Positions 1 to 64,000 of a stretch of 64,000 bases of DNA are shown here, piece after piece (the stretch's first letter is position 1; every line of letters begins with the position of its first letter). Under the pieces are notes generated by a model. The model searched no databases. It was not told where the DNA came from and worked only from the letters and a program-made list of their open reading frames with translations. The DNA comes from Borrelia parkeri (lineage in GTDB: Bacteria; Spirochaetota; Spirochaetia; Borreliales; Borreliaceae), in NCBI RefSeq assembly GCF_023035815.1, contig NZ_CP073164.1:92948-156947 (forward strand), given 5' to 3'. Position numbers and translations under genes: made by a program.

Positions 1-615
1 TTGTTTATTAGAATTTTCATTCTTATGAGCCTTATTTGTCACTGCTTTTTTACCACCATTATCTGGTTTCTTAGCAGCGGGCTTAACAGGACTTTGAACC
101 TCTTCTTTAGTTACACTGTTAGTTACACTAACGGTTTGTGATGATACTTCTTGAGTAACAACTAAGGTCTCTGGAGCCTTTGATACTCTTTGGCTAGAAG
201 CTACAGTTTCAGTTTCAGATTCAGTTTGAGAACTAATAACTTCAGCTACAGTAGTTCCAGCAACTACAGAATCAACACCATCTGAACTTTGACTATCATC
301 TGAATCTTCTTCATCTGAAACTTCTTCTTGCTCTTCTTCTTTGTCTTCAGAACCTTCTTCTAGACTCTTTTCTTCACCTTCTAGAGCCTCTTTAACTCCA
401 GCAATTTCACCTTCTGTCACTTTAACACCAAAAACTTGTTTTTCCTTAAGAGGAACAACTTTATCAATAAGTGATTTCCCTACTTCTTGAAGAATACTCA
501 TCCCAGCTTGGGCACCCTCCGACTTTACCAAAGCATCTGCCAATAAACTTTCAGCAAGGTCACAACCAAATATTAATGTAGTTAAAAATAAAACAACAAT
601 ATGATTTTTTTTCAT
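1..615 (-). CDS. Lipoprotein, N-terminal 205 aa (runs off the left edge)
   Basis: An open frame starts at the ATG at 613-615 and stays open to base 1, so the 3' end lies outside the window. The product begins MKKNHIVVLFLTT and has a lipobox ending IFGC with Cys18, so it should be a lipidated envelope protein. After about residue 70 it turns strongly acidic (EGEEKSLEEGSEDKEEEQEE and a DSDDSQSS stretch). A Ser/Thr/Val-rich segment follows, then a Lys/Pro/Asn-rich segment near residues 180-205. This is the composition of a long flexible stalk. I do not recognise the family. A large megaplasmid lipoprotein such as BipA is possible but not shown. Confidence 0.8.
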   Translation of the reverse strand, partial: MKKNHIVVLFLTTLIFGCDLAESLLADALVKSEGAQAGMSILQEVGKSLIDKVVPLKEKQVFGVKVTEGEIAGVKEALEGEEKSLEEGSEDKEEEQEEVSDEEDSDDSQSSDGVDSVVAGTTVAEVISSQTESETETVASSQRVSKAPETLVVTQEVSSQTVSVTNSVTKEEVQSPVKPAAKKPDNGGKKAVTNKAHKNENSNKQ

Positions 616-792
616 AATCTTCTCTTATCCTTATCTCCTTAAGAAATATTTAAAAATATTTTAAATCATAAAATATGAATAAATTAACATATAATATATA
701 GCAAAAAGTTAAAATTTTTATTTAAAAGATAAGGTTAATGCACTAAAAATTAAATGAAAATAAAATTTTAATTTTATTAATGTAATTATTAA

Positions 793-1452
793 TTAATGTA
801 AAATATCAAATCTACTATCAGATAAAAAGTTACTAGTCTCAATACTATATTCAACATCATCATGAGAGATTAAAGTAATTTTTAATTTTGCTTGCTCACG
901 TAAAACCCTAAATAGGGCCTCATTAAATGCAATAGTTAAATCATTAACCACCTTAACTGGATATTTACCCAAATATTTTTGATCTACACCTTTATTACAA
1001 ATAATACTAAAACATGGCTCATCTGATGAATTAAACTCTGGTTTAGTTATCTTATCTTTATATATAGCATCAACTCCATCAAAGACTACATTTTTAAATT
1101 TCATTAAGCGTCCTTTATCAACTACCTGAAGACGTAGAGTAAAAGATGGATGAGAAGCAACTATTTTTTCTCTCTCTGAATCTTGCAAAGACTTAAAATC
1201 GGAAGAGTCCTCATTAACATACGACTCTCTAAAAAAAATACTCTTGATGCTATGAAAACCAAACTCTTTAAAACAAGTATTCTCCCTTATCATACTAGTA
1301 TATGGATTTGAAAAATAGTGTTCTCTTGTTGCAAATATTCTATTTGAAACTAAACCGCTTAAGTATATGGTAAAAAAGAGCATGAAAAACACACAAAAAC
1401 ATATAAGCAAGAAAATATATATTTTAAATAAAAATGACCTAATCTTATCCAT
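793..1452 (-). CDS. Membrane-anchored hypothetical protein, 219 aa
   Basis: The frame extends up to 1491, but the ATG at 1450-1452 is preferred because GAGGAG sits just upstream. The protein starts MDKIRSFLFK and has one long hydrophobic segment at about residues 8-32, with no lipobox cysteine. It is therefore probably anchored in the inner membrane with its body in the periplasm. It lies 48 bp downstream of the 183-aa lipoprotein gene on the same strand, so the two may share a transcript. No family was recognised. Confidence 0.65.
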   Translation of the reverse strand: MDKIRSFLFKIYIFLLICFCVFFMLFFTIYLSGLVSNRIFATREHYFSNPYTSMIRENTCFKEFGFHSIKSIFFRESYVNEDSSDFKSLQDSEREKIVASHPSFTLRLQVVDKGRLMKFKNVVFDGVDAIYKDKITKPEFNSSDEPCFSIICNKGVDQKYLGKYPVKVVNDLTIAFNEALFRVLREQAKLKITLISHDDVEYSIETSNFLSDSRFDILH

Positions 1453-1500
1453 TCTATTCTCCTCAAAACATATTTTACTAACAAATGCCAAACAAAAACT

Positions 1501-2052
1501 TTAAAGGGGTTCAAACTTATCAACAAGATCAAAAAACTTCTGAGCACTACTTACACTGCTATTAAAAGAAAAATTATTCTTAACACCACTCTTGCGCTCA
1601 ATACACTCAACATCAAGTTTAAGACCTTCAGTTTTTGCAAATTCTAACAATTTTAAACGTTCCATCAACCCAGGATTTAAGTAAATCCAACATCCCGTTA
1701 GTTCAATTGAATCATCAAAAGGCAAAACATACTGTTCTCCATCGATTTTCAACCGATCATCATAAGATAACAATACCTCTTTAAGATCAAGTTCAATACC
1801 ATTAAAAGAAACCTTTAAAAGATTAAGGGCCTTATTAGTTTTAATATTAAAATCCAAAACAAAATATTTATTATTATCCTTTTTACTCCTATTAGGATAA
1901 TCCATATAAACAAACCCTGAATCATTTTTTAAAATCATCTTCGTATGAAGTGTACCTTCACTGACATTATGCAAAACCTCAACCGTTTCTGAAGATGAAG
2001 ATGAACAGCCAAAAATTAAAAATGTTAAGATAAAAATAATATTTAATAACAT
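1501..2052 (-). CDS. Lipoprotein, 183 aa, unknown family
   Basis: The signal peptide MLLNIIFILTFLIFGC is followed by a run of serines, a typical spirochaetal lipobox with Cys16 and a tether. The mature part is a mixed alpha/beta-looking domain with no motif I can name. It is the first gene of a probable two-gene minus-strand unit with the membrane protein downstream. The divergent 292-bp gap to the next plus-strand lipoprotein should hold promoters for both directions. Confidence 0.7.
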   Translation of the reverse strand: MLLNIIFILTFLIFGCSSSSSETVEVLHNVSEGTLHTKMILKNDSGFVYMDYPNRSKKDNNKYFVLDFNIKTNKALNLLKVSFNGIELDLKEVLLSYDDRLKIDGEQYVLPFDDSIELTGCWIYLNPGLMERLKLLEFAKTEGLKLDVECIERKSGVKNNFSFNSSVSSAQKFFDLVDKFEPL

Positions 2053-2344
2053 AATTTCTCAATACTAATTATATTGCATTACTAAAATTTCTACAACATT
2101 TGTATGCCGATTATGTACTCATGAGCACAAAATAACAATAAAATAACAATTTGTATAAATCAACACTCAAATATTAAATTGTACTTAGTTTAATATTAAA
2201 CTAATAATAAAGATGATAAAATTACAAACTTATGAGATAATAAAAACCTATGCAAAAATGCAACACAAAAAATTCTAACCTAAGTCTACTCAAAAGAATA
2301 GACGGTATGAATTAACTTAGAGATAAATTAAGGAGAAATATTTT

Positions 2345-3160
2345 ATGTATAAAAAAATCTTACTATTAATGCCCACATTGATACTTTGCTTACAATGCGA
2401 TAATGAAAAGACAATAAGTGCCAAACAAAACCAAGAACAAGTTAGGCAACGCATCATTAAACGTAATTCTTATTTAAGCCAATTGAATAACAATGGAGAT
2501 AACAAACCTGGGGATCTTATAAATCTGTCCTCAAGAAAAGAATTCAAAGAACCATATGCAATGCTAGAAGGAATCACACCCATTACAGTACCTACAAATT
2601 ATGGATTACAAAACCTAAGAGTATTATGGACAAAAAACAAAGCCATAAGCATTAAAGGATTAGATCAAAAACCCATAAAATCACTTGAAAACAAACTTAG
2701 GTATTCCTATTCAATATCACCTATTAAAAGTGAAGGAAAATTTAGTGGGTACATTAAGCCTGTTATACTATTTGAAACAATCCAGTATAATGGTGAGGAT
2801 ATTGAAGTTACAAATTTCTATCTAGATGATGATCCTCAATTGGATTTCAATACAAGAATACAGGAAACATTCATCGTGCTAACAACAATAATTGCCACAC
2901 CATACAAAACAGAACTCTCAAAAGAAGCTGGATATGATAAAGCAAATCCTTTCTGGGTAGCATATAAAAATAGAGAAGTAATAACGGCTCTCACGCAATC
3001 TCAATACATCAAAGCTACAATAACAGTCAATAATAAGACAAAAAATACTATTACTGATTATAAAATACTACTTGATAGCACATACTTTGTTCAGTTAATT
3101 CAAGAAACACTTAACAAATATCCAAAAATTAAAACTGTTGCGCCTGCTTTCAGGCTATAA
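2345..3160 (+). CDS. Lipoprotein, possibly S2/P23 family, 271 aa
   Basis: A strong ribosome site (AAGGAG) lies about 8 nt before the ATG. The signal peptide ends LILCLQC, giving an acylated Cys near residue 18. The mature part contains the blocks YGLQNLRVLW, YSISPIK, PVILFETIQYNG and ANPFWVAYKNREVI. From memory these resemble the Borrelia S2/P23 antigen family (BB0158/BBA04 type); this is recollection, not a search. The length fits. The function of that family is unknown; surface exposure is likely. The stop codon overlaps the start of the next small frame (TAATG). Confidence 0.7.
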   Translation: MYKKILLLMPTLILCLQCDNEKTISAKQNQEQVRQRIIKRNSYLSQLNNNGDNKPGDLINLSSRKEFKEPYAMLEGITPITVPTNYGLQNLRVLWTKNKAISIKGLDQKPIKSLENKLRYSYSISPIKSEGKFSGYIKPVILFETIQYNGEDIEVTNFYLDDDPQLDFNTRIQETFIVLTTIIATPYKTELSKEAGYDKANPFWVAYKNREVITALTQSQYIKATITVNNKTKNTITDYKILLDSTYFVQLIQETLNKYPKIKTVAPAFRL

Positions 3161-3357
3161 TGGGGTTCCTAATGGGTTTTAATAAAGAATTTAAAATTAA
3201 AAATACAAAAATTCTACACTATAGATTAATAAACTACAGTGTAGGATCTTGTATCATAACAACGCTAGCTCAGCAATTAAGCAAAGCTGCCACTCAAATA
3301 TCCTATGATATAGCTAACGACCTAAACAAATTAAGTCTACAAGCATTAATGCATTAA
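3160..3357 (+). CDS. Doubtful small ORF, 65 aa
   Basis: The ATG overlaps the preceding stop as TAATG, a translational coupling arrangement, and a second in-frame ATG follows after four codons. There is no signal peptide. The C-terminal half (TLAQQLSKAATQISYDIAND) looks helical and could be the relic of a larger protein. No family was recognised. It may be a coupled small protein, a pseudogene fragment or chance. Confidence 0.3.
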   Translation: MGFLMGFNKEFKIKNTKILHYRLINYSVGSCIITTLAQQLSKAATQISYDIANDLNKLSLQALMH

Positions 3358-3997
3358 CAAAATATGCATATAGTTATGTATATATATTAAACATATTACA
3401 AATAAAAATTTCCAAACAAGACACATGCATTTAAATTGGTGCAATTTAAGCAAAATTAATGTTTAAACTGCCAATGTTGTAACTTAAGACTATTACCTAT
3501 TCTTTAAGTACTTAGGTTTTTTTGGTTCACAAAATGTGAAAGAAAGATAATAATAACAAAGCTAGAATAAAATTAACGCCACAACATTCTCCTTAAACAT
3601 GCATTGCCTTATTTGTTATTAATAATAAACATATGTCAATATCTAAATAGAGCAAGTATTATTTTTAAAAAATTGCAAAATATAAATTAAGCTTCAATAA
3701 AAATTGATAACAGCTTTTAAAAGTCTATATCTACTTAAATAAATTACAAATTAATATATAACTTAAGATATACTTAAATATAGACAAATACAGGCTTAAA
3801 AAACAAGACAGAACTCTTAGACTGGCTACTACAACTATAAACAAAACATCTTAAATTATTTACGCAAGCCTATTTATTAATTAATATGCTATATTAATAT
3901 GGAATACACTTGTGCTTTTCAATCAAAAATGATAACATGATTATAAATCAATTACATTATCGTGTTAAATACAACTCGATAAGAAGGAGAATGTTTA
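3358..3997. other. Intergenic region, 640 bp, no gene seen
   Basis: A very AT-rich stretch with stops in all frames. It has no convincing hairpin. The last 100 bases contain several TATAAT-like boxes and should include the promoter of the lipoprotein at 3998. Confidence 0.5.
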
Positions 3998-4450
3998 ATG
4001 AAAAAAATTATTTCATGTGCTATGGTAGCATTATTCACTTTATTAAGCTGTGGCCCAAAAGAATGTCCTGAACCAGTAAAACTCGGAACAGGAACAGGTG
4101 ATAAATACATAAAAGTTATTCAAGATCACTCAAAGATAACAGCTCTTGCTAAGAACTTTAACGATATTAAGGCTCTCTTAGCTGCAGAAACAACAGCTAA
4201 ACCTTATCAAGAGGCTAAGTTAGGCGCTGCATTTACAGCTATTGGTAGTGATAATGAAGAAAAATTCTTAAAAGCATTGGCTGCAAAAAAATCAATCGAA
4301 ATTGCTAAAAAGAATACAGGTGCAAATCAAACTGAAATCGGCAATGAATGGAACGAAATACTTAAAAGTATAGGTTTCGCAGAAGGTGATGCTACTAAAG
4401 ACGGTAGTTTTGCAAATATTCTTAAGAAATTCCAAGATGCCTTATCATAA
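3998..4450 (+). CDS. Small helical lipoprotein, 150 aa
   Basis: GAAGGAGA lies 8 nt before the ATG. The signal peptide MKKIISCAMVALFTLLSC gives a lipobox with Cys18, and a Cys-Pro tether follows (GPKECPEPVKLGTGTG). The rest is Lys/Ala-rich and predicted to be helical (FNDIKALLAAET, KFLKALAAKK), like other small helical Borrelia surface lipoproteins. It stands alone with its own terminator at 4535-4565. Codon use is less AT-biased than its surroundings, which suggests good expression. I do not recognise the specific family. Confidence 0.75.
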   Translation: MKKIISCAMVALFTLLSCGPKECPEPVKLGTGTGDKYIKVIQDHSKITALAKNFNDIKALLAAETTAKPYQEAKLGAAFTAIGSDNEEKFLKALAAKKSIEIAKKNTGANQTEIGNEWNEILKSIGFAEGDATKDGSFANILKKFQDALS

Positions 4451-4534
4451 AAAATTTTAAGGTTTTTAAGGATTAGTCATAGTCATTTCAAATTTTGAAA
4501 TTGACAAGACTGGTACAAAAATTTCAAAGAGATT

Positions 4535-4565
4535 AAAATGAATGCGCTTTAAGCGCATTCATTTT
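4535..4565 (+). terminator. Strong hairpin terminator
   Basis: A perfect inverted repeat with 15-bp arms (AAAATGAATGCGCTT and its complement) around a single T, ending in a T run. It lies 85 bp after the stop of the 150-aa lipoprotein. The A/T-symmetric ends could let it work on both strands. Confidence 0.8.
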
Positions 4566-4728
4566 TTATATTTATTATCATATGTAACTTAAATTAGTAA
4601 TATCTCTTAAAAAAATCTCTTAATAAAAACATATAAACTTCAATGATTAACAACCATGCTAATCACAATTAAATCATAGCGAGATTCACAAATAATTAAT
4701 AACTTTAATGCAAAGTTTACTTCAAAAA

Positions 4729-4770
4729 CACTAAACAAAACATTTAAAGCCTTAATATTTTTGTTTAGTG
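4729..4770 (-). terminator. Hairpin terminator, minus strand
   Basis: 12-bp arms (CACTAAACAAAA and its complement) flank an 18-nt loop. On the minus strand the second arm is followed by TTTTTG. It sits 30 bp beyond the stop of the 308-aa exported protein. Confidence 0.6.
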
Positions 4771-4799
4771 CCTTAACTACTTAATAAAAAAACTAATTA

Positions 4800-5726
4800 T
4801 CATTTTACAGATCTTAAAATAGCATCCTTATTCTCATCAAGGAAATCCTTTAACTGATTTACAGTAATCAAATTCTTTAACACATTAATATAACCTACAG
4901 ACATCTTAATAACTTCAAGCTTCTGTATTACAGTTGAATCATTTTGACTGTAATCCTGCTCACCTTCATTTCTAAATACCAACTTAGCATCAGAACTATC
5001 GTATTTAATTTCACCTGGCAAAAATAATTTATCATAGTTCTCAGACTTAGTTGCAAAATTTAATTTTAATGCATAAGAATTTTTATCATCAATGTGAATC
5101 ATCTTATCTTTTTGCTCTAAAGCCTGCTCTAAAATACTTAAATGATCAAAATTTATCTCTAAATTAATATCTTCTCCAAGATTAGTTTTAAATCCTAAAA
5201 GTATAATCAATAAATGTCTGGGTTGGAATCCCCTTTTTTTCATTTCATTTAAAATCTCAGGAAAATAATCTGTGCCTAAAATTTTCTTAACAGGATCTGT
5301 AACTAAAAGACTTATACTTTTTAATTTTGCATCTTTTATCTTTTCCACAATTTGATTTTTTTGACCACCGGGCTTTATTTGTCCATCTTGAACATTGTGG
5401 ATAAATTTTACTTTAAAAAAACTAAAATCTATATCCAAATTATCAAAAGGACTTGATAATTTTGCTATATCAAATGAAATAACGGGAAGTTTTAACTCAT
5501 CAATTATACCTTCTGACTTTTCATTTTTCATATTCTTAAAAACATCACCGTCTACTTTCTTTAAATGAATATATCCAAACTTATCTTTGAAAACCTCTGA
5601 CATTTCTTCTTGATCATTTTGCAAATTTAAAGTTCTATCTTGCCACATAGCCTTCAAGCTTGTAAAATAACCTTGAACACAAAAAAAGAACACAACAACT
5701 AGTAAAATAATAAATTTTCTACTCAT
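4800..5726 (-). CDS. Exported hypothetical protein, 308 aa
   Basis: The ATG follows a GGGAGAAG ribosome site (CTTCTCCC on the plus strand). The N-terminus MSRKFIILLVVVFFFCVQGYF is a signal peptide or signal anchor. A Cys at residue 16 lies inside the hydrophobic core but the context (FFFCVQG) is a poor lipobox, so lipidation is doubtful. The rest is hydrophilic alpha/beta sequence with a possible second hydrophobic strand, LLIILLGF, near residue 175. Single-gene unit with its own terminator. Not recognised. Confidence 0.65.
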   Translation of the reverse strand: MSRKFIILLVVVFFFCVQGYFTSLKAMWQDRTLNLQNDQEEMSEVFKDKFGYIHLKKVDGDVFKNMKNEKSEGIIDELKLPVISFDIAKLSSPFDNLDIDFSFFKVKFIHNVQDGQIKPGGQKNQIVEKIKDAKLKSISLLVTDPVKKILGTDYFPEILNEMKKRGFQPRHLLIILLGFKTNLGEDINLEINFDHLSILEQALEQKDKMIHIDDKNSYALKLNFATKSENYDKLFLPGEIKYDSSDAKLVFRNEGEQDYSQNDSTVIQKLEVIKMSVGYINVLKNLITVNQLKDFLDENKDAILRSVK

Positions 5727-6127
5727 TAAACTTCTCCCACCTCATATATTAAATAATAACAACTATATTATTACATATATATATAGCACATAAATAGATG
5801 CAATATACTAAACTACACACATTAATGTACTTAAAACTATCTGGGATCATTTTAGCTATAAAGATATAAACCTTTATAAATTAATTAAATAATTATTCAT
5901 TATATAGAACCATGAAATTTTAAAGAAATACATCTAACAAGAATACAACTTTAATTTTAAGAAAAATATGTGTATATAAAACAAACTGAACTATAATTTT
6001 TAAAAAAGTCACACTTTCAATGATTATCCCATTAAAGTGAACTTGAAAAATTACGTAAGCTACGGTTTTGAAACTGTGGCTTTTAATTTACACTTTCCAT
6101 ACTTATTTATACTCAAATCCAATAATC
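5727..6127. other. Intergenic region with one hairpin
   Basis: 401 bp without a gene. At 6057-6082 the plus-strand RNA would form a 12-bp stem (AAGCTACGGTTT, loop TG, AAACTGTGGCTT) that includes two G-U pairs. It lies just beyond the large terminase stop, so it may end or process that minus-strand transcript, although pairing is better on the plus strand. Confidence 0.45.
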
Positions 6128-7486
6128 TTAAAGATATCTGCTCTTGGTAAAATGTTTAAGTCTATCTTTATATTCAAGGCTTAAGAGTAAATAACAAGCA
6201 CTCAAAGCATCAAGAGCATCATCTCTGCCTTTAAAAGCACCACTATAGCTATAAATATCATTTATAACATTTTTATCCGTAATTTTTAAAAACTCTATCT
6301 TGCGAGCATTAAATAAGGGTATTAGAGTACATATTCGCACAAACTTATTACTTAAAGGTTTAACTGCTGATATTTTAAAATAATGACTAATGTTCTGTCT
6401 AATAGATATCATAATTTTTGTTAAAAATCCATGCCCATCAGTACTATCTCGATCTTCAATATAAAGCGTATTAATATTAAAGTTTTCTGCCAAAACACTA
6501 ATTGCATTAAGAATCGACCCATCACTTATAGGTTTTCTATCCTGATAAACATAAGCATAATACTTACAACCCATTCTCTCAAGCACACAAATAGCAGTAT
6601 TGTCCATACCAACAGAAAATGCGGGATCAACATACATGATTGGACTTTTAAATGTATAATCTTCATTTAAAAGAACTTCATTAAAACACGAATCAGCACT
6701 AGCAGTCCATTCTCCTAAGAGTACTCGGGCCTTGTACGCAGATAAATTTTTATAAATCATTTCCTGTGTTTCAATAAAATCTTTCGAATTTAAAGGATTA
6801 TCATAAATACTAAAATTATATGTCCTATATACATCGCATCTATCAATATAATCGGTCTTAAAATAATGCGCAGGATTATCAGGATTAGTATCAAAAATAA
6901 TGATGGCTGGTTTTTGTCTAAGCCTTTTCATTATCTCAAGCAAAGTCTCTTTATGCATTAAGGTCGCCTCATTGACATATACCAAAGAAGAATTACTACC
7001 CCTAATCTTAAAGAAAGAATCACTATTTTTCCCACCATAAACATTAAGTGTCAAACCCGAAATGGTGCATGAAACATTGCGAGAAACCTTTAAATCATAC
7101 TCTACATTTAAAAGATTACATATTTTCTCTATCTGTTTAAGCGTATTGGTAAGCAATGTACCAATTGAACTTCCAACAATAAAATTATTAGTATCTTTAT
7201 GATAATAATGTTTATTTTGAATCAAAAACTTAACCAGCAAATACGATGCTAAAAATGTTTTGCCACTAGATATTCCACCATTAAATATTATTTTAGAGCA
7301 AAAATTATTATTTATATCCTCCACTATACTTCTCTGTTTAAGAGTTAAATACTTCTCTTCAAACGAGTTAAAATCAATTTCTCGTTTTTTATTTTGTGAA
7401 AAAGTGGCAATATTAATATTAAATTTTTGTTTAAATTTTTTTTGCAATTTAATAAAAACTGATAAATCATTTAACTCCAAAATCAC
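6128..7486 (-). CDS. terL: Phage terminase large subunit (PBSX/cp32 type), 452 aa
   Basis: The motor protein that cuts and packages phage DNA. The ATPase half shows a Walker A motif, GGISSGKT, near residue 70, and a Walker B-like LVYVNEA near residue 170. The RNase H-like nuclease half has the acidic centres YVDPAFS (about residue 290), IEDRDS and the C-terminal DDALDALS. The length is normal for Borrelia cp32 terminases. The start is GTG at 7484-7486, overlapping the TGA of the upstream gene (GTGA), so the two are translationally coupled. It looks intact. No portal or capsid gene follows in the window, so here it is a remnant or acts in trans. Confidence 0.9.
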   Translation of the reverse strand: MILELNDLSVFIKLQKKFKQKFNINIATFSQNKKREIDFNSFEEKYLTLKQRSIVEDINNNFCSKIIFNGGISSGKTFLASYLLVKFLIQNKHYYHKDTNNFIVGSSIGTLLTNTLKQIEKICNLLNVEYDLKVSRNVSCTISGLTLNVYGGKNSDSFFKIRGSNSSLVYVNEATLMHKETLLEIMKRLRQKPAIIIFDTNPDNPAHYFKTDYIDRCDVYRTYNFSIYDNPLNSKDFIETQEMIYKNLSAYKARVLLGEWTASADSCFNEVLLNEDYTFKSPIMYVDPAFSVGMDNTAICVLERMGCKYYAYVYQDRKPISDGSILNAISVLAENFNINTLYIEDRDSTDGHGFLTKIMISIRQNISHYFKISAVKPLSNKFVRICTLIPLFNARKIEFLKITDKNVINDIYSYSGAFKGRDDALDALSACYLLLSLEYKDRLKHFTKSRYL

Positions 7487-8040
7487 CCCAACTTCAAACC
7501 TTTATCAAAAATCTCTTTTAATTTAATCAAACACTCATAATCTTCTCTCATATCATTTAAAATAAGCTCTCTAGATATACGATCCCTCTTATAAATCTTT
7601 TGCCTTAAATCTAATTTAAGTTTTTTACATAAAATTTTATCATCACTATTACTTATTTCCCTCTCTAAATTTAAAATTTCTTCATTAACATCAATTAATT
7701 TTTTAAAAGCAGATCTCAGAGTAAGTTTTTTATACTTAAAATGAGAACTTACGTAAGAATTGGCAATGCTATAAAACGATTTATAAAAACTGTCACGCTC
7801 TCCTTCAAGTCTATAAGCTTCACATGTTGCATCTCTGGCAAGGGTATCCACATCAACATCACTAGAAGACACAGAAGAAGTCTCAGTATTGCCTAGACCA
7901 CTTGCAATCTCACCTAAAATATTAAGTTTAACTTTTAAAACGGTAGACTCACTAACATCCAAAACTTTTGCAATATCAGCCGTACTTAAATTTGACTTGA
8001 ATAAAATATTATATTTTACTTCTCTATTTTTAAATGTCAT
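7483..8040 (-). CDS. Putative terminase small subunit (DUF603-like), 185 aa
   Basis: The N-terminus holds a helix-turn-helix (LSTADIAKVLDVSESTVLKV, residues about 18-37), as expected of a small terminase that recognises the packaging site. A long charged helical region follows (residues 65-185), consistent with oligomerisation. The overlap with terL and the cp32 gene order support the call. DUF603 is named from memory. It could alternatively be a phage regulator. Confidence 0.7.
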   Translation of the reverse strand: MTFKNREVKYNILFKSNLSTADIAKVLDVSESTVLKVKLNILGEIASGLGNTETSSVSSSDVDVDTLARDATCEAYRLEGERDSFYKSFYSIANSYVSSHFKYKKLTLRSAFKKLIDVNEEILNLEREISNSDDKILCKKLKLDLRQKIYKRDRISRELILNDMREDYECLIKLKEIFDKGLKLG

Positions 8041-8178
8041 TTAAATAAATTGTAAACAAGTTTTTACAAAAATACAAGATTGAATACAATTCAAATTAAA
8101 TAAAATTCTTAAAAATTTCTTACAAAAAAATTTATTATTAAGTAAATTATTGTGACACGAATTTTGATATATACAAAA

Positions 8179-8204
8179 TAGATATTGGTTCTAACCAATA
8201 TCTA
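8179..8204. repeat. Perfect inverted repeat, 12-bp arms
   Basis: TAGATATTGGTT, a 2-nt CT loop, then the exact complement. On the minus strand TTTTG follows the stem, so it could end minus-strand transcripts before the terminase genes. On the plus strand a purine-rich AAAAAAGGAGAAAAG follows with no start codon. Confidence 0.65.
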
Positions 8205-8429
8205 CAAAAAAGGAGAAAAGTATAATTAAAAAATTAATTCAAATTAAGCCTCATTTCCAAAACTATAAACCCTAATATTAGTTATAATCCTAACATAAAA
8301 GACAGGTTTAAAATAGAGAAATTAACAATAAATTTTATATCAACTACATATTAACAGATATCACACTTTTGATTTAAAATAAAATATAAAAATTAACAAA
8401 ATACTTCGAATTTCCATCATAAATATGAT

Positions 8430-8466
8430 ATTCTCAAATAGGGGCTTAAAGCCCCTATTTGAGAAT
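8430..8466. repeat. Perfect 18-bp inverted repeat, one-base loop
   Basis: Arm ATTCTCAAATAGGGGCTT, a single A, then the exact complement. It is unusually long and GC-richer than its surroundings. There is no T run directly after either arm, so a simple terminator is unlikely. The arm shares AAAGCCCCTATTTG with the terminator at 12441-12467. Confidence 0.75.
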
Positions 8467-8500
8467 CCATGAAAAAATACTATTATTGGTATACCAAAAA

Positions 8501-8550
8501 TAAAGGGTTTACTAGAAACTCTGGTCTCAAAGTCCCTAATAAACCCTTTA
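8501..8550. repeat. Inverted repeat, 11-bp arms, 28-nt loop
   Basis: TAAAGGGTTTA at 8501-8511 and TAAACCCTTTA at 8540-8550. It lies 34 bp from the 18-bp hairpin and may form one folded unit with it. Confidence 0.55.
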
Positions 8551-8996
8551 AGGTAACAGGTCCTTATATTAAGAGTGACACATTGCATGTCAATCTGTAC
8601 TAACTATAATATATAACAATTTCAAACATTTTGCAAATATTTTTTAAAGTTTTTTTTGAAAAAAATAAAAAATAAAACAAAAAATTGGTTATACTGAAAG
8701 CTCTCCTCAACTCATTTACTTCAAAAACCAATTATATATCATAATATATCATAAATAAACACTTGATTATTTTTAAATAAACTTCAAAAAGTTAATACAA
8801 AAACATTAAAATGTTAACTCTAACATCTATGCCTTAAAATATATCTTAAAATAAGTGTTCTAAAATAAATATTTCAACATCAAAACTTTTTGATATTACA
8901 TGCTAGGTTCATTCCTAAAACCTTTGACCTCCCCATATCATTAAATTATTTGCAAAAAATCTTTAGAAATAAATCCAACACCATAAATCTACTGCT

Positions 8997-9542
8997 CTAT
9001 TTTTTCCCCTTCTTTGAAGACTCAAACTGTTTTTTTATTTTTGCTAAAAACTCTTTTTCATCCGAAAAAACTTTCTCCAAAAGAAAACTTGTAAGCTTGG
9101 AATTACCTTTATAAAATGCATAGGCATCCGGACATTTAAGCTGAAACCTTAAAGGTCTTAACGGATTTTGTTTAGATTTTTTTATATTAACACCTTCTTT
9201 ATTTCTTAACAAAAACATAGTTCCATTAATCCCATTGTTAATAACATACTTTTCTTCCACAATTCCCTCTTCAATCGCAGTAGCTATCTTTAAATATTTA
9301 TAAGTTTGAGTTCTTGCAAGTCTGTAATCTTTGGCAAAATCATCAAAATTGGCATAATTATCAAGTTTGTAATACTCATTATCTTTAATCTCTTTTAAAA
9401 CCTTCATTGCCTCAATTTTACAAAAAATCTCTTTTTGAAAATTAATCTTTAATCTTTCTTTAAGCTTGTTATAGTGAATAGATATCTGTTCTTCAGGTGT
9501 AATCTCTTTAGCTAAATTCCTCTTATTAACCTCTATGCCCAT
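8997..9542 (-). CDS. PF49 plasmid partition family protein, 181 aa
   Basis: Fourth member of the Borrelia plasmid-maintenance set, recognised by position after PF32, size and the sequence around YANFDDFAKDYRLARTQTYK. That segment looks like a DNA-binding helix-turn-helix. The frame extends to 9572, but the ATG at 9540-9542 follows a strong AAGGAGGG and is preferred; the longer form would read into the palindrome at 9564-9584. Likely role: a partner of the PF32 ParA in plasmid partition or copy control. Confidence 0.85.
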   Translation of the reverse strand: MGIEVNKRNLAKEITPEEQISIHYNKLKERLKINFQKEIFCKIEAMKVLKEIKDNEYYKLDNYANFDDFAKDYRLARTQTYKYLKIATAIEEGIVEEKYVINNGINGTMFLLRNKEGVNIKKSKQNPLRPLRFQLKCPDAYAFYKGNSKLTSFLLEKVFSDEKEFLAKIKKQFESSKKGKK

Positions 9543-9563
9543 TTCTAACCCTCCTTTGCTTTG

Positions 9564-9584
9564 TACGTACACTAAGTGTACGTA
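9564..9584. promoter_or_regulatory. 21-bp palindrome between PF32 and PF49
   Basis: TACGTACACT, a central A, then the exact complement. It lies in the 57-bp gap between the PF32 stop and the PF49 start. A second palindrome, TAGCTTAAGCTA, overlaps the PF32 stop at 9596-9607. A perfect palindrome inside a par operon is what a centromere-like site or an autoregulatory operator would look like; the role is inferred. Confidence 0.6.
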
Positions 9585-9599
9585 AGTTATAACTTTAGC

Positions 9600-10352
9600 T
9601 TAAGCTATAAAGCCTATCTTATTCATCAAAGTTAAAAGCGTATCTTGGTATTCCTTTATGTAATCTTTACTTAAATCAAAAACATCATTCCGAGCAATTT
9701 TCCTATTTAAATCCTCCCTCTCAGATATTGTACCTAAAAAATTATCATTTTCTTTCAAAATATTTAACAATTCCTTGTGTGTATTATTCTTTTTAAACTT
9801 GGTATTAAGTAAATAAATGGGAGCTTTTATAGATAATTTATCTATGAAAAAATTAAATAGATCTAAACTCTCAACTGCCCATTTCTCTGCCGTAATTGGT
9901 ACTATTATATAATTGCTACATACTAAAGCATTAGTTAAAGTAAAATCTAAGCTAGGATTAGTATCAAGTATTATGTAATCATACTCAAAACTCAATAACT
10001 TTAACTGTTCCTTTAATCTGAATTCCTTGTATGGAATGGCCTCTGAATTAAATTTGTGCAAAGTTAAATAACTTGGTATTAAATCTAAATTACTACTAAT
10101 ATTTACAATAGCATTATCAATATGAAGATTTGATATTAAAACTTCGTATATGTTCCGATTAAATAAATCTACACCACATTCTTTTATTATTTTAAAATAA
10201 TAACTGGTAGTTGATGCTTGTGTGTCTATGTCGATAATTAATACCTTAGAAGACTGCGATAAAAGCGTTGCAAATATTAAACTTGTAGTGCTCTTACCTA
10301 CCCCACCTTTAATTGATGCTACTGTAATTACTTTTGTCTCTTTTGTATCCAT
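9600..10352 (-). CDS. parA: PF32 ParA-type partition ATPase, 250 aa
   Basis: Drives segregation of the plasmid. Shows the deviant Walker A KGGVGKSTTS at about residues 15-24, the A' motif DIDTQAST near residue 42 and Walker B DYIILDTNPS near residue 125. Length is normal for PF32. It overlaps the 3' end of PF50 by 25 bp, so the genes are read as one operon. In Borrelia, PF32 sequence type is the usual guide to plasmid compatibility, so this gene is the best handle for naming the plasmid. Confidence 0.95.
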   Translation of the reverse strand: MDTKETKVITVASIKGGVGKSTTSLIFATLLSQSSKVLIIDIDTQASTTSYYFKIIKECGVDLFNRNIYEVLISNLHIDNAIVNISSNLDLIPSYLTLHKFNSEAIPYKEFRLKEQLKLLSFEYDYIILDTNPSLDFTLTNALVCSNYIIVPITAEKWAVESLDLFNFFIDKLSIKAPIYLLNTKFKKNNTHKELLNILKENDNFLGTISEREDLNRKIARNDVFDLSKDYIKEYQDTLLTLMNKIGFIA

Positions 10353-10894
10353 CTTGGAATGATACCCCCTTCCGGCAATTTTTTCCCATAAAATGCATAA
10401 AGTTCCCTCTCTAATTCTAGGAGTATGCTTAGTAAAGTCTGATAGTAGGAACTTCCAACCTTATCTTTTTTTAATAAATTATGCAGCCCACTTAAATAAC
10501 AAAAAACCCCACCTTTTTTAAATCTAAATTCTATGTACTCACATTTCCTTAAAGTATAAGTCTCTCTTTTATTGAAATTCTTTACCAAAAAGGCCTTGTC
10601 TAATTTCTTAATTCCATAATAAATACCAAAAAAATCATCATCATCTCTGATAGAAAATAAATGAAACATGCTTATATCTTCTATGTTAAAAATTCCTCTA
10701 AGAGAGATGAAAAACTTAGTTGGTTCATTCTTACTTATTCCAAATGTATAAAAATCGTTGAAAATCTTAGTGTGATATATCCTGCGGTTGTTAATCTCTT
10801 CGACTTTAGAGAAAATATTATGTTTCCCCTTTTGTCTGTTATTGGGATCTATCTCCTTTTTTTTCTGCTTCAATAACTCTAGTAAAGCCACCAT
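10328..10894 (-). CDS. PF50 plasmid maintenance protein (DUF226), 188 aa
   Basis: Second gene of the set, between the initiator-like PF57/62 and PF32. Recognised by order, length and the block NRRIYHTKIFNDFYTFG, typical of PF50 proteins as I remember them. Basic at both ends (LKQKKKEIDPNNRQKGK; PRWIQKRQK), consistent with nucleic-acid binding. Probably involved in replication or its regulation; the biochemical role is not established. Confidence 0.85.
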   Translation of the reverse strand: MVALLELLKQKKKEIDPNNRQKGKHNIFSKVEEINNRRIYHTKIFNDFYTFGISKNEPTKFFISLRGIFNIEDISMFHLFSIRDDDDFFGIYYGIKKLDKAFLVKNFNKRETYTLRKCEYIEFRFKKGGVFCYLSGLHNLLKKDKVGSSYYQTLLSILLELERELYAFYGKKLPEGGIIPRWIQKRQK

Positions 10895-10923
10895 CCTTCC
10901 TTGTCCTTGGTATCATTAATTTC

Positions 10924-12033
10924 TTACTTTATTATTTTAAGCAATTCGTAATAATATGTATTATCAACTACTTTGCTATACTTTAACTCATCTTTGGCGT
11001 TAATAAATTTCTTTAAGGCCGGTATTAATACGCCAATCTCTACCTTGTACCTCAGCTGTTCTAATAATATACTAAAAATATTGTTTTTTATATCATCCGC
11101 TTTGATTTCTTGCTTCTCACAAGTCTTGGTATTGATTTTGATTTTCCTTATTAGACGATCTAAATCCTCATATTTGTCTTGTTCTATTATAAAATGGGGC
11201 TTTTCTTTGTAAGCTTCGTATATTTTACCGATTTCTTCTCTTAATATTGCTTCATCGTAATTTTGTCCCTTAAGTTCTCCTTCCCTTGCATTTAGTATCT
11301 CTTTAAGTTTTTTTACCTTGATCTCTCTCTTATTCCTCTTGCTTTGGAAACTTTTACTTAGGTATCCTCTTTCTTCTAAAAAGGCTCTAATACACCCTCC
11401 CTGACCTTTCTCAATTGCATCCTTTATTAGGGATAAATCCTCCCTCTTAAGAGCACTTAAGAGGGTCTCATGTCTTTTTATTTCCTTTATAATTTCAATC
11501 TTCCTTGTCTTATCTATTTTTAAGTTTAATAAGAAGAAGGGAAGATCAATCTTGAAATTGCATTTACTTATGTATTTAATCAGTATGTCTTGTTCACTCT
11601 TATTATTATTATTACTATTAATACACTCCCATTTTAGACTCCCATTTTCTTTTTCGTAGTTAGCCACCCTTTCTTTAAACCTGTTTATCTTCTCTTCCTT
11701 TATGTCCCTGAAATGTGAGTTTATCTTGGCATGACATTCTTTCTTTGAGTATTGTAGAGTATAATAAACTTCACTTCCGCATTGTTTGCCTAAATGTTTG
11801 CAGTAGTTGCGTGTGATTTTAAACTTTTTCTCAAGTGCGTATAAATAATTCTGTAATGTTTTAATCTTGACTGTTTTTTGATCGTTTCTCTTTAAGTTGC
11901 CATTGAAAAAATATAAAATATTTTTTTGTGTGTATTGATTGAGTTTTAAGTTCATGAAATTAAGTGTTGATATGAGTACAATCAAGTTGTATTGATATCT
12001 ATTGGTTTTACCCTTTATACTTTTGATCTTCAC
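10924..12033 (-). CDS. PF57/62 plasmid replication protein (Borrelia ORF-A), 369 aa
   Basis: First gene of the maintenance operon and the likely replication initiator. The start is GTG at 12031-12033 after TTAGGAGT. The N-terminal part (residues 1-100) has the ORF-A look (YQYNLIVLISTLNFMN; LQNYLYALEKKFKITRNYCKHLG). The middle and C-terminal parts are Lys/Glu-rich and helical. Length is full for the family. It lies 485 bp after the holin-module genes, the position of the replication genes in cp32 elements. Confidence 0.88.
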   Translation of the reverse strand: MKIKSIKGKTNRYQYNLIVLISTLNFMNLKLNQYTQKNILYFFNGNLKRNDQKTVKIKTLQNYLYALEKKFKITRNYCKHLGKQCGSEVYYTLQYSKKECHAKINSHFRDIKEEKINRFKERVANYEKENGSLKWECINSNNNNKSEQDILIKYISKCNFKIDLPFFLLNLKIDKTRKIEIIKEIKRHETLLSALKREDLSLIKDAIEKGQGGCIRAFLEERGYLSKSFQSKRNKREIKVKKLKEILNAREGELKGQNYDEAILREEIGKIYEAYKEKPHFIIEQDKYEDLDRLIRKIKINTKTCEKQEIKADDIKNNIFSILLEQLRYKVEIGVLIPALKKFINAKDELKYSKVVDNTYYYELLKIIK

Positions 12034-12518
12034 TGTTTACTCCTAATATAAGTATTTATAAATCTTAAGTTAATTAATAATACAATTTATCTTAAAAGTA
12101 AATACTTGTTTTAGCAAATATGAAAATAAATTAATATTTATTTTTTATAGTGTTAAATATTAGTTTTGTTTTTTCATTTGTTTTATTTATTTGTAAAATA
12201 CTTTACAAAGTTATGTTTTTGCTATATCATAAGATAAACAACTTATATTAAGAACAAAAAAGTACTAATAATATTTATTTAAAATTAATTAGAAATGGAC
12301 GAGCCTTGTTAAGGGCAAGTCATGTTAATTCTCTTTAACCTTATAGTGTTCTTTATTTTTGTTGAATTTTTACTAAACATATTTATGTATTTTTTCTTAT
12401 CCTTACGTACTTAAAAACTTAAAAAAAACTTAAAGACTTAAAAAAAAGCCCCTATTTGGGACTTTTTTATAAAAGAATAAAGATTTTAATTGTTTTTTAA
12501 TTTTACTTACTTTTAAAT
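12034..12518. other. Gap upstream of the replication operon
   Basis: 485 bp without a gene. Should hold the promoter for PF57/62 on the minus strand. At about 12414-12440 there are four close copies of ACTTAAA, next to the terminator at 12441-12467. The copies could be short iteron-like repeats, but the AT-rich background makes that weak. Confidence 0.45.
12441..12467 (-). terminator. Terminator of the tail/holin operon
   Basis: On the minus strand AAAAAAGTCCC, loop AAATA, GGGGCTTTTTTTT: an 11-bp RNA stem with one G-U pair and an eight-T tail. It lies 52 bp beyond the last gene of the holin module. Confidence 0.8.
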
Positions 12519-12896
12519 TCACTTTTTTAATTTACTATATTTTTTGTATACGGCAAAAGCTATGGGTTTTGTATTGTTTATGTAATGTTGTAAGTGTTTT
12601 ATGTTTTCTTGAATTGCTTCTAATGTGTGGTCTGCTCTTAAAACAGTGGCATCTAATAACTTAAATGTTGGAAAATTTTGATCCCTAAATTTTTGCTTAG
12701 TGCGAGTTAAAAATGTTTCTAGATACAGTGCATAACCTGCAAGCTTTGCTTCATATATGCTTAACTTTTTAAGTGTGAGCTCGGTAGGTGTTTTAGGCTC
12801 TTCTGGTAATGTAGCTATGGAAGTGCAACTAAATATCATACTAAAGATAATGAATTGCAATAAAATCATTAGGTTTAGAATTAGTTTTTTGTTCAC
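12519..12896 (-). CDS. Holin-module lipoprotein, 125 aa
   Basis: Signal peptide with a lipobox ending MIFSC (Cys24), then a small helical domain of about 100 residues. Its start overlaps the BlyB stop by 4 bp (ATGA), so it is translated together with BlyB. The position after blyA-blyB matches a small lipoprotein gene of cp32 plasmids (BBP25 region, from memory). By analogy with phage lysis cassettes it could act at the outer membrane as a spanin-like partner; that role is inferred only. Confidence 0.7.
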   Translation of the reverse strand: MNKKLILNLMILLQFIIFSMIFSCTSIATLPEEPKTPTELTLKKLSIYEAKLAGYALYLETFLTRTKQKFRDQNFPTFKLLDATVLRADHTLEAIQENIKHLQHYINNTKPIAFAVYKKYSKLKK

Positions 12897-13288
12897 TTTT
12901 TACCTCCTTTTTTGTCTACTCTCTTATGTTCTTTTATGTCCTGCTCTAGTTCTTCTTTGAGTAATTGGGCCTTAGTTGACATAAGATTATTACGTTCAAG
13001 TCGTAATTCTTCAATTAAAGCAGGATCAGCATCAGTGTTGATTGCATCAGTAAGTCTCATAATCTTATTAAGTATGGTTTCAAGTTCAAGAATTATTTGT
13101 TTGCATTCTTGAGCTTCCATTTTTTGCAGTGAATTTAAGTAAAGAGTATTCATATATTTGTAAATATCGATGGCCTTTTTTATGCCTATCTCAAAAATTT
13201 GGTCATTTGGGGTATCACTATATCCAAGAAATTCCATTAGATTTTGAAGGAAAATTATTCCTAAATTGGTGTTATTTTTGTTTAACAT
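12893..13288 (-). CDS. blyB: BlyB holin accessory protein, 131 aa
   Basis: Soluble helical protein without a signal peptide. The block FLQNLMEFLGYSDTPNDQIF followed by IYKYMNTLYLNSLQKMEAQE matches what I recall of cp32 BlyB. It follows the holin gene by 24 bp and overlaps the next gene by 4 bp. BlyB was first described as a hemolysin accessory protein and is regarded as part of the phage lysis cassette. The C-terminus is very Lys-rich. Confidence 0.8.
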   Translation of the reverse strand: MLNKNNTNLGIIFLQNLMEFLGYSDTPNDQIFEIGIKKAIDIYKYMNTLYLNSLQKMEAQECKQIILELETILNKIMRLTDAINTDADPALIEELRLERNNLMSTKAQLLKEELEQDIKEHKRVDKKGGKK

Positions 13289-13312
13289 AAATTATTCCTT
13301 AAATTTTTAATT

Positions 13313-13474
13313 TTATTTTTTTTTGTCAAGAAAATGCTTAATTATCTTAATTATTTCGTTCATGACAGGTCTTAATAGTAGCGTTAAAGGTATTAGTATG
13401 AGTAATACAAAGCCCCCAAGGATTATAAGTTTTGTCTCGGCAATATTTGATAAGAATTCAAAGACCGTATTCAT
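13313..13474 (-). CDS. blyA: BlyA-type holin, 53 aa
   Basis: A short gene easily missed. GGAGG lies 6 nt before the ATG at 13472-13474. The product has one membrane helix (LIILGGFVLLILIPLTLLL, about residues 16-34) and an amphipathic, basic C-terminus (NEIIKIIKHFLDKKK), as expected of the Borrelia BlyA holin. It lies just before blyB. Expected role: forms lesions in the inner membrane for phage release. Confidence 0.82.
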   Translation of the reverse strand: MNTVFEFLSNIAETKLIILGGFVLLILIPLTLLLRPVMNEIIKIIKHFLDKKK

Positions 13475-13591
13475 ATTGTCCTCCATTTTAAATGTGTGTT
13501 AGATGTATTATTCTGTATTTGAAAGATAAACCACTCAATTTTGTTATATTGATATATTAACATAAATTTAACAAAAATTAAATGTTCAAAA

Positions 13592-14698
13592 CTACATTTT
13601 AGTAAGATATGGAACATCTTGAGTTGAATTATTGTTTAACAAGGCATATTCTAATTTATACCATCCTTTAAGCAGTGGTAGTGTTATATTGTGTTGTTTT
13701 CCACTGTAGAAATATAAAATTGTATGTTGTGATGTATTATTTTCTGAAAATTTAAGGTTGATACTTTTTGTCATATTATTATTAGTATTTGTAGCACTTT
13801 TGATCTCAAGGGTTATGTTAAGGTATATGGCTTTATCTTTCAAGCTTCTTGGAAATCTTAATTCTACTTTTTCACCCGGAATGTCTATATTTAATGACTT
13901 TTCAGCGAATTCGTTATAAGAATAAAAAGTATCACTTGTGGCTGATACTCCCCAATATTTAAAATCTTCAGGCGTTCCTTGTAAATGCTGGTATGTTATT
14001 AATCTTTTTAATGCACCTCTGTTTCTACTGAATACAATAAATTCTATTTCTTTATCTTCGGAATTATTTGAGCCTATTAATTGTGCTGCAAAGTTTAATT
14101 CTCTGTGAAGATTATTCTTCTTTACATAGATCTGACCTATTGAATTATTTACTCTTTGGAAATCATCTATTCTGGCAAAAGTCTGTGTTGCATATTCTTT
14201 AAGTTTTTCTAAATTGGTGGTTTCTGTAAAAATTTCTTTTAAATTCTCAATTAAGGTTTGAAATTCAACTAACTCAAAATCTCGTTTGTTTGGATTATAG
14301 GTTGATATTCTGCTTGCTTTTATATTATTTCCAGATATCTTTAAATTTTCAATTAATGTTTCCTTAAGTTTGTTAAGGAGATCATTAAATTCAATACTAT
14401 TTGGTTCTGTTTGAAGTCCTATTAGCTTAGAGATTATCTTTAAATACATTTTCTCTATGTGAGATTCGTATTCAATCAGCTCTTTAGATATTATTTCTCT
14501 TATGACCTTTTTGAAATATTCAAATCCTCCGTAAAATGTATCTTTTTTTATTTGCTCAAGTAAGTTTTTGTATGTAATTGCATAAGTTTCTTCAACAATA
14601 TCGTCAATAGGAAATAGGTCGTTTTCATTGACTTTGATTTTTCTGTTAAAATCTTTTATTTGTATTATTTCTTCTGTTTCTTCATTTTCATAGGTCAT
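13592..14698 (-). CDS. cp32 tail-region protein (DUF685-like), 368 aa
   Basis: The ATG follows AGGAGGTT. The N-terminus contains FPIDDIVEETYAITYKNLLEQI, a motif I associate with the DUF685 family of cp32 phages. That motif and the beta-rich C-terminus (residues 260-368, many alternating hydrophobic strands) suggest a tail-tip or fibre protein. Residues 60-190 are a helical region. It is the last structural gene before the holin cassette, the usual place for a fibre or host-binding protein. The function is inferred from position. Confidence 0.72.
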   Translation of the reverse strand: MTYENEETEEIIQIKDFNRKIKVNENDLFPIDDIVEETYAITYKNLLEQIKKDTFYGGFEYFKKVIREIISKELIEYESHIEKMYLKIISKLIGLQTEPNSIEFNDLLNKLKETLIENLKISGNNIKASRISTYNPNKRDFELVEFQTLIENLKEIFTETTNLEKLKEYATQTFARIDDFQRVNNSIGQIYVKKNNLHRELNFAAQLIGSNNSEDKEIEFIVFSRNRGALKRLITYQHLQGTPEDFKYWGVSATSDTFYSYNEFAEKSLNIDIPGEKVELRFPRSLKDKAIYLNITLEIKSATNTNNNMTKSINLKFSENNTSQHTILYFYSGKQHNITLPLLKGWYKLEYALLNNNSTQDVPYLTKM

Positions 14699-14739
14699 AT
14701 AACCTCCTTATTTGTTTAAAACAATATAATATGTGAATT

Positions 14740-15321
14740 TTATTTTATTTCTTCATCATAAGTATCAAAAATTTTAATAGTCCTTCCAGCAGGAATTAGG
14801 GATTTTATAAAACCATATATTGAGTTTTTAAAGTCCTTTGGAATATAGTTAGATGCAAGTTTTTTAAATTTTCCTTTGTGTTTAACTATAATAATTTTTA
14901 ATTTTCCATTAATTTTGCCAGCTATTTTAAATTTAATAGGTGACCTAATATTGTCAATTAATTTGATAATAATCTCTCCGGGTGTGTTTGGATTGACAGT
15001 TACTTCAACTCTTGCGTGCAAAAAGGCCTTGAAGAGTAAATGAAAACTCTCATCTGTGCCTATTGATTTTATTGCAAATATTAATGCTTTAAGAGAATTG
15101 ATTAGGTCTTTTTTAAGTCCTTTTTTTAAGTGAAATGCATTAAATAGTGATAGCATCATCAATGCAATGTATCTTGAATTGATGCTTCCTTCTACATTAA
15201 TTGTATCAAAATTTTTAAGTAGTTCTTTAAGCTCCGCTAATAGCTGTTTTTTGAAGTTAAGTTCGCTTTGTATGATCTTTGCAATTTGTGTATTTTGTAA
15301 AAATTGTGGTATTGTTTTCAT
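14740..15321 (-). CDS. cp32 tail-region protein (DUF735-like), 193 aa
   Basis: A longer frame begins with TTG at 15339, inside the upstream gene. The ATG at 15319-15321 has AAGG 5 nt upstream and begins 4 bp after the upstream stop, so it is preferred. N-terminal half helical; C-terminal half carries Lys-rich strands (KFKIAGKINGKLKIIIVKHK). It matches the cp32 gene that follows the DUF276 baseplate protein. Probably a tail assembly component, comparable in position to gpI-like proteins. Confidence 0.7.
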   Translation of the reverse strand: MKTIPQFLQNTQIAKIIQSELNFKKQLLAELKELLKNFDTINVEGSINSRYIALMMLSLFNAFHLKKGLKKDLINSLKALIFAIKSIGTDESFHLLFKAFLHARVEVTVNPNTPGEIIIKLIDNIRSPIKFKIAGKINGKLKIIIVKHKGKFKKLASNYIPKDFKNSIYGFIKSLIPAGRTIKIFDTYDEEIK

Positions 15322-15325
15322 TACC

Positions 15326-16186
15326 TTATTCTCTATCAATTATGAGTCTTAAATTTTCATCAAGAGATATCAGTTCATTTTCTTTAATTTCAACATCGGT
15401 ATTGAAATTAAACTCAGATTCTTCAATGTCTGTTATTTTAGTCTCTAAGTTTTCTTTTATGCAAACACCAATGCGCATGCTTTTAATTCCTTTAATTATG
15501 CTTACAGGACTTAAGAAATCTTGGTGCCTTAATGAAATGCCCATATCTTTATATTTGTCTTTTATGATTTTTTTGTAAATTTCTTTTATTTGTCCAGCTA
15601 CTTCCTTATACATTGCCTCTGTTTCGGTTTTGTATAATACTTTTAAATATGCGTATTTAATTATTCCTAAGCTAAACTTATATGCTTTTTTTTGCCCATT
15701 TTTGTTTAAAAACTCAAGTTCTATTTGTCCTTGAAATGCTGTGCCACTTGGAGCAGTATAATATATTGCTTGCCAAATATTCATCTGTGTTTCATTATCA
15801 ATGATTTGATTTTTTCTGTACTCAGCTTTAAATATTATGTGAATCGCAATTGTTCCTGATGAACTTATGATATTTGCATATTCTACATGTGGAATTGCTA
15901 GTAGTGCTTGTTTTATTGCTTCATAAGTTGAACTTTTGGGTATGCTTAAGGATTCTTGTAAACTTTTAAAGTATTCTCCTCCTTCTTTAAGTGTTGCAAA
16001 TAGTTCATTTGCAACTTTAATTATCTCCATATCGATTGCAGAACTTGGGTAGTTTATTATGTCAAATATTGAATTTTCTTTTATTGAAATATTATATTCT
16101 TGTTTAAGTATATCTTTTTTTATATTTTGTATCTCTTCTATTGATTTTGTAAGAACCCCAAGTTCTTCATCAAATATTATTTTCAT
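15326..16186 (-). CDS. Baseplate J-like protein (DUF276-like), 286 aa
   Basis: Follows the small gp25/W-like gene with a 4-bp overlap. The layout resembles J-type baseplate proteins: an N-terminal helical part, then GVLTKSIEEIQNIKKDI, then a central domain with IPHVEYANIISSSGTIAIHI (J proteins carry a comparable V-x-x-A-x-V segment), then a domain around TAPSGTAFQGQIELEF. Builds the wedge of a contractile or cp32-type tail baseplate. DUF276 is assigned from memory of cp32 annotation. Confidence 0.75.
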   Translation of the reverse strand: MKIIFDEELGVLTKSIEEIQNIKKDILKQEYNISIKENSIFDIINYPSSAIDMEIIKVANELFATLKEGGEYFKSLQESLSIPKSSTYEAIKQALLAIPHVEYANIISSSGTIAIHIIFKAEYRKNQIIDNETQMNIWQAIYYTAPSGTAFQGQIELEFLNKNGQKKAYKFSLGIIKYAYLKVLYKTETEAMYKEVAGQIKEIYKKIIKDKYKDMGISLRHQDFLSPVSIIKGIKSMRIGVCIKENLETKITDIEESEFNFNTDVEIKENELISLDENLRLIIDRE

Positions 16187-16512
16187 ATATTATATTCCAT
16201 ACTTAGCGTATCCCCTGCTAGGAAAAATTGTAATGTTATTTTTTGATTTTCTTTTTTTGTTCTGATATTTAATATGTCAATATTGAGACTTCTTAAAGTA
16301 TTTGCAAAAAAAGTTTTAATATCTTCCTCTTTTTGTGTCTTTAAGAGTTTTAAAAAAAAAGTGAAGTTAAGACCGTAGTTTTTATTATAAAGACTACCAA
16401 TGGGTGTTTTTAGGTATAATAATAATTTTTGCTTTTGTTCATCAAGCCCATCTACTATTTTTAAATCATTGTCAAAAAATATATTAAATTCATTATCTAT
16501 TTTAATATCCAT
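16183..16512 (-). CDS. gp25/W-like baseplate protein, 109 aa
   Basis: Small protein whose segment KQKLLLYLKTPIGSLYNKNYGLNF resembles the core of the gpW/gp25 baseplate family (helix, then P-x-G-x-x-x-x-x-P/Y-x-x-G). It stands directly before the J-like gene, as in many tailed phages. Only a weak AAGG precedes the ATG. It is the first gene of the tail block here; no tape-measure or tail-tube gene precedes it, so the prophage is truncated at this side. Confidence 0.65.
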   Translation of the reverse strand: MDIKIDNEFNIFFDNDLKIVDGLDEQKQKLLLYLKTPIGSLYNKNYGLNFTFFLKLLKTQKEEDIKTFFANTLRSLNIDILNIRTKKENQKITLQFFLAGDTLSMEYNI

Positions 16513-17105
16513 TTTTAATTGCCTTAAGAACTTAATTATAGCATATTTAGCAAAAATAATACATAATTTATATTATTTTTGACAAATATCTGAAATAGTT
16601 TAATTTTAGATCTGTGAGTTTAAGATAAAAAGAAAGACCCAATGGCAATCGAGTCTTATAGTATTATCTTTTTCGTATAGTTTTGAAATATTTATTTGCT
16701 TTTGTATAATTTTAAATTAATTTTAATTTAAAAGTCAATATTTTTTTATTATATTTATAATATTGTGTTTTTATAATTTAATTAGTTTAAATTATACTGA
16801 TTAATTCTTAAGTAGTTTTATGAGTTTGTACTGCTTAAAGAACTTCTTAACTAGTTACTGTGTGGCTATATTTTTTTGGGAAGCGTAATATTTTACAGTA
16901 TGAATTATTTGTGAGCATATGTGAACAATTAGATTGTTTTATTTTACGAAAAAATTGATTTATCTTAAAAAAAGAGACTCTTTAGTTTTAAAGAGTCTCC
17001 AAGGTGAGAAGAATATAAAAATGAGATTCGTTGGTATTTTTAAATAAAATTCCATTTTCATTACTTTAAATTTTAAGTTAGAACAGATTATTTTTGGATG
17101 TGAAG
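16513..17105. other. Non-coding border of the prophage block
   Basis: 593 bp with no gene seen apart from the terminator at 16974-16999. It separates the truncated tail genes from the small lipoprotein genes. I found no attachment-site repeat or integrase. Confidence 0.5.
16974..16999 (-). terminator. Terminator, minus strand
   Basis: 11-bp perfect arms (GAGACTCTTTA and its complement) around a 4-nt loop. The minus-strand stem is followed by seven T. It ends transcripts from the 17-kb side. Confidence 0.8.
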
Positions 17106-17246
17106 CTATCCCTTTTCTTTTGATATAGATTTATCTTTTGTGTTTTCTATATTTTTAAATTCAGATTCCCCATGGTACCTATCTTTTAAAAAAGTACCAC
17201 ATGAGAATCTTAAGAGAATAAATGAAGATAATATTGTTTTATACAC
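17106..17246 (-). CDS. Possible micro-lipoprotein, 46 aa
   Basis: GTG at 17244-17246 opens a frame that reads VYKTILSSFILLRFSC, a short basic n-region, a hydrophobic core and a lipobox-like ending with Cys16. A 30-residue very hydrophilic tail (GTFLKDRYHGESEFK...) follows. The frame is also open further upstream, so the start is uncertain and the ribosome site is weak. A terminator lies about 105 bp downstream. It resembles the 41-aa lipoprotein 300 bp away in size and design. Confidence 0.4.
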   Translation of the reverse strand: MYKTILSSFILLRFSCGTFLKDRYHGESEFKNIENTKDKSISKEKG

Positions 17247-17413
17247 TTTACGACACTTTAACCTTATAATCGTCTTCCTATTACATGTCCATATTATACA
17301 TATTTAATTAATAATCTGCAATAATAAAAGTATAAAAAATGAATATTTTTTTTAAATATTTAATTTTTTAAAGTATTATGAGCACTAAATATTTTATCTT
17401 AAAAATAAAAATT

Positions 17414-17432
17414 GCCACCATATTTTGGTGGC
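17414..17432 (-). terminator. Terminator after the 41-aa lipoprotein
   Basis: Minus-strand GCCACCA, 5-nt loop, TGGTGGC, then AATTTTTATTTTT. Among the few GC-rich stems in this region. Confidence 0.75.
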
Positions 17433-17548
17433 GATATTGATGTGTAAAGCTTTTAAGAGCAACACCTGTTTTAAGAAAGATTGTATATCTTTTTTTTAGG
17501 AGTTATTAAAGCTTATAAAATTTTGTTTTTGCTTTCTTGTGCAAATTT

Positions 17549-17674
17549 TTACCATTTGTTTTCTTGATTGTATCCGTCTTTATAATAATTAGGTTGTTCT
17601 TCAGTATCTTCATCTAAAGACTCACATGAAAGCATTCCAATTAATATCAGAAATATGAATATGTATTTTTTCAT
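17549..17674 (-). CDS. Micro-lipoprotein, 41 aa
   Basis: Complete small gene: AAAGGATAAAAG before the ATG at 17672-17674. Signal peptide MKKYIFIFLILIGMLSC with lipobox Cys17, then a 24-residue acidic and Asn/Tyr-rich tail (ESLDEDTEEQPNYYKDGYNQ) and a stop. It has its own terminator at 17414-17432 and an upstream TTGGTATAAT -10 box. The complete set of signals argues for a real gene. Function unknown; a bare lipid-anchored peptide could be a surface decoy, an envelope stabiliser or a lysis-type peptide. Confidence 0.65.
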   Translation of the reverse strand: MKKYIFIFLILIGMLSCESLDEDTEEQPNYYKDGYNQENKW

Positions 17675-17860
17675 CTTTTATCCTTTATCTTGAAATTATA
17701 CCAAGTATATTTTGATACTTAGTATAATTTAAATATTATCAGAATGTATTTTGAAAGTCTAGGGTTTTGATTCTAAATTTTTTGTTCTTTAATTTTAAGT
17801 TTTAGATAAATTATCTCTAAGGTCTTTAGTTTGGGAATTAATTGTTATTTTATAATTTTA

Positions 17861-17891
17861 ACAGACAAACACTATTTAAGTATTTGTCTGT
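17861..17891 (-). terminator. Terminator after the 283-aa lipoprotein
   Basis: ACAGACAAACACT and its near-complement (one mismatch) around a 5-nt loop, lying 28 bp beyond the stop at 17919. Confidence 0.65.
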
Positions 17892-17918
17892 TTGATTAAT
17901 TGAAAAAGCTTAGATTTT

Positions 17919-18770
17919 TTAATTTGTTTTAATTTTACGTTGGTTAAATCTTTTACTTGTAATGAATTTTTTTATTTCGGTTGAGGTTGAAAATTGATCA
18001 ACAATTTTTTTGAGTTTATTTATTCCTTTTATGTTTATAAGCTTAAAGATTTCGTCTCTGTGTTGACGAGTGCTATGATCATTTATGAATTCTTTTGAGT
18101 TTTTACCTATTTTTGTTTTGTAGAAGTAATAACCCTTATCTGATTCAGATTTGTTATCTATGAAGAATATGAATGAAAAACTTTGTGGTACTTTATCTGC
18201 GTCTTTATTTAGTGCTTTTGAAAATGCCATTATGTCATTTCTAATTCCTGAAAAAGCTATGTCTATAGTTTTACCCTCTGGATTTTCAAAACTTAAGCAT
18301 AGATCGATAGAGTTTAGCTTGTATTCTTCAACTTCGGAAAAATCTTTGAGATTATTGTTAAATGCGTAATTGGGAAAGAATAGTTTGATTTTTTTTAGTT
18401 TTCCAGATTGTTCATTTCCTGGGTGAATCGAGTTATATTCTGTTATACGATAAAATTTATGATACATAAAGAGATCGAAATTAACGTCATATTCTTTAAT
18501 ATAGAACTCGAAATAATAATCGTTTCTCTTGCTATCATCGCCTTTAAAGATTACTAAATCATCAAATAATTCATGTTTTGGGGTGGTTTGTTTAAACTTT
18601 TTTGTATGGTCTTTAAGATTTAAGTTGGTTAGATTTAAATTATCAGATATATTTCTTTTCAAAACTAATTCTGAATAATTTTGATTTCTTTTGGGATTTA
18701 GAGTACAATCACTCAGACTTAAGCCTATCCATATAATTAATATAGTTTTAATAAACACGTTTGTTTGCAA
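17919..18770 (-). CDS. Lipoprotein, 283 aa, unknown family
   Basis: The start is TTG at 18768-18770, 7-8 nt after AAAGGAGA; no ATG fits. The signal peptide ends IGLSLSDC, giving Cys22, a slightly unusual but acceptable spirochaetal lipobox. The mature protein is a mix of strands and helices (FDLFMYHKFYRITEYN; SFSFIFFIDNKSESD) without recognised motifs, and the C-terminus is strongly basic. It is transcribed away from the BTA121 array and shares no repeat with it. Confidence 0.75.
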   Translation of the reverse strand: MQTNVFIKTILIIWIGLSLSDCTLNPKRNQNYSELVLKRNISDNLNLTNLNLKDHTKKFKQTTPKHELFDDLVIFKGDDSKRNDYYFEFYIKEYDVNFDLFMYHKFYRITEYNSIHPGNEQSGKLKKIKLFFPNYAFNNNLKDFSEVEEYKLNSIDLCLSFENPEGKTIDIAFSGIRNDIMAFSKALNKDADKVPQSFSFIFFIDNKSESDKGYYFYKTKIGKNSKEFINDHSTRQHRDEIFKLINIKGINKLKKIVDQFSTSTEIKKFITSKRFNQRKIKTN

Positions 18771-19145
18771 AATATTCTCCTTTACTTTAGAGTTAATTGT
18801 TGATTAATTTCATTATACATATAAATGCATATATTAGATACTATTATATGCATAGAAAAAATGTGTATAAGTCATAATATATTATTTTATTCGTAAATTA
18901 CGAGTATATGCAATGACATTATGATCAATAATGATTATTCGAATTTTTATAACCATTAAAAATGATGTTTCAGCCGTTATACAAAAGAAGTAATTAGTGT
19001 TTAATAAATACGTGGGTATTAATGCTTTAGATACTTTAGGTCTTATTATATTGTAGTAATTATAATACAATATAATATATATTATAATAATGTATTCTAT
19101 ATAAAAATATATTTTATATAGAATTTGAAAAAAGGAGATGTTTAT
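18771..19145. other. Divergent regulatory region before the array
   Basis: 375 bp between a minus-strand lipoprotein and the first array gene. It contains an inverted repeat, ATGCATATA at 18825-18833 and its complement at 18845-18853, and AT-dinucleotide runs at 19060-19110. Promoters for both directions are expected here. Confidence 0.5.
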
Positions 19146-21017
19146 ATGTTAAAGGTAAGATATCGTATTTCGTTACTAGTATTAATATTGTTATTATTGC
19201 TAGTAATGAGTTGTAATAACAAAGGTTCACAAGAGGCTGTTGCGGTTGGGGGACCCTCGACTATAGAAGAAAATGTAGAAGACCCCAAAGGACATGATGC
19301 AGGGAGTTTAAGTGCCGAGCTTGATAATCTTCTAAACACTTTTGGAGTATCTGAGGCGGGCAAGAGATCAATTATTAGGATTAAAGATGTGGTAACTGAT
19401 GCTGGTATTGGTAGTATTGAAAGTTACAGGAGTTATACTAATTCTGAGCTTTATACTTTGTTAAATGACTTAGGTGCTGCTAAGATTTGGGAAATTATCA
19501 AAGCAGATTTAGAGCTTGTTAAAACCCAAAAAGAAGCTCTTGAGGCTATAAATAATGTTCATAAACCCAAAGAAAGACAAAGTTTGCAAGTTAGGTTTGA
19601 TAGTAAGAAAAATGAGTATCCATTGCATTTAAAAGGGTTATTTAATGAATCTGATTTTAATGCTGTGTATAGAAATGTTATAGGTGATAAATATGTTAAT
19701 GAATTTACTGCGATTAAAGCTGAGGCTACACGAATTATAAAGAATGGGGATGTATATGAACTATTTTCAGTTCAGGAAAGGGTTGCAATTGATGAGATAC
19801 AAAATATAGTAACTGATGCTAGTCTTGTTCAAGATTACAAGACGTATAGTAGGGATGAGTTTAATAATTTGTTAAATAGTTTAGGTGATGTTAAGGTTAA
19901 TGAAATGATAAAAGCTTATTTAAGTGTTCAGGAGATTCAGAGAGAAGTTTTTGACATTATTAACAATGTAAAGGACGAGGATATAAAACGAAGATTGCAA
20001 GCTAGATATGATGATAAACAGAAAGAGTATCCGTTGCATTTAAAAAGGTTATTTAGTGACTCAATTGCTGATACTGTGTATGGTAGGGTTATAAGTGATA
20101 ATTATGTTTCTGAATTTGTTGCGATTAAAGAAAAAGCTATGCAAGTTATGGGTGGCTTTGATTTATATGAAGGGCTTCCATCTCGGGAAAAGTCCGTAGT
20201 TGATTTTATGCGAGGGATAGTAACTGATGCTAACATTGGTAATGTTAGCGATTACAAGACTTATACTGTTCCTGAGTTTTATGCTTTGTTAAATAGCTTA
20301 GGTGATGCTAAGATTCGGGAAATGATAAAATTTAATTTAGATATCTTTAAAATCCGAGAGGAAATTGAGGCAGCTATTGCAGGTCTAACTGAAGAGAAGG
20401 TAAAACAAGCATTGAACACTAGACTTGCTGATAGTAACAGTGAGTATTTACTTAGTGTAAAAGGGGCTTTTGGTGCATCTGTGGCGGATATTATATATCA
20501 TCGTTTTGTAAATAATTTTTATATTAATATTTATAAAGATTTGAAAAATAAAGTCGAAGATCCACGGGTTTTAGATGTATACACATGGCTTTCTGATGAG
20601 GGAAAAGGCGTAATTGATGAAATACAAGGTATAGTAACTGATCCTAATCTTGGTCGTGCTGAAGGTTACAGGACTTATACTGATTCTGAGGTTAATAATT
20701 TGTTAAATGACTTAGGTGATTCTAAGACTGGGGGAATGATAACAGCTTATTTAAGGGGTAAAGCCATTCAGGAGATAGTGTTAAAGGCTATAAATGCTGT
20801 TTCTGCAGGGACAGCAAAACAAAACTTGCAAAATAGATTTAATGCACATAAAAATGGATATGCGTTGCATTTGAAAGGGTTATTTAATAGCTTAAGTAGT
20901 GATACGGTTTATAATAATGTTGTACATGAGAAATATTCTGATGGATTTCTTAGGATTCAGGATTCTATTAGACTCATTCCATCAAATACAGCAGATAGTA
21001 CTGTAAGTAGTAATTAG
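19146..21017 (+). CDS. BTA121-type surface lipoprotein, four repeats, 623 aa
   Basis: First gene of the array. The frame opens at 19125, but the ATG at 19146 after AAAAGGAGATG is the real start. Lipobox VMSC with Cys23, a 30-residue acidic linker, then four copies of a 130-140 aa helical repeat at roughly residues 55-185, 190-325, 330-465 and 470-600. Each repeat carries the core I-x-x-I-x-x-I-V-T-D, then YKTYT-x-x-E-F-x-x-LLN-x-LG, then a second helical half ending YPLHLKGLF and VY. This is the most repeats of any gene in the array. Expected location is the outer surface; the ligand is unknown. A weak hairpin follows at 21084-21114. Confidence 0.88.
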   Translation: MLKVRYRISLLVLILLLLLVMSCNNKGSQEAVAVGGPSTIEENVEDPKGHDAGSLSAELDNLLNTFGVSEAGKRSIIRIKDVVTDAGIGSIESYRSYTNSELYTLLNDLGAAKIWEIIKADLELVKTQKEALEAINNVHKPKERQSLQVRFDSKKNEYPLHLKGLFNESDFNAVYRNVIGDKYVNEFTAIKAEATRIIKNGDVYELFSVQERVAIDEIQNIVTDASLVQDYKTYSRDEFNNLLNSLGDVKVNEMIKAYLSVQEIQREVFDIINNVKDEDIKRRLQARYDDKQKEYPLHLKRLFSDSIADTVYGRVISDNYVSEFVAIKEKAMQVMGGFDLYEGLPSREKSVVDFMRGIVTDANIGNVSDYKTYTVPEFYALLNSLGDAKIREMIKFNLDIFKIREEIEAAIAGLTEEKVKQALNTRLADSNSEYLLSVKGAFGASVADIIYHRFVNNFYINIYKDLKNKVEDPRVLDVYTWLSDEGKGVIDEIQGIVTDPNLGRAEGYRTYTDSEVNNLLNDLGDSKTGGMITAYLRGKAIQEIVLKAINAVSAGTAKQNLQNRFNAHKNGYALHLKGLFNSLSSDTVYNNVVHEKYSDGFLRIQDSIRLIPSNTADSTVSSN

Positions 21018-21083
21018 TACTAATTAAATGAGTTCTTAGAGATTTCTTGACCAGAGTAATTAAGAAAAGTTTTAAAAAGTTTT

Positions 21084-21114
21084 AAGCCTTAAATTTAAAA
21101 TGTTTAGGGCTTTT
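21084..21114 (+). terminator. Imperfect hairpin after the four-repeat gene
   Basis: AAGCCTTAAAT ... ATGTTTAGGGCTT then TTT. A degraded form of the hairpin that is near-perfect in the central block. Confidence 0.55.
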
Positions 21115-21299
21115 AATTTATATATATAAATATGGTGAGTATTAATGCTTAAAGATTGTGATATTATGGTAATATAATGTTATTACATTGTAATAAAATA
21201 ATTATTTTACAATTTATTTCATTTAATTATACAATCATCTTGTAATTTGTTTCATTTAATAATTATGTTAAGTTTAGTTTTGAAGAAGGAAATATTTAT

Positions 21300-22793
21300 A
21301 TGTTAAAAATAAGACATTTGAGTATGTTACTAATATTAATAGTAAAACTATTATTAATAATATTAGTAATGAGTTGTGATGTAGGATCTAAAATGAATCC
21401 TGTAATTGAAAATATCGTGGCTATAACGCGGCCATTAAGAGGATTGAGAAGAAGTGTTAGGATGAGAAATGATTTTGGTGTAGTAGATAGCAATTTAAAT
21501 TTTAGTCTTAATAATCTGTTGGATGAGTTTCAGATACTTGATACAGAGAGACAGGTAATTACATATATTCGAAGTGTGGTATCTAGTCCTGTGATTGGTT
21601 GGGATGAGGATTATAAAACCTATAGTGATCATGAGTTTTATAATATGTTAAATAGTTTGGGTGCTAGTAGGGTAAAGGAAATAATTAAAGTTAATTCCAA
21701 AATTTTTCAAGCTCAAGAGAGAGCTACCAGTGCTATTTTAAATCTTAATGAAGATACAGTAAAACAGCAATTACAGGATAGCTTTGATACTAAGAATAAT
21801 GAGTATGAACTGCATTTAAAAGAGGCATTTAATGAATCTATGTCTAATGATGTGTATCTTAAGATTGTGGGTAGTAATTATGCTGATAAGTTTGACGATA
21901 TTAGACACCGTGCTATAGAGCTTGGGCCTAAAGGTGTGTATGTATGGTTATCTGTTGAGCAAAAAAAAGCAATTGATTATATGAAATCTATAGCAATGTC
22001 TTCTTTGGTTGGTGAGGATAGAGGTTTAAAGATATATACTAGTTCTGATTTTGATAACTTATTAAATGGGCTTGGTCTTTCTAAGGTTGAGGAAATTATA
22101 AAAACTTATAACCAGGTTATTAGTGCAGAAAATGAGGCTTATGAAGCTATAGAGAAGATTAAAACAGAAAAATTCAAAGAGGGATTGTTATATGCTGTTT
22201 CTGTGGCACATCGAATTGATTCTTATCAATTGCATTTAAAAGAGTTATTTAATGATTCTACATTTGAGAATATATATCGTAACTTTATTAAGAATCGTTA
22301 TTTTAGTGAATTAAACACTCTTTTAACCAATGTTATAAATAATGCTAAAATTTTTGTAGAGTTTGAAAAGTTTTATGAAAAGCTCTCAGAATATGATAAA
22401 GAGGTAATTACAAATATAAAAAATATATTAATTGATGTGAAGATTGGTAGATCAGAGGGTTATAGAGCTTATAATAATGTTAAATTTGCTTATTTGTTAG
22501 GTAGTTTAGGTGCAGCTAAGATTAGGGAAATAATAAACGTTCATTTAAATATTCTTCAAGCTCAAAACGAAGCTAGTTTGGCTTTGAATAAATTAAATCA
22601 AGGTGAAAGAAAAGAAAAATTGCAGATTGATTTTAATAGTCATGTGAATGGTTACCCATTGCACTTAAAAAGTCTCTACCATGATCTTAAAGCTGATAAT
22701 GTTTATAATAATGTCATAAAAAGTGATTATGCTAATAAGTATCTTGAGATTAAAAACGCTGCTGAATACATTTCAAGCGAAAAAGACATTTAA
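21300..22793 (+). CDS. BTA121-type surface lipoprotein, three repeats, 497 aa
   Basis: ATG after GAAGGA. Signal peptide with Cys26 in LVMSC. The linker is basic (RPLRGLRRSVRMR), unlike the acidic linkers of most paralogues. Repeats at roughly 60-205, 210-345 and 350-490. The second repeat is diverged (the IVTD core reads SIAMSSLVG) and the third has ILIDVKIG. No clear terminator in the 304-bp gap that follows. Confidence 0.86.
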   Translation: MLKIRHLSMLLILIVKLLLIILVMSCDVGSKMNPVIENIVAITRPLRGLRRSVRMRNDFGVVDSNLNFSLNNLLDEFQILDTERQVITYIRSVVSSPVIGWDEDYKTYSDHEFYNMLNSLGASRVKEIIKVNSKIFQAQERATSAILNLNEDTVKQQLQDSFDTKNNEYELHLKEAFNESMSNDVYLKIVGSNYADKFDDIRHRAIELGPKGVYVWLSVEQKKAIDYMKSIAMSSLVGEDRGLKIYTSSDFDNLLNGLGLSKVEEIIKTYNQVISAENEAYEAIEKIKTEKFKEGLLYAVSVAHRIDSYQLHLKELFNDSTFENIYRNFIKNRYFSELNTLLTNVINNAKIFVEFEKFYEKLSEYDKEVITNIKNILIDVKIGRSEGYRAYNNVKFAYLLGSLGAAKIREIINVHLNILQAQNEASLALNKLNQGERKEKLQIDFNSHVNGYPLHLKSLYHDLKADNVYNNVIKSDYANKYLEIKNAAEYISSEKDI

Positions 22794-23097
22794 TGAAGTA
22801 ATTAGTACCATAGTTAGTATTTAAGCAAGGGTACTTAAAGATAGTAATTAAATTTTCAACATCGAAAGTTTTTAATTTATGTAGGTAAATTATATACAGG
22901 TAAATTAGAGGTGAATAAGGGATAAATATTGGTAGGTAAACATTTAAATACATGTATAAATGTTGAGTATGAATATATAGACAATAATGCTTGAAGATTG
23001 CAGTGATATATTGTTATAATGGTTTTATATTAAAACAATTATAACAATAAATTTATACAATAATACAATAAGTTTAATTTTAAAAAGGAGATATTAA

Positions 23098-24141
23098 ATG
23101 ATAAGGATAAAATGTCTCAGTTCATTATTAGTATTAATAATAATATTATCATTGCTAGTGGTGAGTTGTCGTAATTTTTCATTTCAAAAAAGAGGTGGAA
23201 CAAACGATGAGGCTTTAACACAATTAGGAATAAATCGTAGATTTGTTTTAGATGCTGAGTTCAATAAATTGCTAGACAAATTGCAGCTATTGGATGGAGA
23301 GAAACAAATAATTGCATATATAAGAAGTATAGTAACTGATCCTAAGATTGGTAACGAATTTTTAAGGACTTACACTAATCTTGAATTTAGTAATTTATTA
23401 AATGCATTAGGTTCTGATAAGGTTAAGGAAATTATAAAAAATCATTTAAAAGATTGTAAAAAAAGGCCCCCAATTATATCAAAAATCCAAGCACTAATTG
23501 ATAGTTTTAATAGAAATGATGAAGTAAAGAGAGTTTTTCAATCGGAATTAAATTATAAAAGTGATTATGCATTGCATTTAAAAGAGTTATTTAATCGTGA
23601 TAATCCTAATTATGTTTATAATGAAATTATGAAAGATGATTGTATTGATGATCTTCTTGAGGAAATAGAGGATGCTCAATACATTTTAAATTATGAGACT
23701 TTATATGCAAAGTTATCTATTGATGATAAGAAACACCTTGATTTTATACGAAATGTACTAATTAATCCTCCTATGGGCATTGTGCTTGATCCTAAGAAGC
23801 CTTTTAAGATTTATAATATTCATGAATTTGAGCTCTTGTTGGGTAGGATGGGTGTTGCTAGGTCTGAGGAAATTGTAAGGATACATAAAAATGTTTTGAA
23901 AGAAGAAGAAAATACTCGAAGGTCTCTAATTACTGCTATGGAAGGTCAGATGAAACAAAGCTTATTTAGACGTTTTAACAAGCACCAGGATGGTTATAGA
24001 ATTCATTTAATGTATTTATTTTTCCCTTATGCAGGATCTGAGAATAATGTGTATGATGCCTTTAAAAATAGTAATTATGCTGATGAGTATATTGCTATTC
24101 GAAACGAAGCTCTAAGCATTAGAGTAAATAAGATAAGATAA
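23098..24141 (+). CDS. BTA121-type surface lipoprotein, two repeats, 347 aa
   Basis: AAAAAGGAGATATTAA precedes the ATG. Cys24 in VVSC, short linker, repeats at about 55-195 and 200-340. The first repeat keeps IVTDPKIG; the second has an insertion (NPPMGIVLDPKKPFKIYN). Last member of the upstream block; the hairpin at 24227-24256 is the first of the strongly conserved terminator type. Confidence 0.86.
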   Translation: MIRIKCLSSLLVLIIILSLLVVSCRNFSFQKRGGTNDEALTQLGINRRFVLDAEFNKLLDKLQLLDGEKQIIAYIRSIVTDPKIGNEFLRTYTNLEFSNLLNALGSDKVKEIIKNHLKDCKKRPPIISKIQALIDSFNRNDEVKRVFQSELNYKSDYALHLKELFNRDNPNYVYNEIMKDDCIDDLLEEIEDAQYILNYETLYAKLSIDDKKHLDFIRNVLINPPMGIVLDPKKPFKIYNIHEFELLLGRMGVARSEEIVRIHKNVLKEEENTRRSLITAMEGQMKQSLFRRFNKHQDGYRIHLMYLFFPYAGSENNVYDAFKNSNYADEYIAIRNEALSIRVNKIR

Positions 24142-24226
24142 GGATTAATGAACGCGGTGGTTAATCCTTAAATTAGTTTAAATTAATGTTATTAAGATTA
24201 AAAATAGTAAGTAAATAAAAAAGCTT

Positions 24227-24256
24227 AAGCCTTAAACGTACACATTTAAGGCTTTT
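24227..24256 (+). terminator. Array terminator hairpin
   Basis: AAGCCTTAAACGT / AC / ACATTTAAGGCTTTT; one arm mismatch (ACAT for ACGT). AC-loop form. Confidence 0.75.
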
Positions 24257-24450
24257 AGTTTGTATGAATATATTTATCTAATATACATACTTTATACAAA
24301 TGAAGAAAATATTTGCAGACCAAGATGGATATATAGATATATAGCATTATAATAATATAATAATACTATTTTTATATTATTATAAATTTATATAATGGTG
24401 TATTAAAATATATTCAAATTTTAAATTTAATTTGAAAAAGGAGATATTGG

Positions 24451-25824
24451 GTGATTAAGTTAAACTATTTCAGTTTGTTTTTAGTATTAATATTTTTATT
24501 ATTGCTAGTTATAAGTTGTGATTCAGGAAGCAAGGCAGGAGCAGGCCTAGGAGCAGGAACAAATACAAGAACAGTAGTAAATCCAGGAGGAGTAGTAAAG
24601 CCAGGAAGAGCAGTAAATCCAGGAGGAGCAGGAACAAATACAAGAACAGTAGTAAATCCAGGAGGAGTAGTAAATCCAGGAGGAGCAGTAAATCCAGGAG
24701 GAGTAGTAAAGCCAGGAGGTGCAGGACTAGGTGCAGGAGGATCAGGAGGTGCAGAAGAAGCAGGACTAGGTGCAGGAGGATCAGGAGGTGCAGGAGAAGC
24801 AGGATTAGGTGCAGGAGGCGCAGGATTAGGTGCAGAAGAAGCAGGACTAGGTGCAGGAGGTGCAGGACTAGGTGCAGGAGGATCAGGAGGTGCAGGAGGT
24901 GCAGGAGGATCAGGAGGTGCAGAAGAAGCAGGATTAGGTGCAGGAGGAGCAGGAGGAGCAGGAGGTGCAGGAGGATCAGGAGGTGCAGGAGGCGCAGGAG
25001 GAGAGGATTATGGCATTAAAGCTCCAAGGCTTAAAGCAATGTTAGATGATCTTAATGGATCTATAGAAGGAAAGAAGGCAATTGGTTATATACGAAAAAT
25101 ACTCATTGATAAGTCTGATAATATTGAGGATAAGTTGTATAATCGCTTAAATAAATTAAAAGCTGATGTTATGATTGAAAAAATAATAAATCCTACTGTG
25201 AGCCTTTTGAGTGCTAGAGATGAAGCTTTAAAAGTTAAGGAAGATCCAACAAATGAAAGCATAAAATCCAGATTGCAAGATGTGTGTGATAGGTATGATG
25301 CTTTAGTTAAAAGAGCATTTAAGCATTACTTTGTTGATAATATCGGTTTAATAGATCGTGTGGTAGATACTGTTACTAGTTGTGCTTCTAAGTTTAGCAA
25401 GTTTAAAGAGATGATTAAAAATCCACGTGTGATGGATGTATATGCCTGGCTTGATGCTGATGAGCGTGCCATAATTGATGAGATAGAGCAGATAGTAATT
25501 GGTGGTGGTACTTATGACAAAGCTAGGTTTAATAATATGTTAAATAGTATAGGTGATTTTGATATTTTTAACATTATACTGGCTTGTAAAAAGGTTTCAA
25601 TTGAGCAGAAAGCAGCTGATGAAGCTATAAAAGGTGTTTCTGATGATGCAAAGAAGCAAAGATTGAGGGGTGAGTTTAATGAATTCGAAGTAAGATATTA
25701 TTCTCATATAAGATATGCTTTTGCTCTACCTCTTAATGAATTGTATTATGCTATTAATCATTATTATAATGGCTATTATGCTGACTTTTATGGTATTAGA
25801 TTAGAGACCGAAGATAGTTTCTAG
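24451..25824 (+). CDS. BTA121-type lipoprotein with Gly/Ala-rich stalk, 457 aa
   Basis: GTG start at 24451 after AAAAAGGAGATATTGG. Cys23 in VISC. Residues about 27-188 are an uninterrupted low-complexity stalk built from GAGLGAGG, GGSGGAEEAGLGAG and NPGGVV units (24529-25010). It has no aromatic residue and should be extended and flexible, about 160 residues long. Two repeats follow (about 195-325 and 330-455); the second has the IVIGGGTYDKARFNNMLN form of the central-block genes. It lacks the SGAAGG tail of its downstream neighbours. Hairpin at 25913-25942. Confidence 0.86.
   Translation: MIKLNYFSLFLVLIFLLLLVISCDSGSKAGAGLGAGTNTRTVVNPGGVVKPGRAVNPGGAGTNTRTVVNPGGVVNPGGAVNPGGVVKPGGAGLGAGGSGGAEEAGLGAGGSGGAGEAGLGAGGAGLGAEEAGLGAGGAGLGAGGSGGAGGAGGSGGAEEAGLGAGGAGGAGGAGGSGGAGGAGGEDYGIKAPRLKAMLDDLNGSIEGKKAIGYIRKILIDKSDNIEDKLYNRLNKLKADVMIEKIINPTVSLLSARDEALKVKEDPTNESIKSRLQDVCDRYDALVKRAFKHYFVDNIGLIDRVVDTVTSCASKFSKFKEMIKNPRVMDVYAWLDADERAIIDEIEQIVIGGGTYDKARFNNMLNSIGDFDIFNIILACKKVSIEQKAADEAIKGVSDDAKKQRLRGEFNEFEVRYYSHIRYAFALPLNELYYAINHYYNGYYADFYGIRLETEDSF
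24529..25010 (+). repeat. In-frame Gly/Ala-rich low-complexity repeat
   Basis: Irregular tandem units of 9-24 bp built on GGAGGTGCAGGA-like words, always in multiples of three bases. Far richer in G than the surrounding sequence. Confidence 0.85.
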
Positions 25825-25912
25825 GTAATTGGTACGACAGGTGTTGGTAGTTAATCCTTAAATTAGTTTAAATTAAGATTATTGATATTGAAAATAGTAA
25901 GTAAAAAAGTTT

Positions 25913-25942
25913 AAGCCTTCAACGTGTACGTTTAAGGCTTTT
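25913..25942 (+). terminator. Array terminator hairpin
   Basis: AAGCCTTCAACGT / GT / ACGTTTAAGGCTT then TT; one arm mismatch. GT-loop form. Confidence 0.8.
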
Positions 25943-26098
25943 AGTTTGTATCTATAATAGATAATTAGATAAAATATATAAATTAAACAAATTTATTTAA
26001 AGAAATAAATAAAATAATTGCAGATCAAGATGGATATATAGATATATAGCAATATAATGGTATATTAAAAAGTTTTAATTTGAAAAAGGAGATATTAA

Positions 26099-27067
26099 AT
26101 GTTAAAGATAAAATGTTTCAGTTTATTACTAATATTAATCTTGCTATTATTGCTATTTATAAGTTGTGATTTAGGAATCAAAGCGAGAACAAATACAGGA
26201 GCAGAGGTAATAACAGAGACAGTAGGAGATGAAGAGGAACTAGCATATTTGGATGATATTATTGATCCAAAGCTTAAAGCATTGTTAGATAAGTTTGGGG
26301 TATCTAGATCAGGAAGGAAGGCAGTTATTTACATACGAGGAGGCCTCATTGGTGATATTGTTTATGATCGTTTAAATAAATTAGAAGCTGATGTTGTGAT
26401 TGAAAAGATAATAAATCCTACTGTGAGCCTTTTGAAGGCTAGAGGTGAGGCTTTGAGAGTTATTCAAGATCCAACAAATGAAGGCGTAAAAGGCAGATTG
26501 CAAGATGTGTTTAATAGGTATGATAATTTAGTTGATATAAGAGGAAAATTTATTTACGTCGTTGGTTCAGAAGATAGTTTTGCAAATGCTGTTACTCGTT
26601 ATGCTTCTAAATTTAGAAAGTTTAAAGAGATGGTTAAAAGTCCACGTGTGATGGATGTATATGCCTGGCTTGATGATGCTGATCGTATTACAATTGATGA
26701 GATTGAGAAGGTAGTAATTAGTGATACTTATGACAAGGATAAGTTTAATAATGTTTTAAATAGTTTAGATGATTATCGTATTGTTAGAATTATAGAGATT
26801 TATCGAGGTATTAAAATTAAGCAGGAGGAAGCTTTGAAAGCTATAGATGCGGTTTCTGATATTGCAGTAAGTCAAGACTTGCAAGCTAGATTTGATAGGC
26901 TTAAAGGTGAGTATAATTCTCATATAAGAGATGCTTTTAATAAATCTTCAGGTGAATTGTCTTTTCAGCTTACAAATGATAGTAATAAATATCGTAGGGG
27001 CTTTGATGTTATTAAAAGCAACGCTGAAGCTGCCAAAGCACATGGTGCGGCAGGTGGTGGTAGTTAA
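26099..27067 (+). CDS. BTA121-type surface lipoprotein, two repeats, 322 aa
   Basis: Cys23 in FISC. A short 25-residue linker ends in GDEEELAYLDD, a signature shared through the central block. Repeats at about 55-185 and 190-310, joined by KSPRVMDVYAWL. C-terminal tail AKAHGAAGGGS, the first occurrence of the Gly-rich end that marks the next twelve genes. One of the shortest members, close to the minimal two-repeat design. Terminator 27142-27171. Confidence 0.86.
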   Translation: MLKIKCFSLLLILILLLLLFISCDLGIKARTNTGAEVITETVGDEEELAYLDDIIDPKLKALLDKFGVSRSGRKAVIYIRGGLIGDIVYDRLNKLEADVVIEKIINPTVSLLKARGEALRVIQDPTNEGVKGRLQDVFNRYDNLVDIRGKFIYVVGSEDSFANAVTRYASKFRKFKEMVKSPRVMDVYAWLDDADRITIDEIEKVVISDTYDKDKFNNVLNSLDDYRIVRIIEIYRGIKIKQEEALKAIDAVSDIAVSQDLQARFDRLKGEYNSHIRDAFNKSSGELSFQLTNDSNKYRRGFDVIKSNAEAAKAHGAAGGGS

Positions 27068-27141
27068 TTCTTAAATTAGTTTAAATGAAGATTATTAATA
27101 TTAAAGATACTATTAAAGATAGTAAGTAAATAAAAAAGTTT

Positions 27142-27171
27142 AAGCCTTAAACGTGTACGTTTAAGGCTTTT
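27142..27171 (+). terminator. Array terminator hairpin
   Basis: Perfect 13-bp arms (AAGCCTTAAACGT and complement), GT loop, T tail. Confidence 0.85.
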
Positions 27172-27324
27172 AGTTTGTATCTATAATAGATAATTAGATA
27201 AAATATATAAATTTATTTAAATAAACAAAATAATTGCAGATCATAATTGTATGCTGTTATTATGTTTATATATTATATTCATTATAATAATATAATAAAA
27301 TTTTTTTGAAAAAGGAGAGATTTA

Positions 27325-28347
27325 ATGGTAGATATAAAGTGTTTCAGTTTATTACTAGTATTAATATTTTTGTTATTGCTAGTTATAAGTTGTGGTTCAG
27401 AAATCAAAACAGGAGAAGGAACAAATACAGGGGCAGGCACAGAAGAAGGAACAGGACCAGAAGAAGAAGTAGGAGATGAAGATGAGCTAGCATATTTAGA
27501 TGATGAGTTTATTGATCCAAGTTTTATAGCATTATTAGATAAGTTTGGGGTATCTGGAGAAGGAAGGAAGGCAATTGGTTATATACTAGGAAAAGTCGAT
27601 AATATAGAAAAAATCAATAATGATGATGTTTATGATCGTTTAAATGAATTAGGAGCTGATATTACGATTAAAAATATAATAAATCCTACTGTGAGTCTTT
27701 TGAAGGCTAGAGGTGCAGCTTTAAAAGGTATTGAAGATCCAACAAATGAAAGCATAAAATCCAGATTGCAAGATATGTTTGAAAAGTGTGATCGTTTATC
27801 TGCACTTTACTTGTGGGAGTTTTTTGGTAGACTAATCGAAGAAAATGATTTTTTAGAGTTTATTACTCGTTGTATTTTTAGGTTTAGAAAGTTGAAAGAG
27901 ATGGTTAACAATCCACGTGTGATGGATGTATATGAATGGTTTGATGCTGATGATCGTGCTACAATTGATGAGCTAGGGAATATGGTAATTAGTGGTACTT
28001 ATTACAGATCTATATTTAATAAGGTGTTAAATAATTCAGGCGATTATCTTGTTATTAAAATTGTAGTGGCTTATCAATCTATTCAAAAAAGGCAGGAGGA
28101 AGCTTTGAAAGCTATAGCTATTGTTCGTAATGAAGCAGTAAGGCAAGTATTGCAGAATCGTTTTGATAAACTCAAAGGTGATTATGATTTTCATATAAGA
28201 AAATCTTTTAATCAAGGTCGATATGGCTTGTATTTGCAAATTATGACTGATGGTAAGAAATATCGTGAAGCCTTTAATGCTATTCAAAAAGCCGCTCAAG
28301 TTGCCAGATCTGACAAAGCACGTGGTGCGACAGGTAGTGGTAGTTAA
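27325..28347 (+). CDS. BTA121-type surface lipoprotein, two repeats, 340 aa
   Basis: Cys23 in VISC; linker very acidic (TEEGTGPEEEVGDEDE). The end of the first repeat is a distinct variant (MFEKCDRLSALYLWEFF, FITRCIFRFRKLKEM) and the protein ends with FNQGRYGLYLQIMTDGKKYR. Both variants recur only in the gene at 36272, nine kilobases away. Tail ARGATGSGS. Terminator 28397-28426. Confidence 0.86.
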   Translation: MVDIKCFSLLLVLIFLLLLVISCGSEIKTGEGTNTGAGTEEGTGPEEEVGDEDELAYLDDEFIDPSFIALLDKFGVSGEGRKAIGYILGKVDNIEKINNDDVYDRLNELGADITIKNIINPTVSLLKARGAALKGIEDPTNESIKSRLQDMFEKCDRLSALYLWEFFGRLIEENDFLEFITRCIFRFRKLKEMVNNPRVMDVYEWFDADDRATIDELGNMVISGTYYRSIFNKVLNNSGDYLVIKIVVAYQSIQKRQEEALKAIAIVRNEAVRQVLQNRFDKLKGDYDFHIRKSFNQGRYGLYLQIMTDGKKYREAFNAIQKAAQVARSDKARGATGSGS

Positions 28348-28396
28348 TCCTTAAATTAGTTTAAAGTAATATTAAAGATAGTAAGTAAAGAAAGTA

Positions 28397-28426
28397 AAGC
28401 CTTAAACGTGTATATTTAAGGCTTTT
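28397..28426 (+). terminator. Array terminator hairpin (decayed)
   Basis: AAGCCTTAAACGT / GT / ATATTTAAGGCTTTT; one mismatch near the loop. GT-loop form. Confidence 0.75.
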
Positions 28427-28580
28427 AATTTGTATATATTAGGTAAAATATGTATAAATAATATAAATATATTTAAATAAACAAAATATTTGCAGATCAC
28501 AGGTATATACTGTTATTATATTTGTATAATATATTCATTATAATAATATAATAAGTTTAATTTGAAAAAGGAGATATTGA

Positions 28581-29987
28581 ATGGTAAAAATAAAGTGTTT
28601 CGGTTTATTACTAGTATTAATATTGTTATTATTGCTAGTTATAAGTTGTGATTCAGGAAACAGAGCAGGAGCAGGTCTTGGTGCAGGAGGAGGGACAGAA
28701 TTAAAAGATGAAAATGAAGATGAAGATGAAGATGAGCTAGCATATTTGGAGGAGGAGGTTACTGATCCAAGACTTTTGGCATTGTTAGATAATTTTGGAG
28801 TATCTAAAGCAGGAAAGAAGGCAATTGGTTATATACGAGGAAGATTCAGTGCTAGTGATGATGTTTATGATCGTTTAAATGCATTAGGAGCTGATGTTAC
28901 GATTGAAAAGATAATAAATCCTACTGTAAGCCTTTTGAAAGCTAGAGGTGAAGCTTTAAGAGTTATGAAAGGTACAACAAATGAAAGCATAAAATCCAGG
29001 TTGCAAGATATGTTGAATAGGTATGATACTTTAGTTGAAAGTGTATGGTATAACTTTTTTTATAATAAATTGATTGGAGAAGATGTTTTTGTAGAATTTG
29101 TTACTCGTTATGTACCTAAATTTAGTAAATTTAAAGAGATAGTTACAAATCCAAGTGTGATGGATGTATATGCCTGGCTTGATGCTGATGAGCAAGCTAC
29201 AGTTAATGAGATAGAGAATATAGTAATTAGTGGTACTTATGACAAAGATAGGTTTAATAATATGTTAAATAGCTTAGGTGATGTTAAGATTATTGAAATT
29301 ATAAAGGCTTATCGAGGTATTAAAATTAAGCAAGGAGAAGTTCAGAATTCTATAAATACTGTTCCTGATGATGCAGAAAAGCAAGGGTTGCAAGTTAGAT
29401 TTAATACGCTTCAAGGTGAGTATGATTCTCATATAAGAGATGCTTTTAATAAAGCTTCAGGTGAATTGTATTCTCAGATTATAGATGGTAATAATAGATA
29501 TCATGATGACTTTATTGGTATTCAAAACAATTTGAGAGCTGCCGCAGCTGCCAAAGCTGCCAAAGAAGCTGCCATAGCTGCCGAAGCTGCCAGAGCTGCC
29601 ATAGCTGCCGAAGAAGCTGCCATAACTGCCGCAGCTGCCGCAGATGCTGCCGAAAAAGCCGCAGCTGCCAAAGCTGCCAAAGCTGCCAAAGAAGTTGCCA
29701 GCGCTGCCGCAGATTTTCTCATGGCTATCGGAACTGCCAAATATGTTACCATGCCTGCCGTAGTTGCCAAAAAAGCCAAAGCTGTCGAAGAAGCCGAAGC
29801 TGCCAAAAAAGCTGCCAAAGCTGCCGAAGCTGCCAGAGTTGCCGCAGCTGCCGAAGTTGTCAGAGCTGCCGCAGCTGCCAGAGCTGCCAAAGCTGCCGAA
29901 GAAGCTGCCAGAGCTGCCATAGCTGCCGCAGAAGCCAGAGCTGCCAGATCTGACAAAGCACGTGGTGCGGCAGGTAGTGGTAGTTAA
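28581..29987 (+). CDS. BTA121-type lipoprotein with Ala-rich C-terminal extension, 468 aa
   Basis: Cys23 in VISC; linker of alternating acids (DENEDEDEDE). Two repeats at about 55-190 and 195-320, nearly identical to those of the next gene. Residues about 322-460 are an Ala-rich helical extension written almost entirely with the codon pair GCT-GCC plus AAA/GAA/AGA. A short non-repetitive island (DFLMAIGTAKYVTMPAVV) interrupts it near residue 390. Ends RGAAGSGS. The extension could be a helical rod or coiled coil. Terminator 30038-30067. Confidence 0.86.
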   Translation: MVKIKCFGLLLVLILLLLLVISCDSGNRAGAGLGAGGGTELKDENEDEDEDELAYLEEEVTDPRLLALLDNFGVSKAGKKAIGYIRGRFSASDDVYDRLNALGADVTIEKIINPTVSLLKARGEALRVMKGTTNESIKSRLQDMLNRYDTLVESVWYNFFYNKLIGEDVFVEFVTRYVPKFSKFKEIVTNPSVMDVYAWLDADEQATVNEIENIVISGTYDKDRFNNMLNSLGDVKIIEIIKAYRGIKIKQGEVQNSINTVPDDAEKQGLQVRFNTLQGEYDSHIRDAFNKASGELYSQIIDGNNRYHDDFIGIQNNLRAAAAAKAAKEAAIAAEAARAAIAAEEAAITAAAAADAAEKAAAAKAAKAAKEVASAAADFLMAIGTAKYVTMPAVVAKKAKAVEEAEAAKKAAKAAEAARVAAAAEVVRAAAAARAAKAAEEAARAAIAAAEARAARSDKARGAAGSGS

Positions 29988-30037
29988 TCCTTAAATTATT
30001 TTAAATTAATATTAAATATAGTAGGTAAAGAAAGTTT

Positions 30038-30067
30038 AAGCCTTAAATGTACATGTTTAAGGCTTTT
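30038..30067 (+). terminator. Array terminator hairpin
   Basis: AAGCCTTAAATGT / AC / ATGTTTAAGGCTTTT. The T here and the A opposite it replace the usual C/G, so pairing is kept by a compensatory change. AC-loop form. Confidence 0.8.
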
Positions 30068-30210
30068 AATTTGCATATATTAGGTAAATAATATAAATAT
30101 ATTTAAATAAACAAAATATTTGCAAATCACAGGTATATACTGTTATTATATTTGTATAATATATTCATTATAATAATATAATAAGTTTAATTTGAAAAAG
30201 GAGAGATTTA

Positions 30211-32040
30211 ATGGTAAAAATAAAGTGTTTCGGTTTATTACTAGTATTAATATTGTTATTATTGCTATTTATAAGTTGTGATTCAGGAAACAGAGCAGGA
30301 GCAGGTCTTGGTGCAGGAGCAGGATCAGGAACAAATACAAGAACAGAATCAAATACAGAAACAGAAGTAGGAGACGAAGAGGAGCTAGCATATTTGGAGG
30401 AGGAGGTTACTGATCCAAGACTTTTGGCATTGTTAGATAATTTTGGAGTATCTAAAGCAGGAAAGAAGGCAATTGGTTATATACGAGGAAGATTCAGTGC
30501 TAGTGATGATGTTTATGATCGTTTAAATGCATTAGGAGCTGATGTTACGATTGAAAAGATAATAAATCCTACTGTAAGCCTTTTGAAATCTAGAGGTGAA
30601 GCTTTAAAAGTTAAGGAAGATCCAACAAATGAAAGCATAAAATCCAGGTTGCAAGATATGTTAAATAGGTATGATACTTTAGTTGAAAGTATATGGTATG
30701 ACTTCTTTTATAATAGATTATTTGGAGAAGATGTTTTTGTAGAATCTGTTACTCGTTATGTACCTAAATTTAGTAAATTTAAAGAGATAGTTACAAATCC
30801 AAGTGTGATGGATGTATATGCCTGGCTTGATGCTGATGAGCAAGCTACAGTTAATGAGATAGGGAATATAGTAATTAGTGGTACTTATGACAAAGCTAGG
30901 TTTAATAATATGTTAAATAGCTTAGGTGATGTTAAGATTATTGAAATTATAAAGGCTTATCGAGGTATTAAAATTAAGCAAGGAGAAGTTCAGAATTCTA
31001 TAAATACTGTTCCTGATGATGCAGAAAAGCAAGGGTTGCAAGTTAGATTTAATACGCTTCAAGGTGAGTATGATTCTCATATAAGAGATGCTTTTAATAA
31101 AGCTTCAGGTGAATTGTATTCTCAGATTATAGATGGTAATAATAGATATCATGATGATTTTATTGGTATTCAAGACGATGTGGAAGCTGACGAAGTTCTC
31201 AGAGCTATCGAAGCTGCCATAGCTGCCAAAGCTGCCGAAGCTGCCAGAGTTGCCGAAGAAGCCAGAGCTGCCGCAGCTGCCGAAGCTGCCAGAGTTGCCG
31301 AAGAAGCCAGAGCTGCCGCAGCTGCCGAAGCTGCCAGAGTTGCCGAAGAAGCCAGAGCTGCCGCAGCTGCCGAAGCTGCCAGAGTTGCCGAAGAAGCCAG
31401 AGCTGCCGCAGCTGCCGAAGCTGCCAGAGTTGCCGAAGAAGCCAGAGCTGCTGCAGCTGCCGAAGCTGCCAGAGTTGCCGAAGAAGCCAGAGCTGCCGCA
31501 GCTGCCGAAGATGCTGCCATAACTGCCGCAGAAGCCGCAGCTGCCGAAGCTGCCATAGCTGCCGAAGCTGCCAAAGCTGCCGCAGCTGCCGAAGAAGCTG
31601 CCAAAGCTGCCAGAATTGCCGCAGCTGCCAGAACTGTCGAAGCTACCGCAGCTGTCGAAGCTGCCATAGCTGCCGAAGCTGCCATAGCTTTCGAAGCTGC
31701 CATAGCTGCCGATGCTGCCGAAGAAGCTGCCGCAGCTGCCTCAGCTGCCAGAGCTGCCAAAGAAGCTGCCAGAGCTGACGAAGAATCCAGAGCTGCCGCA
31801 GCTGCCGAAGATGCTGCCATAACTGCCGCAGAAGCCGCAGCTGCCGAAGCTGCCAAAGCTGCCGAAGCTGCCAAAGAAGCCAAAGCTGCCGCAGAAGCTG
31901 CCGAAGCTGCCAGAGTTGCCGCAGCTGCCAGAACTGTCGAAGCTACCGCAGCTGCCGCAGCTGCCAAAGCTGCCGAAGAAGCCAAAGCTGCCGAAGCTGC
32001 CAAAGCAAGTGGTGCGGCAGGAGGTGTAGTTAATCCTTGA
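30211..32040 (+). CDS. BTA121-type lipoprotein with long Ala-rich tail, 609 aa
   Basis: Sister of the preceding gene: the same signal peptide apart from one residue near the lipobox (FISC in place of VISC), and almost the same two repeats, so a recent duplication. The linker differs (SGTNTRTESNTETEVGDEE). The Ala-rich tail is expanded to about 280 residues (325-600) and contains six perfect or near-perfect copies of EAARVAEEARAAAAA (31237-31506), followed by irregular EAA/KAA words and a repeated AEDAAITAAEAAAAEAA block. Ends SGAAGGVVNP, a tail shared with later genes. Terminator 32093-32122. Confidence 0.87.
   Translation: MVKIKCFGLLLVLILLLLLFISCDSGNRAGAGLGAGAGSGTNTRTESNTETEVGDEEELAYLEEEVTDPRLLALLDNFGVSKAGKKAIGYIRGRFSASDDVYDRLNALGADVTIEKIINPTVSLLKSRGEALKVKEDPTNESIKSRLQDMLNRYDTLVESIWYDFFYNRLFGEDVFVESVTRYVPKFSKFKEIVTNPSVMDVYAWLDADEQATVNEIGNIVISGTYDKARFNNMLNSLGDVKIIEIIKAYRGIKIKQGEVQNSINTVPDDAEKQGLQVRFNTLQGEYDSHIRDAFNKASGELYSQIIDGNNRYHDDFIGIQDDVEADEVLRAIEAAIAAKAAEAARVAEEARAAAAAEAARVAEEARAAAAAEAARVAEEARAAAAAEAARVAEEARAAAAAEAARVAEEARAAAAAEAARVAEEARAAAAAEDAAITAAEAAAAEAAIAAEAAKAAAAAEEAAKAARIAAAARTVEATAAVEAAIAAEAAIAFEAAIAADAAEEAAAAASAARAAKEAARADEESRAAAAAEDAAITAAEAAAAEAAKAAEAAKEAKAAAEAAEAARVAAAARTVEATAAAAAAKAAEEAKAAEAAKASGAAGGVVNP
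31237..31506 (+). repeat. Six tandem 45-bp units coding a 15-aa Ala-rich repeat
   Basis: Each unit codes EAARVAEEARAAAAA. Copies are almost identical at DNA level (one GCC to GCT change in the fifth), showing recent in-frame expansion. Confidence 0.92.
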
Positions 32041-32092
32041 ATTAGTTTAAATTAAGATTATTGAGATTAAAGATAGTAAGTAAAGAAAGTTT

Positions 32093-32122
32093 AAGCCTTA
32101 AACGTACACGTTTAAGGCTTTT
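32093..32122 (+). terminator. Array terminator hairpin
   Basis: Perfect 13-bp arms, AC loop, T tail. Confidence 0.85.
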
Positions 32123-32255
32123 AATTTGTATGTATAGATAAATATATTTAAATAAATAAGATAATTGCAGATCACAGGTATATACTGTTATTATATTTGT
32201 ATATTATATTTATTATAATAATATAATTTATTTAATTTGAAAAAGGAGATATTGA

Positions 32256-33260
32256 ATGTTAAATATTAGACATATCAGTTTATTACTAATATTAATATTT
32301 CTATTATTGCTAGTTATAAGTTGTGGTTCAGGAAACAGAGCAGGAGCAGGAACAAATACAGGAACAGAAGAAGGAACAGGATTAAGAACAGATGTAGAAG
32401 TAAAAGCTGAAGAGGAGCTAGCATATTTGGAGGAAAAGGTTACTGATCCAAGACTTTTGGCATTGTTAGATAATTTTGGAGTATCTGAAGCAGGAAGGAA
32501 GGCAATTGGTTATATACGAGAAAACCTCACTGGTGATGATGTTGATAATTTTTTTTATAATCGCTTAAATGAATTAGGAGCTGATGTTACGATTAAAAAG
32601 ATAATAAAGCCTACTGTGAGCCTTTTGAGGGCTAGAGGTGAAGCTTTGAGAGTTATTGAAGGTACAACAGATGCAGGTGTAAAAACCAGATTGCGACTTG
32701 TGTTTAATAGGTATGATGATTTAGTTAATATAAGAGAAAAATTTAATAACTTATTGCTTGAAAGAGATATCTTTGAAAAGACTGTTACTCGTTATGCACC
32801 TAGATTTAGAAAGTTTAAAGAAATGGTTAAAAATCCAAGTGTGATGGATGTATATGCCTGGCTTGATGCTGTTGAGCGTACCACAATTAATGAGATAGGG
32901 AAGATAGTAATTAATGCTACTTATGACAAAGTTAGGTTTAATAATATGTTAGATAATTTAGGTGATGGTTATATTGTTAGAATTATAGAGATTTATCGAG
33001 ATATTAAAATTAAGCAGAAGGAAGCTTTTAATGCTATAACTACTGTTTCTGATGATGCAGTAAAGCAAGATTTGAAAGATAGATTGAAGAGGCTTAAAGA
33101 TGAGTATGATTCTCATATAAGAGATGCTTTTAATCAAGCTGTAGGTGAATTGGCTCGTCAAATTCTGATTAATCGTGATGTATATCTTGGTAGATTTAAT
33201 AGTATAAAAGTAACCGCTCAAGCTGCCAAAGCAAGTGGTGCGGCAGGTGGTAGTAGTTAA
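32256..33260 (+). CDS. BTA121-type surface lipoprotein, two repeats, 334 aa
   Basis: Cys23 in VISC; linker NTGTEEGTGLRTDVEVKAEEE. Repeats at about 55-190 and 195-315. Its first repeat has the short form ENLTGDDVDNFFYNRLNELG and lacks the Cys found in the genes that follow. Tail SGAAGGSS. Terminator 33320-33349. Confidence 0.86.
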   Translation: MLNIRHISLLLILIFLLLLVISCGSGNRAGAGTNTGTEEGTGLRTDVEVKAEEELAYLEEKVTDPRLLALLDNFGVSEAGRKAIGYIRENLTGDDVDNFFYNRLNELGADVTIKKIIKPTVSLLRARGEALRVIEGTTDAGVKTRLRLVFNRYDDLVNIREKFNNLLLERDIFEKTVTRYAPRFRKFKEMVKNPSVMDVYAWLDAVERTTINEIGKIVINATYDKVRFNNMLDNLGDGYIVRIIEIYRDIKIKQKEAFNAITTVSDDAVKQDLKDRLKRLKDEYDSHIRDAFNQAVGELARQILINRDVYLGRFNSIKVTAQAAKASGAAGGSS

Positions 33261-33319
33261 TTCTTGAATTAGTTTAAATTAAGATTATTGAGATTAAAAA
33301 TAGTAGGTAAATAAAGTTT

Positions 33320-33349
33320 AAGCCTTAAACGTGTACGTTTAAGGCTTTT
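33320..33349 (+). terminator. Array terminator hairpin
   Basis: Perfect 13-bp arms, GT loop, T tail. Confidence 0.85.
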
Positions 33350-33445
33350 ATTTTGTATATATAGATAAATATATATAAAATATTAAACAAATAAACACAA
33401 TGTTTGCAGATTAAGGTGGATATATAGATATATAGCATTATATTA

Positions 33446-33532
33446 TTATAATAATGGTATTATTATAAATTTGTATAATAATATATATAAAATATATTCA
33501 AATTTAATTTGAAAAAGGAGATATTGAATGGT
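33446..33532 (+). promoter_or_regulatory. Leader of a central-block gene (representative)
   Basis: Contains an AT-rich inverted repeat near 33449-33471 (TTATAATAAT, GGT, then its complement), a TATAAT box in TTGTATAATAATATAT, and the 17-bp palindrome TTCAAATTTAATTTGAA at 33497-33513 directly before AAAAGGAG. The same palindrome occurs at 34807, 36241, 37684, 38992, 40300, 41491 and 42729, always at the same distance from the ribosome site. Confidence 0.6.
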
Positions 33533-34595
33533 AAAGATTAGACCTATTAGTGTATTACTAGTATTAATATTGCTGTTATTGCTAGTTATAAGTTGTGGTT
33601 CAGGAAGCAAAGCAGGAGCAAATACAAGAGCAGGAGTAAAGCCAGTATCAGGAGCAGGGACAAATACAAGAACAGAACCAAATACAGATGCAGAAGTAGG
33701 AGACGAAGAGGCGCTAGCATATTTGGAGGATATTAGTGATTCAAAGCTTAAAGCATTGTTAGATAATTTTGGAGTATCTGAAGCAGGAAGGAAGGCAATT
33801 AGTTATATACAAGGAATCCTCAGTCTTGATTATAAGAATGGATTTGATGATGATTTTTATAATTGCTTAAATAAATTAGGAGCTGATTTTTTGATTAAAA
33901 AGATAATAAAACCTACTGTGAGTCTTTTGAGGGCTAGAGGTAAAGCTTTGGAAGTTATTGAAGGTACAACAGATGAAGGCGTAAAAACCAGATTGCAAGA
34001 TATGTTAAGTAGTTGTGATATTGTAGTTTCTGTAGCATGGAATCCCGATCGTGCTAACTTAATCTTTCGAGAAGAGCTGTTTGCAGAGATTATTACTCGT
34101 TATGCACCTAAATTTAGGAAATTTAAAGAGATGGTTAAAAATCCACGTGTGAAGGATGTATATGTATGGTTTAATGCTGTTGAGCGTGTCATGATTGATG
34201 AGATAGAGAAGATAGTAGTTAGTGCTACTTATGACAAGGATAAGTTTAATAGTATGTTAAATAGTTTAGGTTATTATCGTGTTGATCGTATTTTATATTA
34301 TTATCGAGAGGTTAAAATTAAGCAGAAGGAAGCTTTGAATGCTATAGCTACTGTTTCTGATGATGCAGAAAAGCAAGCTTTTCAAGCTACATTTAATACG
34401 CTTAAAGATGAGTATAATTCTGATATAAGAGATACTTTTAATCAATCTTCAGATAAAATTTATGCTTATTTTATAAAAATTGTTAAATATTTTAATGAAT
34501 TTTCTTATCTTAAAGACGACGCCAAAAAAGCTGTCGAAAGAGCCGCTGCAGCTGCCAAAGCAAGTGGTGCGGCAGGAGGTGTAGTTAATCCTTGA
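33528..34595 (+). CDS. BTA121-type surface lipoprotein, two repeats, 355 aa
   Basis: Cys23 in VISC; linker GANTRAGVKPVSGAGTNTRT then GDEEALAYLED. First of a subgroup (33528, 34838, 37715, 39023, 40331, 41522) whose first repeat holds F-Y-N-C-L-N (the gene at 41522 reads the same). Five of the six have a second Cys in SCD or NCD; at 41522 this is NFD. Tail AAAAKASGAAGGVVNP. Preceded by the 17-bp palindrome. Terminator 34648-34677. Confidence 0.86.
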   Translation: MVKIRPISVLLVLILLLLLVISCGSGSKAGANTRAGVKPVSGAGTNTRTEPNTDAEVGDEEALAYLEDISDSKLKALLDNFGVSEAGRKAISYIQGILSLDYKNGFDDDFYNCLNKLGADFLIKKIIKPTVSLLRARGKALEVIEGTTDEGVKTRLQDMLSSCDIVVSVAWNPDRANLIFREELFAEIITRYAPKFRKFKEMVKNPRVKDVYVWFNAVERVMIDEIEKIVVSATYDKDKFNSMLNSLGYYRVDRILYYYREVKIKQKEALNAIATVSDDAEKQAFQATFNTLKDEYNSDIRDTFNQSSDKIYAYFIKIVKYFNEFSYLKDDAKKAVERAAAAAKASGAAGGVVNP

Positions 34596-34647
34596 ATTAG
34601 TTTAAATTAAGATTATTGAGATTAAAGATAGTAAGTAAAGAAAGTTT

Positions 34648-34677
34648 AAGCCTTAAACGTACACGTTTAAGGCTTTT
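34648..34677 (+). terminator. Array terminator hairpin
   Basis: Perfect 13-bp arms, AC loop, T tail. Confidence 0.85.
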
Positions 34678-34837
34678 ATTTTGTATATATAGATAAATAT
34701 AATGTTTGCAGATTAAGGTGGATATATAGATATATAGATATATAGCATTATAATATTATAATAATGGTATTATTATAAATTTGTATAATAATATATATAA
34801 AATATATTCAAATTTAATTTGAAAAAGGAGAGATTTA

Positions 34838-36004
34838 ATGGTAAAAATAAAGTGTTTCAGTGTATTACTAGTATTAATATTGCTGTTATTGCTAGTTATA
34901 AGTTGTGATTCAGGAAGCAAAGCAGGAGCAGGACTAGGAGCAGGAACAAATACAAGAACAGTAGTAAAGCCAGTAACAGGACTAGGTTCAGTAACAGGAT
35001 CAGGAGTAAAGCCAGGAACAGATAAAGAACTAGATGCAGTAACAGTAATAGATGAAAGAACAGAGCCAAAAACAGAAGAAGAAACAGAACCAAATACAGA
35101 TGTAGAAGTAGGAGATGAAGAGGAGCTAACATATTTGGAGGACAAGGTTACTGATCCAAAGCTTAAAGCATTGTTAGATAATTTTGGAGTATCTGAAGCA
35201 GGAAGGAAGGCAATTAGTTATATACAAGGAATCCTCAGAGTTTCTTATAAAAGTGAATTTGATGATAAGTTTTATAATTGCTTAAATCAATTAGGAGCTG
35301 ATGTTGTGATTGAAAAGATAATCAAGCCTACTGTGAGCCTTTTGAGGTCTAGAGGTAAAGCTTTGGAAGTTATTAAAGGTATAACAGATGCAGGCGTAAA
35401 AAACAGAATGCAAAATATGTTAAGTAATTGTGATATTGCAGTTCCTTTTGCATGGCATCCCAGTCCTGATCACTTAACCTTTCTAGAAAATGATTTTGCA
35501 GAGATTATTACTCGTTATACACCTAAATTTAGAAATTTTAAAGATATGGTTAAAAATCCACGTGTAAAGGATGTATATGCCTGGCTTGATGCTGATGAGC
35601 AAGCTAAAATTGATGAGATAGGGAATATAGTAATTAGTGTTACTTATGACAAGGATAGGTTTAATAATGTGTTAAATAGCTTAGGTGATTATCGTGTTGC
35701 TCGTATTTTATATTATTATCGAGAGGTTAAAAAAATGCAGAAGGAAGCTTTGAAAGCTATAGACGGTGTTTCTGATGTTGCAGAAAAGCAAGTGTTTCAA
35801 GCTAGATTTAATGCACTTAAAGGTAAGTATAATTCTTATATAAGATCTGCTTTTAATAAATCTTTATTTGCATTGTGTCTTCAGCTTTTCTCTTCTTTTG
35901 AATATTCTAATAGATTTTCTAAGATTAAAGACGACGCCAAAAAAGCTGTCGAAAGAGCCGCTGCAGCTGCCAAAGCAAGTGGTGCGGCAGGTGGTGTTAG
36001 TTAA
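34838..36004 (+). CDS. BTA121-type surface lipoprotein, long linker, 388 aa
   Basis: Same signal peptide type (Cys23). The linker is stretched to about 75 residues with GSGVKPGTDKELDAVTVIDE and EEETEPNTDVEVGDEEE. Two repeats follow (about 105-245 and 250-370). Part of the linker is shared with the gene at 36272, where the DKEL unit is repeated three times. Tail SGAAGGVS. Terminator 36064-36093. Confidence 0.86.
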   Translation: MVKIKCFSVLLVLILLLLLVISCDSGSKAGAGLGAGTNTRTVVKPVTGLGSVTGSGVKPGTDKELDAVTVIDERTEPKTEEETEPNTDVEVGDEEELTYLEDKVTDPKLKALLDNFGVSEAGRKAISYIQGILRVSYKSEFDDKFYNCLNQLGADVVIEKIIKPTVSLLRSRGKALEVIKGITDAGVKNRMQNMLSNCDIAVPFAWHPSPDHLTFLENDFAEIITRYTPKFRNFKDMVKNPRVKDVYAWLDADEQAKIDEIGNIVISVTYDKDRFNNVLNSLGDYRVARILYYYREVKKMQKEALKAIDGVSDVAEKQVFQARFNALKGKYNSYIRSAFNKSLFALCLQLFSSFEYSNRFSKIKDDAKKAVERAAAAAKASGAAGGVS

Positions 36005-36063
36005 TCTTTGAATTAGTTTAAATTAAGATTATTGAGATTAAAGATAGTAGGTAAAGAAAGTTT

Positions 36064-36093
36064 AAGCCTTAAACGTGTACGTTTAAGGCTTTT
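36064..36093 (+). terminator. Array terminator hairpin
   Basis: Perfect 13-bp arms, GT loop, T tail. Confidence 0.85.
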
Positions 36094-36271
36094 ATTTTGT
36101 ATATATAGATAAATATATATAAAATATTAAACAAATAAACACAATGTTTGCAGATTAAGGTGGATATATAGATATATAGCATTATATTATTATAATAATG
36201 GTATTATTATAAATTTGTATAATAATATATATAAAATATATTCAAATTTAATTTGAAAAAGGAGAGATTTA

Positions 36272-37474
36272 ATGGTAAAGATTAGACATATCAGTGTATT
36301 ACTAATATTAATATTGCTGTTATTGCTAGTTATAAGTTGTGGTTCAGGAAGCAAAGCAGGAGCAAATACAAGAGCAGGAGTAAAGCCAGTATCAGGAGCA
36401 GGGACAAATACAAGAACAGGAGTAAATCCAAGAACAGATAAAGAACTAGGTGCAGTAACAGGATCAGGAGTAAATCCAAGAACAGATAAAGAACTAGGTG
36501 CAGTAATAGGATCAGGAGTAAAGCCAGGAACAGATAAAGAACTAGATGCAGTAACAGTAATAGATGAAAGAACAGCGCCAAAAACAGAAGAAGAAACAGA
36601 ACCAAATACAGATGCAGAAGTAGGAGACGAAGAGGCTCTAGCATATGTGAACAATATTAGTGATCCAAGACTTCAAGCATTGTTAGATAATTTTGGAGTA
36701 TCTGGAATAGGAAGGAATGCAATTATTTATATGCAAAGAATCTTAACTGTTGATGATATTTATGATCGTTTAAATGAATTAGGAGCTGATGTTACGATTG
36801 AAAAGATAATAAAACCTACTGTGAGCTTTTTGAGGACTAGAGGTAAAGCTTTGAGAGTTATTGAAGGTACAACAGATGAAGGCGTAAAAACCAGATTGCA
36901 AGATATGTTTGAAAAGTATGATATTTTATCTTTATCTTACTTGTGGGAGGTTTTTAATAGATCGATCAAAGAAAATGATTTTGTAGAGTTTATTGCTCGT
37001 TGTGATTCTAGGTTTAGAAAGTTGAAAGAGATGGTTAACAGTCCACGTGTGAAGGATGTATATGCCTGGCTTGATGCTGATGATCGTGTCACAATTGATG
37101 AGATAGGGAATATAGTAATTAGTGGTACTTATGACAAAGATAGGTTTAATAATATGTTAAATCTTTTAGAAGATTCTCTTGTTATTAAAATTGTAGTGCT
37201 TTGTCAATCTATTAAAAAAAGGCAAGAGGAAGCTTTGAAAGCTATAGACGGTGTTTTTGATGATGCAGTAAAGCAAAAATTGAAAGCTAGATTTAATACG
37301 CTTAAAGATGAGTGTAATTCTTATATAAGAGATACTTTTAATCAAGGTCGATATGGCTTGTATTTGCAGATTATGACTGATGGTGATAAATATCGTAATG
37401 ACTTTAATGCTATTGAAAAAGCCGCTGCGGCTGCCAAAGCAAGTGGTGCGTCAGGTGGTGTAGTTAATCCTTGA
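36272..37474 (+). CDS. Mosaic BTA121-type lipoprotein, 400 aa
   Basis: Signal peptide and first linker half match the gene at 33528 (GANTRAGVKPVSGAGTNTRT). The later linker matches 34838, with the 48-bp unit coding GSGVNPRTDKELGAVT present three times. From about residue 195 the body matches the gene at 27325 (LWEVFNRSIKENDFVEF; FNQGRYGLYLQIMTDG). The end is the AKASGASGGVVNP tail of its neighbours. This reads as at least three recombined segments. Terminator 37527-37556. Confidence 0.86.
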   Translation: MVKIRHISVLLILILLLLLVISCGSGSKAGANTRAGVKPVSGAGTNTRTGVNPRTDKELGAVTGSGVNPRTDKELGAVIGSGVKPGTDKELDAVTVIDERTAPKTEEETEPNTDAEVGDEEALAYVNNISDPRLQALLDNFGVSGIGRNAIIYMQRILTVDDIYDRLNELGADVTIEKIIKPTVSFLRTRGKALRVIEGTTDEGVKTRLQDMFEKYDILSLSYLWEVFNRSIKENDFVEFIARCDSRFRKLKEMVNSPRVKDVYAWLDADDRVTIDEIGNIVISGTYDKDRFNNMLNLLEDSLVIKIVVLCQSIKKRQEEALKAIDGVFDDAVKQKLKARFNTLKDECNSYIRDTFNQGRYGLYLQIMTDGDKYRNDFNAIEKAAAAAKASGASGGVVNP

Positions 37475-37526
37475 ATTAGTTTAAATTAAGATTATTGAGA
37501 TTGAAAATAGTAAGTAAAGAAAGTTT

Positions 37527-37556
37527 AAGCCTTAAACGTACACGTTTAAGGCTTTT
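37527..37556 (+). terminator. Array terminator hairpin
   Basis: Perfect 13-bp arms, AC loop, T tail. Confidence 0.85.
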
Positions 37557-37714
37557 AATATGTATATATAGATAAACACAATGTTTGCAGATTAAAATGG
37601 ATATAATAATATATTAATATAATAATGATATAATACTATTATTGTATTATTATAAATTTGTATAATAATATATATAAAATATATTCAAATTTAATTTGAA
37701 AAAGGAGAGATTGA

Positions 37715-38776
37715 ATGTTAAATATTAGATATATCAGTGTATTATTAGTATTAATATTTTTATTATTGTTAGTTATAAGTTGTGATTCAGGAAGCAAAGC
37801 AGGAAAAAATACAAGAGCAGTAATAAAGCCAAGAGCAGGATCAGGGACAAATCCAAGACCAGAACCAAATACAGAAGTAGAAGTAGGAGATGAAGAGGCG
37901 CTAGCATATTTGGAGGATATTAGTGAGCCAAATCTTAAAGCATTATTAAATAAGTTTGGGATATCTGAAGCAGGAAGGAAGGCAATTGGTTATATACAAG
38001 AAATCCTCAGAGTTTCTTATAAGAATGGATTTGATGATAAGTTTTATAATTGCTTAAATAAATTAGGAGCTGATTTTGTGATTGAAAAGATAATAAATCC
38101 TACTGTGAGTCTTTTGAGGGCTAGAGGTAAAGCTTTGGAAGTTATTGAAGGTACAACAGATGCAGGCGTAAAAACCAGATTGCAAGATATGTTAAATAGT
38201 TGTGATAATGTAGTTTCTTTTGCATGGCATTTGTATTCTAATCACTTAATCTTTTACAAAGATAGTTTTGCTGATGCTGTTACTCGTTATACACCTAAAT
38301 TTAATAAATTTAAAGAGATGGTTACAAATCCACGTGTGAAGGATGTATATTCCTGGCTTGATGCTGATGAGCAAGCTACAGTTAATGAGATAGGGAATAT
38401 AGTAATTAGTGTTACTTATGACAAGGATAAATTTAATAATGTTTTAAATAGTTTAAGTGATTATCATGTTGTTAAAGTTATATCTTTTTGTCGACTTGTT
38501 AAAATTAAGCAGGAGGAAGCTTTGAATGCTATAACTACTGTTTCTGATGATGCAGAAAAGCAAAAATTGCAAGTTATATTTAATACGCTTCAAGGTGAGT
38601 ATAATTCTCATATAAGAGATACTTTTAATCAATCTTTAGATAAAATTTATGCTTTTTTTATAAAAATTGTTAGATATTCTAATGGATTTTCTATTCTTAA
38701 AGACGACGCCAAAAAAGCTGCCGAAAGAGCCGCTGCAGCTGCTCAAGCAAGTGGTGCGTCAGGTGGTGGTAGTTAA
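37715..38776 (+). CDS. BTA121-type surface lipoprotein, two repeats, 353 aa
   Basis: Cys23 in VISC; linker GKNTRAVIKPRAGSGTNPRPE. Nearly identical to the next gene (39023) from the leader through the first repeat; they diverge mostly in the second repeat. Contains the HLYSNHLIFYKDSFADAV variant found only in this pair. Tail QASGASGGGS. Terminator 38836-38865. Confidence 0.86.
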   Translation: MLNIRYISVLLVLIFLLLLVISCDSGSKAGKNTRAVIKPRAGSGTNPRPEPNTEVEVGDEEALAYLEDISEPNLKALLNKFGISEAGRKAIGYIQEILRVSYKNGFDDKFYNCLNKLGADFVIEKIINPTVSLLRARGKALEVIEGTTDAGVKTRLQDMLNSCDNVVSFAWHLYSNHLIFYKDSFADAVTRYTPKFNKFKEMVTNPRVKDVYSWLDADEQATVNEIGNIVISVTYDKDKFNNVLNSLSDYHVVKVISFCRLVKIKQEEALNAITTVSDDAEKQKLQVIFNTLQGEYNSHIRDTFNQSLDKIYAFFIKIVRYSNGFSILKDDAKKAAERAAAAAQASGASGGGS

Positions 38777-38835
38777 TCCTTGAATTAGTTTAAATTAAGA
38801 TTATTGAGATTAAAGATAGTAAGTAAAGAAAGTTT

Positions 38836-38865
38836 AAGCCTTAAACGTACACGTTTAAGGCTTTT
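38836..38865 (+). terminator. Array terminator hairpin
   Basis: Perfect 13-bp arms, AC loop, T tail. Confidence 0.85.
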
Positions 38866-39022
38866 AATATGTATATATAGATAAACACAATGTTTGCAGA
38901 TTAAGGTGGATATATAACATTATAATAATATATTAATATAATGTTATAATAATACTATTATTGTGTTGTTATAAATTTGTATAATAATATATTCAAATTT
39001 AATTTGAAAAAGGAGAGATTGA

Positions 39023-40090
39023 ATGTTAAATATTAGATATATCAGTGTATTATTAGTATTAATATTTTTATTATTGCTAGTTATAAGTTGTGATTCAGGA
39101 AGCAAAGCAGGAAAAAATACAAGAGCAGTAGTAAAGCCAAGAGCAGGATCAGGGACAAATACAAGACCAGAACCAAATACAGAAGTAGAAGTAGGAGATG
39201 AAGAGGCGCTAGCATATTTGGAGGATCTTAGTGAGCCAAATCTTAAAGCATTATTAAATAAGTTTGGGATATCTGAAGCAGGAAGGAAGGCAATTGGTTA
39301 TATACAAGAAATCCTCAGAGTTTCTTATAAGAATGGATTTGATGATAAGTTTTATAATTGCTTAAATAAATTAGGAGCTGATTTTGTGATTGAAAAGATA
39401 ATAAATCCTACTGTGAGTCTTTTGAGGGCTAGAGGTAAAGCTTTGGAAGTTATTAAAAGTACAACAGATGCAGGTGTAAAAACCAGATTGCAAGATATGT
39501 TAAATAGTTGTGATAATGTAGTTTCTTTTGCATGGCATTTGTATTCTAATCACTTAATCTTTTACAAAGATAGTTTTGCTGATGCTGTTACTCGTTATAC
39601 ACCTAAATTTAATAAATTTAAAGAGATGGTTAAAAATCCACGTGTAAAGGATGTATATTCCTGGCTTGATGCTGATGAGCGTGTCTCAATTGATGAGATA
39701 GAGAAGATGGTAATTAGTGATACTTATGACAAGGATAAATTTAATAATGTTTTAAATAGTTTAAGTGATTATCATGTTGTTAAAGTTATATCTCTTTGTC
39801 GAGATGTTAAAATGAAGCAGGAGGAAGCTTTGAATGCTATAACTACTGTTTCTGATGATGCAGAAAAGCAAAAATTGAAAGCTAGATTTAATACACTGAA
39901 AGATAGGTATAATTCTGATATAAGAGATACTTTTAATCAATCTTCAGATAAAATTTATGCTTATTTTATAAAAATTGTTAAATATTTTAATGGATTTTCT
40001 ATTCTTAAAGACGACGCCAAAAAAGCTGTCGAAAGAGCCGCTGCAGCTGCTCAAGCAAGTGGTGCGTCAGGTGGTGTAGTTAATCCTTGA
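39023..40090 (+). CDS. BTA121-type surface lipoprotein, two repeats, 355 aa
   Basis: Young duplicate of 37715. Its C-terminal third (NTLKDRYNSDIRDTFNQSSDKIYAYFIKIVKYFN) matches the gene at 33528 more closely than its twin, so it was probably patched by gene conversion. Tail QASGASGGVVNP. Terminator 40143-40172. Confidence 0.86.
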   Translation: MLNIRYISVLLVLIFLLLLVISCDSGSKAGKNTRAVVKPRAGSGTNTRPEPNTEVEVGDEEALAYLEDLSEPNLKALLNKFGISEAGRKAIGYIQEILRVSYKNGFDDKFYNCLNKLGADFVIEKIINPTVSLLRARGKALEVIKSTTDAGVKTRLQDMLNSCDNVVSFAWHLYSNHLIFYKDSFADAVTRYTPKFNKFKEMVKNPRVKDVYSWLDADERVSIDEIEKMVISDTYDKDKFNNVLNSLSDYHVVKVISLCRDVKMKQEEALNAITTVSDDAEKQKLKARFNTLKDRYNSDIRDTFNQSSDKIYAYFIKIVKYFNGFSILKDDAKKAVERAAAAAQASGASGGVVNP

Positions 40091-40142
40091 ATTAGTTTAA
40101 ATTAAGATTATTGAGATTGAAAATAGTAGGTAAAGAAAGTTT

Positions 40143-40172
40143 AAGCCTTAAACGTACACGTTTAAGGCTTTT
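40143..40172 (+). terminator. Array terminator hairpin
   Basis: Perfect 13-bp arms, AC loop, T tail. Confidence 0.85.
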
Positions 40173-40330
40173 AATATGTACATATTAGATAAATACAATG
40201 TTTGCAGATTAAGGTGGATATATAACATTATAATAATATATTAATATAATAATGATATAATACTATTATTGTATTATTATAAATTTGTATAATAATATAT
40301 TCAAATTTAATTTGAAAAAGGAGAGATTGA

Positions 40331-41341
40331 ATGTTAAATATTAGACATATCAGTATATTACTAGTATTAATATTTTTATTATTTCTATTTATAAGTTGTG
40401 GTTCAGGAAACAAAGCAAGAGCAAATACAAGAACAAAACCAAATACAGAAGCAGAAGTAGGAGACGAAGAGGCGCTAGCATATTTGGAGGATATTACTGA
40501 TCCAAGACTTTTGGCATTGTTAGATAATTTTGGAGTATCTAAAGCAGGAAGGAAGGCAATTGGTTATATACAAGGAGTCTTAAGTGTTTCTTATAAGAAT
40601 GGATTTGATGATAAGTTTTATAATTGCTTAAATAAATTAGGAGCTGATTTTGTGATTGAAAAGATAATCAAGCCTACTGTGAGCCTTTTGAGGGCTAGAG
40701 GTGAAGCTTTGAAAATTATTAAAGGTATAACAGATGAAGGCGTAAAAACCAGATTGCAAGATATGTTAAATAGTTGTGATATTGTAGTTCTTTTTGCATG
40801 GCATCCCGGTTCTGATCACTTAACCTTTCTAGAAAATGATTTTGCAAAGACTGTTACTCGTTATGCTTCTAAATTTAGGAATTTTAAAGAGACGGTTAAA
40901 AATCCACTTGTGAAGGATGTATATGCCTGGCTTGATGCTGATGAACAAGCTACAATTGATGAGATAGATAAGATGGTAATTAGTGATACTTATGACAAGG
41001 ATAAATTTAATAATGTTTTAAATAGTTTATCTTATTATCGTGTCCTTAGAATTATAGAGATTTATCAAAAGGTTAAAAAAATGCAGGAGGAAGCTTTGAA
41101 AGCTATAGAAGGTGTTTCTAATGATGCAGCAAAGCAAGCTTTTCAAGCTAGATTTAATACGCTTAAAGATGAGTATAATTCTTATATAAGATCTGCTTTT
41201 AATAAATCTTCAGGTGAATTGTATTATGATTTTAAAAGAATTTATGAATGTTTTGTAGATTTTTATAATATTAAAGTCGAGGCTCAAGCTTCCAGAGTTG
41301 CCAAAGCAAGTGGTGCGTCAGGTGGTGTAGTTAATCCTTGA
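40331..41341 (+). CDS. BTA121-type surface lipoprotein, two repeats, 336 aa
   Basis: Cys23 in FISC, with the shortest linker of the subgroup (GSGNKARANTRTKPNTEAEVGDEE). First repeat ends in VLFAWHPGSDHLTF, close to 34838. The end of the second repeat differs (FKRIYECFVDFYNIKVEAQ). Tail SGASGGVVNP. Terminator 41394-41423. Confidence 0.86.
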   Translation: MLNIRHISILLVLIFLLFLFISCGSGNKARANTRTKPNTEAEVGDEEALAYLEDITDPRLLALLDNFGVSKAGRKAIGYIQGVLSVSYKNGFDDKFYNCLNKLGADFVIEKIIKPTVSLLRARGEALKIIKGITDEGVKTRLQDMLNSCDIVVLFAWHPGSDHLTFLENDFAKTVTRYASKFRNFKETVKNPLVKDVYAWLDADEQATIDEIDKMVISDTYDKDKFNNVLNSLSYYRVLRIIEIYQKVKKMQEEALKAIEGVSNDAAKQAFQARFNTLKDEYNSYIRSAFNKSSGELYYDFKRIYECFVDFYNIKVEAQASRVAKASGASGGVVNP

Positions 41342-41393
41342 ATTAGTTTAAATTAAGATTATTGAGATTAAAGATAGTAGGTAAAGAAAGTTT

Positions 41394-41423
41394 AAGCCTT
41401 AAACGTACACGTTTAAGGCTTTT
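41394..41423 (+). terminator. Array terminator hairpin
   Basis: Perfect 13-bp arms, AC loop, T tail. It is followed by the shortest spacer of the block (98 bp to the next start). Confidence 0.85.
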
Positions 41424-41521
41424 AATATGTATATATAGATAAATATATTAATATAATAATAGTATTATTATAAATTTGTATAATAATATATTCAAATTTA
41501 ATTTGAAAAAGGAGATATTGA

Positions 41522-42541
41522 ATGGTAAAAATAAAGTGTTTCAGTGTATTACTAGTATTAATATTGCTGTTATTTCTATTTATAAGTTGTGATTCAGGAA
41601 GCAAAGCAGGAGTAAAGCCAGGAGCAGGATCAGGGACAAATACAAGAACAAAACCAAATACAGAAGCAGAAGTAGGAGATGAAGAGGCTCTAGCATATTT
41701 GGAGGATATTAGTGATCCAAAGCTTAAAGCATTGTTAGATAAGTTTGGAGTATCTGAAGCAGGAAGGAAGGCAATTGGTTATATACAAGAAATCCTCAGA
41801 GTTTCTTATAAGAATGGATTTAATGATAAGTTTTATAATTGCTTAAATCAATTAGGAGCTGATGTTGTGATTGAAAAGATAATCAAGCCTACTGTGAGTC
41901 TTTTGAGAGCTAGAGGTAAAGCTTTGAAAATTATGAAAGGTATAACAGATGCAGGTGTAAAAACCAGATTGCAAGATATGTTGGATAATTTTGATAAATT
42001 AGTTCCTTTTGCATGGAATCCCGATCGTGATCTCTTAATCTTTAAAGAAGATTTTTTTGCGAAGTTTGTTAATCGTTATACACCTAAATTTAGAAAGTTT
42101 AAAGAGATGGTTAAAAATCCACGTGTGAAGGATGTATATGCCTGGCTTGATGCTGATGAGCAAGCTACAATTGATGAGATAGAGAAGATAGTAGTTAGTG
42201 CTACTTATGACAAGGATAAGTTTAATGATAAGTTAAATAGTTTAAGAGATTATCGTGTTGTTGTAGTTATATATTCTTATCGAGATATTAAAAATGATCA
42301 GGATGAAGCTTTGAAAGCTATAGACGGTGTTTCTGATGATGTAGAAAAGCAAAAATTGCAAGCTAGATTTAATACGCTTCAAGGTGAGTATAATTCTTAT
42401 ATAAGAGCTGCTTTTAATAAATCTGCAGATGATTTGTCTTCTCAGAATATCTCTCCTTTTGAATATTCTAATGGATTTTCTATTCTTAAATACGACGCTG
42501 CAGTTGCCAAAGCAAGTGGTGCGGCAGGTGGTGTTAGTTAA
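41522..42541 (+). CDS. BTA121-type surface lipoprotein, two repeats, 339 aa
   Basis: Cys23 in FISC; linker GVKPGAGSGTNTRTKPNTEAEVG. The upstream spacer has lost the TTTGCAGATTAAGG segment present before most neighbours, so its promoter strength may differ. The end of the second repeat (ISPFEYSNGFSILKYD) resembles 34838. Tail SGAAGGVS. Last gene of the homogeneous central block. Terminator 42601-42630. Confidence 0.86.
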   Translation: MVKIKCFSVLLVLILLLFLFISCDSGSKAGVKPGAGSGTNTRTKPNTEAEVGDEEALAYLEDISDPKLKALLDKFGVSEAGRKAIGYIQEILRVSYKNGFNDKFYNCLNQLGADVVIEKIIKPTVSLLRARGKALKIMKGITDAGVKTRLQDMLDNFDKLVPFAWNPDRDLLIFKEDFFAKFVNRYTPKFRKFKEMVKNPRVKDVYAWLDADEQATIDEIEKIVVSATYDKDKFNDKLNSLRDYRVVVVIYSYRDIKNDQDEALKAIDGVSDDVEKQKLQARFNTLQGEYNSYIRAAFNKSADDLSSQNISPFEYSNGFSILKYDAAVAKASGAAGGVS

Positions 42542-42600
42542 TCCTTAAATTAGTTTAAATTAAGATTATTGAGATTAAAAATAGTAGGTAAATAAAGTTT

Positions 42601-42630
42601 AAGCCTTAAATGTGTACGTTTAAGGCTTTT
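42601..42630 (+). terminator. Array terminator hairpin
   Basis: AAGCCTTAAATGT / GT / ACGTTTAAGGCTTTT: a G-T mismatch (G-U in RNA) next to the loop. GT-loop form. Confidence 0.8.
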
Positions 42631-42759
42631 AGTTTGTATATATGGATAAATATATTAAACAAGTAAATATAATGTTTGCAGATTAAGGTGGATATATAGC
42701 ATTATAATAATATAATAATGTAAATATATTCAAATTTAATTTGAAAAAGGAGATATTGG

Positions 42760-44232
42760 GTGATGAAGTTAAGCCATTTCAGTTTATTTTTAGTATTAAT
42801 ATTTCTATTATTGTTAGTGGTAAGTTGTGACTTAAAATCTAAGGGAAGTACTGAGATTAAAGAGAATTTGACTGTCAAAAGAGAGGTAAGGAAATTAGAC
42901 AAGTTTAGTGGGGAATATACTTCAAAAATGGTTGCAACAGTTGATAATTTAGATATTAAGCTCAATAATCTGCTAGACAAATTTGGGTTACTTGATAAGG
43001 AAAGGGAATCAATTGCATATATAAGGCGTACGATAACTGATGCTAATGTTGGCAAACTTAAAGGTTACAGGACTTATACTGATGTCGAGTTTCATAATTT
43101 ACTTGAAAGTTTAGGTGCAGCTAGGATTAAAGAAATTATAACATTTTATTTAGAGGTTGTTAACATTCAGGAATCATTTGAAAGGGCTATTAAAAATATT
43201 AAGGACGCTACATCAAGAGGCAAATTACAGAATGAGCTTAATGAACGCAAGAATCAGTATCAGTTGCATTTAAAAGGGTTATTTGATAGTGATAATTTTG
43301 ATGATATATATAATAAGATTATAGGTGATAATTATTTTTCTGAATTAATTGAATTTAAATACGAGATTATAGAAGTTGAAGGTGGTTTGGATGTATATAC
43401 ATGGCTGTCTGATGATGAGCAGATTGTAATTGATAAGATACGAGAAATAGTAACTGATCCTTTGATTGGTCAATATAAAGGATATAGGACGTATACTGAT
43501 ATTGAGTTTAATAATTTACTAAATAAGTTAGGTGATAATAGAATTCTTGCAATGATATTGGTTTATCTAGAGGATCAAAAAGCCCAAGATGCGGCATGGG
43601 TAGAAGCTTTAACAGCTATTGATAGTGTTGATGATGCTAACTTAAGAGAGCAATTACGAGTGAAAATTAATGATGAGAGGGATAACTATAAATTACATTT
43701 GAAAGAGTTATTTGATGAATTTCTTCCTATTTTTGTGTATCGAAAATTTATGAACAATATTCATTATCATGGTAAGTTTGTTTTAATTAAAAACGCAGCT
43801 AAGCACATTATAGCTTTTAAAAAGCTATACAACAAGCTTTCATCTGTTCAGAAGAGAGAACTTTATTATATACGAATTATTGTAACCAATTTTAATATTG
43901 GTGATGCTATATTGCATAAAACATATAATGCTGTTGAGTTTGAGAGCTTACTTGGGAGTTTAGGTGCTGCTAGGGTTGAAAGGATTATAGACTTTCATTT
44001 AAATGTTCTTAAAGCAAAAGAAGATGCTCGATCAGCTATAAGTAGTCTTCCAGAAGGCATAGCAAGGCATAATTTGCAAGAACGGTTTAATGCTCACGAA
44101 AGTCTTTATGCGTTGCATTTAAAAGAGTTGTTTAGTAGTGCTTTTCCTGGTAAGGTGTATCATAATGTTGAAAGGAGTAGTTATATTTCTGGGTATTTTG
44201 CGATTATAAATGATGTTGGGAAAATTCAGTAA
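42760..44232 (+). CDS. BTA121-type surface lipoprotein, three repeats, 490 aa
   Basis: The start is GTG at 42760 or ATG at 42763 (GTGATG after AAAAAGGAGATATTGG). Lipobox VVSC. The linker is basic (EIKENLTVKREVRKLDKF). Repeats at about 65-205, 210-350 and 355-485, with ITDANVG, IVTDPLIG and IVTNFNIG cores. The leader is of the central-block type with the 17-bp palindrome, while the coding part belongs to the multi-repeat class, so this is the junction between the two blocks. No clear hairpin follows. Confidence 0.86.
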   Translation: MMKLSHFSLFLVLIFLLLLVVSCDLKSKGSTEIKENLTVKREVRKLDKFSGEYTSKMVATVDNLDIKLNNLLDKFGLLDKERESIAYIRRTITDANVGKLKGYRTYTDVEFHNLLESLGAARIKEIITFYLEVVNIQESFERAIKNIKDATSRGKLQNELNERKNQYQLHLKGLFDSDNFDDIYNKIIGDNYFSELIEFKYEIIEVEGGLDVYTWLSDDEQIVIDKIREIVTDPLIGQYKGYRTYTDIEFNNLLNKLGDNRILAMILVYLEDQKAQDAAWVEALTAIDSVDDANLREQLRVKINDERDNYKLHLKELFDEFLPIFVYRKFMNNIHYHGKFVLIKNAAKHIIAFKKLYNKLSSVQKRELYYIRIIVTNFNIGDAILHKTYNAVEFESLLGSLGAARVERIIDFHLNVLKAKEDARSAISSLPEGIARHNLQERFNAHESLYALHLKELFSSAFPGKVYHNVERSSYISGYFAIINDVGKIQ

Positions 44233-44493
44233 GTGAGACAAATAGTCCAGTACTACAGGTAGTAGTAATTAATTCTTAAGTTAAGAATAGTAATTAAGAA
44301 TAGTAAGTTTAAGAAAATGAATTTTTAGATCTTAAGATATATAAAACTTTTAATTTATATTGTCAAATGGATGTATTAATTCCTATAATTTATGATATTA
44401 TGGCATTATTATAATAATAATTATATTATTTCAGTTTAATTAATCAGTTTATTTAATAATAAGTTAAATTTAATTTGAAAAAGGAGCTATTTA

Positions 44494-46119
44494 ATGGTTC
44501 AGTTAAGACGTTTTGGTTTATTGCTAGTATTAATATTACCGTTATTGTTAGTAATAAGTTGTGATTTGAACTCTCAAGAGGACATAGCACTTAGAGCAGA
44601 TTTACTTATAAGTAAGCTTGCTAAAGGTCATATGATAAAATTAAACATTGATGATGTGAGCAGTGGTGCTGAAATAGTTAAAGCAGAGGTAACTATAAAT
44701 GCTATGCTCAATAATCTGCTAGACAAATTTGAGATACCTGATGACAGGAAGAAAATAATTGATGATATGCGAGATATAGTAACTAGTTTGTCAGGAGTCT
44801 TTTCAGTTAGGGTTTATAAGAATGAAGATTTCTGTAATTTATTAGAGGGTTTGGGTGCTGAGAGACTTAAGGAAATTACAGAAATTCATGTTAATATTCT
44901 TAAAGCCCAAGACGAAGCTTTAGCAGTGATTGAAGGAATTAAGGACGATGTGGCAAAACGAGAATTGCAAGTGAAATTTTATGGTCGTCAGAATGCTTAT
45001 CCTTTGCATTTAAAAATTTTATTTAACGGGTCTAATTCTGATGAGGTATATGGTAATTTTATAAGTGATAATTATGTTGCTGAGTTTACTGCAATTAAAG
45101 AAGAAGCTTTAGGTCTTGTGGAGGATAGCGAAGATGTTTCTGTAGGGGGTGCCCCTCAAAAAGAAGTTCCTGTAGGAGGTGCCCCTCAAGAAGAAGTTCC
45201 TGTAGGGGGTGCCCCTCAAAAAGAAGTTCCTGTAGGGGGTGCCCCTCAAGAAGAAGTTCCTGTAGGGGGTGCCTCTCAAGAAAATGTATATGAATTGCTT
45301 TTAGCTGATGAAAAGGATGTAATTAATTCTATACGAGATGTAGTAACTACTGTGTCTTCAGTTTCTAAAACTTCTTATAAACTTTATAGTAATGATGAGT
45401 TTTATAATTTATTAAATCAGTTAGGAATTGTTAAGGTCAAGGACATTATAGCAATTTATTTAAAGGACTTGGGAGAAAAAAATGCAGTTCTAGCAGAAGT
45501 TGCTGCGGTTCTTGAAAGTGAAGAGAAATATGCATTAACTAAAAATTTGGAAAGTGATTTTAAGAAATTAGAGAATTTTTATCCAACTTATTTAAAATGG
45601 ATATTTGATAAAACCGATGCTGATGGGGTGTATAGTGCATTTGTGAAGGGTAATTATTCTGATAATTTTATTAAGCTTAAAAGTGATGTTAAAATCATTT
45701 CAGATTTTAATAAGCTTTGTGAAGGATTTTCAAAGAAAGAAAAGAGAGCAGTTGCATATATGCGAAGTGTAGTAACTAATTCTAATATTGGTAGTGTTGA
45801 AGGTTATAAGACATATGATGATGTAGAGTTTAATAATTTACTTCATGACTTAGGTGTTGAGAGACTGAGAGAAATTATAAAAATACATTTAAGTAGTCAT
45901 AAAGCAAAAAATGCAGCATTAGCAGCTATGAATAATGCTGAGGAAAGTCAAAAAAAGCAAAACTTAAAGTTTAATTTTGATGTTTTAAGGCGTGGCTATT
46001 CATCGCATCTCAAATTGTTATTTCATGCGTTTAAGGCTGATTATGTGTATCATGATTTTATGGGGAGCAAATATGCTGCTTTATTTACTAATTTTAAAAA
46101 CGAATTTGACAACATATAA
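44494..46119 (+). CDS. BTA121-type lipoprotein with internal GAPQ repeat, three repeats, 541 aa
   Basis: ATG after AAAAAGGAGC. Cys23 in VISC. Repeat 1 at about 65-205, then a 50-residue low-complexity insert of five VPVGGAPQ(K/E)E units, then repeats 2 and 3 at about 265-395 and 400-538. The insert sits between two folded repeats rather than next to the lipid anchor, so it may act as a hinge. An imperfect terminator follows at 46179-46209. Confidence 0.86.
   Translation: MVQLRRFGLLLVLILPLLLVISCDLNSQEDIALRADLLISKLAKGHMIKLNIDDVSSGAEIVKAEVTINAMLNNLLDKFEIPDDRKKIIDDMRDIVTSLSGVFSVRVYKNEDFCNLLEGLGAERLKEITEIHVNILKAQDEALAVIEGIKDDVAKRELQVKFYGRQNAYPLHLKILFNGSNSDEVYGNFISDNYVAEFTAIKEEALGLVEDSEDVSVGGAPQKEVPVGGAPQEEVPVGGAPQKEVPVGGAPQEEVPVGGASQENVYELLLADEKDVINSIRDVVTTVSSVSKTSYKLYSNDEFYNLLNQLGIVKVKDIIAIYLKDLGEKNAVLAEVAAVLESEEKYALTKNLESDFKKLENFYPTYLKWIFDKTDADGVYSAFVKGNYSDNFIKLKSDVKIISDFNKLCEGFSKKEKRAVAYMRSVVTNSNIGSVEGYKTYDDVEFNNLLHDLGVERLREIIKIHLSSHKAKNAALAAMNNAEESQKKQNLKFNFDVLRRGYSSHLKLLFHAFKADYVYHDFMGSKYAALFTNFKNEFDNI
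45137..45286 (+). repeat. Five tandem 30-bp units (VPVGGAPQ(K/E)E)
   Basis: Units alternate K and E at the ninth residue; the first and last copies are slightly diverged. All in frame. Confidence 0.9.
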
Positions 46120-46178
46120 TCAAATGCATCGAGTTATCCTGCATTTGATACCGTAAGTTGGTACTTAAAAAAGTAGTT

Positions 46179-46209
46179 AAGTCTTGGATTATAAACATCT
46201 AAGGCTTTT
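46179..46209 (+). terminator. Weak terminator
   Basis: AAGTCTTGGAT ... ATCTAAGGCTTTT; pairing needs two G-U pairs. Confidence 0.5.
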
Positions 46210-46362
46210 AATTTATACTAAGGGATACTTGTATAGATGTACTAATAAGTATGTAGATATTAATATTTGGAAACTATGTTATAATGATATATTATAATAA
46301 TAAGTTTTATATGATAAAAAATCGATTTATAGATTGGGGTTTATTAAAAGGAGAGATGTTTA

Positions 46363-48129
46363 ATGAAAAAGAGTAATAGTGTGTTATTATTGTTATTGGT
46401 TATAAATTGTGATTTTAAATCCCAAGGGGCTGACCTTCTTAAAGAGGTCTTGGTTAAAAAAAATTCTTTTGTTGCAAAACCTTTAACTATAACCCATGAT
46501 TTTAAATCCCTTATAGGTAAAAATCCTGCAGTAGTACAAGATCCTGTAGTAATTAAAGATCCTGCAGTAGTTGAAGATCCTGCAGTAGTTGAAGATCCTG
46601 CAGTAGTTCAAAATCCTGCAGTAGTACAAGATCCTGTAGTAATTAAAGATCCTGCAGTAGTTCAAAATCCTGCAGTAGTTGAAGATCCTGTAGTAGTTGA
46701 AAATCCTGTAGTAGTTGAAAATCCTGCAGTAGTTGAAGATCCTGCAGTAGTTCAAGATCCTGAAGAAAGAGATGTTAAAAAATTAATACTAGAGGATGTT
46801 ATAAACAGTGATTCTGTAGCAGTTGTAGAAGAGAAAAGTGTGGATGTAAAAATTGATGAATTTCTTAATGAATGTGGGATATCAGTTCAAGACAGGGAAT
46901 CAAATGTATATTTAAGAGATTACTTAACCAATTCTGATTTTGATAATAACTCATTTTATACCTTTATAACTGAAATAGGTTCTATGAAGACTAAGGAGCT
47001 TTTTGAAGATTGGTTAAAAGTTTGTAACTTAATAACAGAAATTAAACCAATGATTGAAAATATTAAAAGAGAGAGATCAAAACAACAATTCATATCTGAG
47101 CTTAATATTGATTTCAACGATTCTTGTATATCCGAAGAGTTAAAAGCTCATTTTGATGATAGTGATTCTTCTATTCAAATATATCATTCATTGAGATATG
47201 CAGATAATACAATGTTACAAGATTTACTTGCAATGAAAGACAGAATTACATATGTTATAAAAGGTGAAGCAATATATGAAGGTCTAATTGGTCAAGAAAA
47301 GCAAGAAATTGATGATATACGAAAATTAGCAGTTTTTTCTGATGTTAGTGATGGAAGTTATCATAAGTATATTTATAATGATCATCAATTTTATTGTGTG
47401 TTAGGATTTTTTGGTGTTTCTAAGTTGAAAAGATTGTCAGAGGTTAATTTACATGAGTTGATTAGAGTACGAAAAGAAGCAGAGGATACTATTCAAGATG
47501 TAGAGAATGACTTCTTTGTCAAAGTTTTGAAAACTGAATTTAATGAGTGTAATGAAATCGCTGTAGATATATTACAAAGTGCATTTAGTATGGATAGTGA
47601 TTATGTATTGAAAGATGAAATTATAGATTCTCATAATAGAGCTGTAAGTGGCTTTATGAGAATCACAGATCGAGCTAGAGACTTAATAAAATTTAGAAAA
47701 ATATACACAAATCTATCTAGGTCTGATGCTGCAATGATTAGTTATTTACGCAGTATATTAAATAATCCTAGTATTAGTATTAAAGATGAGTATGAAATAA
47801 GTTTGAAAACGTATAGCTATTATGAGTTTGAGTATTTATTGGGTGGTTTAAATGAAGATCAGGTTGGGAAAATGATAGTAAAAATTCGACAAGCTTTGGA
47901 ATTTCAAAATGATATTTTACAAAGGATAGATGCTATTAAAGACAGTAAAGGTAAAGATCAGCTAAGAAGAGATTTTTTTGATCAAAAGAAGCATTATGAA
48001 TTTTTGCTCAAAACTTACTTTGATTGTGTGAATATCAATTCTAATGATATATATAATGTCTTTATGTCTTTTAAAGATAATGAAGATGGATTTAACGCCA
48101 TTCAAGCCCGGATTTTAGAATTAGTATAG
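46363..48129 (+). CDS. BTA121-type lipoprotein with DPAVV repeat stalk, 588 aa
   Basis: Signal peptide shorter than the rest (MKKSNSVLLLLLVINC, Cys16). Residues about 54-131 are thirteen copies of a 6-aa unit, (N/D)P(A/V)VV(Q/E/K), a Pro-rich rigid or extended stalk. Three diverged repeats follow (about 160-300, 305-440 and 445-586), with YLTNSDFD, LAVFSDVSD and ILNNPSIS cores. The downstream spacer lacks the second terminator arm (see 48177-48206). Twin of the next gene. Confidence 0.86.
   Translation: MKKSNSVLLLLLVINCDFKSQGADLLKEVLVKKNSFVAKPLTITHDFKSLIGKNPAVVQDPVVIKDPAVVEDPAVVEDPAVVQNPAVVQDPVVIKDPAVVQNPAVVEDPVVVENPVVVENPAVVEDPAVVQDPEERDVKKLILEDVINSDSVAVVEEKSVDVKIDEFLNECGISVQDRESNVYLRDYLTNSDFDNNSFYTFITEIGSMKTKELFEDWLKVCNLITEIKPMIENIKRERSKQQFISELNIDFNDSCISEELKAHFDDSDSSIQIYHSLRYADNTMLQDLLAMKDRITYVIKGEAIYEGLIGQEKQEIDDIRKLAVFSDVSDGSYHKYIYNDHQFYCVLGFFGVSKLKRLSEVNLHELIRVRKEAEDTIQDVENDFFVKVLKTEFNECNEIAVDILQSAFSMDSDYVLKDEIIDSHNRAVSGFMRITDRARDLIKFRKIYTNLSRSDAAMISYLRSILNNPSISIKDEYEISLKTYSYYEFEYLLGGLNEDQVGKMIVKIRQALEFQNDILQRIDAIKDSKGKDQLRRDFFDQKKHYEFLLKTYFDCVNINSNDIYNVFMSFKDNEDGFNAIQARILELV
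46522..46755 (+). repeat. Thirteen tandem 18-bp units coding (N/D)P(A/V)VV(Q/E/K)
   Basis: Units differ at two positions; absent from the otherwise very similar neighbour at 48308, which has only a partial unit. Confidence 0.9.
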
Positions 48130-48176
48130 AAGAAGTATAAGCGAGAGGGCTTGAGAAAATTAAGCCTTAGGTATAA

Positions 48177-48206
48177 AAGTTCCTGTAGAGGTTGTTCCTC
48201 GAGGAG
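48177..48206 (+). repeat. Stray fragment of a GAPQ-type repeat in a spacer
   Basis: AAAGTTCCTGTAGAGGTTGTTCCTC-like sequence closely matches the 30-bp repeat unit of the gene at 44494 (around 45163). It replaces the expected right arm of the terminator between 46363 and 48308. It looks like a recombination scar. Confidence 0.6.
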
Positions 48207-48307
48207 ATTTATTTGAAAACTATGTTATAATAATATATTATAATAATAAGTTTTATATGATAAAAATCAATTTATAGATTGGGCTTTATTAAAAGGAGAG
48301 ATGTTTA

Positions 48308-49792
48308 ATGAAAAAGAGTAATAGTGTGTTATTATTGTTACTGGTTATAAATTGTGATTTTAAATCCCAAGGGGCTGACCCTCTTAAAGGGGTCTTGGTT
48401 AAAAAAAATTCTTTTGTTGCAAAACCTTTAACTACAACCCATGATTTTAAATCCTTTATAGGTAAAAATCCTGTAGAAGTTGTAGAAGAGAAAAGTGTGG
48501 ATGTAAAAATTGATGAATTTCTTAATGAATGTGGGATATCAGCTCAAGACAGGGAATCAAATGTATATTTAAGAGATTACTTAACCAATTCTGATTTTGA
48601 TAATAACTCATTTTATACCTTTATAACTGAAATAGGTTCTGTGAAGACTAAGGAGCTTTTGGGAGATTGGTTAAATTTTTATAACTTAATAACAGAAATT
48701 AAACCAATGATTGGAAATATTAAAAGAGAGAGATCAAAACAACAATTGATATCTGAGCTTGATAGTGAGTTCAACGATTCTTTTATACCAAAAGAGTTAA
48801 AAGCTCATTTTGATGATGAGAATATTGATTCTTCTATTAAAATGTATAGTTCATTAAGAGAGTCAAATGATTCAATTTTAGAATATTTACGTGAACTGAA
48901 AGACAGAATTACATATGTTATAAAAGGTGAAGCAATATATGAAGGTCTAATTGGTCAAGAAAAGCAAGAAATTGATGATATACGAAAATTAGCAGTTTTT
49001 TCTGATGTTAGTGATGGCATTTATAATGAAGATGATTATAATGATCATCAATTTTATTCTGTGTTAGGATTTTTTGGTATTGCTAAGTTGAAGAGATTGT
49101 TAGAGGTTAATTTACATGAGTTGATTAGAGTACGAAAAGAAGCAGAGGATACTATTAAGAATGTAGAGGATGACTTCTTTGTCAAAGTTTTGAAAACTAA
49201 ATTTGATGAGTATAATGAATTCGCTGTAAGTATACTACGAAATGCATTTAGTATGACTAGTGATTATGTATTGAAAGATAAAATTATAGACTCTCATAAT
49301 AGAATTGTAGATGGCTTTATGAGAATCACAGATAAAGCTAGACGCTCAATAAAATTTAAAACAATATACTCAAATCTGTCTAGTTCTGATGCTGCAGTTA
49401 TTATTGATCTACGAACTATATTAACTGATTCTAGTATTGGCAGTAAAGATGAGGATGGAGTAAGTTTTAAAACGTATACCTATTATGAGTTTGAGTATTT
49501 ATTGGGTGGTTTAAATGAAGATCAGGTTGAGAAAATGATAGTAAAAATTCGAAAAGCTTTGAAATTGCAAAATGATATTTTACAAAGGATAGATGCTATT
49601 AAAGACAGTAAAGGTAAAGATCAGCTAAGAAGAGATTTTTTTAATCAAAAGAAGCATTATGAATTTTTGCTCAAAACTAACTTTAATTGTGTTAATATCA
49701 ATTCTAATGATATATATAATGTCTTTATGTCTTTTAAAGATAATGAAGATGGATTTAACGCCATTCAAGCCCGGATTTTAGAATTAGTATAG
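48308..49792 (+). CDS. BTA121-type lipoprotein, three repeats, 494 aa
   Basis: Near-copy of 46363: the same signal peptide (Cys16), linker (KNSFVAKPLTTTHDFKS) and body. The DPAVV stalk is missing; the linker goes straight from KNPVEVVEEKSVDV into the first repeat. Differences between the two are concentrated around residues 150-190. Its downstream hairpin at 49824-49857 is complete, unlike that of its twin. Confidence 0.86.
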   Translation: MKKSNSVLLLLLVINCDFKSQGADPLKGVLVKKNSFVAKPLTTTHDFKSFIGKNPVEVVEEKSVDVKIDEFLNECGISAQDRESNVYLRDYLTNSDFDNNSFYTFITEIGSVKTKELLGDWLNFYNLITEIKPMIGNIKRERSKQQLISELDSEFNDSFIPKELKAHFDDENIDSSIKMYSSLRESNDSILEYLRELKDRITYVIKGEAIYEGLIGQEKQEIDDIRKLAVFSDVSDGIYNEDDYNDHQFYSVLGFFGIAKLKRLLEVNLHELIRVRKEAEDTIKNVEDDFFVKVLKTKFDEYNEFAVSILRNAFSMTSDYVLKDKIIDSHNRIVDGFMRITDKARRSIKFKTIYSNLSSSDAAVIIDLRTILTDSSIGSKDEDGVSFKTYTYYEFEYLLGGLNEDQVEKMIVKIRKALKLQNDILQRIDAIKDSKGKDQLRRDFFNQKKHYEFLLKTNFNCVNINSNDIYNVFMSFKDNEDGFNAIQARILELV

Positions 49793-49823
49793 AAGAAGTA
49801 TAAGCGAGAGGGCTTGAGAAAAT

Positions 49824-49857
49824 TAAGCCTTAGGTATAAAAATTATTTAAGGCTTTT
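49824..49857 (+). terminator. Terminator hairpin
   Basis: AAGCCTTA ... TTTAAGGCTTTT with a 14-16 nt A-rich loop. Confidence 0.6.
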
Positions 49858-50016
49858 GATTTCTTTCAATTTATACGGGGGAATGCTAATTAAATATACA
49901 GGTAAATATTTCAAGAATTATGTTGTAGGATATTATAATAATAGGTTTATATGATAATAGATTAAGTTATAAATTGAGTGTATTTTTGAAAAAAAGTTAA
50001 AAAAAGGGGATATTTA

Positions 50017-51658
50017 ATGGTTGAGGTAAAGAGTCATAATTTATTAATATTACTGTTATTGCTAATAATAAGTTGTAATGCAGGTTCTCAAGGTGTTTTT
50101 TCACTTAAAGATAGCTCGTTTAAGTATAGTTCGTTTCGAAAGAGCTCGCTTGGATACAGTTCTCTTAGTGATAGCTCGTTTCGAAGAAGCTCGTTTAGTA
50201 GTAATTCTTTTAAAAGGAACTCGAGTGATATAATATCATCTAGAGAAAATTTGCTTAAAGGGGACTTGCTTGAAAAATCACTGGTTGAAGCATCCACAGT
50301 TAAAAATAATGTAAAAAAATTGGGCAAAAGTAATATCTTAAATCCTTCTGAAATGGGGAGCGTAGGGGTAAAGCTAGATGTTAAGCTTGACAAGCTTCTT
50401 GGTACATTTGGGATACCCTTTAACGAAAGGCAAGTAATTACATATATACAAAGAATATTAACTGATCCTAATATTGGTGGTTCTCTAGGTTATAAATTTT
50501 ATGATAACGAAGAATTTTATAACTTGCTTAGTGATTTAGGTGCTTTAAGATTGAAAAAAATTATAGAATTTCATTTAAAGATTATTGAAGCGCAAAATGA
50601 TGCTAAAGTAGCTATTCGCGATGTGAAGGATACAAAATTAAAAGAGAGATTGCAAACTAGATTTAAAGAATACAATAAGGCTTATCCATTGCATTTAAAA
50701 GGATTATTCAGTAAAGCTATTTCTGATAATGTTTATGATAAAGTTATAGGTAGTGATTATAATTTTAAGTTTAATACGATTACGGACAAAGCTCGTAGCA
50801 TGATAAACTTTGAAAGTCTATATGCAGAATTGTCAGGTGATCAAAGGATTGCAGTTGATAATATACGGATGATAGTAACTGATCCTAGTATTGGTAGTAC
50901 CGAAGGTTATAAGACGTATAGTACGGATGAGTTTTATAACTTACTTTATAGCTTAGATGCTTTTAAGATCAAGACACTTATAAAATTTCATGTAGAAAAT
51001 GTTATAGCACGCAACGAGTCTCTAGCAGCTATTCGAGATGTTAAGGATGCAAAATTAAAAGATAGATTACAAACTAGATTTAAAGAGTACAATAAGGCTT
51101 ATCCATTACATTTAAAAGAATTATTCAATGAATCTACTCCTGAGGGGGTGTATGGTAGAGTTATAAATAGTAAATATGCGTCTAAATTTGTTGAAGTTAA
51201 ATCAGCCTCTCTTGGTTTTATAAAAAGTAGATCTCCATATACAGGGTTATCAGGTGATAAAGGTATTGTAATTGAATATATGCGGGGAGTAGTAACTGAT
51301 GCTGATATTGGAAGTTAGCTAGGTTACAAGACTTATGATAATGAAAAATTTTATAGCTTACTCTATAGTTTAGGTGATGTTAAGTTGGGTGAGATTATAA
51401 ACCATATTCAAATAACTCTTAAAGCACGAAGTGATGTCCAAGCTAGCTATAGAGGATGTTAAGGACGCGAACTTAAAACAGAAATTGGTACGTAAGTTTA
51501 AAGAAAAGGAGCGTTCTTATTTAGTTGCGTTAAAATCGGTCTTTAATAAATCTACTCCTGGGGAAGTGTATAGGGCCGCTATAGGTATTGATCATTCGAA
51601 TAATTTTATATCCATTAAAAGTGATGTTGCTAGTCATTTACGCAAAAGAGAGGTTTAG
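50017..51658 (+). pseudogene. Broken BTA121-type lipoprotein gene (stop plus frameshift)
   Basis: Frame 50017-51318 codes 433 aa: Cys20 in IISC, a linker with five-residue SSF(K/R)x-type periodicity (residues about 30-70), two intact repeats and the beginning of a third up to VVTDADIGS. An in-frame TAG at 51316-51318 stands where paralogues continue GxxLGYKTY. The frame then runs on as LGYKTYDNEKFYSLLYSLG to about 51435, where a one-base shift moves the match into the frame that ends KREV at 51658. A shortened two-repeat lipoprotein could still be made. Confidence 0.85.
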
Positions 51659-52264
51659 TACTTAGAAGAGTAGTTAAACTTTGGATTTCAAACATCTAAG
51701 GTTTTTTATTTATACTTATAAATATTGCTAAATGAGGACTGTATACTTATGTCTTTTGAAATATTTGCTCATAACAATTAAATATGAAGAAGGATATTGC
51801 AGCACAGTCTTTGCTTGAGAAGAGATTAAACCTGTGCATGGAGACAAGATTTATGTTATCAAAATCAACATATAGTGTTTAACACTAAAAGTCTAATGCT
51901 ACCCTGAGTAAGGGGCTTTATTGATGCTTGAGCATAAGAAACATTGTAATGCGTATCAGTATACCAAAATTAAGGCTTACATTGCAAGCTTGTCTAATTC
52001 TCATATGACAAAAGATTATTTAATGTAGACTTAAAATGCCTTAAAAAAGTTTGCTATTCTATCTGAATTTAATATACTGTACGGAAGTCATTGATTTCTT
52101 TTTTTGTATGGACTATAAAACTGTCAAGAACCCAAAACCTGTTTTATTCTTATATAATGTTAAAAAAAATATTATGGATGGAAGTTATGTTAATGCTTGG
52201 ATGTTGTGATAATATAGTAATGTGTTTTATATGATAATGGATTAAACTTAAAAGGAGATATTTA
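51659..52264 (+). pseudogene. 606-bp spacer with remains of an unrelated decayed ORF
   Basis: Between about 51784 and 52200 there are coding-like pieces in shifting frames: MKKDIAAQSLLEKRLNLC, LEHKKHCNAYQYTKIKAYIASL, NALKKFAILSEFNILYGSH and KTVKNPKPVLFLYNVKKNIM. They show no BTA121 motif. Residue use and the Lys/Tyr-rich helical look suggest a plasmid-type gene (recombinase- or replication-like), but I cannot name it. The coordinates given cover the whole gap, including the promoter of the next gene. Confidence 0.45.
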
Positions 52265-53719
52265 ATGATAAAGGTAAATCATCTTGGTGAGTTCTTAGCC
52301 TTAGCCTTAATATTAATGTTGTTATTCTTGCTAATTATAAGTTGTAATTTAAAATCCCAAAGAGATATTGCGTTTAGAGAGAATTTAACTGTAGACGGAT
52401 CTTTAAAAAATTTAAAAAAGCCTGTTGTAGGCGATATAACTGTTAAAATTAATAATCTGTTAGATGCATTTAGGATATTTGATGATGAGAGAGACGTAAT
52501 TAATAATATACAAATTGCAATCACTGATCCTAATATTGGTAGTGCTGGAGGTTTCAAAACGTATGATATGGATGAGTTTTATAATTTGCTTGATGGTTTA
52601 GGTTCTCTTAAGCTTAAGGAAATTATAAAAGTTCATTCAAATGCTCTTGAAGTTCAGGTCCAAGCAGAAAGAGAAGCTAGATCAGTTATTGATAGTGTTA
52701 AGGGAGACGTATTAAAGCGACGTTTGGAGAATATGTTTAATCAGCACAAGGATTACTGTCTATCTTATTTAAAATGGTTATTTAATGATCCTACCCCTGA
52801 CACGGTGTATTTTAGAGTGATAAATGATAATTATGTTGATAAGTTTAGTAAGATTAAAGACCGTATTCAAAGTGTTATAGAGGATGAAAGGCAATATGCA
52901 GGGTGGATGTCAGCGTCAGAGCTTGAATCAATTGCATTTATACGAGATATATTAACCGATCCTAGTATTGTTGGTTATGGAGGTCTTAAGACCTATAGTA
53001 ACTCTGAGTTTTATAACTTGTTAAGGAATTTAGGTGATACTATTTTGAAGGAAATTATACAATTTCATTTAAATAATCTTAGAACAGAAAATGCGGCTTT
53101 AGTAGCTATTGAGAATCTTCAAGAAGGTTATGAAAAACAACAATTGCAATATAAATTGTATTTTTATAAGCTTAAATATTCATTATATTTGAAAGAGTTA
53201 TTTAGTGAGCCTACTTCGGATGATATTTATCGCAAATTTCTGGTTAGTCTTTATGATTTTTTTAATCTTTTTGCTAAGCTTGAGAGCGATGCTTTAGGCA
53301 TTATGAGGGGGAAGGAACTATACTCAGGACGGATGTCTTCTTCAGAGCTTGCAGTAATTTGGTATATACTACTTGTAATAACTGATCCTGATATTGGGGG
53401 TTTCACAATATATAATTATGAAAGATTTTATAACTTATTAGAGCAGTTAGGTGATGTTAAGGTTAAAGTAATTATACAAAATATCCAAAAAACTCTTAAA
53501 GCACAAGATGAAGCGAAAACGGCTGTAGAGAATGTTAATGACGTGAACTTAAAACAAAGATTAGAAAGTGATTTAAAAGAAAAAAATAGCGCGTATGTGT
53601 TGGCACTAAAAGAGGCATTTGGTAAGTTGAGTTATGATTCTATTTATCAAACAACTAAAAATGTTGATTATGTTAATTGGTTTAATGCTATTAAAGATAC
53701 TGCTTCTAGCAGTATTTAG
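52265..53719 (+). CDS. BTA121-type surface lipoprotein, three repeats, 484 aa
   Basis: AAAAGGAGATATTTA precedes the ATG. Longer signal peptide (Cys27 in IISC). Short basic linker, then repeats at about 60-200, 205-345 and 350-482. The first two repeats have ITDPNIG and LTDPSIV cores and are separated by YAGWMSASELE. Intact. A weak hairpin is possible in the 3' spacer (TAAGCTTTAAATATT ... TTTAAAGCTTTT near 53770-53810). Confidence 0.86.
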   Translation: MIKVNHLGEFLALALILMLLFLLIISCNLKSQRDIAFRENLTVDGSLKNLKKPVVGDITVKINNLLDAFRIFDDERDVINNIQIAITDPNIGSAGGFKTYDMDEFYNLLDGLGSLKLKEIIKVHSNALEVQVQAEREARSVIDSVKGDVLKRRLENMFNQHKDYCLSYLKWLFNDPTPDTVYFRVINDNYVDKFSKIKDRIQSVIEDERQYAGWMSASELESIAFIRDILTDPSIVGYGGLKTYSNSEFYNLLRNLGDTILKEIIQFHLNNLRTENAALVAIENLQEGYEKQQLQYKLYFYKLKYSLYLKELFSEPTSDDIYRKFLVSLYDFFNLFAKLESDALGIMRGKELYSGRMSSSELAVIWYILLVITDPDIGGFTIYNYERFYNLLEQLGDVKVKVIIQNIQKTLKAQDEAKTAVENVNDVNLKQRLESDLKEKNSAYVLALKEAFGKLSYDSIYQTTKNVDYVNWFNAIKDTASSSI

Positions 53720-53951
53720 AGCCAATGAAGCTATTATTTCCATAGTGAATCTTTAGCTATGATCCTTAAAGAATAGTTAAGCTTTAAATATTAAAATTTA
53801 AAGCTTTTAATTTTTATTTAAATGAGAAATATACAAGTGATATTTTTTAATAAATTATTTTAAATAAATAATATTTTAAAGTTATTATATTGTGTTAACA
53901 TAATAAATAAGGTTTATATAATTAAATTAAATTTGAAAAAGGAGCTATTTA

Positions 53952-55118
53952 ATGTTTAAGGTAAGATATTTTAGTGAGTTACCGATATTAATATCATTTT
54001 TATTGCTAATTATAAGTTGTGATTTAGACTCTTCAGAAGATTTTGTAACAAGTCTATTTGGAAAAGGATCTGTTGTAGAACGTGAGTATGAAAATTTAGT
54101 ACAAAAATATTTGAAAGGACTTGTAGAAGAATTTACAGAAGATCTTTCAGAAGAGTCTAGAGTAATTACAGAAATGGATATAGATACGCGTATAGAAGAA
54201 CAATTTGATTTAAAATTGAAGAATCTTTTAGACAAATTTGGAATATTTGACAAGGATAGGAAAGTCGTTGGATATATGTACCTTGTGACCACTGCGGATA
54301 ATAGTGATGATATTTTAATGCTTAAGCAGTATACTAGCGATGAGTTTTTTAATTTGTTGGAACAATTAGGTGCTGAGAGATTAAAAGACATGATAGAAGC
54401 TTGTTTTAGTGATCTAAGAGCACTATCTGAATATAGACCAAAAGTTAAAGAAATTCTAAAGGATATTAAGAGGGATTCAATAAGACAAAAATTGGAGGGG
54501 GAGCTTGCTTGGTACGAAGAGTCTACTGCCTATCCATATTATTTAAGATGTGCATTTAAGGATTCTAATCCTGATGTTGTATATGCTCAAGTCATGTATG
54601 TAGGTCCTGCTTATGTTTTGGGTAGGATTTATTCAGAGGCTAAAAGCATTCTAAAGATTGAGAATGTGTACTCAGAGCAGTATTTAGAACAACCTTCTGA
54701 GAGCGAATGGAGAATAATTGATTATATACGAGATATATTAATTGATGAGAAGATTGCTCAGAATAAAAATTATAAGACGTATACTATTTCTGAGTTTTAT
54801 AACTTGCTTGGTGATTTAGATGTTACTAAGATTAGGGAAATTATAAGCCGTACTCAAGAGACTCTTACAGCATACGAAGACGCCAAAGTGGCTATAAGTG
54901 GTATTAATGACTTAAGATTAAGGCAAGACTTTAGTAATAGGTTGGAGAAAAGATTGAGTGTTTATGGAAGGACCTTAAAAGGGGTCTTTAATAAATCTGA
55001 TATTGATGCTATTTATAGAGCAGCTATAAATAGTAAATTTATTGATGAGTTTGCTGTGATTCAAGACGAAGCTAAACTTATTTCAATAAACTTAGCAAGT
55101 AGTTCTTCAAAAGAGTAA
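53952..55118 (+). CDS. BTA121-type surface lipoprotein, two repeats, 388 aa
   Basis: Cys23 in IISC. A 65-residue acidic linker rich in E and S (LVEEFTEDLSEESRVITEMD). Repeats at about 90-225 and 230-375. The first is diverged (YMYLVTTADNSDDILMLK in place of the IVTD core). Ends in Ser/Lys (LASSSSKE), without the Gly tail of the central block. Confidence 0.85.
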   Translation: MFKVRYFSELPILISFLLLIISCDLDSSEDFVTSLFGKGSVVEREYENLVQKYLKGLVEEFTEDLSEESRVITEMDIDTRIEEQFDLKLKNLLDKFGIFDKDRKVVGYMYLVTTADNSDDILMLKQYTSDEFFNLLEQLGAERLKDMIEACFSDLRALSEYRPKVKEILKDIKRDSIRQKLEGELAWYEESTAYPYYLRCAFKDSNPDVVYAQVMYVGPAYVLGRIYSEAKSILKIENVYSEQYLEQPSESEWRIIDYIRDILIDEKIAQNKNYKTYTISEFYNLLGDLDVTKIREIISRTQETLTAYEDAKVAISGINDLRLRQDFSNRLEKRLSVYGRTLKGVFNKSDIDAIYRAAINSKFIDEFAVIQDEAKLISINLASSSSKE

Positions 55119-55351
55119 AAGAGTAGCTTGCTAAAAATTTCAAAAATTAAGCCTTGGATTTTAAACATCTAAGGTTTAATTTTATTTAACTAGTTTAATT
55201 TTAATTTATAATGTAAAGATAGGTAAATACTTATAATAAGTATATTAGTAATAACATAATAACAATGCTTGAAGTTTATGGTAGAAATGTTAATACAACA
55301 ATAGGTTTATCTTATAATAAGATAATTTTAATTTGAAAAAGGAGATATTGA

Positions 55352-56758
55352 GTGGTCAAAAAAAGATATAAGGTTATGTTATTAGTAATAATATTATTTT
55401 TAGTAATAGGTTGTAAATTCCAAGAAAGTGCCATGCGTGATGAAAAGTTTCTTGAGAATAACCTTGTTGGAGGATTTTTTAAAGTATTTAATGATAATAT
55501 AGGAGATGTTAAGCTTAATAATTTACTAAGTGCGTTTGGGATATCTTATGAGAGAAAGAAAATAATGGAAGAGATACAAAATGCAGTAACTGATCCTTAT
55601 ATTGGTAAACTTGAAAGTTATAAGACGTATAATACGGATGAATTTTATAACTTACTTTATAGTTTAGGTGCTCTTAAAGTAGAGGAGATGATAGATTCTC
55701 ATTTTAAAAATCTTCAAGTTCAAGGTGAGGCTCGCAATGCCATAAAGGATATAATTGAATCTGACTTAAGACAAGAAATGCAAAATAGGTTTAATGATCA
55801 CGTGAATGATTATCCATTATATTTAAAATGGTCATTTAATGACCTTACTTCTGGTGGGGTGTATAATCGATTTATGAATGGTGGTTATTTTATTGGGTTT
55901 GCTAAAATTAGAGACGATTCTATAGACATTTTAGGGGGTGATGATGTATACATGGGGCTTTCTGATTCACAGCAAGATGTAATTGATGATATGCGAGATA
56001 TGGTAATTGATCCTAAGAGAGGCTCTTTGATGCACGTAACTTATGATACTAAAGGTTTTTATGACTTATTAAATAAGATGCGTGCTGCTAAGGTTAAGAA
56101 AATGATAAAGGTGTATTTGGAGAACAAAAAAGCACGACAAGAATTAGAACTAGAAGCTAGAGAAGCTATTTTGGAGGTTAATAGAGAGGAATTGAAACAA
56201 CGCTTGGAGAATGATCTTAATAAATTGAATGATGATTACTCATTGTATTTCAAAGGGTTATTCGATACTTCTAGTTCTGATAATGTGTATTTTAGAGTTA
56301 TAGATGATAATTATGCTACTAGGTTTATTAAAATTAAGAATAATGTTGGGTATATTGTAGAGTTTGATAAGCTATATAAAGGGTTATCAGATGTGCAAAG
56401 AAAAATACTTGATGATGAGATACGAGTTATAGTAACTGATGCGGATATTGGCAAGGATAAAGACTATAAAATTTATGATGATTTTACGTTTGAGCTCTTG
56501 TTAGGTGAGTTAGGCACTACTAAAGTTGAAAAAATGATACAAGTTTATTTCAAAAGACAAGTAACTCAGAACGAGGTTCGCAATGCTATAGGTAATATAA
56601 GTGGGGATGATGCAAAACAACGCTTGAGGAATATTTTTGTTCGTTACAAAAATGACTATAAATTACATTTAAAAGAATTATTCAGTGAGTCTACTGCTGA
56701 TGAGATATATAATAGATTTATAAATGATGATTATACTATTGGGTATTATGCTGATTAA
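55352..56758 (+). CDS. BTA121-type surface lipoprotein, three repeats, 468 aa
   Basis: GTG start at 55352 after AAAAAGGAGATATTGA. Cys21 in VIGC. Repeats at about 50-190, 195-330 and 335-468; the second holds VIDPKRGSLMHVTYDTKGFYDLLNKM, shared with the next gene. The protein stops inside what is normally the last helix of a repeat (TIGYYAD), so the end may be slightly shortened. Confidence 0.85.
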   Translation: MVKKRYKVMLLVIILFLVIGCKFQESAMRDEKFLENNLVGGFFKVFNDNIGDVKLNNLLSAFGISYERKKIMEEIQNAVTDPYIGKLESYKTYNTDEFYNLLYSLGALKVEEMIDSHFKNLQVQGEARNAIKDIIESDLRQEMQNRFNDHVNDYPLYLKWSFNDLTSGGVYNRFMNGGYFIGFAKIRDDSIDILGGDDVYMGLSDSQQDVIDDMRDMVIDPKRGSLMHVTYDTKGFYDLLNKMRAAKVKKMIKVYLENKKARQELELEAREAILEVNREELKQRLENDLNKLNDDYSLYFKGLFDTSSSDNVYFRVIDDNYATRFIKIKNNVGYIVEFDKLYKGLSDVQRKILDDEIRVIVTDADIGKDKDYKIYDDFTFELLLGELGTTKVEKMIQVYFKRQVTQNEVRNAIGNISGDDAKQRLRNIFVRYKNDYKLHLKELFSESTADEIYNRFINDDYTIGYYAD

Positions 56759-56972
56759 GAACGATGCTGATCGCAGTTAGAGGTGAAAGTTAAGGATTTT
56801 AAACATCTAAGGTTTTTAATTTATTTTAATCATTTTAATTTATAAGGTAAGTATTGATAAATTTTTATACAAATATATTAATAATGCTTGGAGGTTTTGG
56901 TATATATGTTAATATGATAATGAGTTTTATCTCATAATAGATTAATTTTAATTTGAGCAAAGGAGATATTTA

Positions 56973-58430
56973 ATGATAAAAATTAGACATATCAGTTTGT
57001 TACTAATAGTAATATTACTATTATTGCTAGTAATAAGTTGTAAGTTCCAAGGAAATACTGATCTTACAGAGACCTTGCAAGCAAGCTTAAGACCTATAAG
57101 AGAAGCAGGAAGCGATAATGTGGATATTAAAATTAATAGTCTTTTAAACGCATTTGGGATATTTGCTGAAGAAAAGGGCGCAATTGCATATATACGAAGT
57201 ATAGTAACTGATCCTAGTATTGGTAGTGTTGAAGGTTACAGAACATATGATGATGAAGATTTTTATGATTTGTTAAGACAGCTGGGTTCTTTTAAACTAA
57301 AAGAAATAATAGAAGTTCATTTAAAAATTTTCAATACCGCTCCAGACGCAGCTTTAGCAGCCATAAATAATGTTATGGAAAGTGAGGAAAAGCGAGACTT
57401 ACAAAATAAACTGAGTAGTTACAAAGATGCTTATCCATTGCATTTAAAAGGGTTATTTAGTAGGTATGTTTTAAATGATGTGTATTTGTACGTTATGGGT
57501 GATGATTATGCTGTTAAGTATGCTGAGCTTGAAGATGAGGCTATAAACATTGTAGTGGGCGTGGACGTATATGCAGGGCTTTCTGATTTGGAACTAAGAG
57601 TAATTAATTATATAAGAAGTGTAGTAACTGATTTCAAGGTAGGGCCTCTGGGTCATAAAACGTATAGTAATTCTGAATTTTATGACTTATTAAATAAGAT
57701 GCGTGCTGCTAAGGTTAAGAGAATGATAAGAATTTATTTAGGGGACAAAAGAGCACAAAAGGATGCCGAAGCAGAAATTAGAACAATTATTGCAAATATT
57801 CAGGGAGATAGAGCCAAAAAACACTTGGAGAGTACTATTGATAATTTGAATAATTCTTATTCAGTGCATTTAAAAATGTTATTTGATAGATCTACCCCTG
57901 ATGAGGTGTATGATATAGTGACGATTGATAATTATGCTTCTAGGTTTATTAAGGTTTATGATGAGGCTAAACGCATTTTAGAGTTTGAAAATCTATGTAA
58001 CAACGAGATATTAGATGCGGAGCTAAAAGCAGTTAAAGATATGCGAAATATAGTGATTAAGTCCGGTATTGGTAGAGCCGAAGGTTATTCAATGTATGAT
58101 GATTATACGTTTGATTTTTTGTGTGGTAGTTTAGGTTCTGAGATACTTAAAAAAATTATAAAACTTCATTTAGAGATTATGGATAGACAAGAAGAGGCTC
58201 TTGAGGTTATAAAAAATCTTCAAGAAGGCTACGAAAAACAAAATTTGCAAGATAAGTTTATCGGGTACAAAAATGCCTATGCTTTGCATTTAAAAATGTT
58301 GTTCGATAGATCTCCTTCTAATGCTATTTATGATGAAATTGTAAAGGGTAATTATGTTGATAAGCTTATTAATCTGAAGGAAGCAGCATTTACTGAGATA
58401 AAAAAATCAGTAGGGCAGATAGTATTTTAG
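56973..58430 (+). CDS. BTA121-type surface lipoprotein, three repeats, 485 aa
   Basis: The ribosome site is preceded by TTTGAGCAAAGGAG rather than the usual TTTGAAAAAGGAG. Cys23 in VISC, short linker. Repeats at about 45-185, 190-325 and 330-475. Repeat 2 shares LLNKMRAAKVKRMI with 55352, indicating common origin or exchange. Last intact gene of the array. Confidence 0.86.
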   Translation: MIKIRHISLLLIVILLLLLVISCKFQGNTDLTETLQASLRPIREAGSDNVDIKINSLLNAFGIFAEEKGAIAYIRSIVTDPSIGSVEGYRTYDDEDFYDLLRQLGSFKLKEIIEVHLKIFNTAPDAALAAINNVMESEEKRDLQNKLSSYKDAYPLHLKGLFSRYVLNDVYLYVMGDDYAVKYAELEDEAINIVVGVDVYAGLSDLELRVINYIRSVVTDFKVGPLGHKTYSNSEFYDLLNKMRAAKVKRMIRIYLGDKRAQKDAEAEIRTIIANIQGDRAKKHLESTIDNLNNSYSVHLKMLFDRSTPDEVYDIVTIDNYASRFIKVYDEAKRILEFENLCNNEILDAELKAVKDMRNIVIKSGIGRAEGYSMYDDYTFDFLCGSLGSEILKKIIKLHLEIMDRQEEALEVIKNLQEGYEKQNLQDKFIGYKNAYALHLKMLFDRSPSNAIYDEIVKGNYVDKLINLKEAAFTEIKKSVGQIVF

Positions 58431-58645
58431 TTAATTCTTAAAAAAGTACTTAAAGTAATTGAGCCTTAGATATAAATATTTAAGGTTTTTAATTTTTACT
58501 GATAAATAAAATGTTAAAGATTTATCTTAAGGATTAGTTGTGTTAATGCTTGTTAAAGATTATGATATTGTAATACTACAATGATAAATTTATATAATAG
58601 TAGGTAAAATTATGGATTAATTTGAACTTAAAAGGAGTATATTAA

Positions 58646-59760
58646 ATGGTTAAGGTAAAGTATTCCATTTTGTCTCTAGTATTAATAGTAGTATTAAGAT
58701 TAATATTTCTATTATTGCTAGTGGTAGGTTGTATGACTTATATAAGTTGTAATTTAAAACCCCAAGAAGATATCACTTTTATAGATAATTCTTCAAGAAA
58801 AGAATCGCCTGGAAAAAAATCGTCTAAAGGAGAAGAGTTTAGACTGAAATTGTTTAAAAAGAACTCTTTGGGAAGAAAATTGCTTGTAAAGGACTTGTTT
58901 GAAAAGTTTCCGTTTAAAGAGAAATTGATTGTAAAAAATCCTTCCAAAGATCATCTACATTATCATGTAGATAATCATGTAGATAATCATGTATGTAAAT
59001 TAAAAAAGAATGAGATGGTGAGGATTTTTGTAACAAATGCAGAAAAGAAAAATCTAGATACTGAACTTAATGATATATTAGACATGTTTGGGATATTTGA
59101 TGAAGGAAGGGAAGCAATTAATGATATACGATATGTAGTAACTGAACCCGATATAGATTTTTTGTATAGTAAGACGTATTCTGATGGAGAATTTTATGAT
59201 TTACTCTATAACTTAGGTTTTCTTAAGTTAAGGGATATTATAAAAGTTTATTTAAAGGTTTGCAAAGCATATTGCAAGCTGGAAGCAGCTATAAAGGATG
59301 TTAAGAGAGAAAACTTAAGAAAAGAATTGATGGATGAGCTTGTTTCTTACAAGAATAATTATCCGTATCATTTAAAAGAGTTATTCAGAGGTACCCCTGA
59401 TTATGTATATAGTAAGATTATGGGTGATAATTATGCGCATAATCTTATTAAGATGGAAAATAAAGTTAGAGATGTTATAAAGGGTGAGATATTATACTCA
59501 GGACTACATGTTGAGAATAGACGAGTTGATTGAGTATATACGAAAGTTAGTAATTAGTTCTGATACTAGTGATGGTAGGCGTTATAATGATTATGAGTTT
59601 TATTGTGTATTAGGTTTTTTAGGTTTTAGTGAGTTTAAGAGACTTATAAGAGTTAATTTAGGAGCTTTTTTAGAACACTAAAAGGAGACCGAAGAGAAGC
59701 TTTGCCTCATCTACAATATTCACTTAGTAGGAATAGTAATTATATTTTTGGAGGTGCAGT
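58646..59760 (+). pseudogene. Frameshifted, truncated BTA121-type lipoprotein gene at the array end
   Basis: Frame 58646-59533 (295 aa) has two possible lipoboxes (VVGC29 and YISC35) and a long Lys-rich linker with SSRKE, SLGRK and FPFKEK words. A His-rich stretch, HLHYHVDNHVDNHV, follows, then one full repeat (VTEPDIDFLYSKTYS). Near 59515 a one-base shift moves the match to the next frame (RIDELIEYIRKLVISSDTSDG), which stops at 59679-59681. Further downstream another short coding-like stretch (REEALPHLQYSLSRNSNYIFGG) runs to the junction with the phosphoglucomutase gene. Confidence 0.8.
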
Positions 59761-60662
59761 TATGGATGTTTGTAATAAATGGGTGCATGCGCTTGTTTAC
59801 ACATGTTTAAAGATGCCCCCTCAGGAGTCATCCCATGCTTAAAGATACCAATTTCTGTGTTATAAAATTCCAATTTTATTCCCAAAGATTCAATCATTTC
59901 CCTATCAATTGAGTTAATGCGAGAACTACCATTCATCTCTCCTATGATTCCTATAGGTTCTTTTTTGATAGTTTTTTTTAGTATGTCAATATTTTTTTGA
60001 TTATGTGTGTCTGAATATATTATTTGCTGCATTAATGACTTATATGAGTTATAAGATTGTGTTTTATGTCTAGCCTGTGAGGTGATAATTGCTTCATATG
60101 TTTTTAAGTGCAGAGCATTGGTATTAAACTTTTGTAAGCTTGTTATTAGATTGTTTATTAAAGTTTCATTTTCAATGTTGGATCTGATCTGACATATTAT
60201 TTTCTTTATTTCATTTGAATTTAGCACGCCTCCATCATTTAATCCAATTTTAATGCCATTATATCCTGTAGGATTATGACTGGCAGAAATGTATATAAAT
60301 CCTTTTGAATTTTGATGTTCTTTTGTATAAGCTAAGATTTCTGGTATTGGGAGTATTCCAAAAAAATTTACATTGTTATTGTTTAAAATTAAGGTTTTAA
60401 TTATAATCTCTGAGATTATAATTCCAGTTGCTCTTGAATCTAATCCAACATTGATATATTTTTTTGGTTTATCTTTAAAATAATTTGATATTGTAAGGGT
60501 TATAAGAGCAACCAATATTTTGTCGTCATCATTGATTTCATATTCTATTGAATTTTCATTTTTTGATTTTGCAAATATCTTTCTAAATCCTGAAGGAGAA
60601 AGTATCATTTCATTAATAGCGTCTCTTAGATTTGTCATATTTAATATATACTTTTTTAGCAT
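59760..60662 (-). pseudogene. 3'-truncated phosphoglucomutase/phosphomannomutase gene, 300 codons
   Basis: The N-terminal half of an alpha-D-phosphohexomutase, similar to the Borrelia chromosomal gene femD (BB0004, from memory about 570-600 aa). The active-site loop YISASHNPTGYNGIKIG is present with the phosphorylated Ser128. The magnesium loop (DGDxDR), sugar-binding and phosphate-binding domains are absent. The match runs to about HGMTPEGASLNMCKQA and then diverges into HAPIYYKHP and a stop. The break lies near 59,790, where BTA121 remnants begin. The product would be inactive. GGGGAAAAG precedes the ATG. Confidence 0.82.
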
Positions 60663-60816
60663 CTTTTCCCCTTCATTAGTATATTTTAATTTAATATTTG
60701 CCTTTATTTATAGTACTATGATTATAGTAACATATTCTATTACAATAAGCATTATTGATGGTGCTTCTTATAATATGTTAATTTTTGTTTACCTTGTCTT
60801 CAAATGAGGTTTTGGT

Positions 60817-62272
60817 ATGTATGAAGTAATCGATGAAAATTTTTCTAAAAAAATGCTTGATATGCTTAATATGCATAAACTTAAAACTTTAAGCATATCT
60901 GTTAAGAATTTTCCTGATGAGAGTCATGGCAGTATTTTAAGTCTTGCTAATAATTCTGTTAAATTCAAGTTTAAAAAGGAACTTGTTGAACATAATTTGA
61001 AAAAATATATTGATGATTTTACAAAGTTTTCGGTTTCATCAGAAAGTAATTTTTATGTTTTTACTGGTGATGATTTGGAGAGACTAGGGTTATTTCTTTA
61101 TCCTTATCTCTCGTTTGGTATTTTAAATGGGGGTTCTGCGACTAGTTATTTTGATATACTGAAAAATAACGATTTTAATGAGGAATTGTATTCTTTATAT
61201 GAAGATAAAATACTTGAAGCCAGGAGTTTTTTTGGGCATTTGCCAAAGGGAATAACACCTGCATATGTTAATAGGGATGGTAGTTATGGATTTTCATTTT
61301 TAGCATTAAAAATACGACATCTTTTAATGCTTTCTAAGAGATATTGTGAGATTTATGGTAAGAGTGTTAAGCCTTCGATTTTTCAGATGACAAGTTTTAA
61401 GACTTATAAACCGATTTCTAAATTTTTAGATAATATTTTTGATGATAATTTGATTAAAGATTTGAATTCTTGTGGTTTTCAAAGGGCAGATATTTTGACA
61501 GCGATTCAGCCTTTGGTTTATTGTTATAATAAATTAGATGATGGTCAATATGAATATTTTAGCTATTGTAGTAATGGCAAGAGAACTTTTTTGGCTTTAC
61601 CCGCTGGTCATGGTCAAAATTTTAAAGTTTTAAGAGATATTTATTTAAAACTTTATAATTCTGGAAAAAAAATTTGTGTACATTGGTAATGTTGATAATA
61701 TTGGTTTTACTGTTAATTTACAGACTCTTGCCATAATGGCTATAACTAATAGTTCTTCTGGCTTTGAATTTAGTATTAAAACCCCACTAGATACAAAGGG
61801 TGGGGTTTTAGTCTTGGATGATGATAATAATTTAACATGTGTTGATATTGGTAGTGTTATTTCTAAAGAAGCTGTACTTAAAGCTGAATGTAGAGGTGAT
61901 AGGATTTTGTTTAATTGTGCTACAGGTCTTTTTAATTTAGAATATTTGATAGAAAATATGGATAAAATAATATCAGATATGCCTATGAGAATTATTGAAC
62001 AGGATAAAGAGATTGGTAGATATACTGCAATTGAGCAAATAACTTGGGAAGTTATAAGAATATTAGATAATCCATTAATTTTTGAGGTCAATAGAGAAGA
62101 TAGGTTTCTTCCTGCAAAATTATTTGTTAATACGCTTATTATGAGTAATTACATGAATGATAAAATTTCGGGTACTATTTCTGATATTGCTAGATATTTA
62201 AATTATGCTCTTAATAATGCATTGAAGAATAAATATGATTTGGTATTTAGGCAAGGTAAGTGGGATGTTTAG
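60817..62272 (+). pseudogene. UDPGP-type UTP-sugar-1-phosphate uridylyltransferase, frameshifted in an A8 run
   Basis: Two overlapping frames (60817-61689 and 61676-62272) form one protein of about 485 aa. The first carries a diverged nucleotide loop, LNGGSATSY, and the segment LPAGHGQNFK; the second starts with GNVDNIGFTVNL. All three are hallmarks of eukaryotic-type UDP-glucose pyrophosphorylases. Removing one A from the run at 61665-61672 restores SGKKFVYIGNVDNIG in one frame. Substrate would be glucose-1-phosphate or similar, pairing with the mutase next door. Either a true pseudogene, a slippage site or a sequencing error in a homopolymer. Confidence 0.78.
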
Positions 62273-63302
62273 ATTTGTGTTATTTGGTCTTTTGTTGTCT
62301 AGTTTGGTTTTACTAGGCTCCATTCCTGATATAGATTATGATTATTTTGAAAATGATAAATTTGATCTTGTAGATATTGATGAATTTTTAGGAAGAGTTA
62401 ATGTTAATAACATTTTGAGGGGACGTTGTTTTTTTATTGGCATTAGGAATGTTGCTAATCCTAGTGCTGTGCAAGCACTAAGTAAAGAAGACCTTGATAA
62501 ACTAAGAGAGATAAATCCAGTAGGAATTATTTTATTTAGAGAAAATTTTAAGGATGCACAACAAACTAAAGAGTTGATTGAAGAGATAAAGAGACATCTT
62601 GGTTCTGACATATTGATTGCTGTTGATGAAGAAGGAGGACTAGTTAGTAGAGCTAGTGAGAATAAAAAATTGGGAGTTTATAATTTTCCTGCTATGGAAT
62701 CTGTTGGAAAGACCGGAGATTCTCAGCTTGCATATAAGATTGGTGAAATTCTTGGGAAACAGCTTAGACGACTTGGTATTAATGTAAATATGGCACCTGT
62801 AGCAGATGCTAAATTTTCTCCAAAGAGCCCTTTAGGTAGCAGAACTTTTGGGTATTCATCTTATAATATTGGTCTTATGGTAGAGGCATTTATTGATGGG
62901 ATACAAAGGGAAGGTGTGTTTGCTGTGGTTAAACACTTTCCTGGACTTGGAGGCACAAAAGTAGATACCCATAAAGATTTAGCCTTATTACCTTATAGTA
63001 AAAATTTTTTAATGGTAAATAATTTTATACCATTTCTTTTTGGAAAGGAAGCAAAATTTATTATGCTTGGGCATGTACTTGTTCCTAAGATTTCCGGAGA
63101 TGTAAGTAGTATGTCAAAAGATATTGTAGATATTATAAGACATAATCTGAATATCTTTAGTATTATCATGACAGATGCATATGATATGGGTGCAATTGTA
63201 AATAATTTTAGTTTGGGGCATGCGATTAAGAAATCACTAAATTCAGGTATTGATGTTGTGCTTATTCCAGAAGGGTTTAAGAAACTTAATGTAGAAGAAT
63301 GA
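62265..63302 (+). CDS. NagZ-like family 3 glycoside hydrolase, 345 aa
   Basis: The frame opens at 62235, but the ATG at 62265 with AAGG upstream is chosen; it overlaps the upstream gene by 8 bp. Starts with a signal peptide or anchor (FVLFGLLLSSLVLLGS), so it acts outside the cytoplasm. Family 3 motifs are present: VDEEGGLVSR, the loop KHFPGLGG...DTHKDL with the Asp-x-His acid/base dyad, and the nucleophile Asp in IIMTDAYDMGA. Expected activity: beta-N-acetylhexosaminidase on peptidoglycan or chitobiose fragments. Corresponds to chromosomal BB0002, as I recall it. Intact. Confidence 0.87.
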   Translation: MFRFVLFGLLLSSLVLLGSIPDIDYDYFENDKFDLVDIDEFLGRVNVNNILRGRCFFIGIRNVANPSAVQALSKEDLDKLREINPVGIILFRENFKDAQQTKELIEEIKRHLGSDILIAVDEEGGLVSRASENKKLGVYNFPAMESVGKTGDSQLAYKIGEILGKQLRRLGINVNMAPVADAKFSPKSPLGSRTFGYSSYNIGLMVEAFIDGIQREGVFAVVKHFPGLGGTKVDTHKDLALLPYSKNFLMVNNFIPFLFGKEAKFIMLGHVLVPKISGDVSSMSKDIVDIIRHNLNIFSIIMTDAYDMGAIVNNFSLGHAIKKSLNSGIDVVLIPEGFKKLNVEE

Positions 63303-63359
63303 ATATTTTTAATTTTGTATAAAGGAAATTCTTATTAACAATAATCAGTATTGTTATGA

Positions 63360-63893
63360 TTAGATAGGAAAGGTAATAGCTATATCGACTAAAAAATACT
63401 CACGTAGAGAAGAAGAAAATGTAGAGAGGATAGAGAATAAATTATTAATTGGAATGTTAAGTTTAACAGAGACAAAAGGTAATACAGGGAAAAGAAAAGC
63501 AGAGATATTATTACCAGTAATAATGGAAGTTCTAAGGGCTATAGGTAATTGAGTACCTACTAAGATATTGATAATGAAAGAATATATGTGTATTTGATAT
63601 TTCAATATATAAAGAGAAATAGATAGAGTAAAATAGACATTTGAGAATGAAGTTGGATCGTATGGATAAAAGTGAATGGGGATGATATTGAAATCAATCC
63701 ATTCATTGTAAGTTATGGTTATTCCAATGAAAGCGTAATATTTGTAATGTTGATTATAAGAAGTTAAATTTATATAATTGTGTTGAATGATACCTATTTG
63801 TAGTGGTTTTATATTTTCATTATTAAATTTTTCACTCCATGCATGGGTATATATTATTAATAAGTGTAGTGATATAAGTATTGAATTTTTCAT
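63360..63893 (-). CDS. Small putative outer-membrane beta-barrel protein, about 177 aa
   Basis: A frame opens at 63917; the internal ATG at 63891-63893 gives a clean signal peptide (MKNSILISLHLLIIYTHAWS). Neither start has a good ribosome site. The body alternates short polar and hydrophobic strands (YYAFIGITITYNEW, IDFNIIPIHFYPYD, VYFTLSISLYILKYQ) and ends in an aromatic/hydrophobic strand (YFLVDIAITFPI), as barrel proteins do. Lies near the window end, where the chromosome would carry BB0001. Function unknown. Confidence 0.55.
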   Translation of the reverse strand: MKNSILISLHLLIIYTHAWSEKFNNENIKPLQIGIIQHNYINLTSYNQHYKYYAFIGITITYNEWIDFNIIPIHFYPYDPTSFSNVYFTLSISLYILKYQIHIYSFIINILVGTQLPIALRTSIITGNNISAFLFPVLPFVSVKLNIPINNLFSILSTFSSSLREYFLVDIAITFPI

Positions 63894-63978
63894 TGTGTGT
63901 GTAAGAAATTGTAACATGTTATTAAGGAATAAAGAACGGTTTTTTCTTATGGATGGAAGGAAGGTAATAATAATATTT

Positions 63979-64000
63979 TATACTATTAACAATTAAACTA
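63979..64000 (-). other. Possible telomere-proximal box at the right edge
   Basis: On the minus strand, reading in from the last base, TAGTATA begins at position 16. As I remember them, Borrelia hairpin telomeres have the box TAGTATA starting about 14 bases from the end. The match is meaningful only if base 64000 is the end of the replicon. Confidence 0.3.

Follow-up and report, generated by a model that had tools for sequence, protein, structure and literature searches.

A two-tier array of BTA121-family lipoprotein genes in Borrelia parkeri with a block of cassettes probably remodelled by homologous recombination

Antigenic variation of relapsing-fever spirochetes in the blood is well studied, and one member of the BTA121 lipoprotein family binds palmitate in vitro. 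In the available text on B. hermsii (PMC6011951), the vlp/vsp system is described as one promoter with about 60 silent genes, and crossovers in this UHS/DHS system are proposed to occur at two elements, a shared one on the 5′ side that overlaps the gene and an extragenic one on the 3′ side. The latter contains a 31-bp inverted repeat, which is required for switching. The locus described here is already in print as bta112–bta139 on lp150 of B. turicatae (Wilder 2016, PMC4741519) and as the repetitive 'block D' of the megaplasmid (Kneubehl 2023, PMC10580987). As far as the available text of the former goes, it reported paralogues, flanking inverted repeats of 21–29 nt and induction in the tick phase; the division into scaffold and block, the copy-number comparison of isolates, and the cassette crossovers and gene conversion come from the present work. 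The accessible part of the latter calls block D the most variable block and leaves its genes largely unclassified, without a recombination mechanism or a link to BTA121; its DUF1617, collagen-like and LpxA-like genes of B. parkeri SLO fit our W07, W04 and W19. What is new is the two-tier make-up of the array, with 13 scaffold genes and a recombining block of 13 genes. The literature searched described no tick-phase diversification system, and no title or abstract in the open-licence literature searched dealt with cassette recombination at this array.

The window, 64,000 nucleotides of B. parkeri contig NZ_CP073164.1, contains 26 BTA121-family lipoprotein ORFs in succession on the plus strand, from 19146 to 59533 (Table 1). 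A preliminary description of this DNA had named 26 same-strand paralogues with a constant lipid anchor, and both points held: our own HMM found one to four BTA121 domains in each of the 26, and all have a lipobox pattern at the N-terminus. Ten of the genes were given to the NCBIfam profile NF047534, and all ten match it at 119–553 bits (curated cut-off 45 bits). A link to Pfam54 was rejected, as none of the ten genes (of 26) compared with PF05714 (Pfam54/CRASP/Chi lipoproteins) matched it at E<=0.01. Each of nine genomes carries BTA121 repeats, 34 to 86 per genome. A scan of genome contigs with W17 turned up 14 pattern hits, of which none was confirmed. The intergenic gaps measure 178–309 nt, except for 946 nt 3′ of the disrupted W21. 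The earlier picture of a single library was right about the 26 loci, but these form two gene populations and two of them are disrupted, leaving 24 intact. The frame of W21 ends within its third domain and that of W26 is broken after the first, with domain sequence continuing in other frames in both; the counterparts of these genes in other arrays are likewise short or split, so the decay is probably old.

Our comparison covered three isolates of one species, B. turicatae, and one genome per sister species; genes are labelled W (window), E (BTE5EL), T (91E135) and M (BTCAM1). The scaffold, W01–03 and W17–26, consists mostly of one-to-one orthologues across species. The block, W04–16 (24451–42541), has 13 genes in BTE5EL, 12 in 91E135 and 11 in BTCAM1 and has been lost in B. 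venezuelensis, with the same scaffold orthologues on either side, which rules out identical array content in all isolates. As a check on assembly collapse in BTE5EL, a second record of that isolate gave an identical list of 13 block proteins. T10 of 91E135 is the crystallised BTA121 itself, identical over 375/375 residues. The block genes of W, E, T and M are all open with both domains (49/49), whereas 2 of the 13 scaffold genes in the window are disrupted. All 25 coding indels are multiples of 3, a result to which we give no weight because both partners of each pair were selected for an open frame, with the split genes E19/E20, E27 and E28 left out.

Table 1. Coordinates, in the window, of the array genes and associated elements
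Feature	Position	Strand	Remarks
17-bp tandem unit, W01 leader	19083..19120	+	orthologous unit varies in copy number among B. turicatae isolates
Scaffold gene W01	19146..21017	+	4 BTA121 domains
Scaffold gene W02	21300..22793	+	3 domains
Scaffold gene W03	23098..24141	+	2 domains
Block palindrome 3|4	24229..24252	.	left border of block
Block gene W04	24451..25824	+	Gly-rich repeat tether, 2 domains
Block palindrome 4|5	25915..25938	.	
Block gene W05	26099..27067	+	
Block palindrome 5|6	27144..27167	.	
Block gene W06	27325..28347	+	
Block palindrome 6|7	28399..28422	.	
Block gene W07	28581..29987	+	Ala-rich tail
Block palindrome 7|8	30040..30063	.	
Block gene W08	30211..32040	+	long Ala-rich tail
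Block palindrome 8|9	32095..32118	.	
Block gene W09	32256..33260	+	
Block palindrome 9|10	33322..33345	.	
Block gene W10	33528..34595	+	
Block palindrome 10|11	34650..34673	.	
Block gene W11	34838..36004	+	
Block palindrome 11|12	36066..36089	.	
Block gene W12	36272..37474	+	
Block palindrome 12|13	37529..37552	.	
Block gene W13	37715..38776	+	
Block palindrome 13|14	38838..38861	.	
Block gene W14	39023..40090	+	
Block palindrome 14|15	40145..40168	.	
Block gene W15	40331..41341	+	
Block palindrome 15|16	41396..41419	.	
Block gene W16	41522..42541	+	leader without promoter-like core
Block palindrome 16|17	42603..42626	.	right border of block
Scaffold gene W17	42760..44232	+	3 domains, structure modelled
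Scaffold gene W18	44494..46119	+	
Scaffold gene W19	46363..48129	+	near-duplicate of W20, 18-bp coding repeats
Scaffold gene W20	48308..49792	+	
Scaffold gene W21	50017..51318	+	disrupted, frame ends in third domain
Continuation of W21 third domain	51319..51655	+	decayed, two frames
Scaffold gene W22	52265..53719	+	
Scaffold gene W23	53952..55118	+	
Scaffold gene W24	55352..56758	+	
Scaffold gene W25	56973..58430	+	
Scaffold gene W26	58646..59533	+	disrupted after first domain
W26 second-domain remnant	59481..59678	+	other frame

A ribosome site lies 6–9 nt 5′ of the start in 26/26 genes, in agreement with the strong site described earlier; its sequence is AAAGGAG in 24 of them, and W02 and W21 have weaker variants. 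The hairpin terminators also described stood in part: at 19 of 25 junctions, each tested with 40 shuffles and the end after W26 left out, the hairpin 3′ of the stop beats its shuffles (p<0.05), while the other six have no clear hairpin (after gene 4, where p=0.073, and after genes 2, 17, 19, 21 and 24). A promoter-like leader core, predicted from sequence, is common to 12 of the 13 block genes, W16 being the one without it. A scan for consensus promoters gave 141 and 140 hits where shuffled sequence gave 103.5 and 116.5, so single hits mean little. In published gene-by-gene qRT-PCR of B. turicatae, transcripts were overall more abundant in ticks than in blood, by 2- to >65-fold, and neighbouring genes were unlike, with bta113 and bta115 undetectable and bta114 detected only in ticks (PMC4741519, in its available part). 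Anatomy and published qRT-PCR together support the earlier view that the genes are transcribed individually and are not silent cassettes. The block cassettes are most likely separate transcription units used mainly in the tick phase, as printed for B. turicatae and by extension in B. parkeri, and a display of many variants at once would fit the published population-level qRT-PCR.

The preliminary description had also raised the possibility of promoter-level switching. Nine block leaders compared across the three B. turicatae isolates differ mostly outside the promoter-like core and show no length change in the -35/-10 spacing, which speaks against it. An 8-bp leader unit, GATATATA, occurs in 1–3 copies among paralogues and is unchanged between these isolates in the leaders compared. 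Of the leader repeats listed, just one varies between isolates: a 17-bp unit upstream of scaffold gene 1, with 3, 2 and 1 copies.

A palindrome delimits the cassettes of the block. At <=3 mismatches it is found at 14 places in the 1.6-Mb genome, all 14 being block borders, with no match elsewhere in this genome and 0 matches for a reversed-pattern control. In B. turicatae the palindrome recurs, with 3 mismatches, at junction 17|18 (numbered 16|17 in T and 15|16 in M), and the right edge of the block is therefore not sharp in that species. We mapped five cassette-level crossovers, all within the shared flanking elements: one is at the palindrome (91E135, junction 13|14), two are just 5′ of it (BTCAM1 07|08, in the stretch from the gene end to the palindrome; B. 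venezuelensis 05|06, in the palindrome's left arm or immediately 5′ of it), and two are at the leader or start (BTCAM1 gene 7, between -95 and +58; B. venezuelensis at the RBS/start, where the leader of gene 5 now precedes the coding start of gene 17). Paralogue identity is 0.85–0.92 in the palindrome, 0.79–0.85 in the last 40 bases 5′ of the start and 0.85–0.90 in coding positions 1–66, and lower in the domains (0.76–0.78) and in the stretch from stop to palindrome (0.71–0.78). Between isolates, substitutions are no denser in the palindrome (14/800) than in the stretch before it (26/1469), which, together with the single crossover at the palindrome, leaves an active role for it no more than hypothetical. 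The layout resembles that of the vlp/vsp UHS/DHS elements described in the available text of PMC6011951, in that shared flanks, one with an inverted repeat, lie at the crossovers; the likeness is one of layout and not of sequence, and the array genes, unlike the silent vlp/vsp copies served by one expression site, have their own leaders and signal peptides (26/26), with the predicted promoter-like core in 12 of the 13 block genes.

One intragenic conversion tract is clear, in M12. At nt 700–860 this gene agrees with M14 at 157/161 positions and with its orthologue E14 at 135/161, whereas at nt 860–1100 the agreement is 123/172 with M14 and 168/172 with E14. In core columns (319 of 884 in the alignment), both alleles of an E-M difference are present among paralogues in 98/131 cases against 35.0 expected by random substitution, and 18–22 of 55–78 pairs reach p<0.01 in a permutation test for conversion; constraint differs from one part of the gene to another, which inflates both figures.

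The helical repeats, said earlier to be constant, are not: mean amino-acid identity in the two domains of the block genes is 54–60% in the window and 58–63% in BTE5EL, and stretches of 15 residues within them fall to 28–38%. Linkers and tails are hypervariable as claimed chiefly in length (tether 38–175 residues, tail 0–267). Scaffold paralogues are 32–40% identical, apart from the W19/W20 pair at 80%. Three hand-picked near pairs within BTE5EL have a pN/pS of 1.76 (p=0.0019); for the block as a whole, neither E-M (1.37, p=0.097) nor W-E (1.05, p=0.58, on 6 of 13 W block genes) is distinguishable from 1, and neighbouring plasmid genes give 0.33 and 0.24 (18 and 12 controls, picked for clear order and like length). 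The scaffold is raised too, at 1.41 for E-M (11 pairs, without E19/20 and E27–29) and 0.67 for W-E (8 of 13 W genes, without W01, W18, W19, W20 and W26), so that weak constraint and diversifying selection are indistinguishable here. Single pairs range over 0.44–2.12 in the V-E scaffold and 0.82–3.02 in the block. The scaffold pair E03–M03 diverges locally, with 14 differences and identity of 91–95% near nt 650–770 among the windows listed. A modelled BTA121 repeat shows a possible fold likeness to BBA03 and to FhbA, which binds factor H, at 17–19% identity (Foldseek E only 0.04 for FhbA). A PDB sequence search with a single-domain protein of genome G020 returned nothing at 0.001, and so no sequence tie to BBA03. 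BBA03 and FhbA are single modules, whereas each array gene carries one to four; the proteins may consist of BBA03/FhbA-like helical modules strung together on a tether, and their ligands are most likely molecules of the tick or the host.

Several other accounts of the array have to be weighed. One long operon would suit the single strand, the gaps of mostly 178–309 nt and the six junctions without a clear hairpin, but we rejected it as extremely improbable in view of the hairpins at the remaining junctions and the unlike behaviour of adjacent genes in the available qRT-PCR report (PMC4741519). A silent archive that feeds an expression site elsewhere, in vlp/vsp fashion, would explain why cassette borders are placed like UHS and DHS and why gene conversion occurs; every gene, however, has its own start, RBS and signal peptide, most have their own hairpin, and the same report, in the part available, gives transcripts of individual genes, so this too was rejected and has hardly any likelihood left. 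Phase switching, by which length changes in the leaders would leave one or a few genes on per cell, appears very unlikely. The leaders are AT-rich, and the two repeat units do vary, one among paralogues and the other between isolates, but slippage at the 8-bp unit was rejected on its constancy, and in the available part of PMC4741519 all tested genes with detectable transcripts had higher levels in the tick.

A more serious contender, although we consider it rather unlikely, is birth-and-death of a paralogous family, with passive unequal crossing-over, palindromes that are terminators homogenised by copying, and a high pN/pS that reflects weak constraint. Several of the crossovers do lie in high-identity DNA, scaffold genes also decay and show raised pN/pS, and five crossovers are few. 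Against this, two crossovers fall between stop and palindrome, where paralogue identity does not exceed that of the domains, the block genes have stayed open while two scaffold genes of the window were disrupted, and pN/pS exceeds 1 in the picked near pairs.

We therefore regard as probable a two-tier array in which a block of separately expressed tick-phase cassettes is remodelled by homologous recombination between shared elements. The 13 scaffold genes would be old and mostly orthologous between species, with the 13 cassettes in their midst, each cassette comprising a leader, an RBS, a lipoprotein gene and a palindromic hairpin. With the cassettes transcribed separately, one cell would probably show many variants together. 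Recombination between the shared 3′ palindrome with the stretch before it, and the leader/RBS/signal-peptide end, would remove or merge whole cassettes, and gene conversion would patch segments of domains. Joint display of many variants in the tick phase, with a set that evolves by cassette recombination, is the most likely arrangement. A bolder version is doubtful, its chances lowered by the single crossover at the palindrome and by the coreless leader of W16: next to vlp/vsp there would be a second system of diversification, for the tick phase, with every cassette of the library switched on. Its palindromes, unique in the genome, would act like the vmp DHS inverted repeat and promote the recombination that deletes, merges and patches whole promoter-gene-terminator units, giving each isolate its own set of FhbA/BBA03-like surface modules.

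An isolate-variable, palindrome-bounded block of separately expressed lipoprotein cassettes would make tick-phase diversification in these spirochetes testable with isolates and RNA, and the modelled fold link to BBA03 and FhbA may provide the first testable ligand class for BTA121 repeats.

The 26 BTA121-family lipoprotein loci of the window (W01-W26, in order) were compared with the arrays of three B. turicatae isolates, BTE5EL (E), 91E135 (T) and BTCAM1 (M), and of B. venezuelensis (V), with genes likewise numbered by order. W02, W03, W17 and W21-W25 each have a clear orthologue in all four arrays (with the W02 orthologue split in V), at 81-91% to the B. turicatae orthologues versus 32-40% to the closest paralogue. 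W01 (60-61%), W18-W20 and W26 occupy the same places with a less clean fit, and together these genes form a scaffold around a block of middle genes. The block holds 13 genes in the window (W04-W16), 13 in E (E04-E16), 12 in T (T04-T15), 11 in M (M04-M14) and none in V; E17, which adjoins it in B. turicatae, has no counterpart in the window. The same 13 block proteins are found in two records of BTE5EL. The window's block genes have best B. turicatae matches of 43-86%, and within-genome paralogues reach 91% (W13-W14). A tree built on 319 core codons recovers old lineages common to both species (W04/E04, W05/E05, W09/E13, W12/E15 and W07+W08/E12; support 97-100) and one subclade expanded separately in each (W10, W11 and W13-W16 with E16, support 90; E06-E09, E11 and E14, support 92).

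Coordinates of the array and of related features
Feature	Sequence	Position	Remark
Window	G000:C6 (megaplasmid)	92948-156947	right part of contig
26 array ORFs	window	19146-59533	one strand
Block, W04-W16	window	24451-42541	
17-bp tandem unit	window	19083-19120	gene 1 leader and orthologues; 3/2/1 copies in BTE5EL/BTCAM1/91E135
W07/W08, Ala-repeat tails	window	28581-32040	tails GC-rich; gene GC 0.40, 0.46
W19/W20 pair	window	46363-49792	80% identical; place of one gene in B. turicatae and B. venezuelensis
Giant ORF	L035 (G000:C9)	813-6155	13 repeats
Giant ORF	L017	37321-42864	13 repeats
Giant ORF	L018	41040-46583	13 repeats
One-domain relative	L037 (G000:C6:63500-66000)	927-1517	same megaplasmid
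Two two-domain lipoproteins	L036 (G000:C6, left end)	3991-5052; 5615-6616	other megaplasmid end

The preliminary description of 26 paralogues on one strand holds, as do the lipid anchor (lipobox in 26/26), the ribosome site (26/26, weaker in W02 and W21) and the hairpin terminators claimed for most genes (19 of 25 junctions stronger than shuffles at p<0.05). Its picture of constant repeats with variable linkers and tails was right for tether and tail, but the domains vary too among block paralogues. Each gene carries 1-4 BTA121 domains, and all 10 of the array genes scanned matched NF047534. W21 and W26 are disrupted, and their counterparts are likewise short or split. The long antisense ORFs created by the GC-rich tails of W07 and W08 are probably spurious; W19 contains an 18-bp coding repeat in 13 copies.

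A 24-nt palindrome, GCCTTAAACGT-NN-ACGTTTAAGGC, marks the block. With up to 3 mismatches allowed, the 1.6-Mb genome has 14 copies, which coincide with the 14 borders between successive genes from 3|4 to 16|17; the reversed-pattern control has none. The same threshold gives 13 in E, 12 in T, 11 in M and 2 in V. These copies comprise the block borders, save two that have 4 mismatches, together with the junction on the right-hand side of E17 and its equivalents, at 3 mismatches (2 in V). Several scaffold junctions have related but diverged hairpins. Of 18 genomes of the genus scanned at up to 2 mismatches, just one has it, the genome to which the window belongs, the palindrome-bearing B. turicatae apparently lying outside that set. 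The available text of PMC4741519 reports inverted repeats flanking these genes in B. turicatae.

Painting M and T with E and aligning junctions mapped at least five cassette-level crossovers. T lacks E14, with the switch point at the palindrome; M lacks E09, with the switch between gene end and palindrome; and M07 joins the E07 leader to the E08 body between -95 and +58. In V, the downstream end of gene 3 joins the gene 5 leader within the left arm of the palindrome or immediately ahead of it, and this leader in turn joins the coding start of gene 17, with the switch at the RBS/start. The retained gene 5 leader in V, and the presence of the block in B. parkeri and B. turicatae, show that V lost the block. 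Intergenic DNA plus the first 66 coding bases make up 22.6% of the E block. The density of between-isolate substitutions is no higher in the palindrome (14/800) than in the flank 5′ of it (26/1469), and thus does not show that the palindrome plays an active part. Exchange within genes is seen in M12, where a 160-base tract matches M14 at 157/161 versus 135/161 for its orthologue, and the next 240 bases show the opposite preference (123/172 versus 168/172). Both alleles of core differences occur among paralogues at 98/131 sites between E and M (35.0 expected) and 11/15 between E and T (3.8 expected), a contrast inflated by uneven site constraint.

The whole array is far less constrained than neighbouring plasmid genes, whose pN/pS is 0.33 and 0.24. 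Scaffold genes gave 1.41 (E-M) and 0.67 (W-E, window versus E), the block 1.37 (E-M, p=0.097) and 1.05 (W-E, p=0.58), and three hand-picked near pairs within the E block 1.76 (p=0.0019); positive selection is only suggested.

T10 is BTA121 (375/375 residues of 5VJ4 identical), so gene order would equate bta(111+i) with Ti up to i=13. As far as the available text of the B. turicatae qRT-PCR study goes (PMC4741519), expression of bta genes rose 2- to >500-fold at 22 C and was 2- to >65-fold higher in ticks than in blood; transcripts of bta113 and bta115 were undetectable, and bta114 and a bta117-119 signal were detected in ticks only. These differing results indicate that neighbours act as separate units. 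Promoters of the array genes are sequence-based predictions: 12 of the 13 window block genes have the leader core TTTGCAGAT, exact or slightly varied, ~80-140 bases upstream of the start, and W16 lacks it.

The array locus and its protein family are already known. The closest plasmid records, 82-92% identical in pieces, are from B. turicatae and B. venezuelensis, and the available text of PMC10580987 names DUF1617, collagen-like and LpxA-like proteins in B. parkeri SLO block D; W07 and W19 gave weak DUF1617-/LpxA-like matches of that kind, and W04 has a Gly-rich tether. The distance from B. turicatae and this block D content make B. parkeri the probable species of the window. The two-tier structure, block-specific palindromes and cassette recombination appear undescribed in the literature searched.

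BTA121-type repeats also occur in the giant ORFs (1781 and 1848 aa), of which that of B. hermsii DAH matches, by place and size, a published ~210-kDa protein without homologues outside Borreliaceae, and in two other genomes, where the open frames reach 2343 and 2472 aa. One-domain relatives (~160-200 aa) are found on the same megaplasmid and at loci L024 and L026, in genomes with just 1-2 copies; they are possibly the ancestral form. Among 36 family genomes, NF047534 has 34-86 matches in 9, and 6 more from the same genus have 1-2. In the other genus, 17 of 18 genomes give a weak match or two below cut-off; 4 of the 36 have none. Across 149 phylum genomes drawn, 5 match, every one from the window's genus. 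This distribution indicates that BTA121 amplification is confined to part of the genus.
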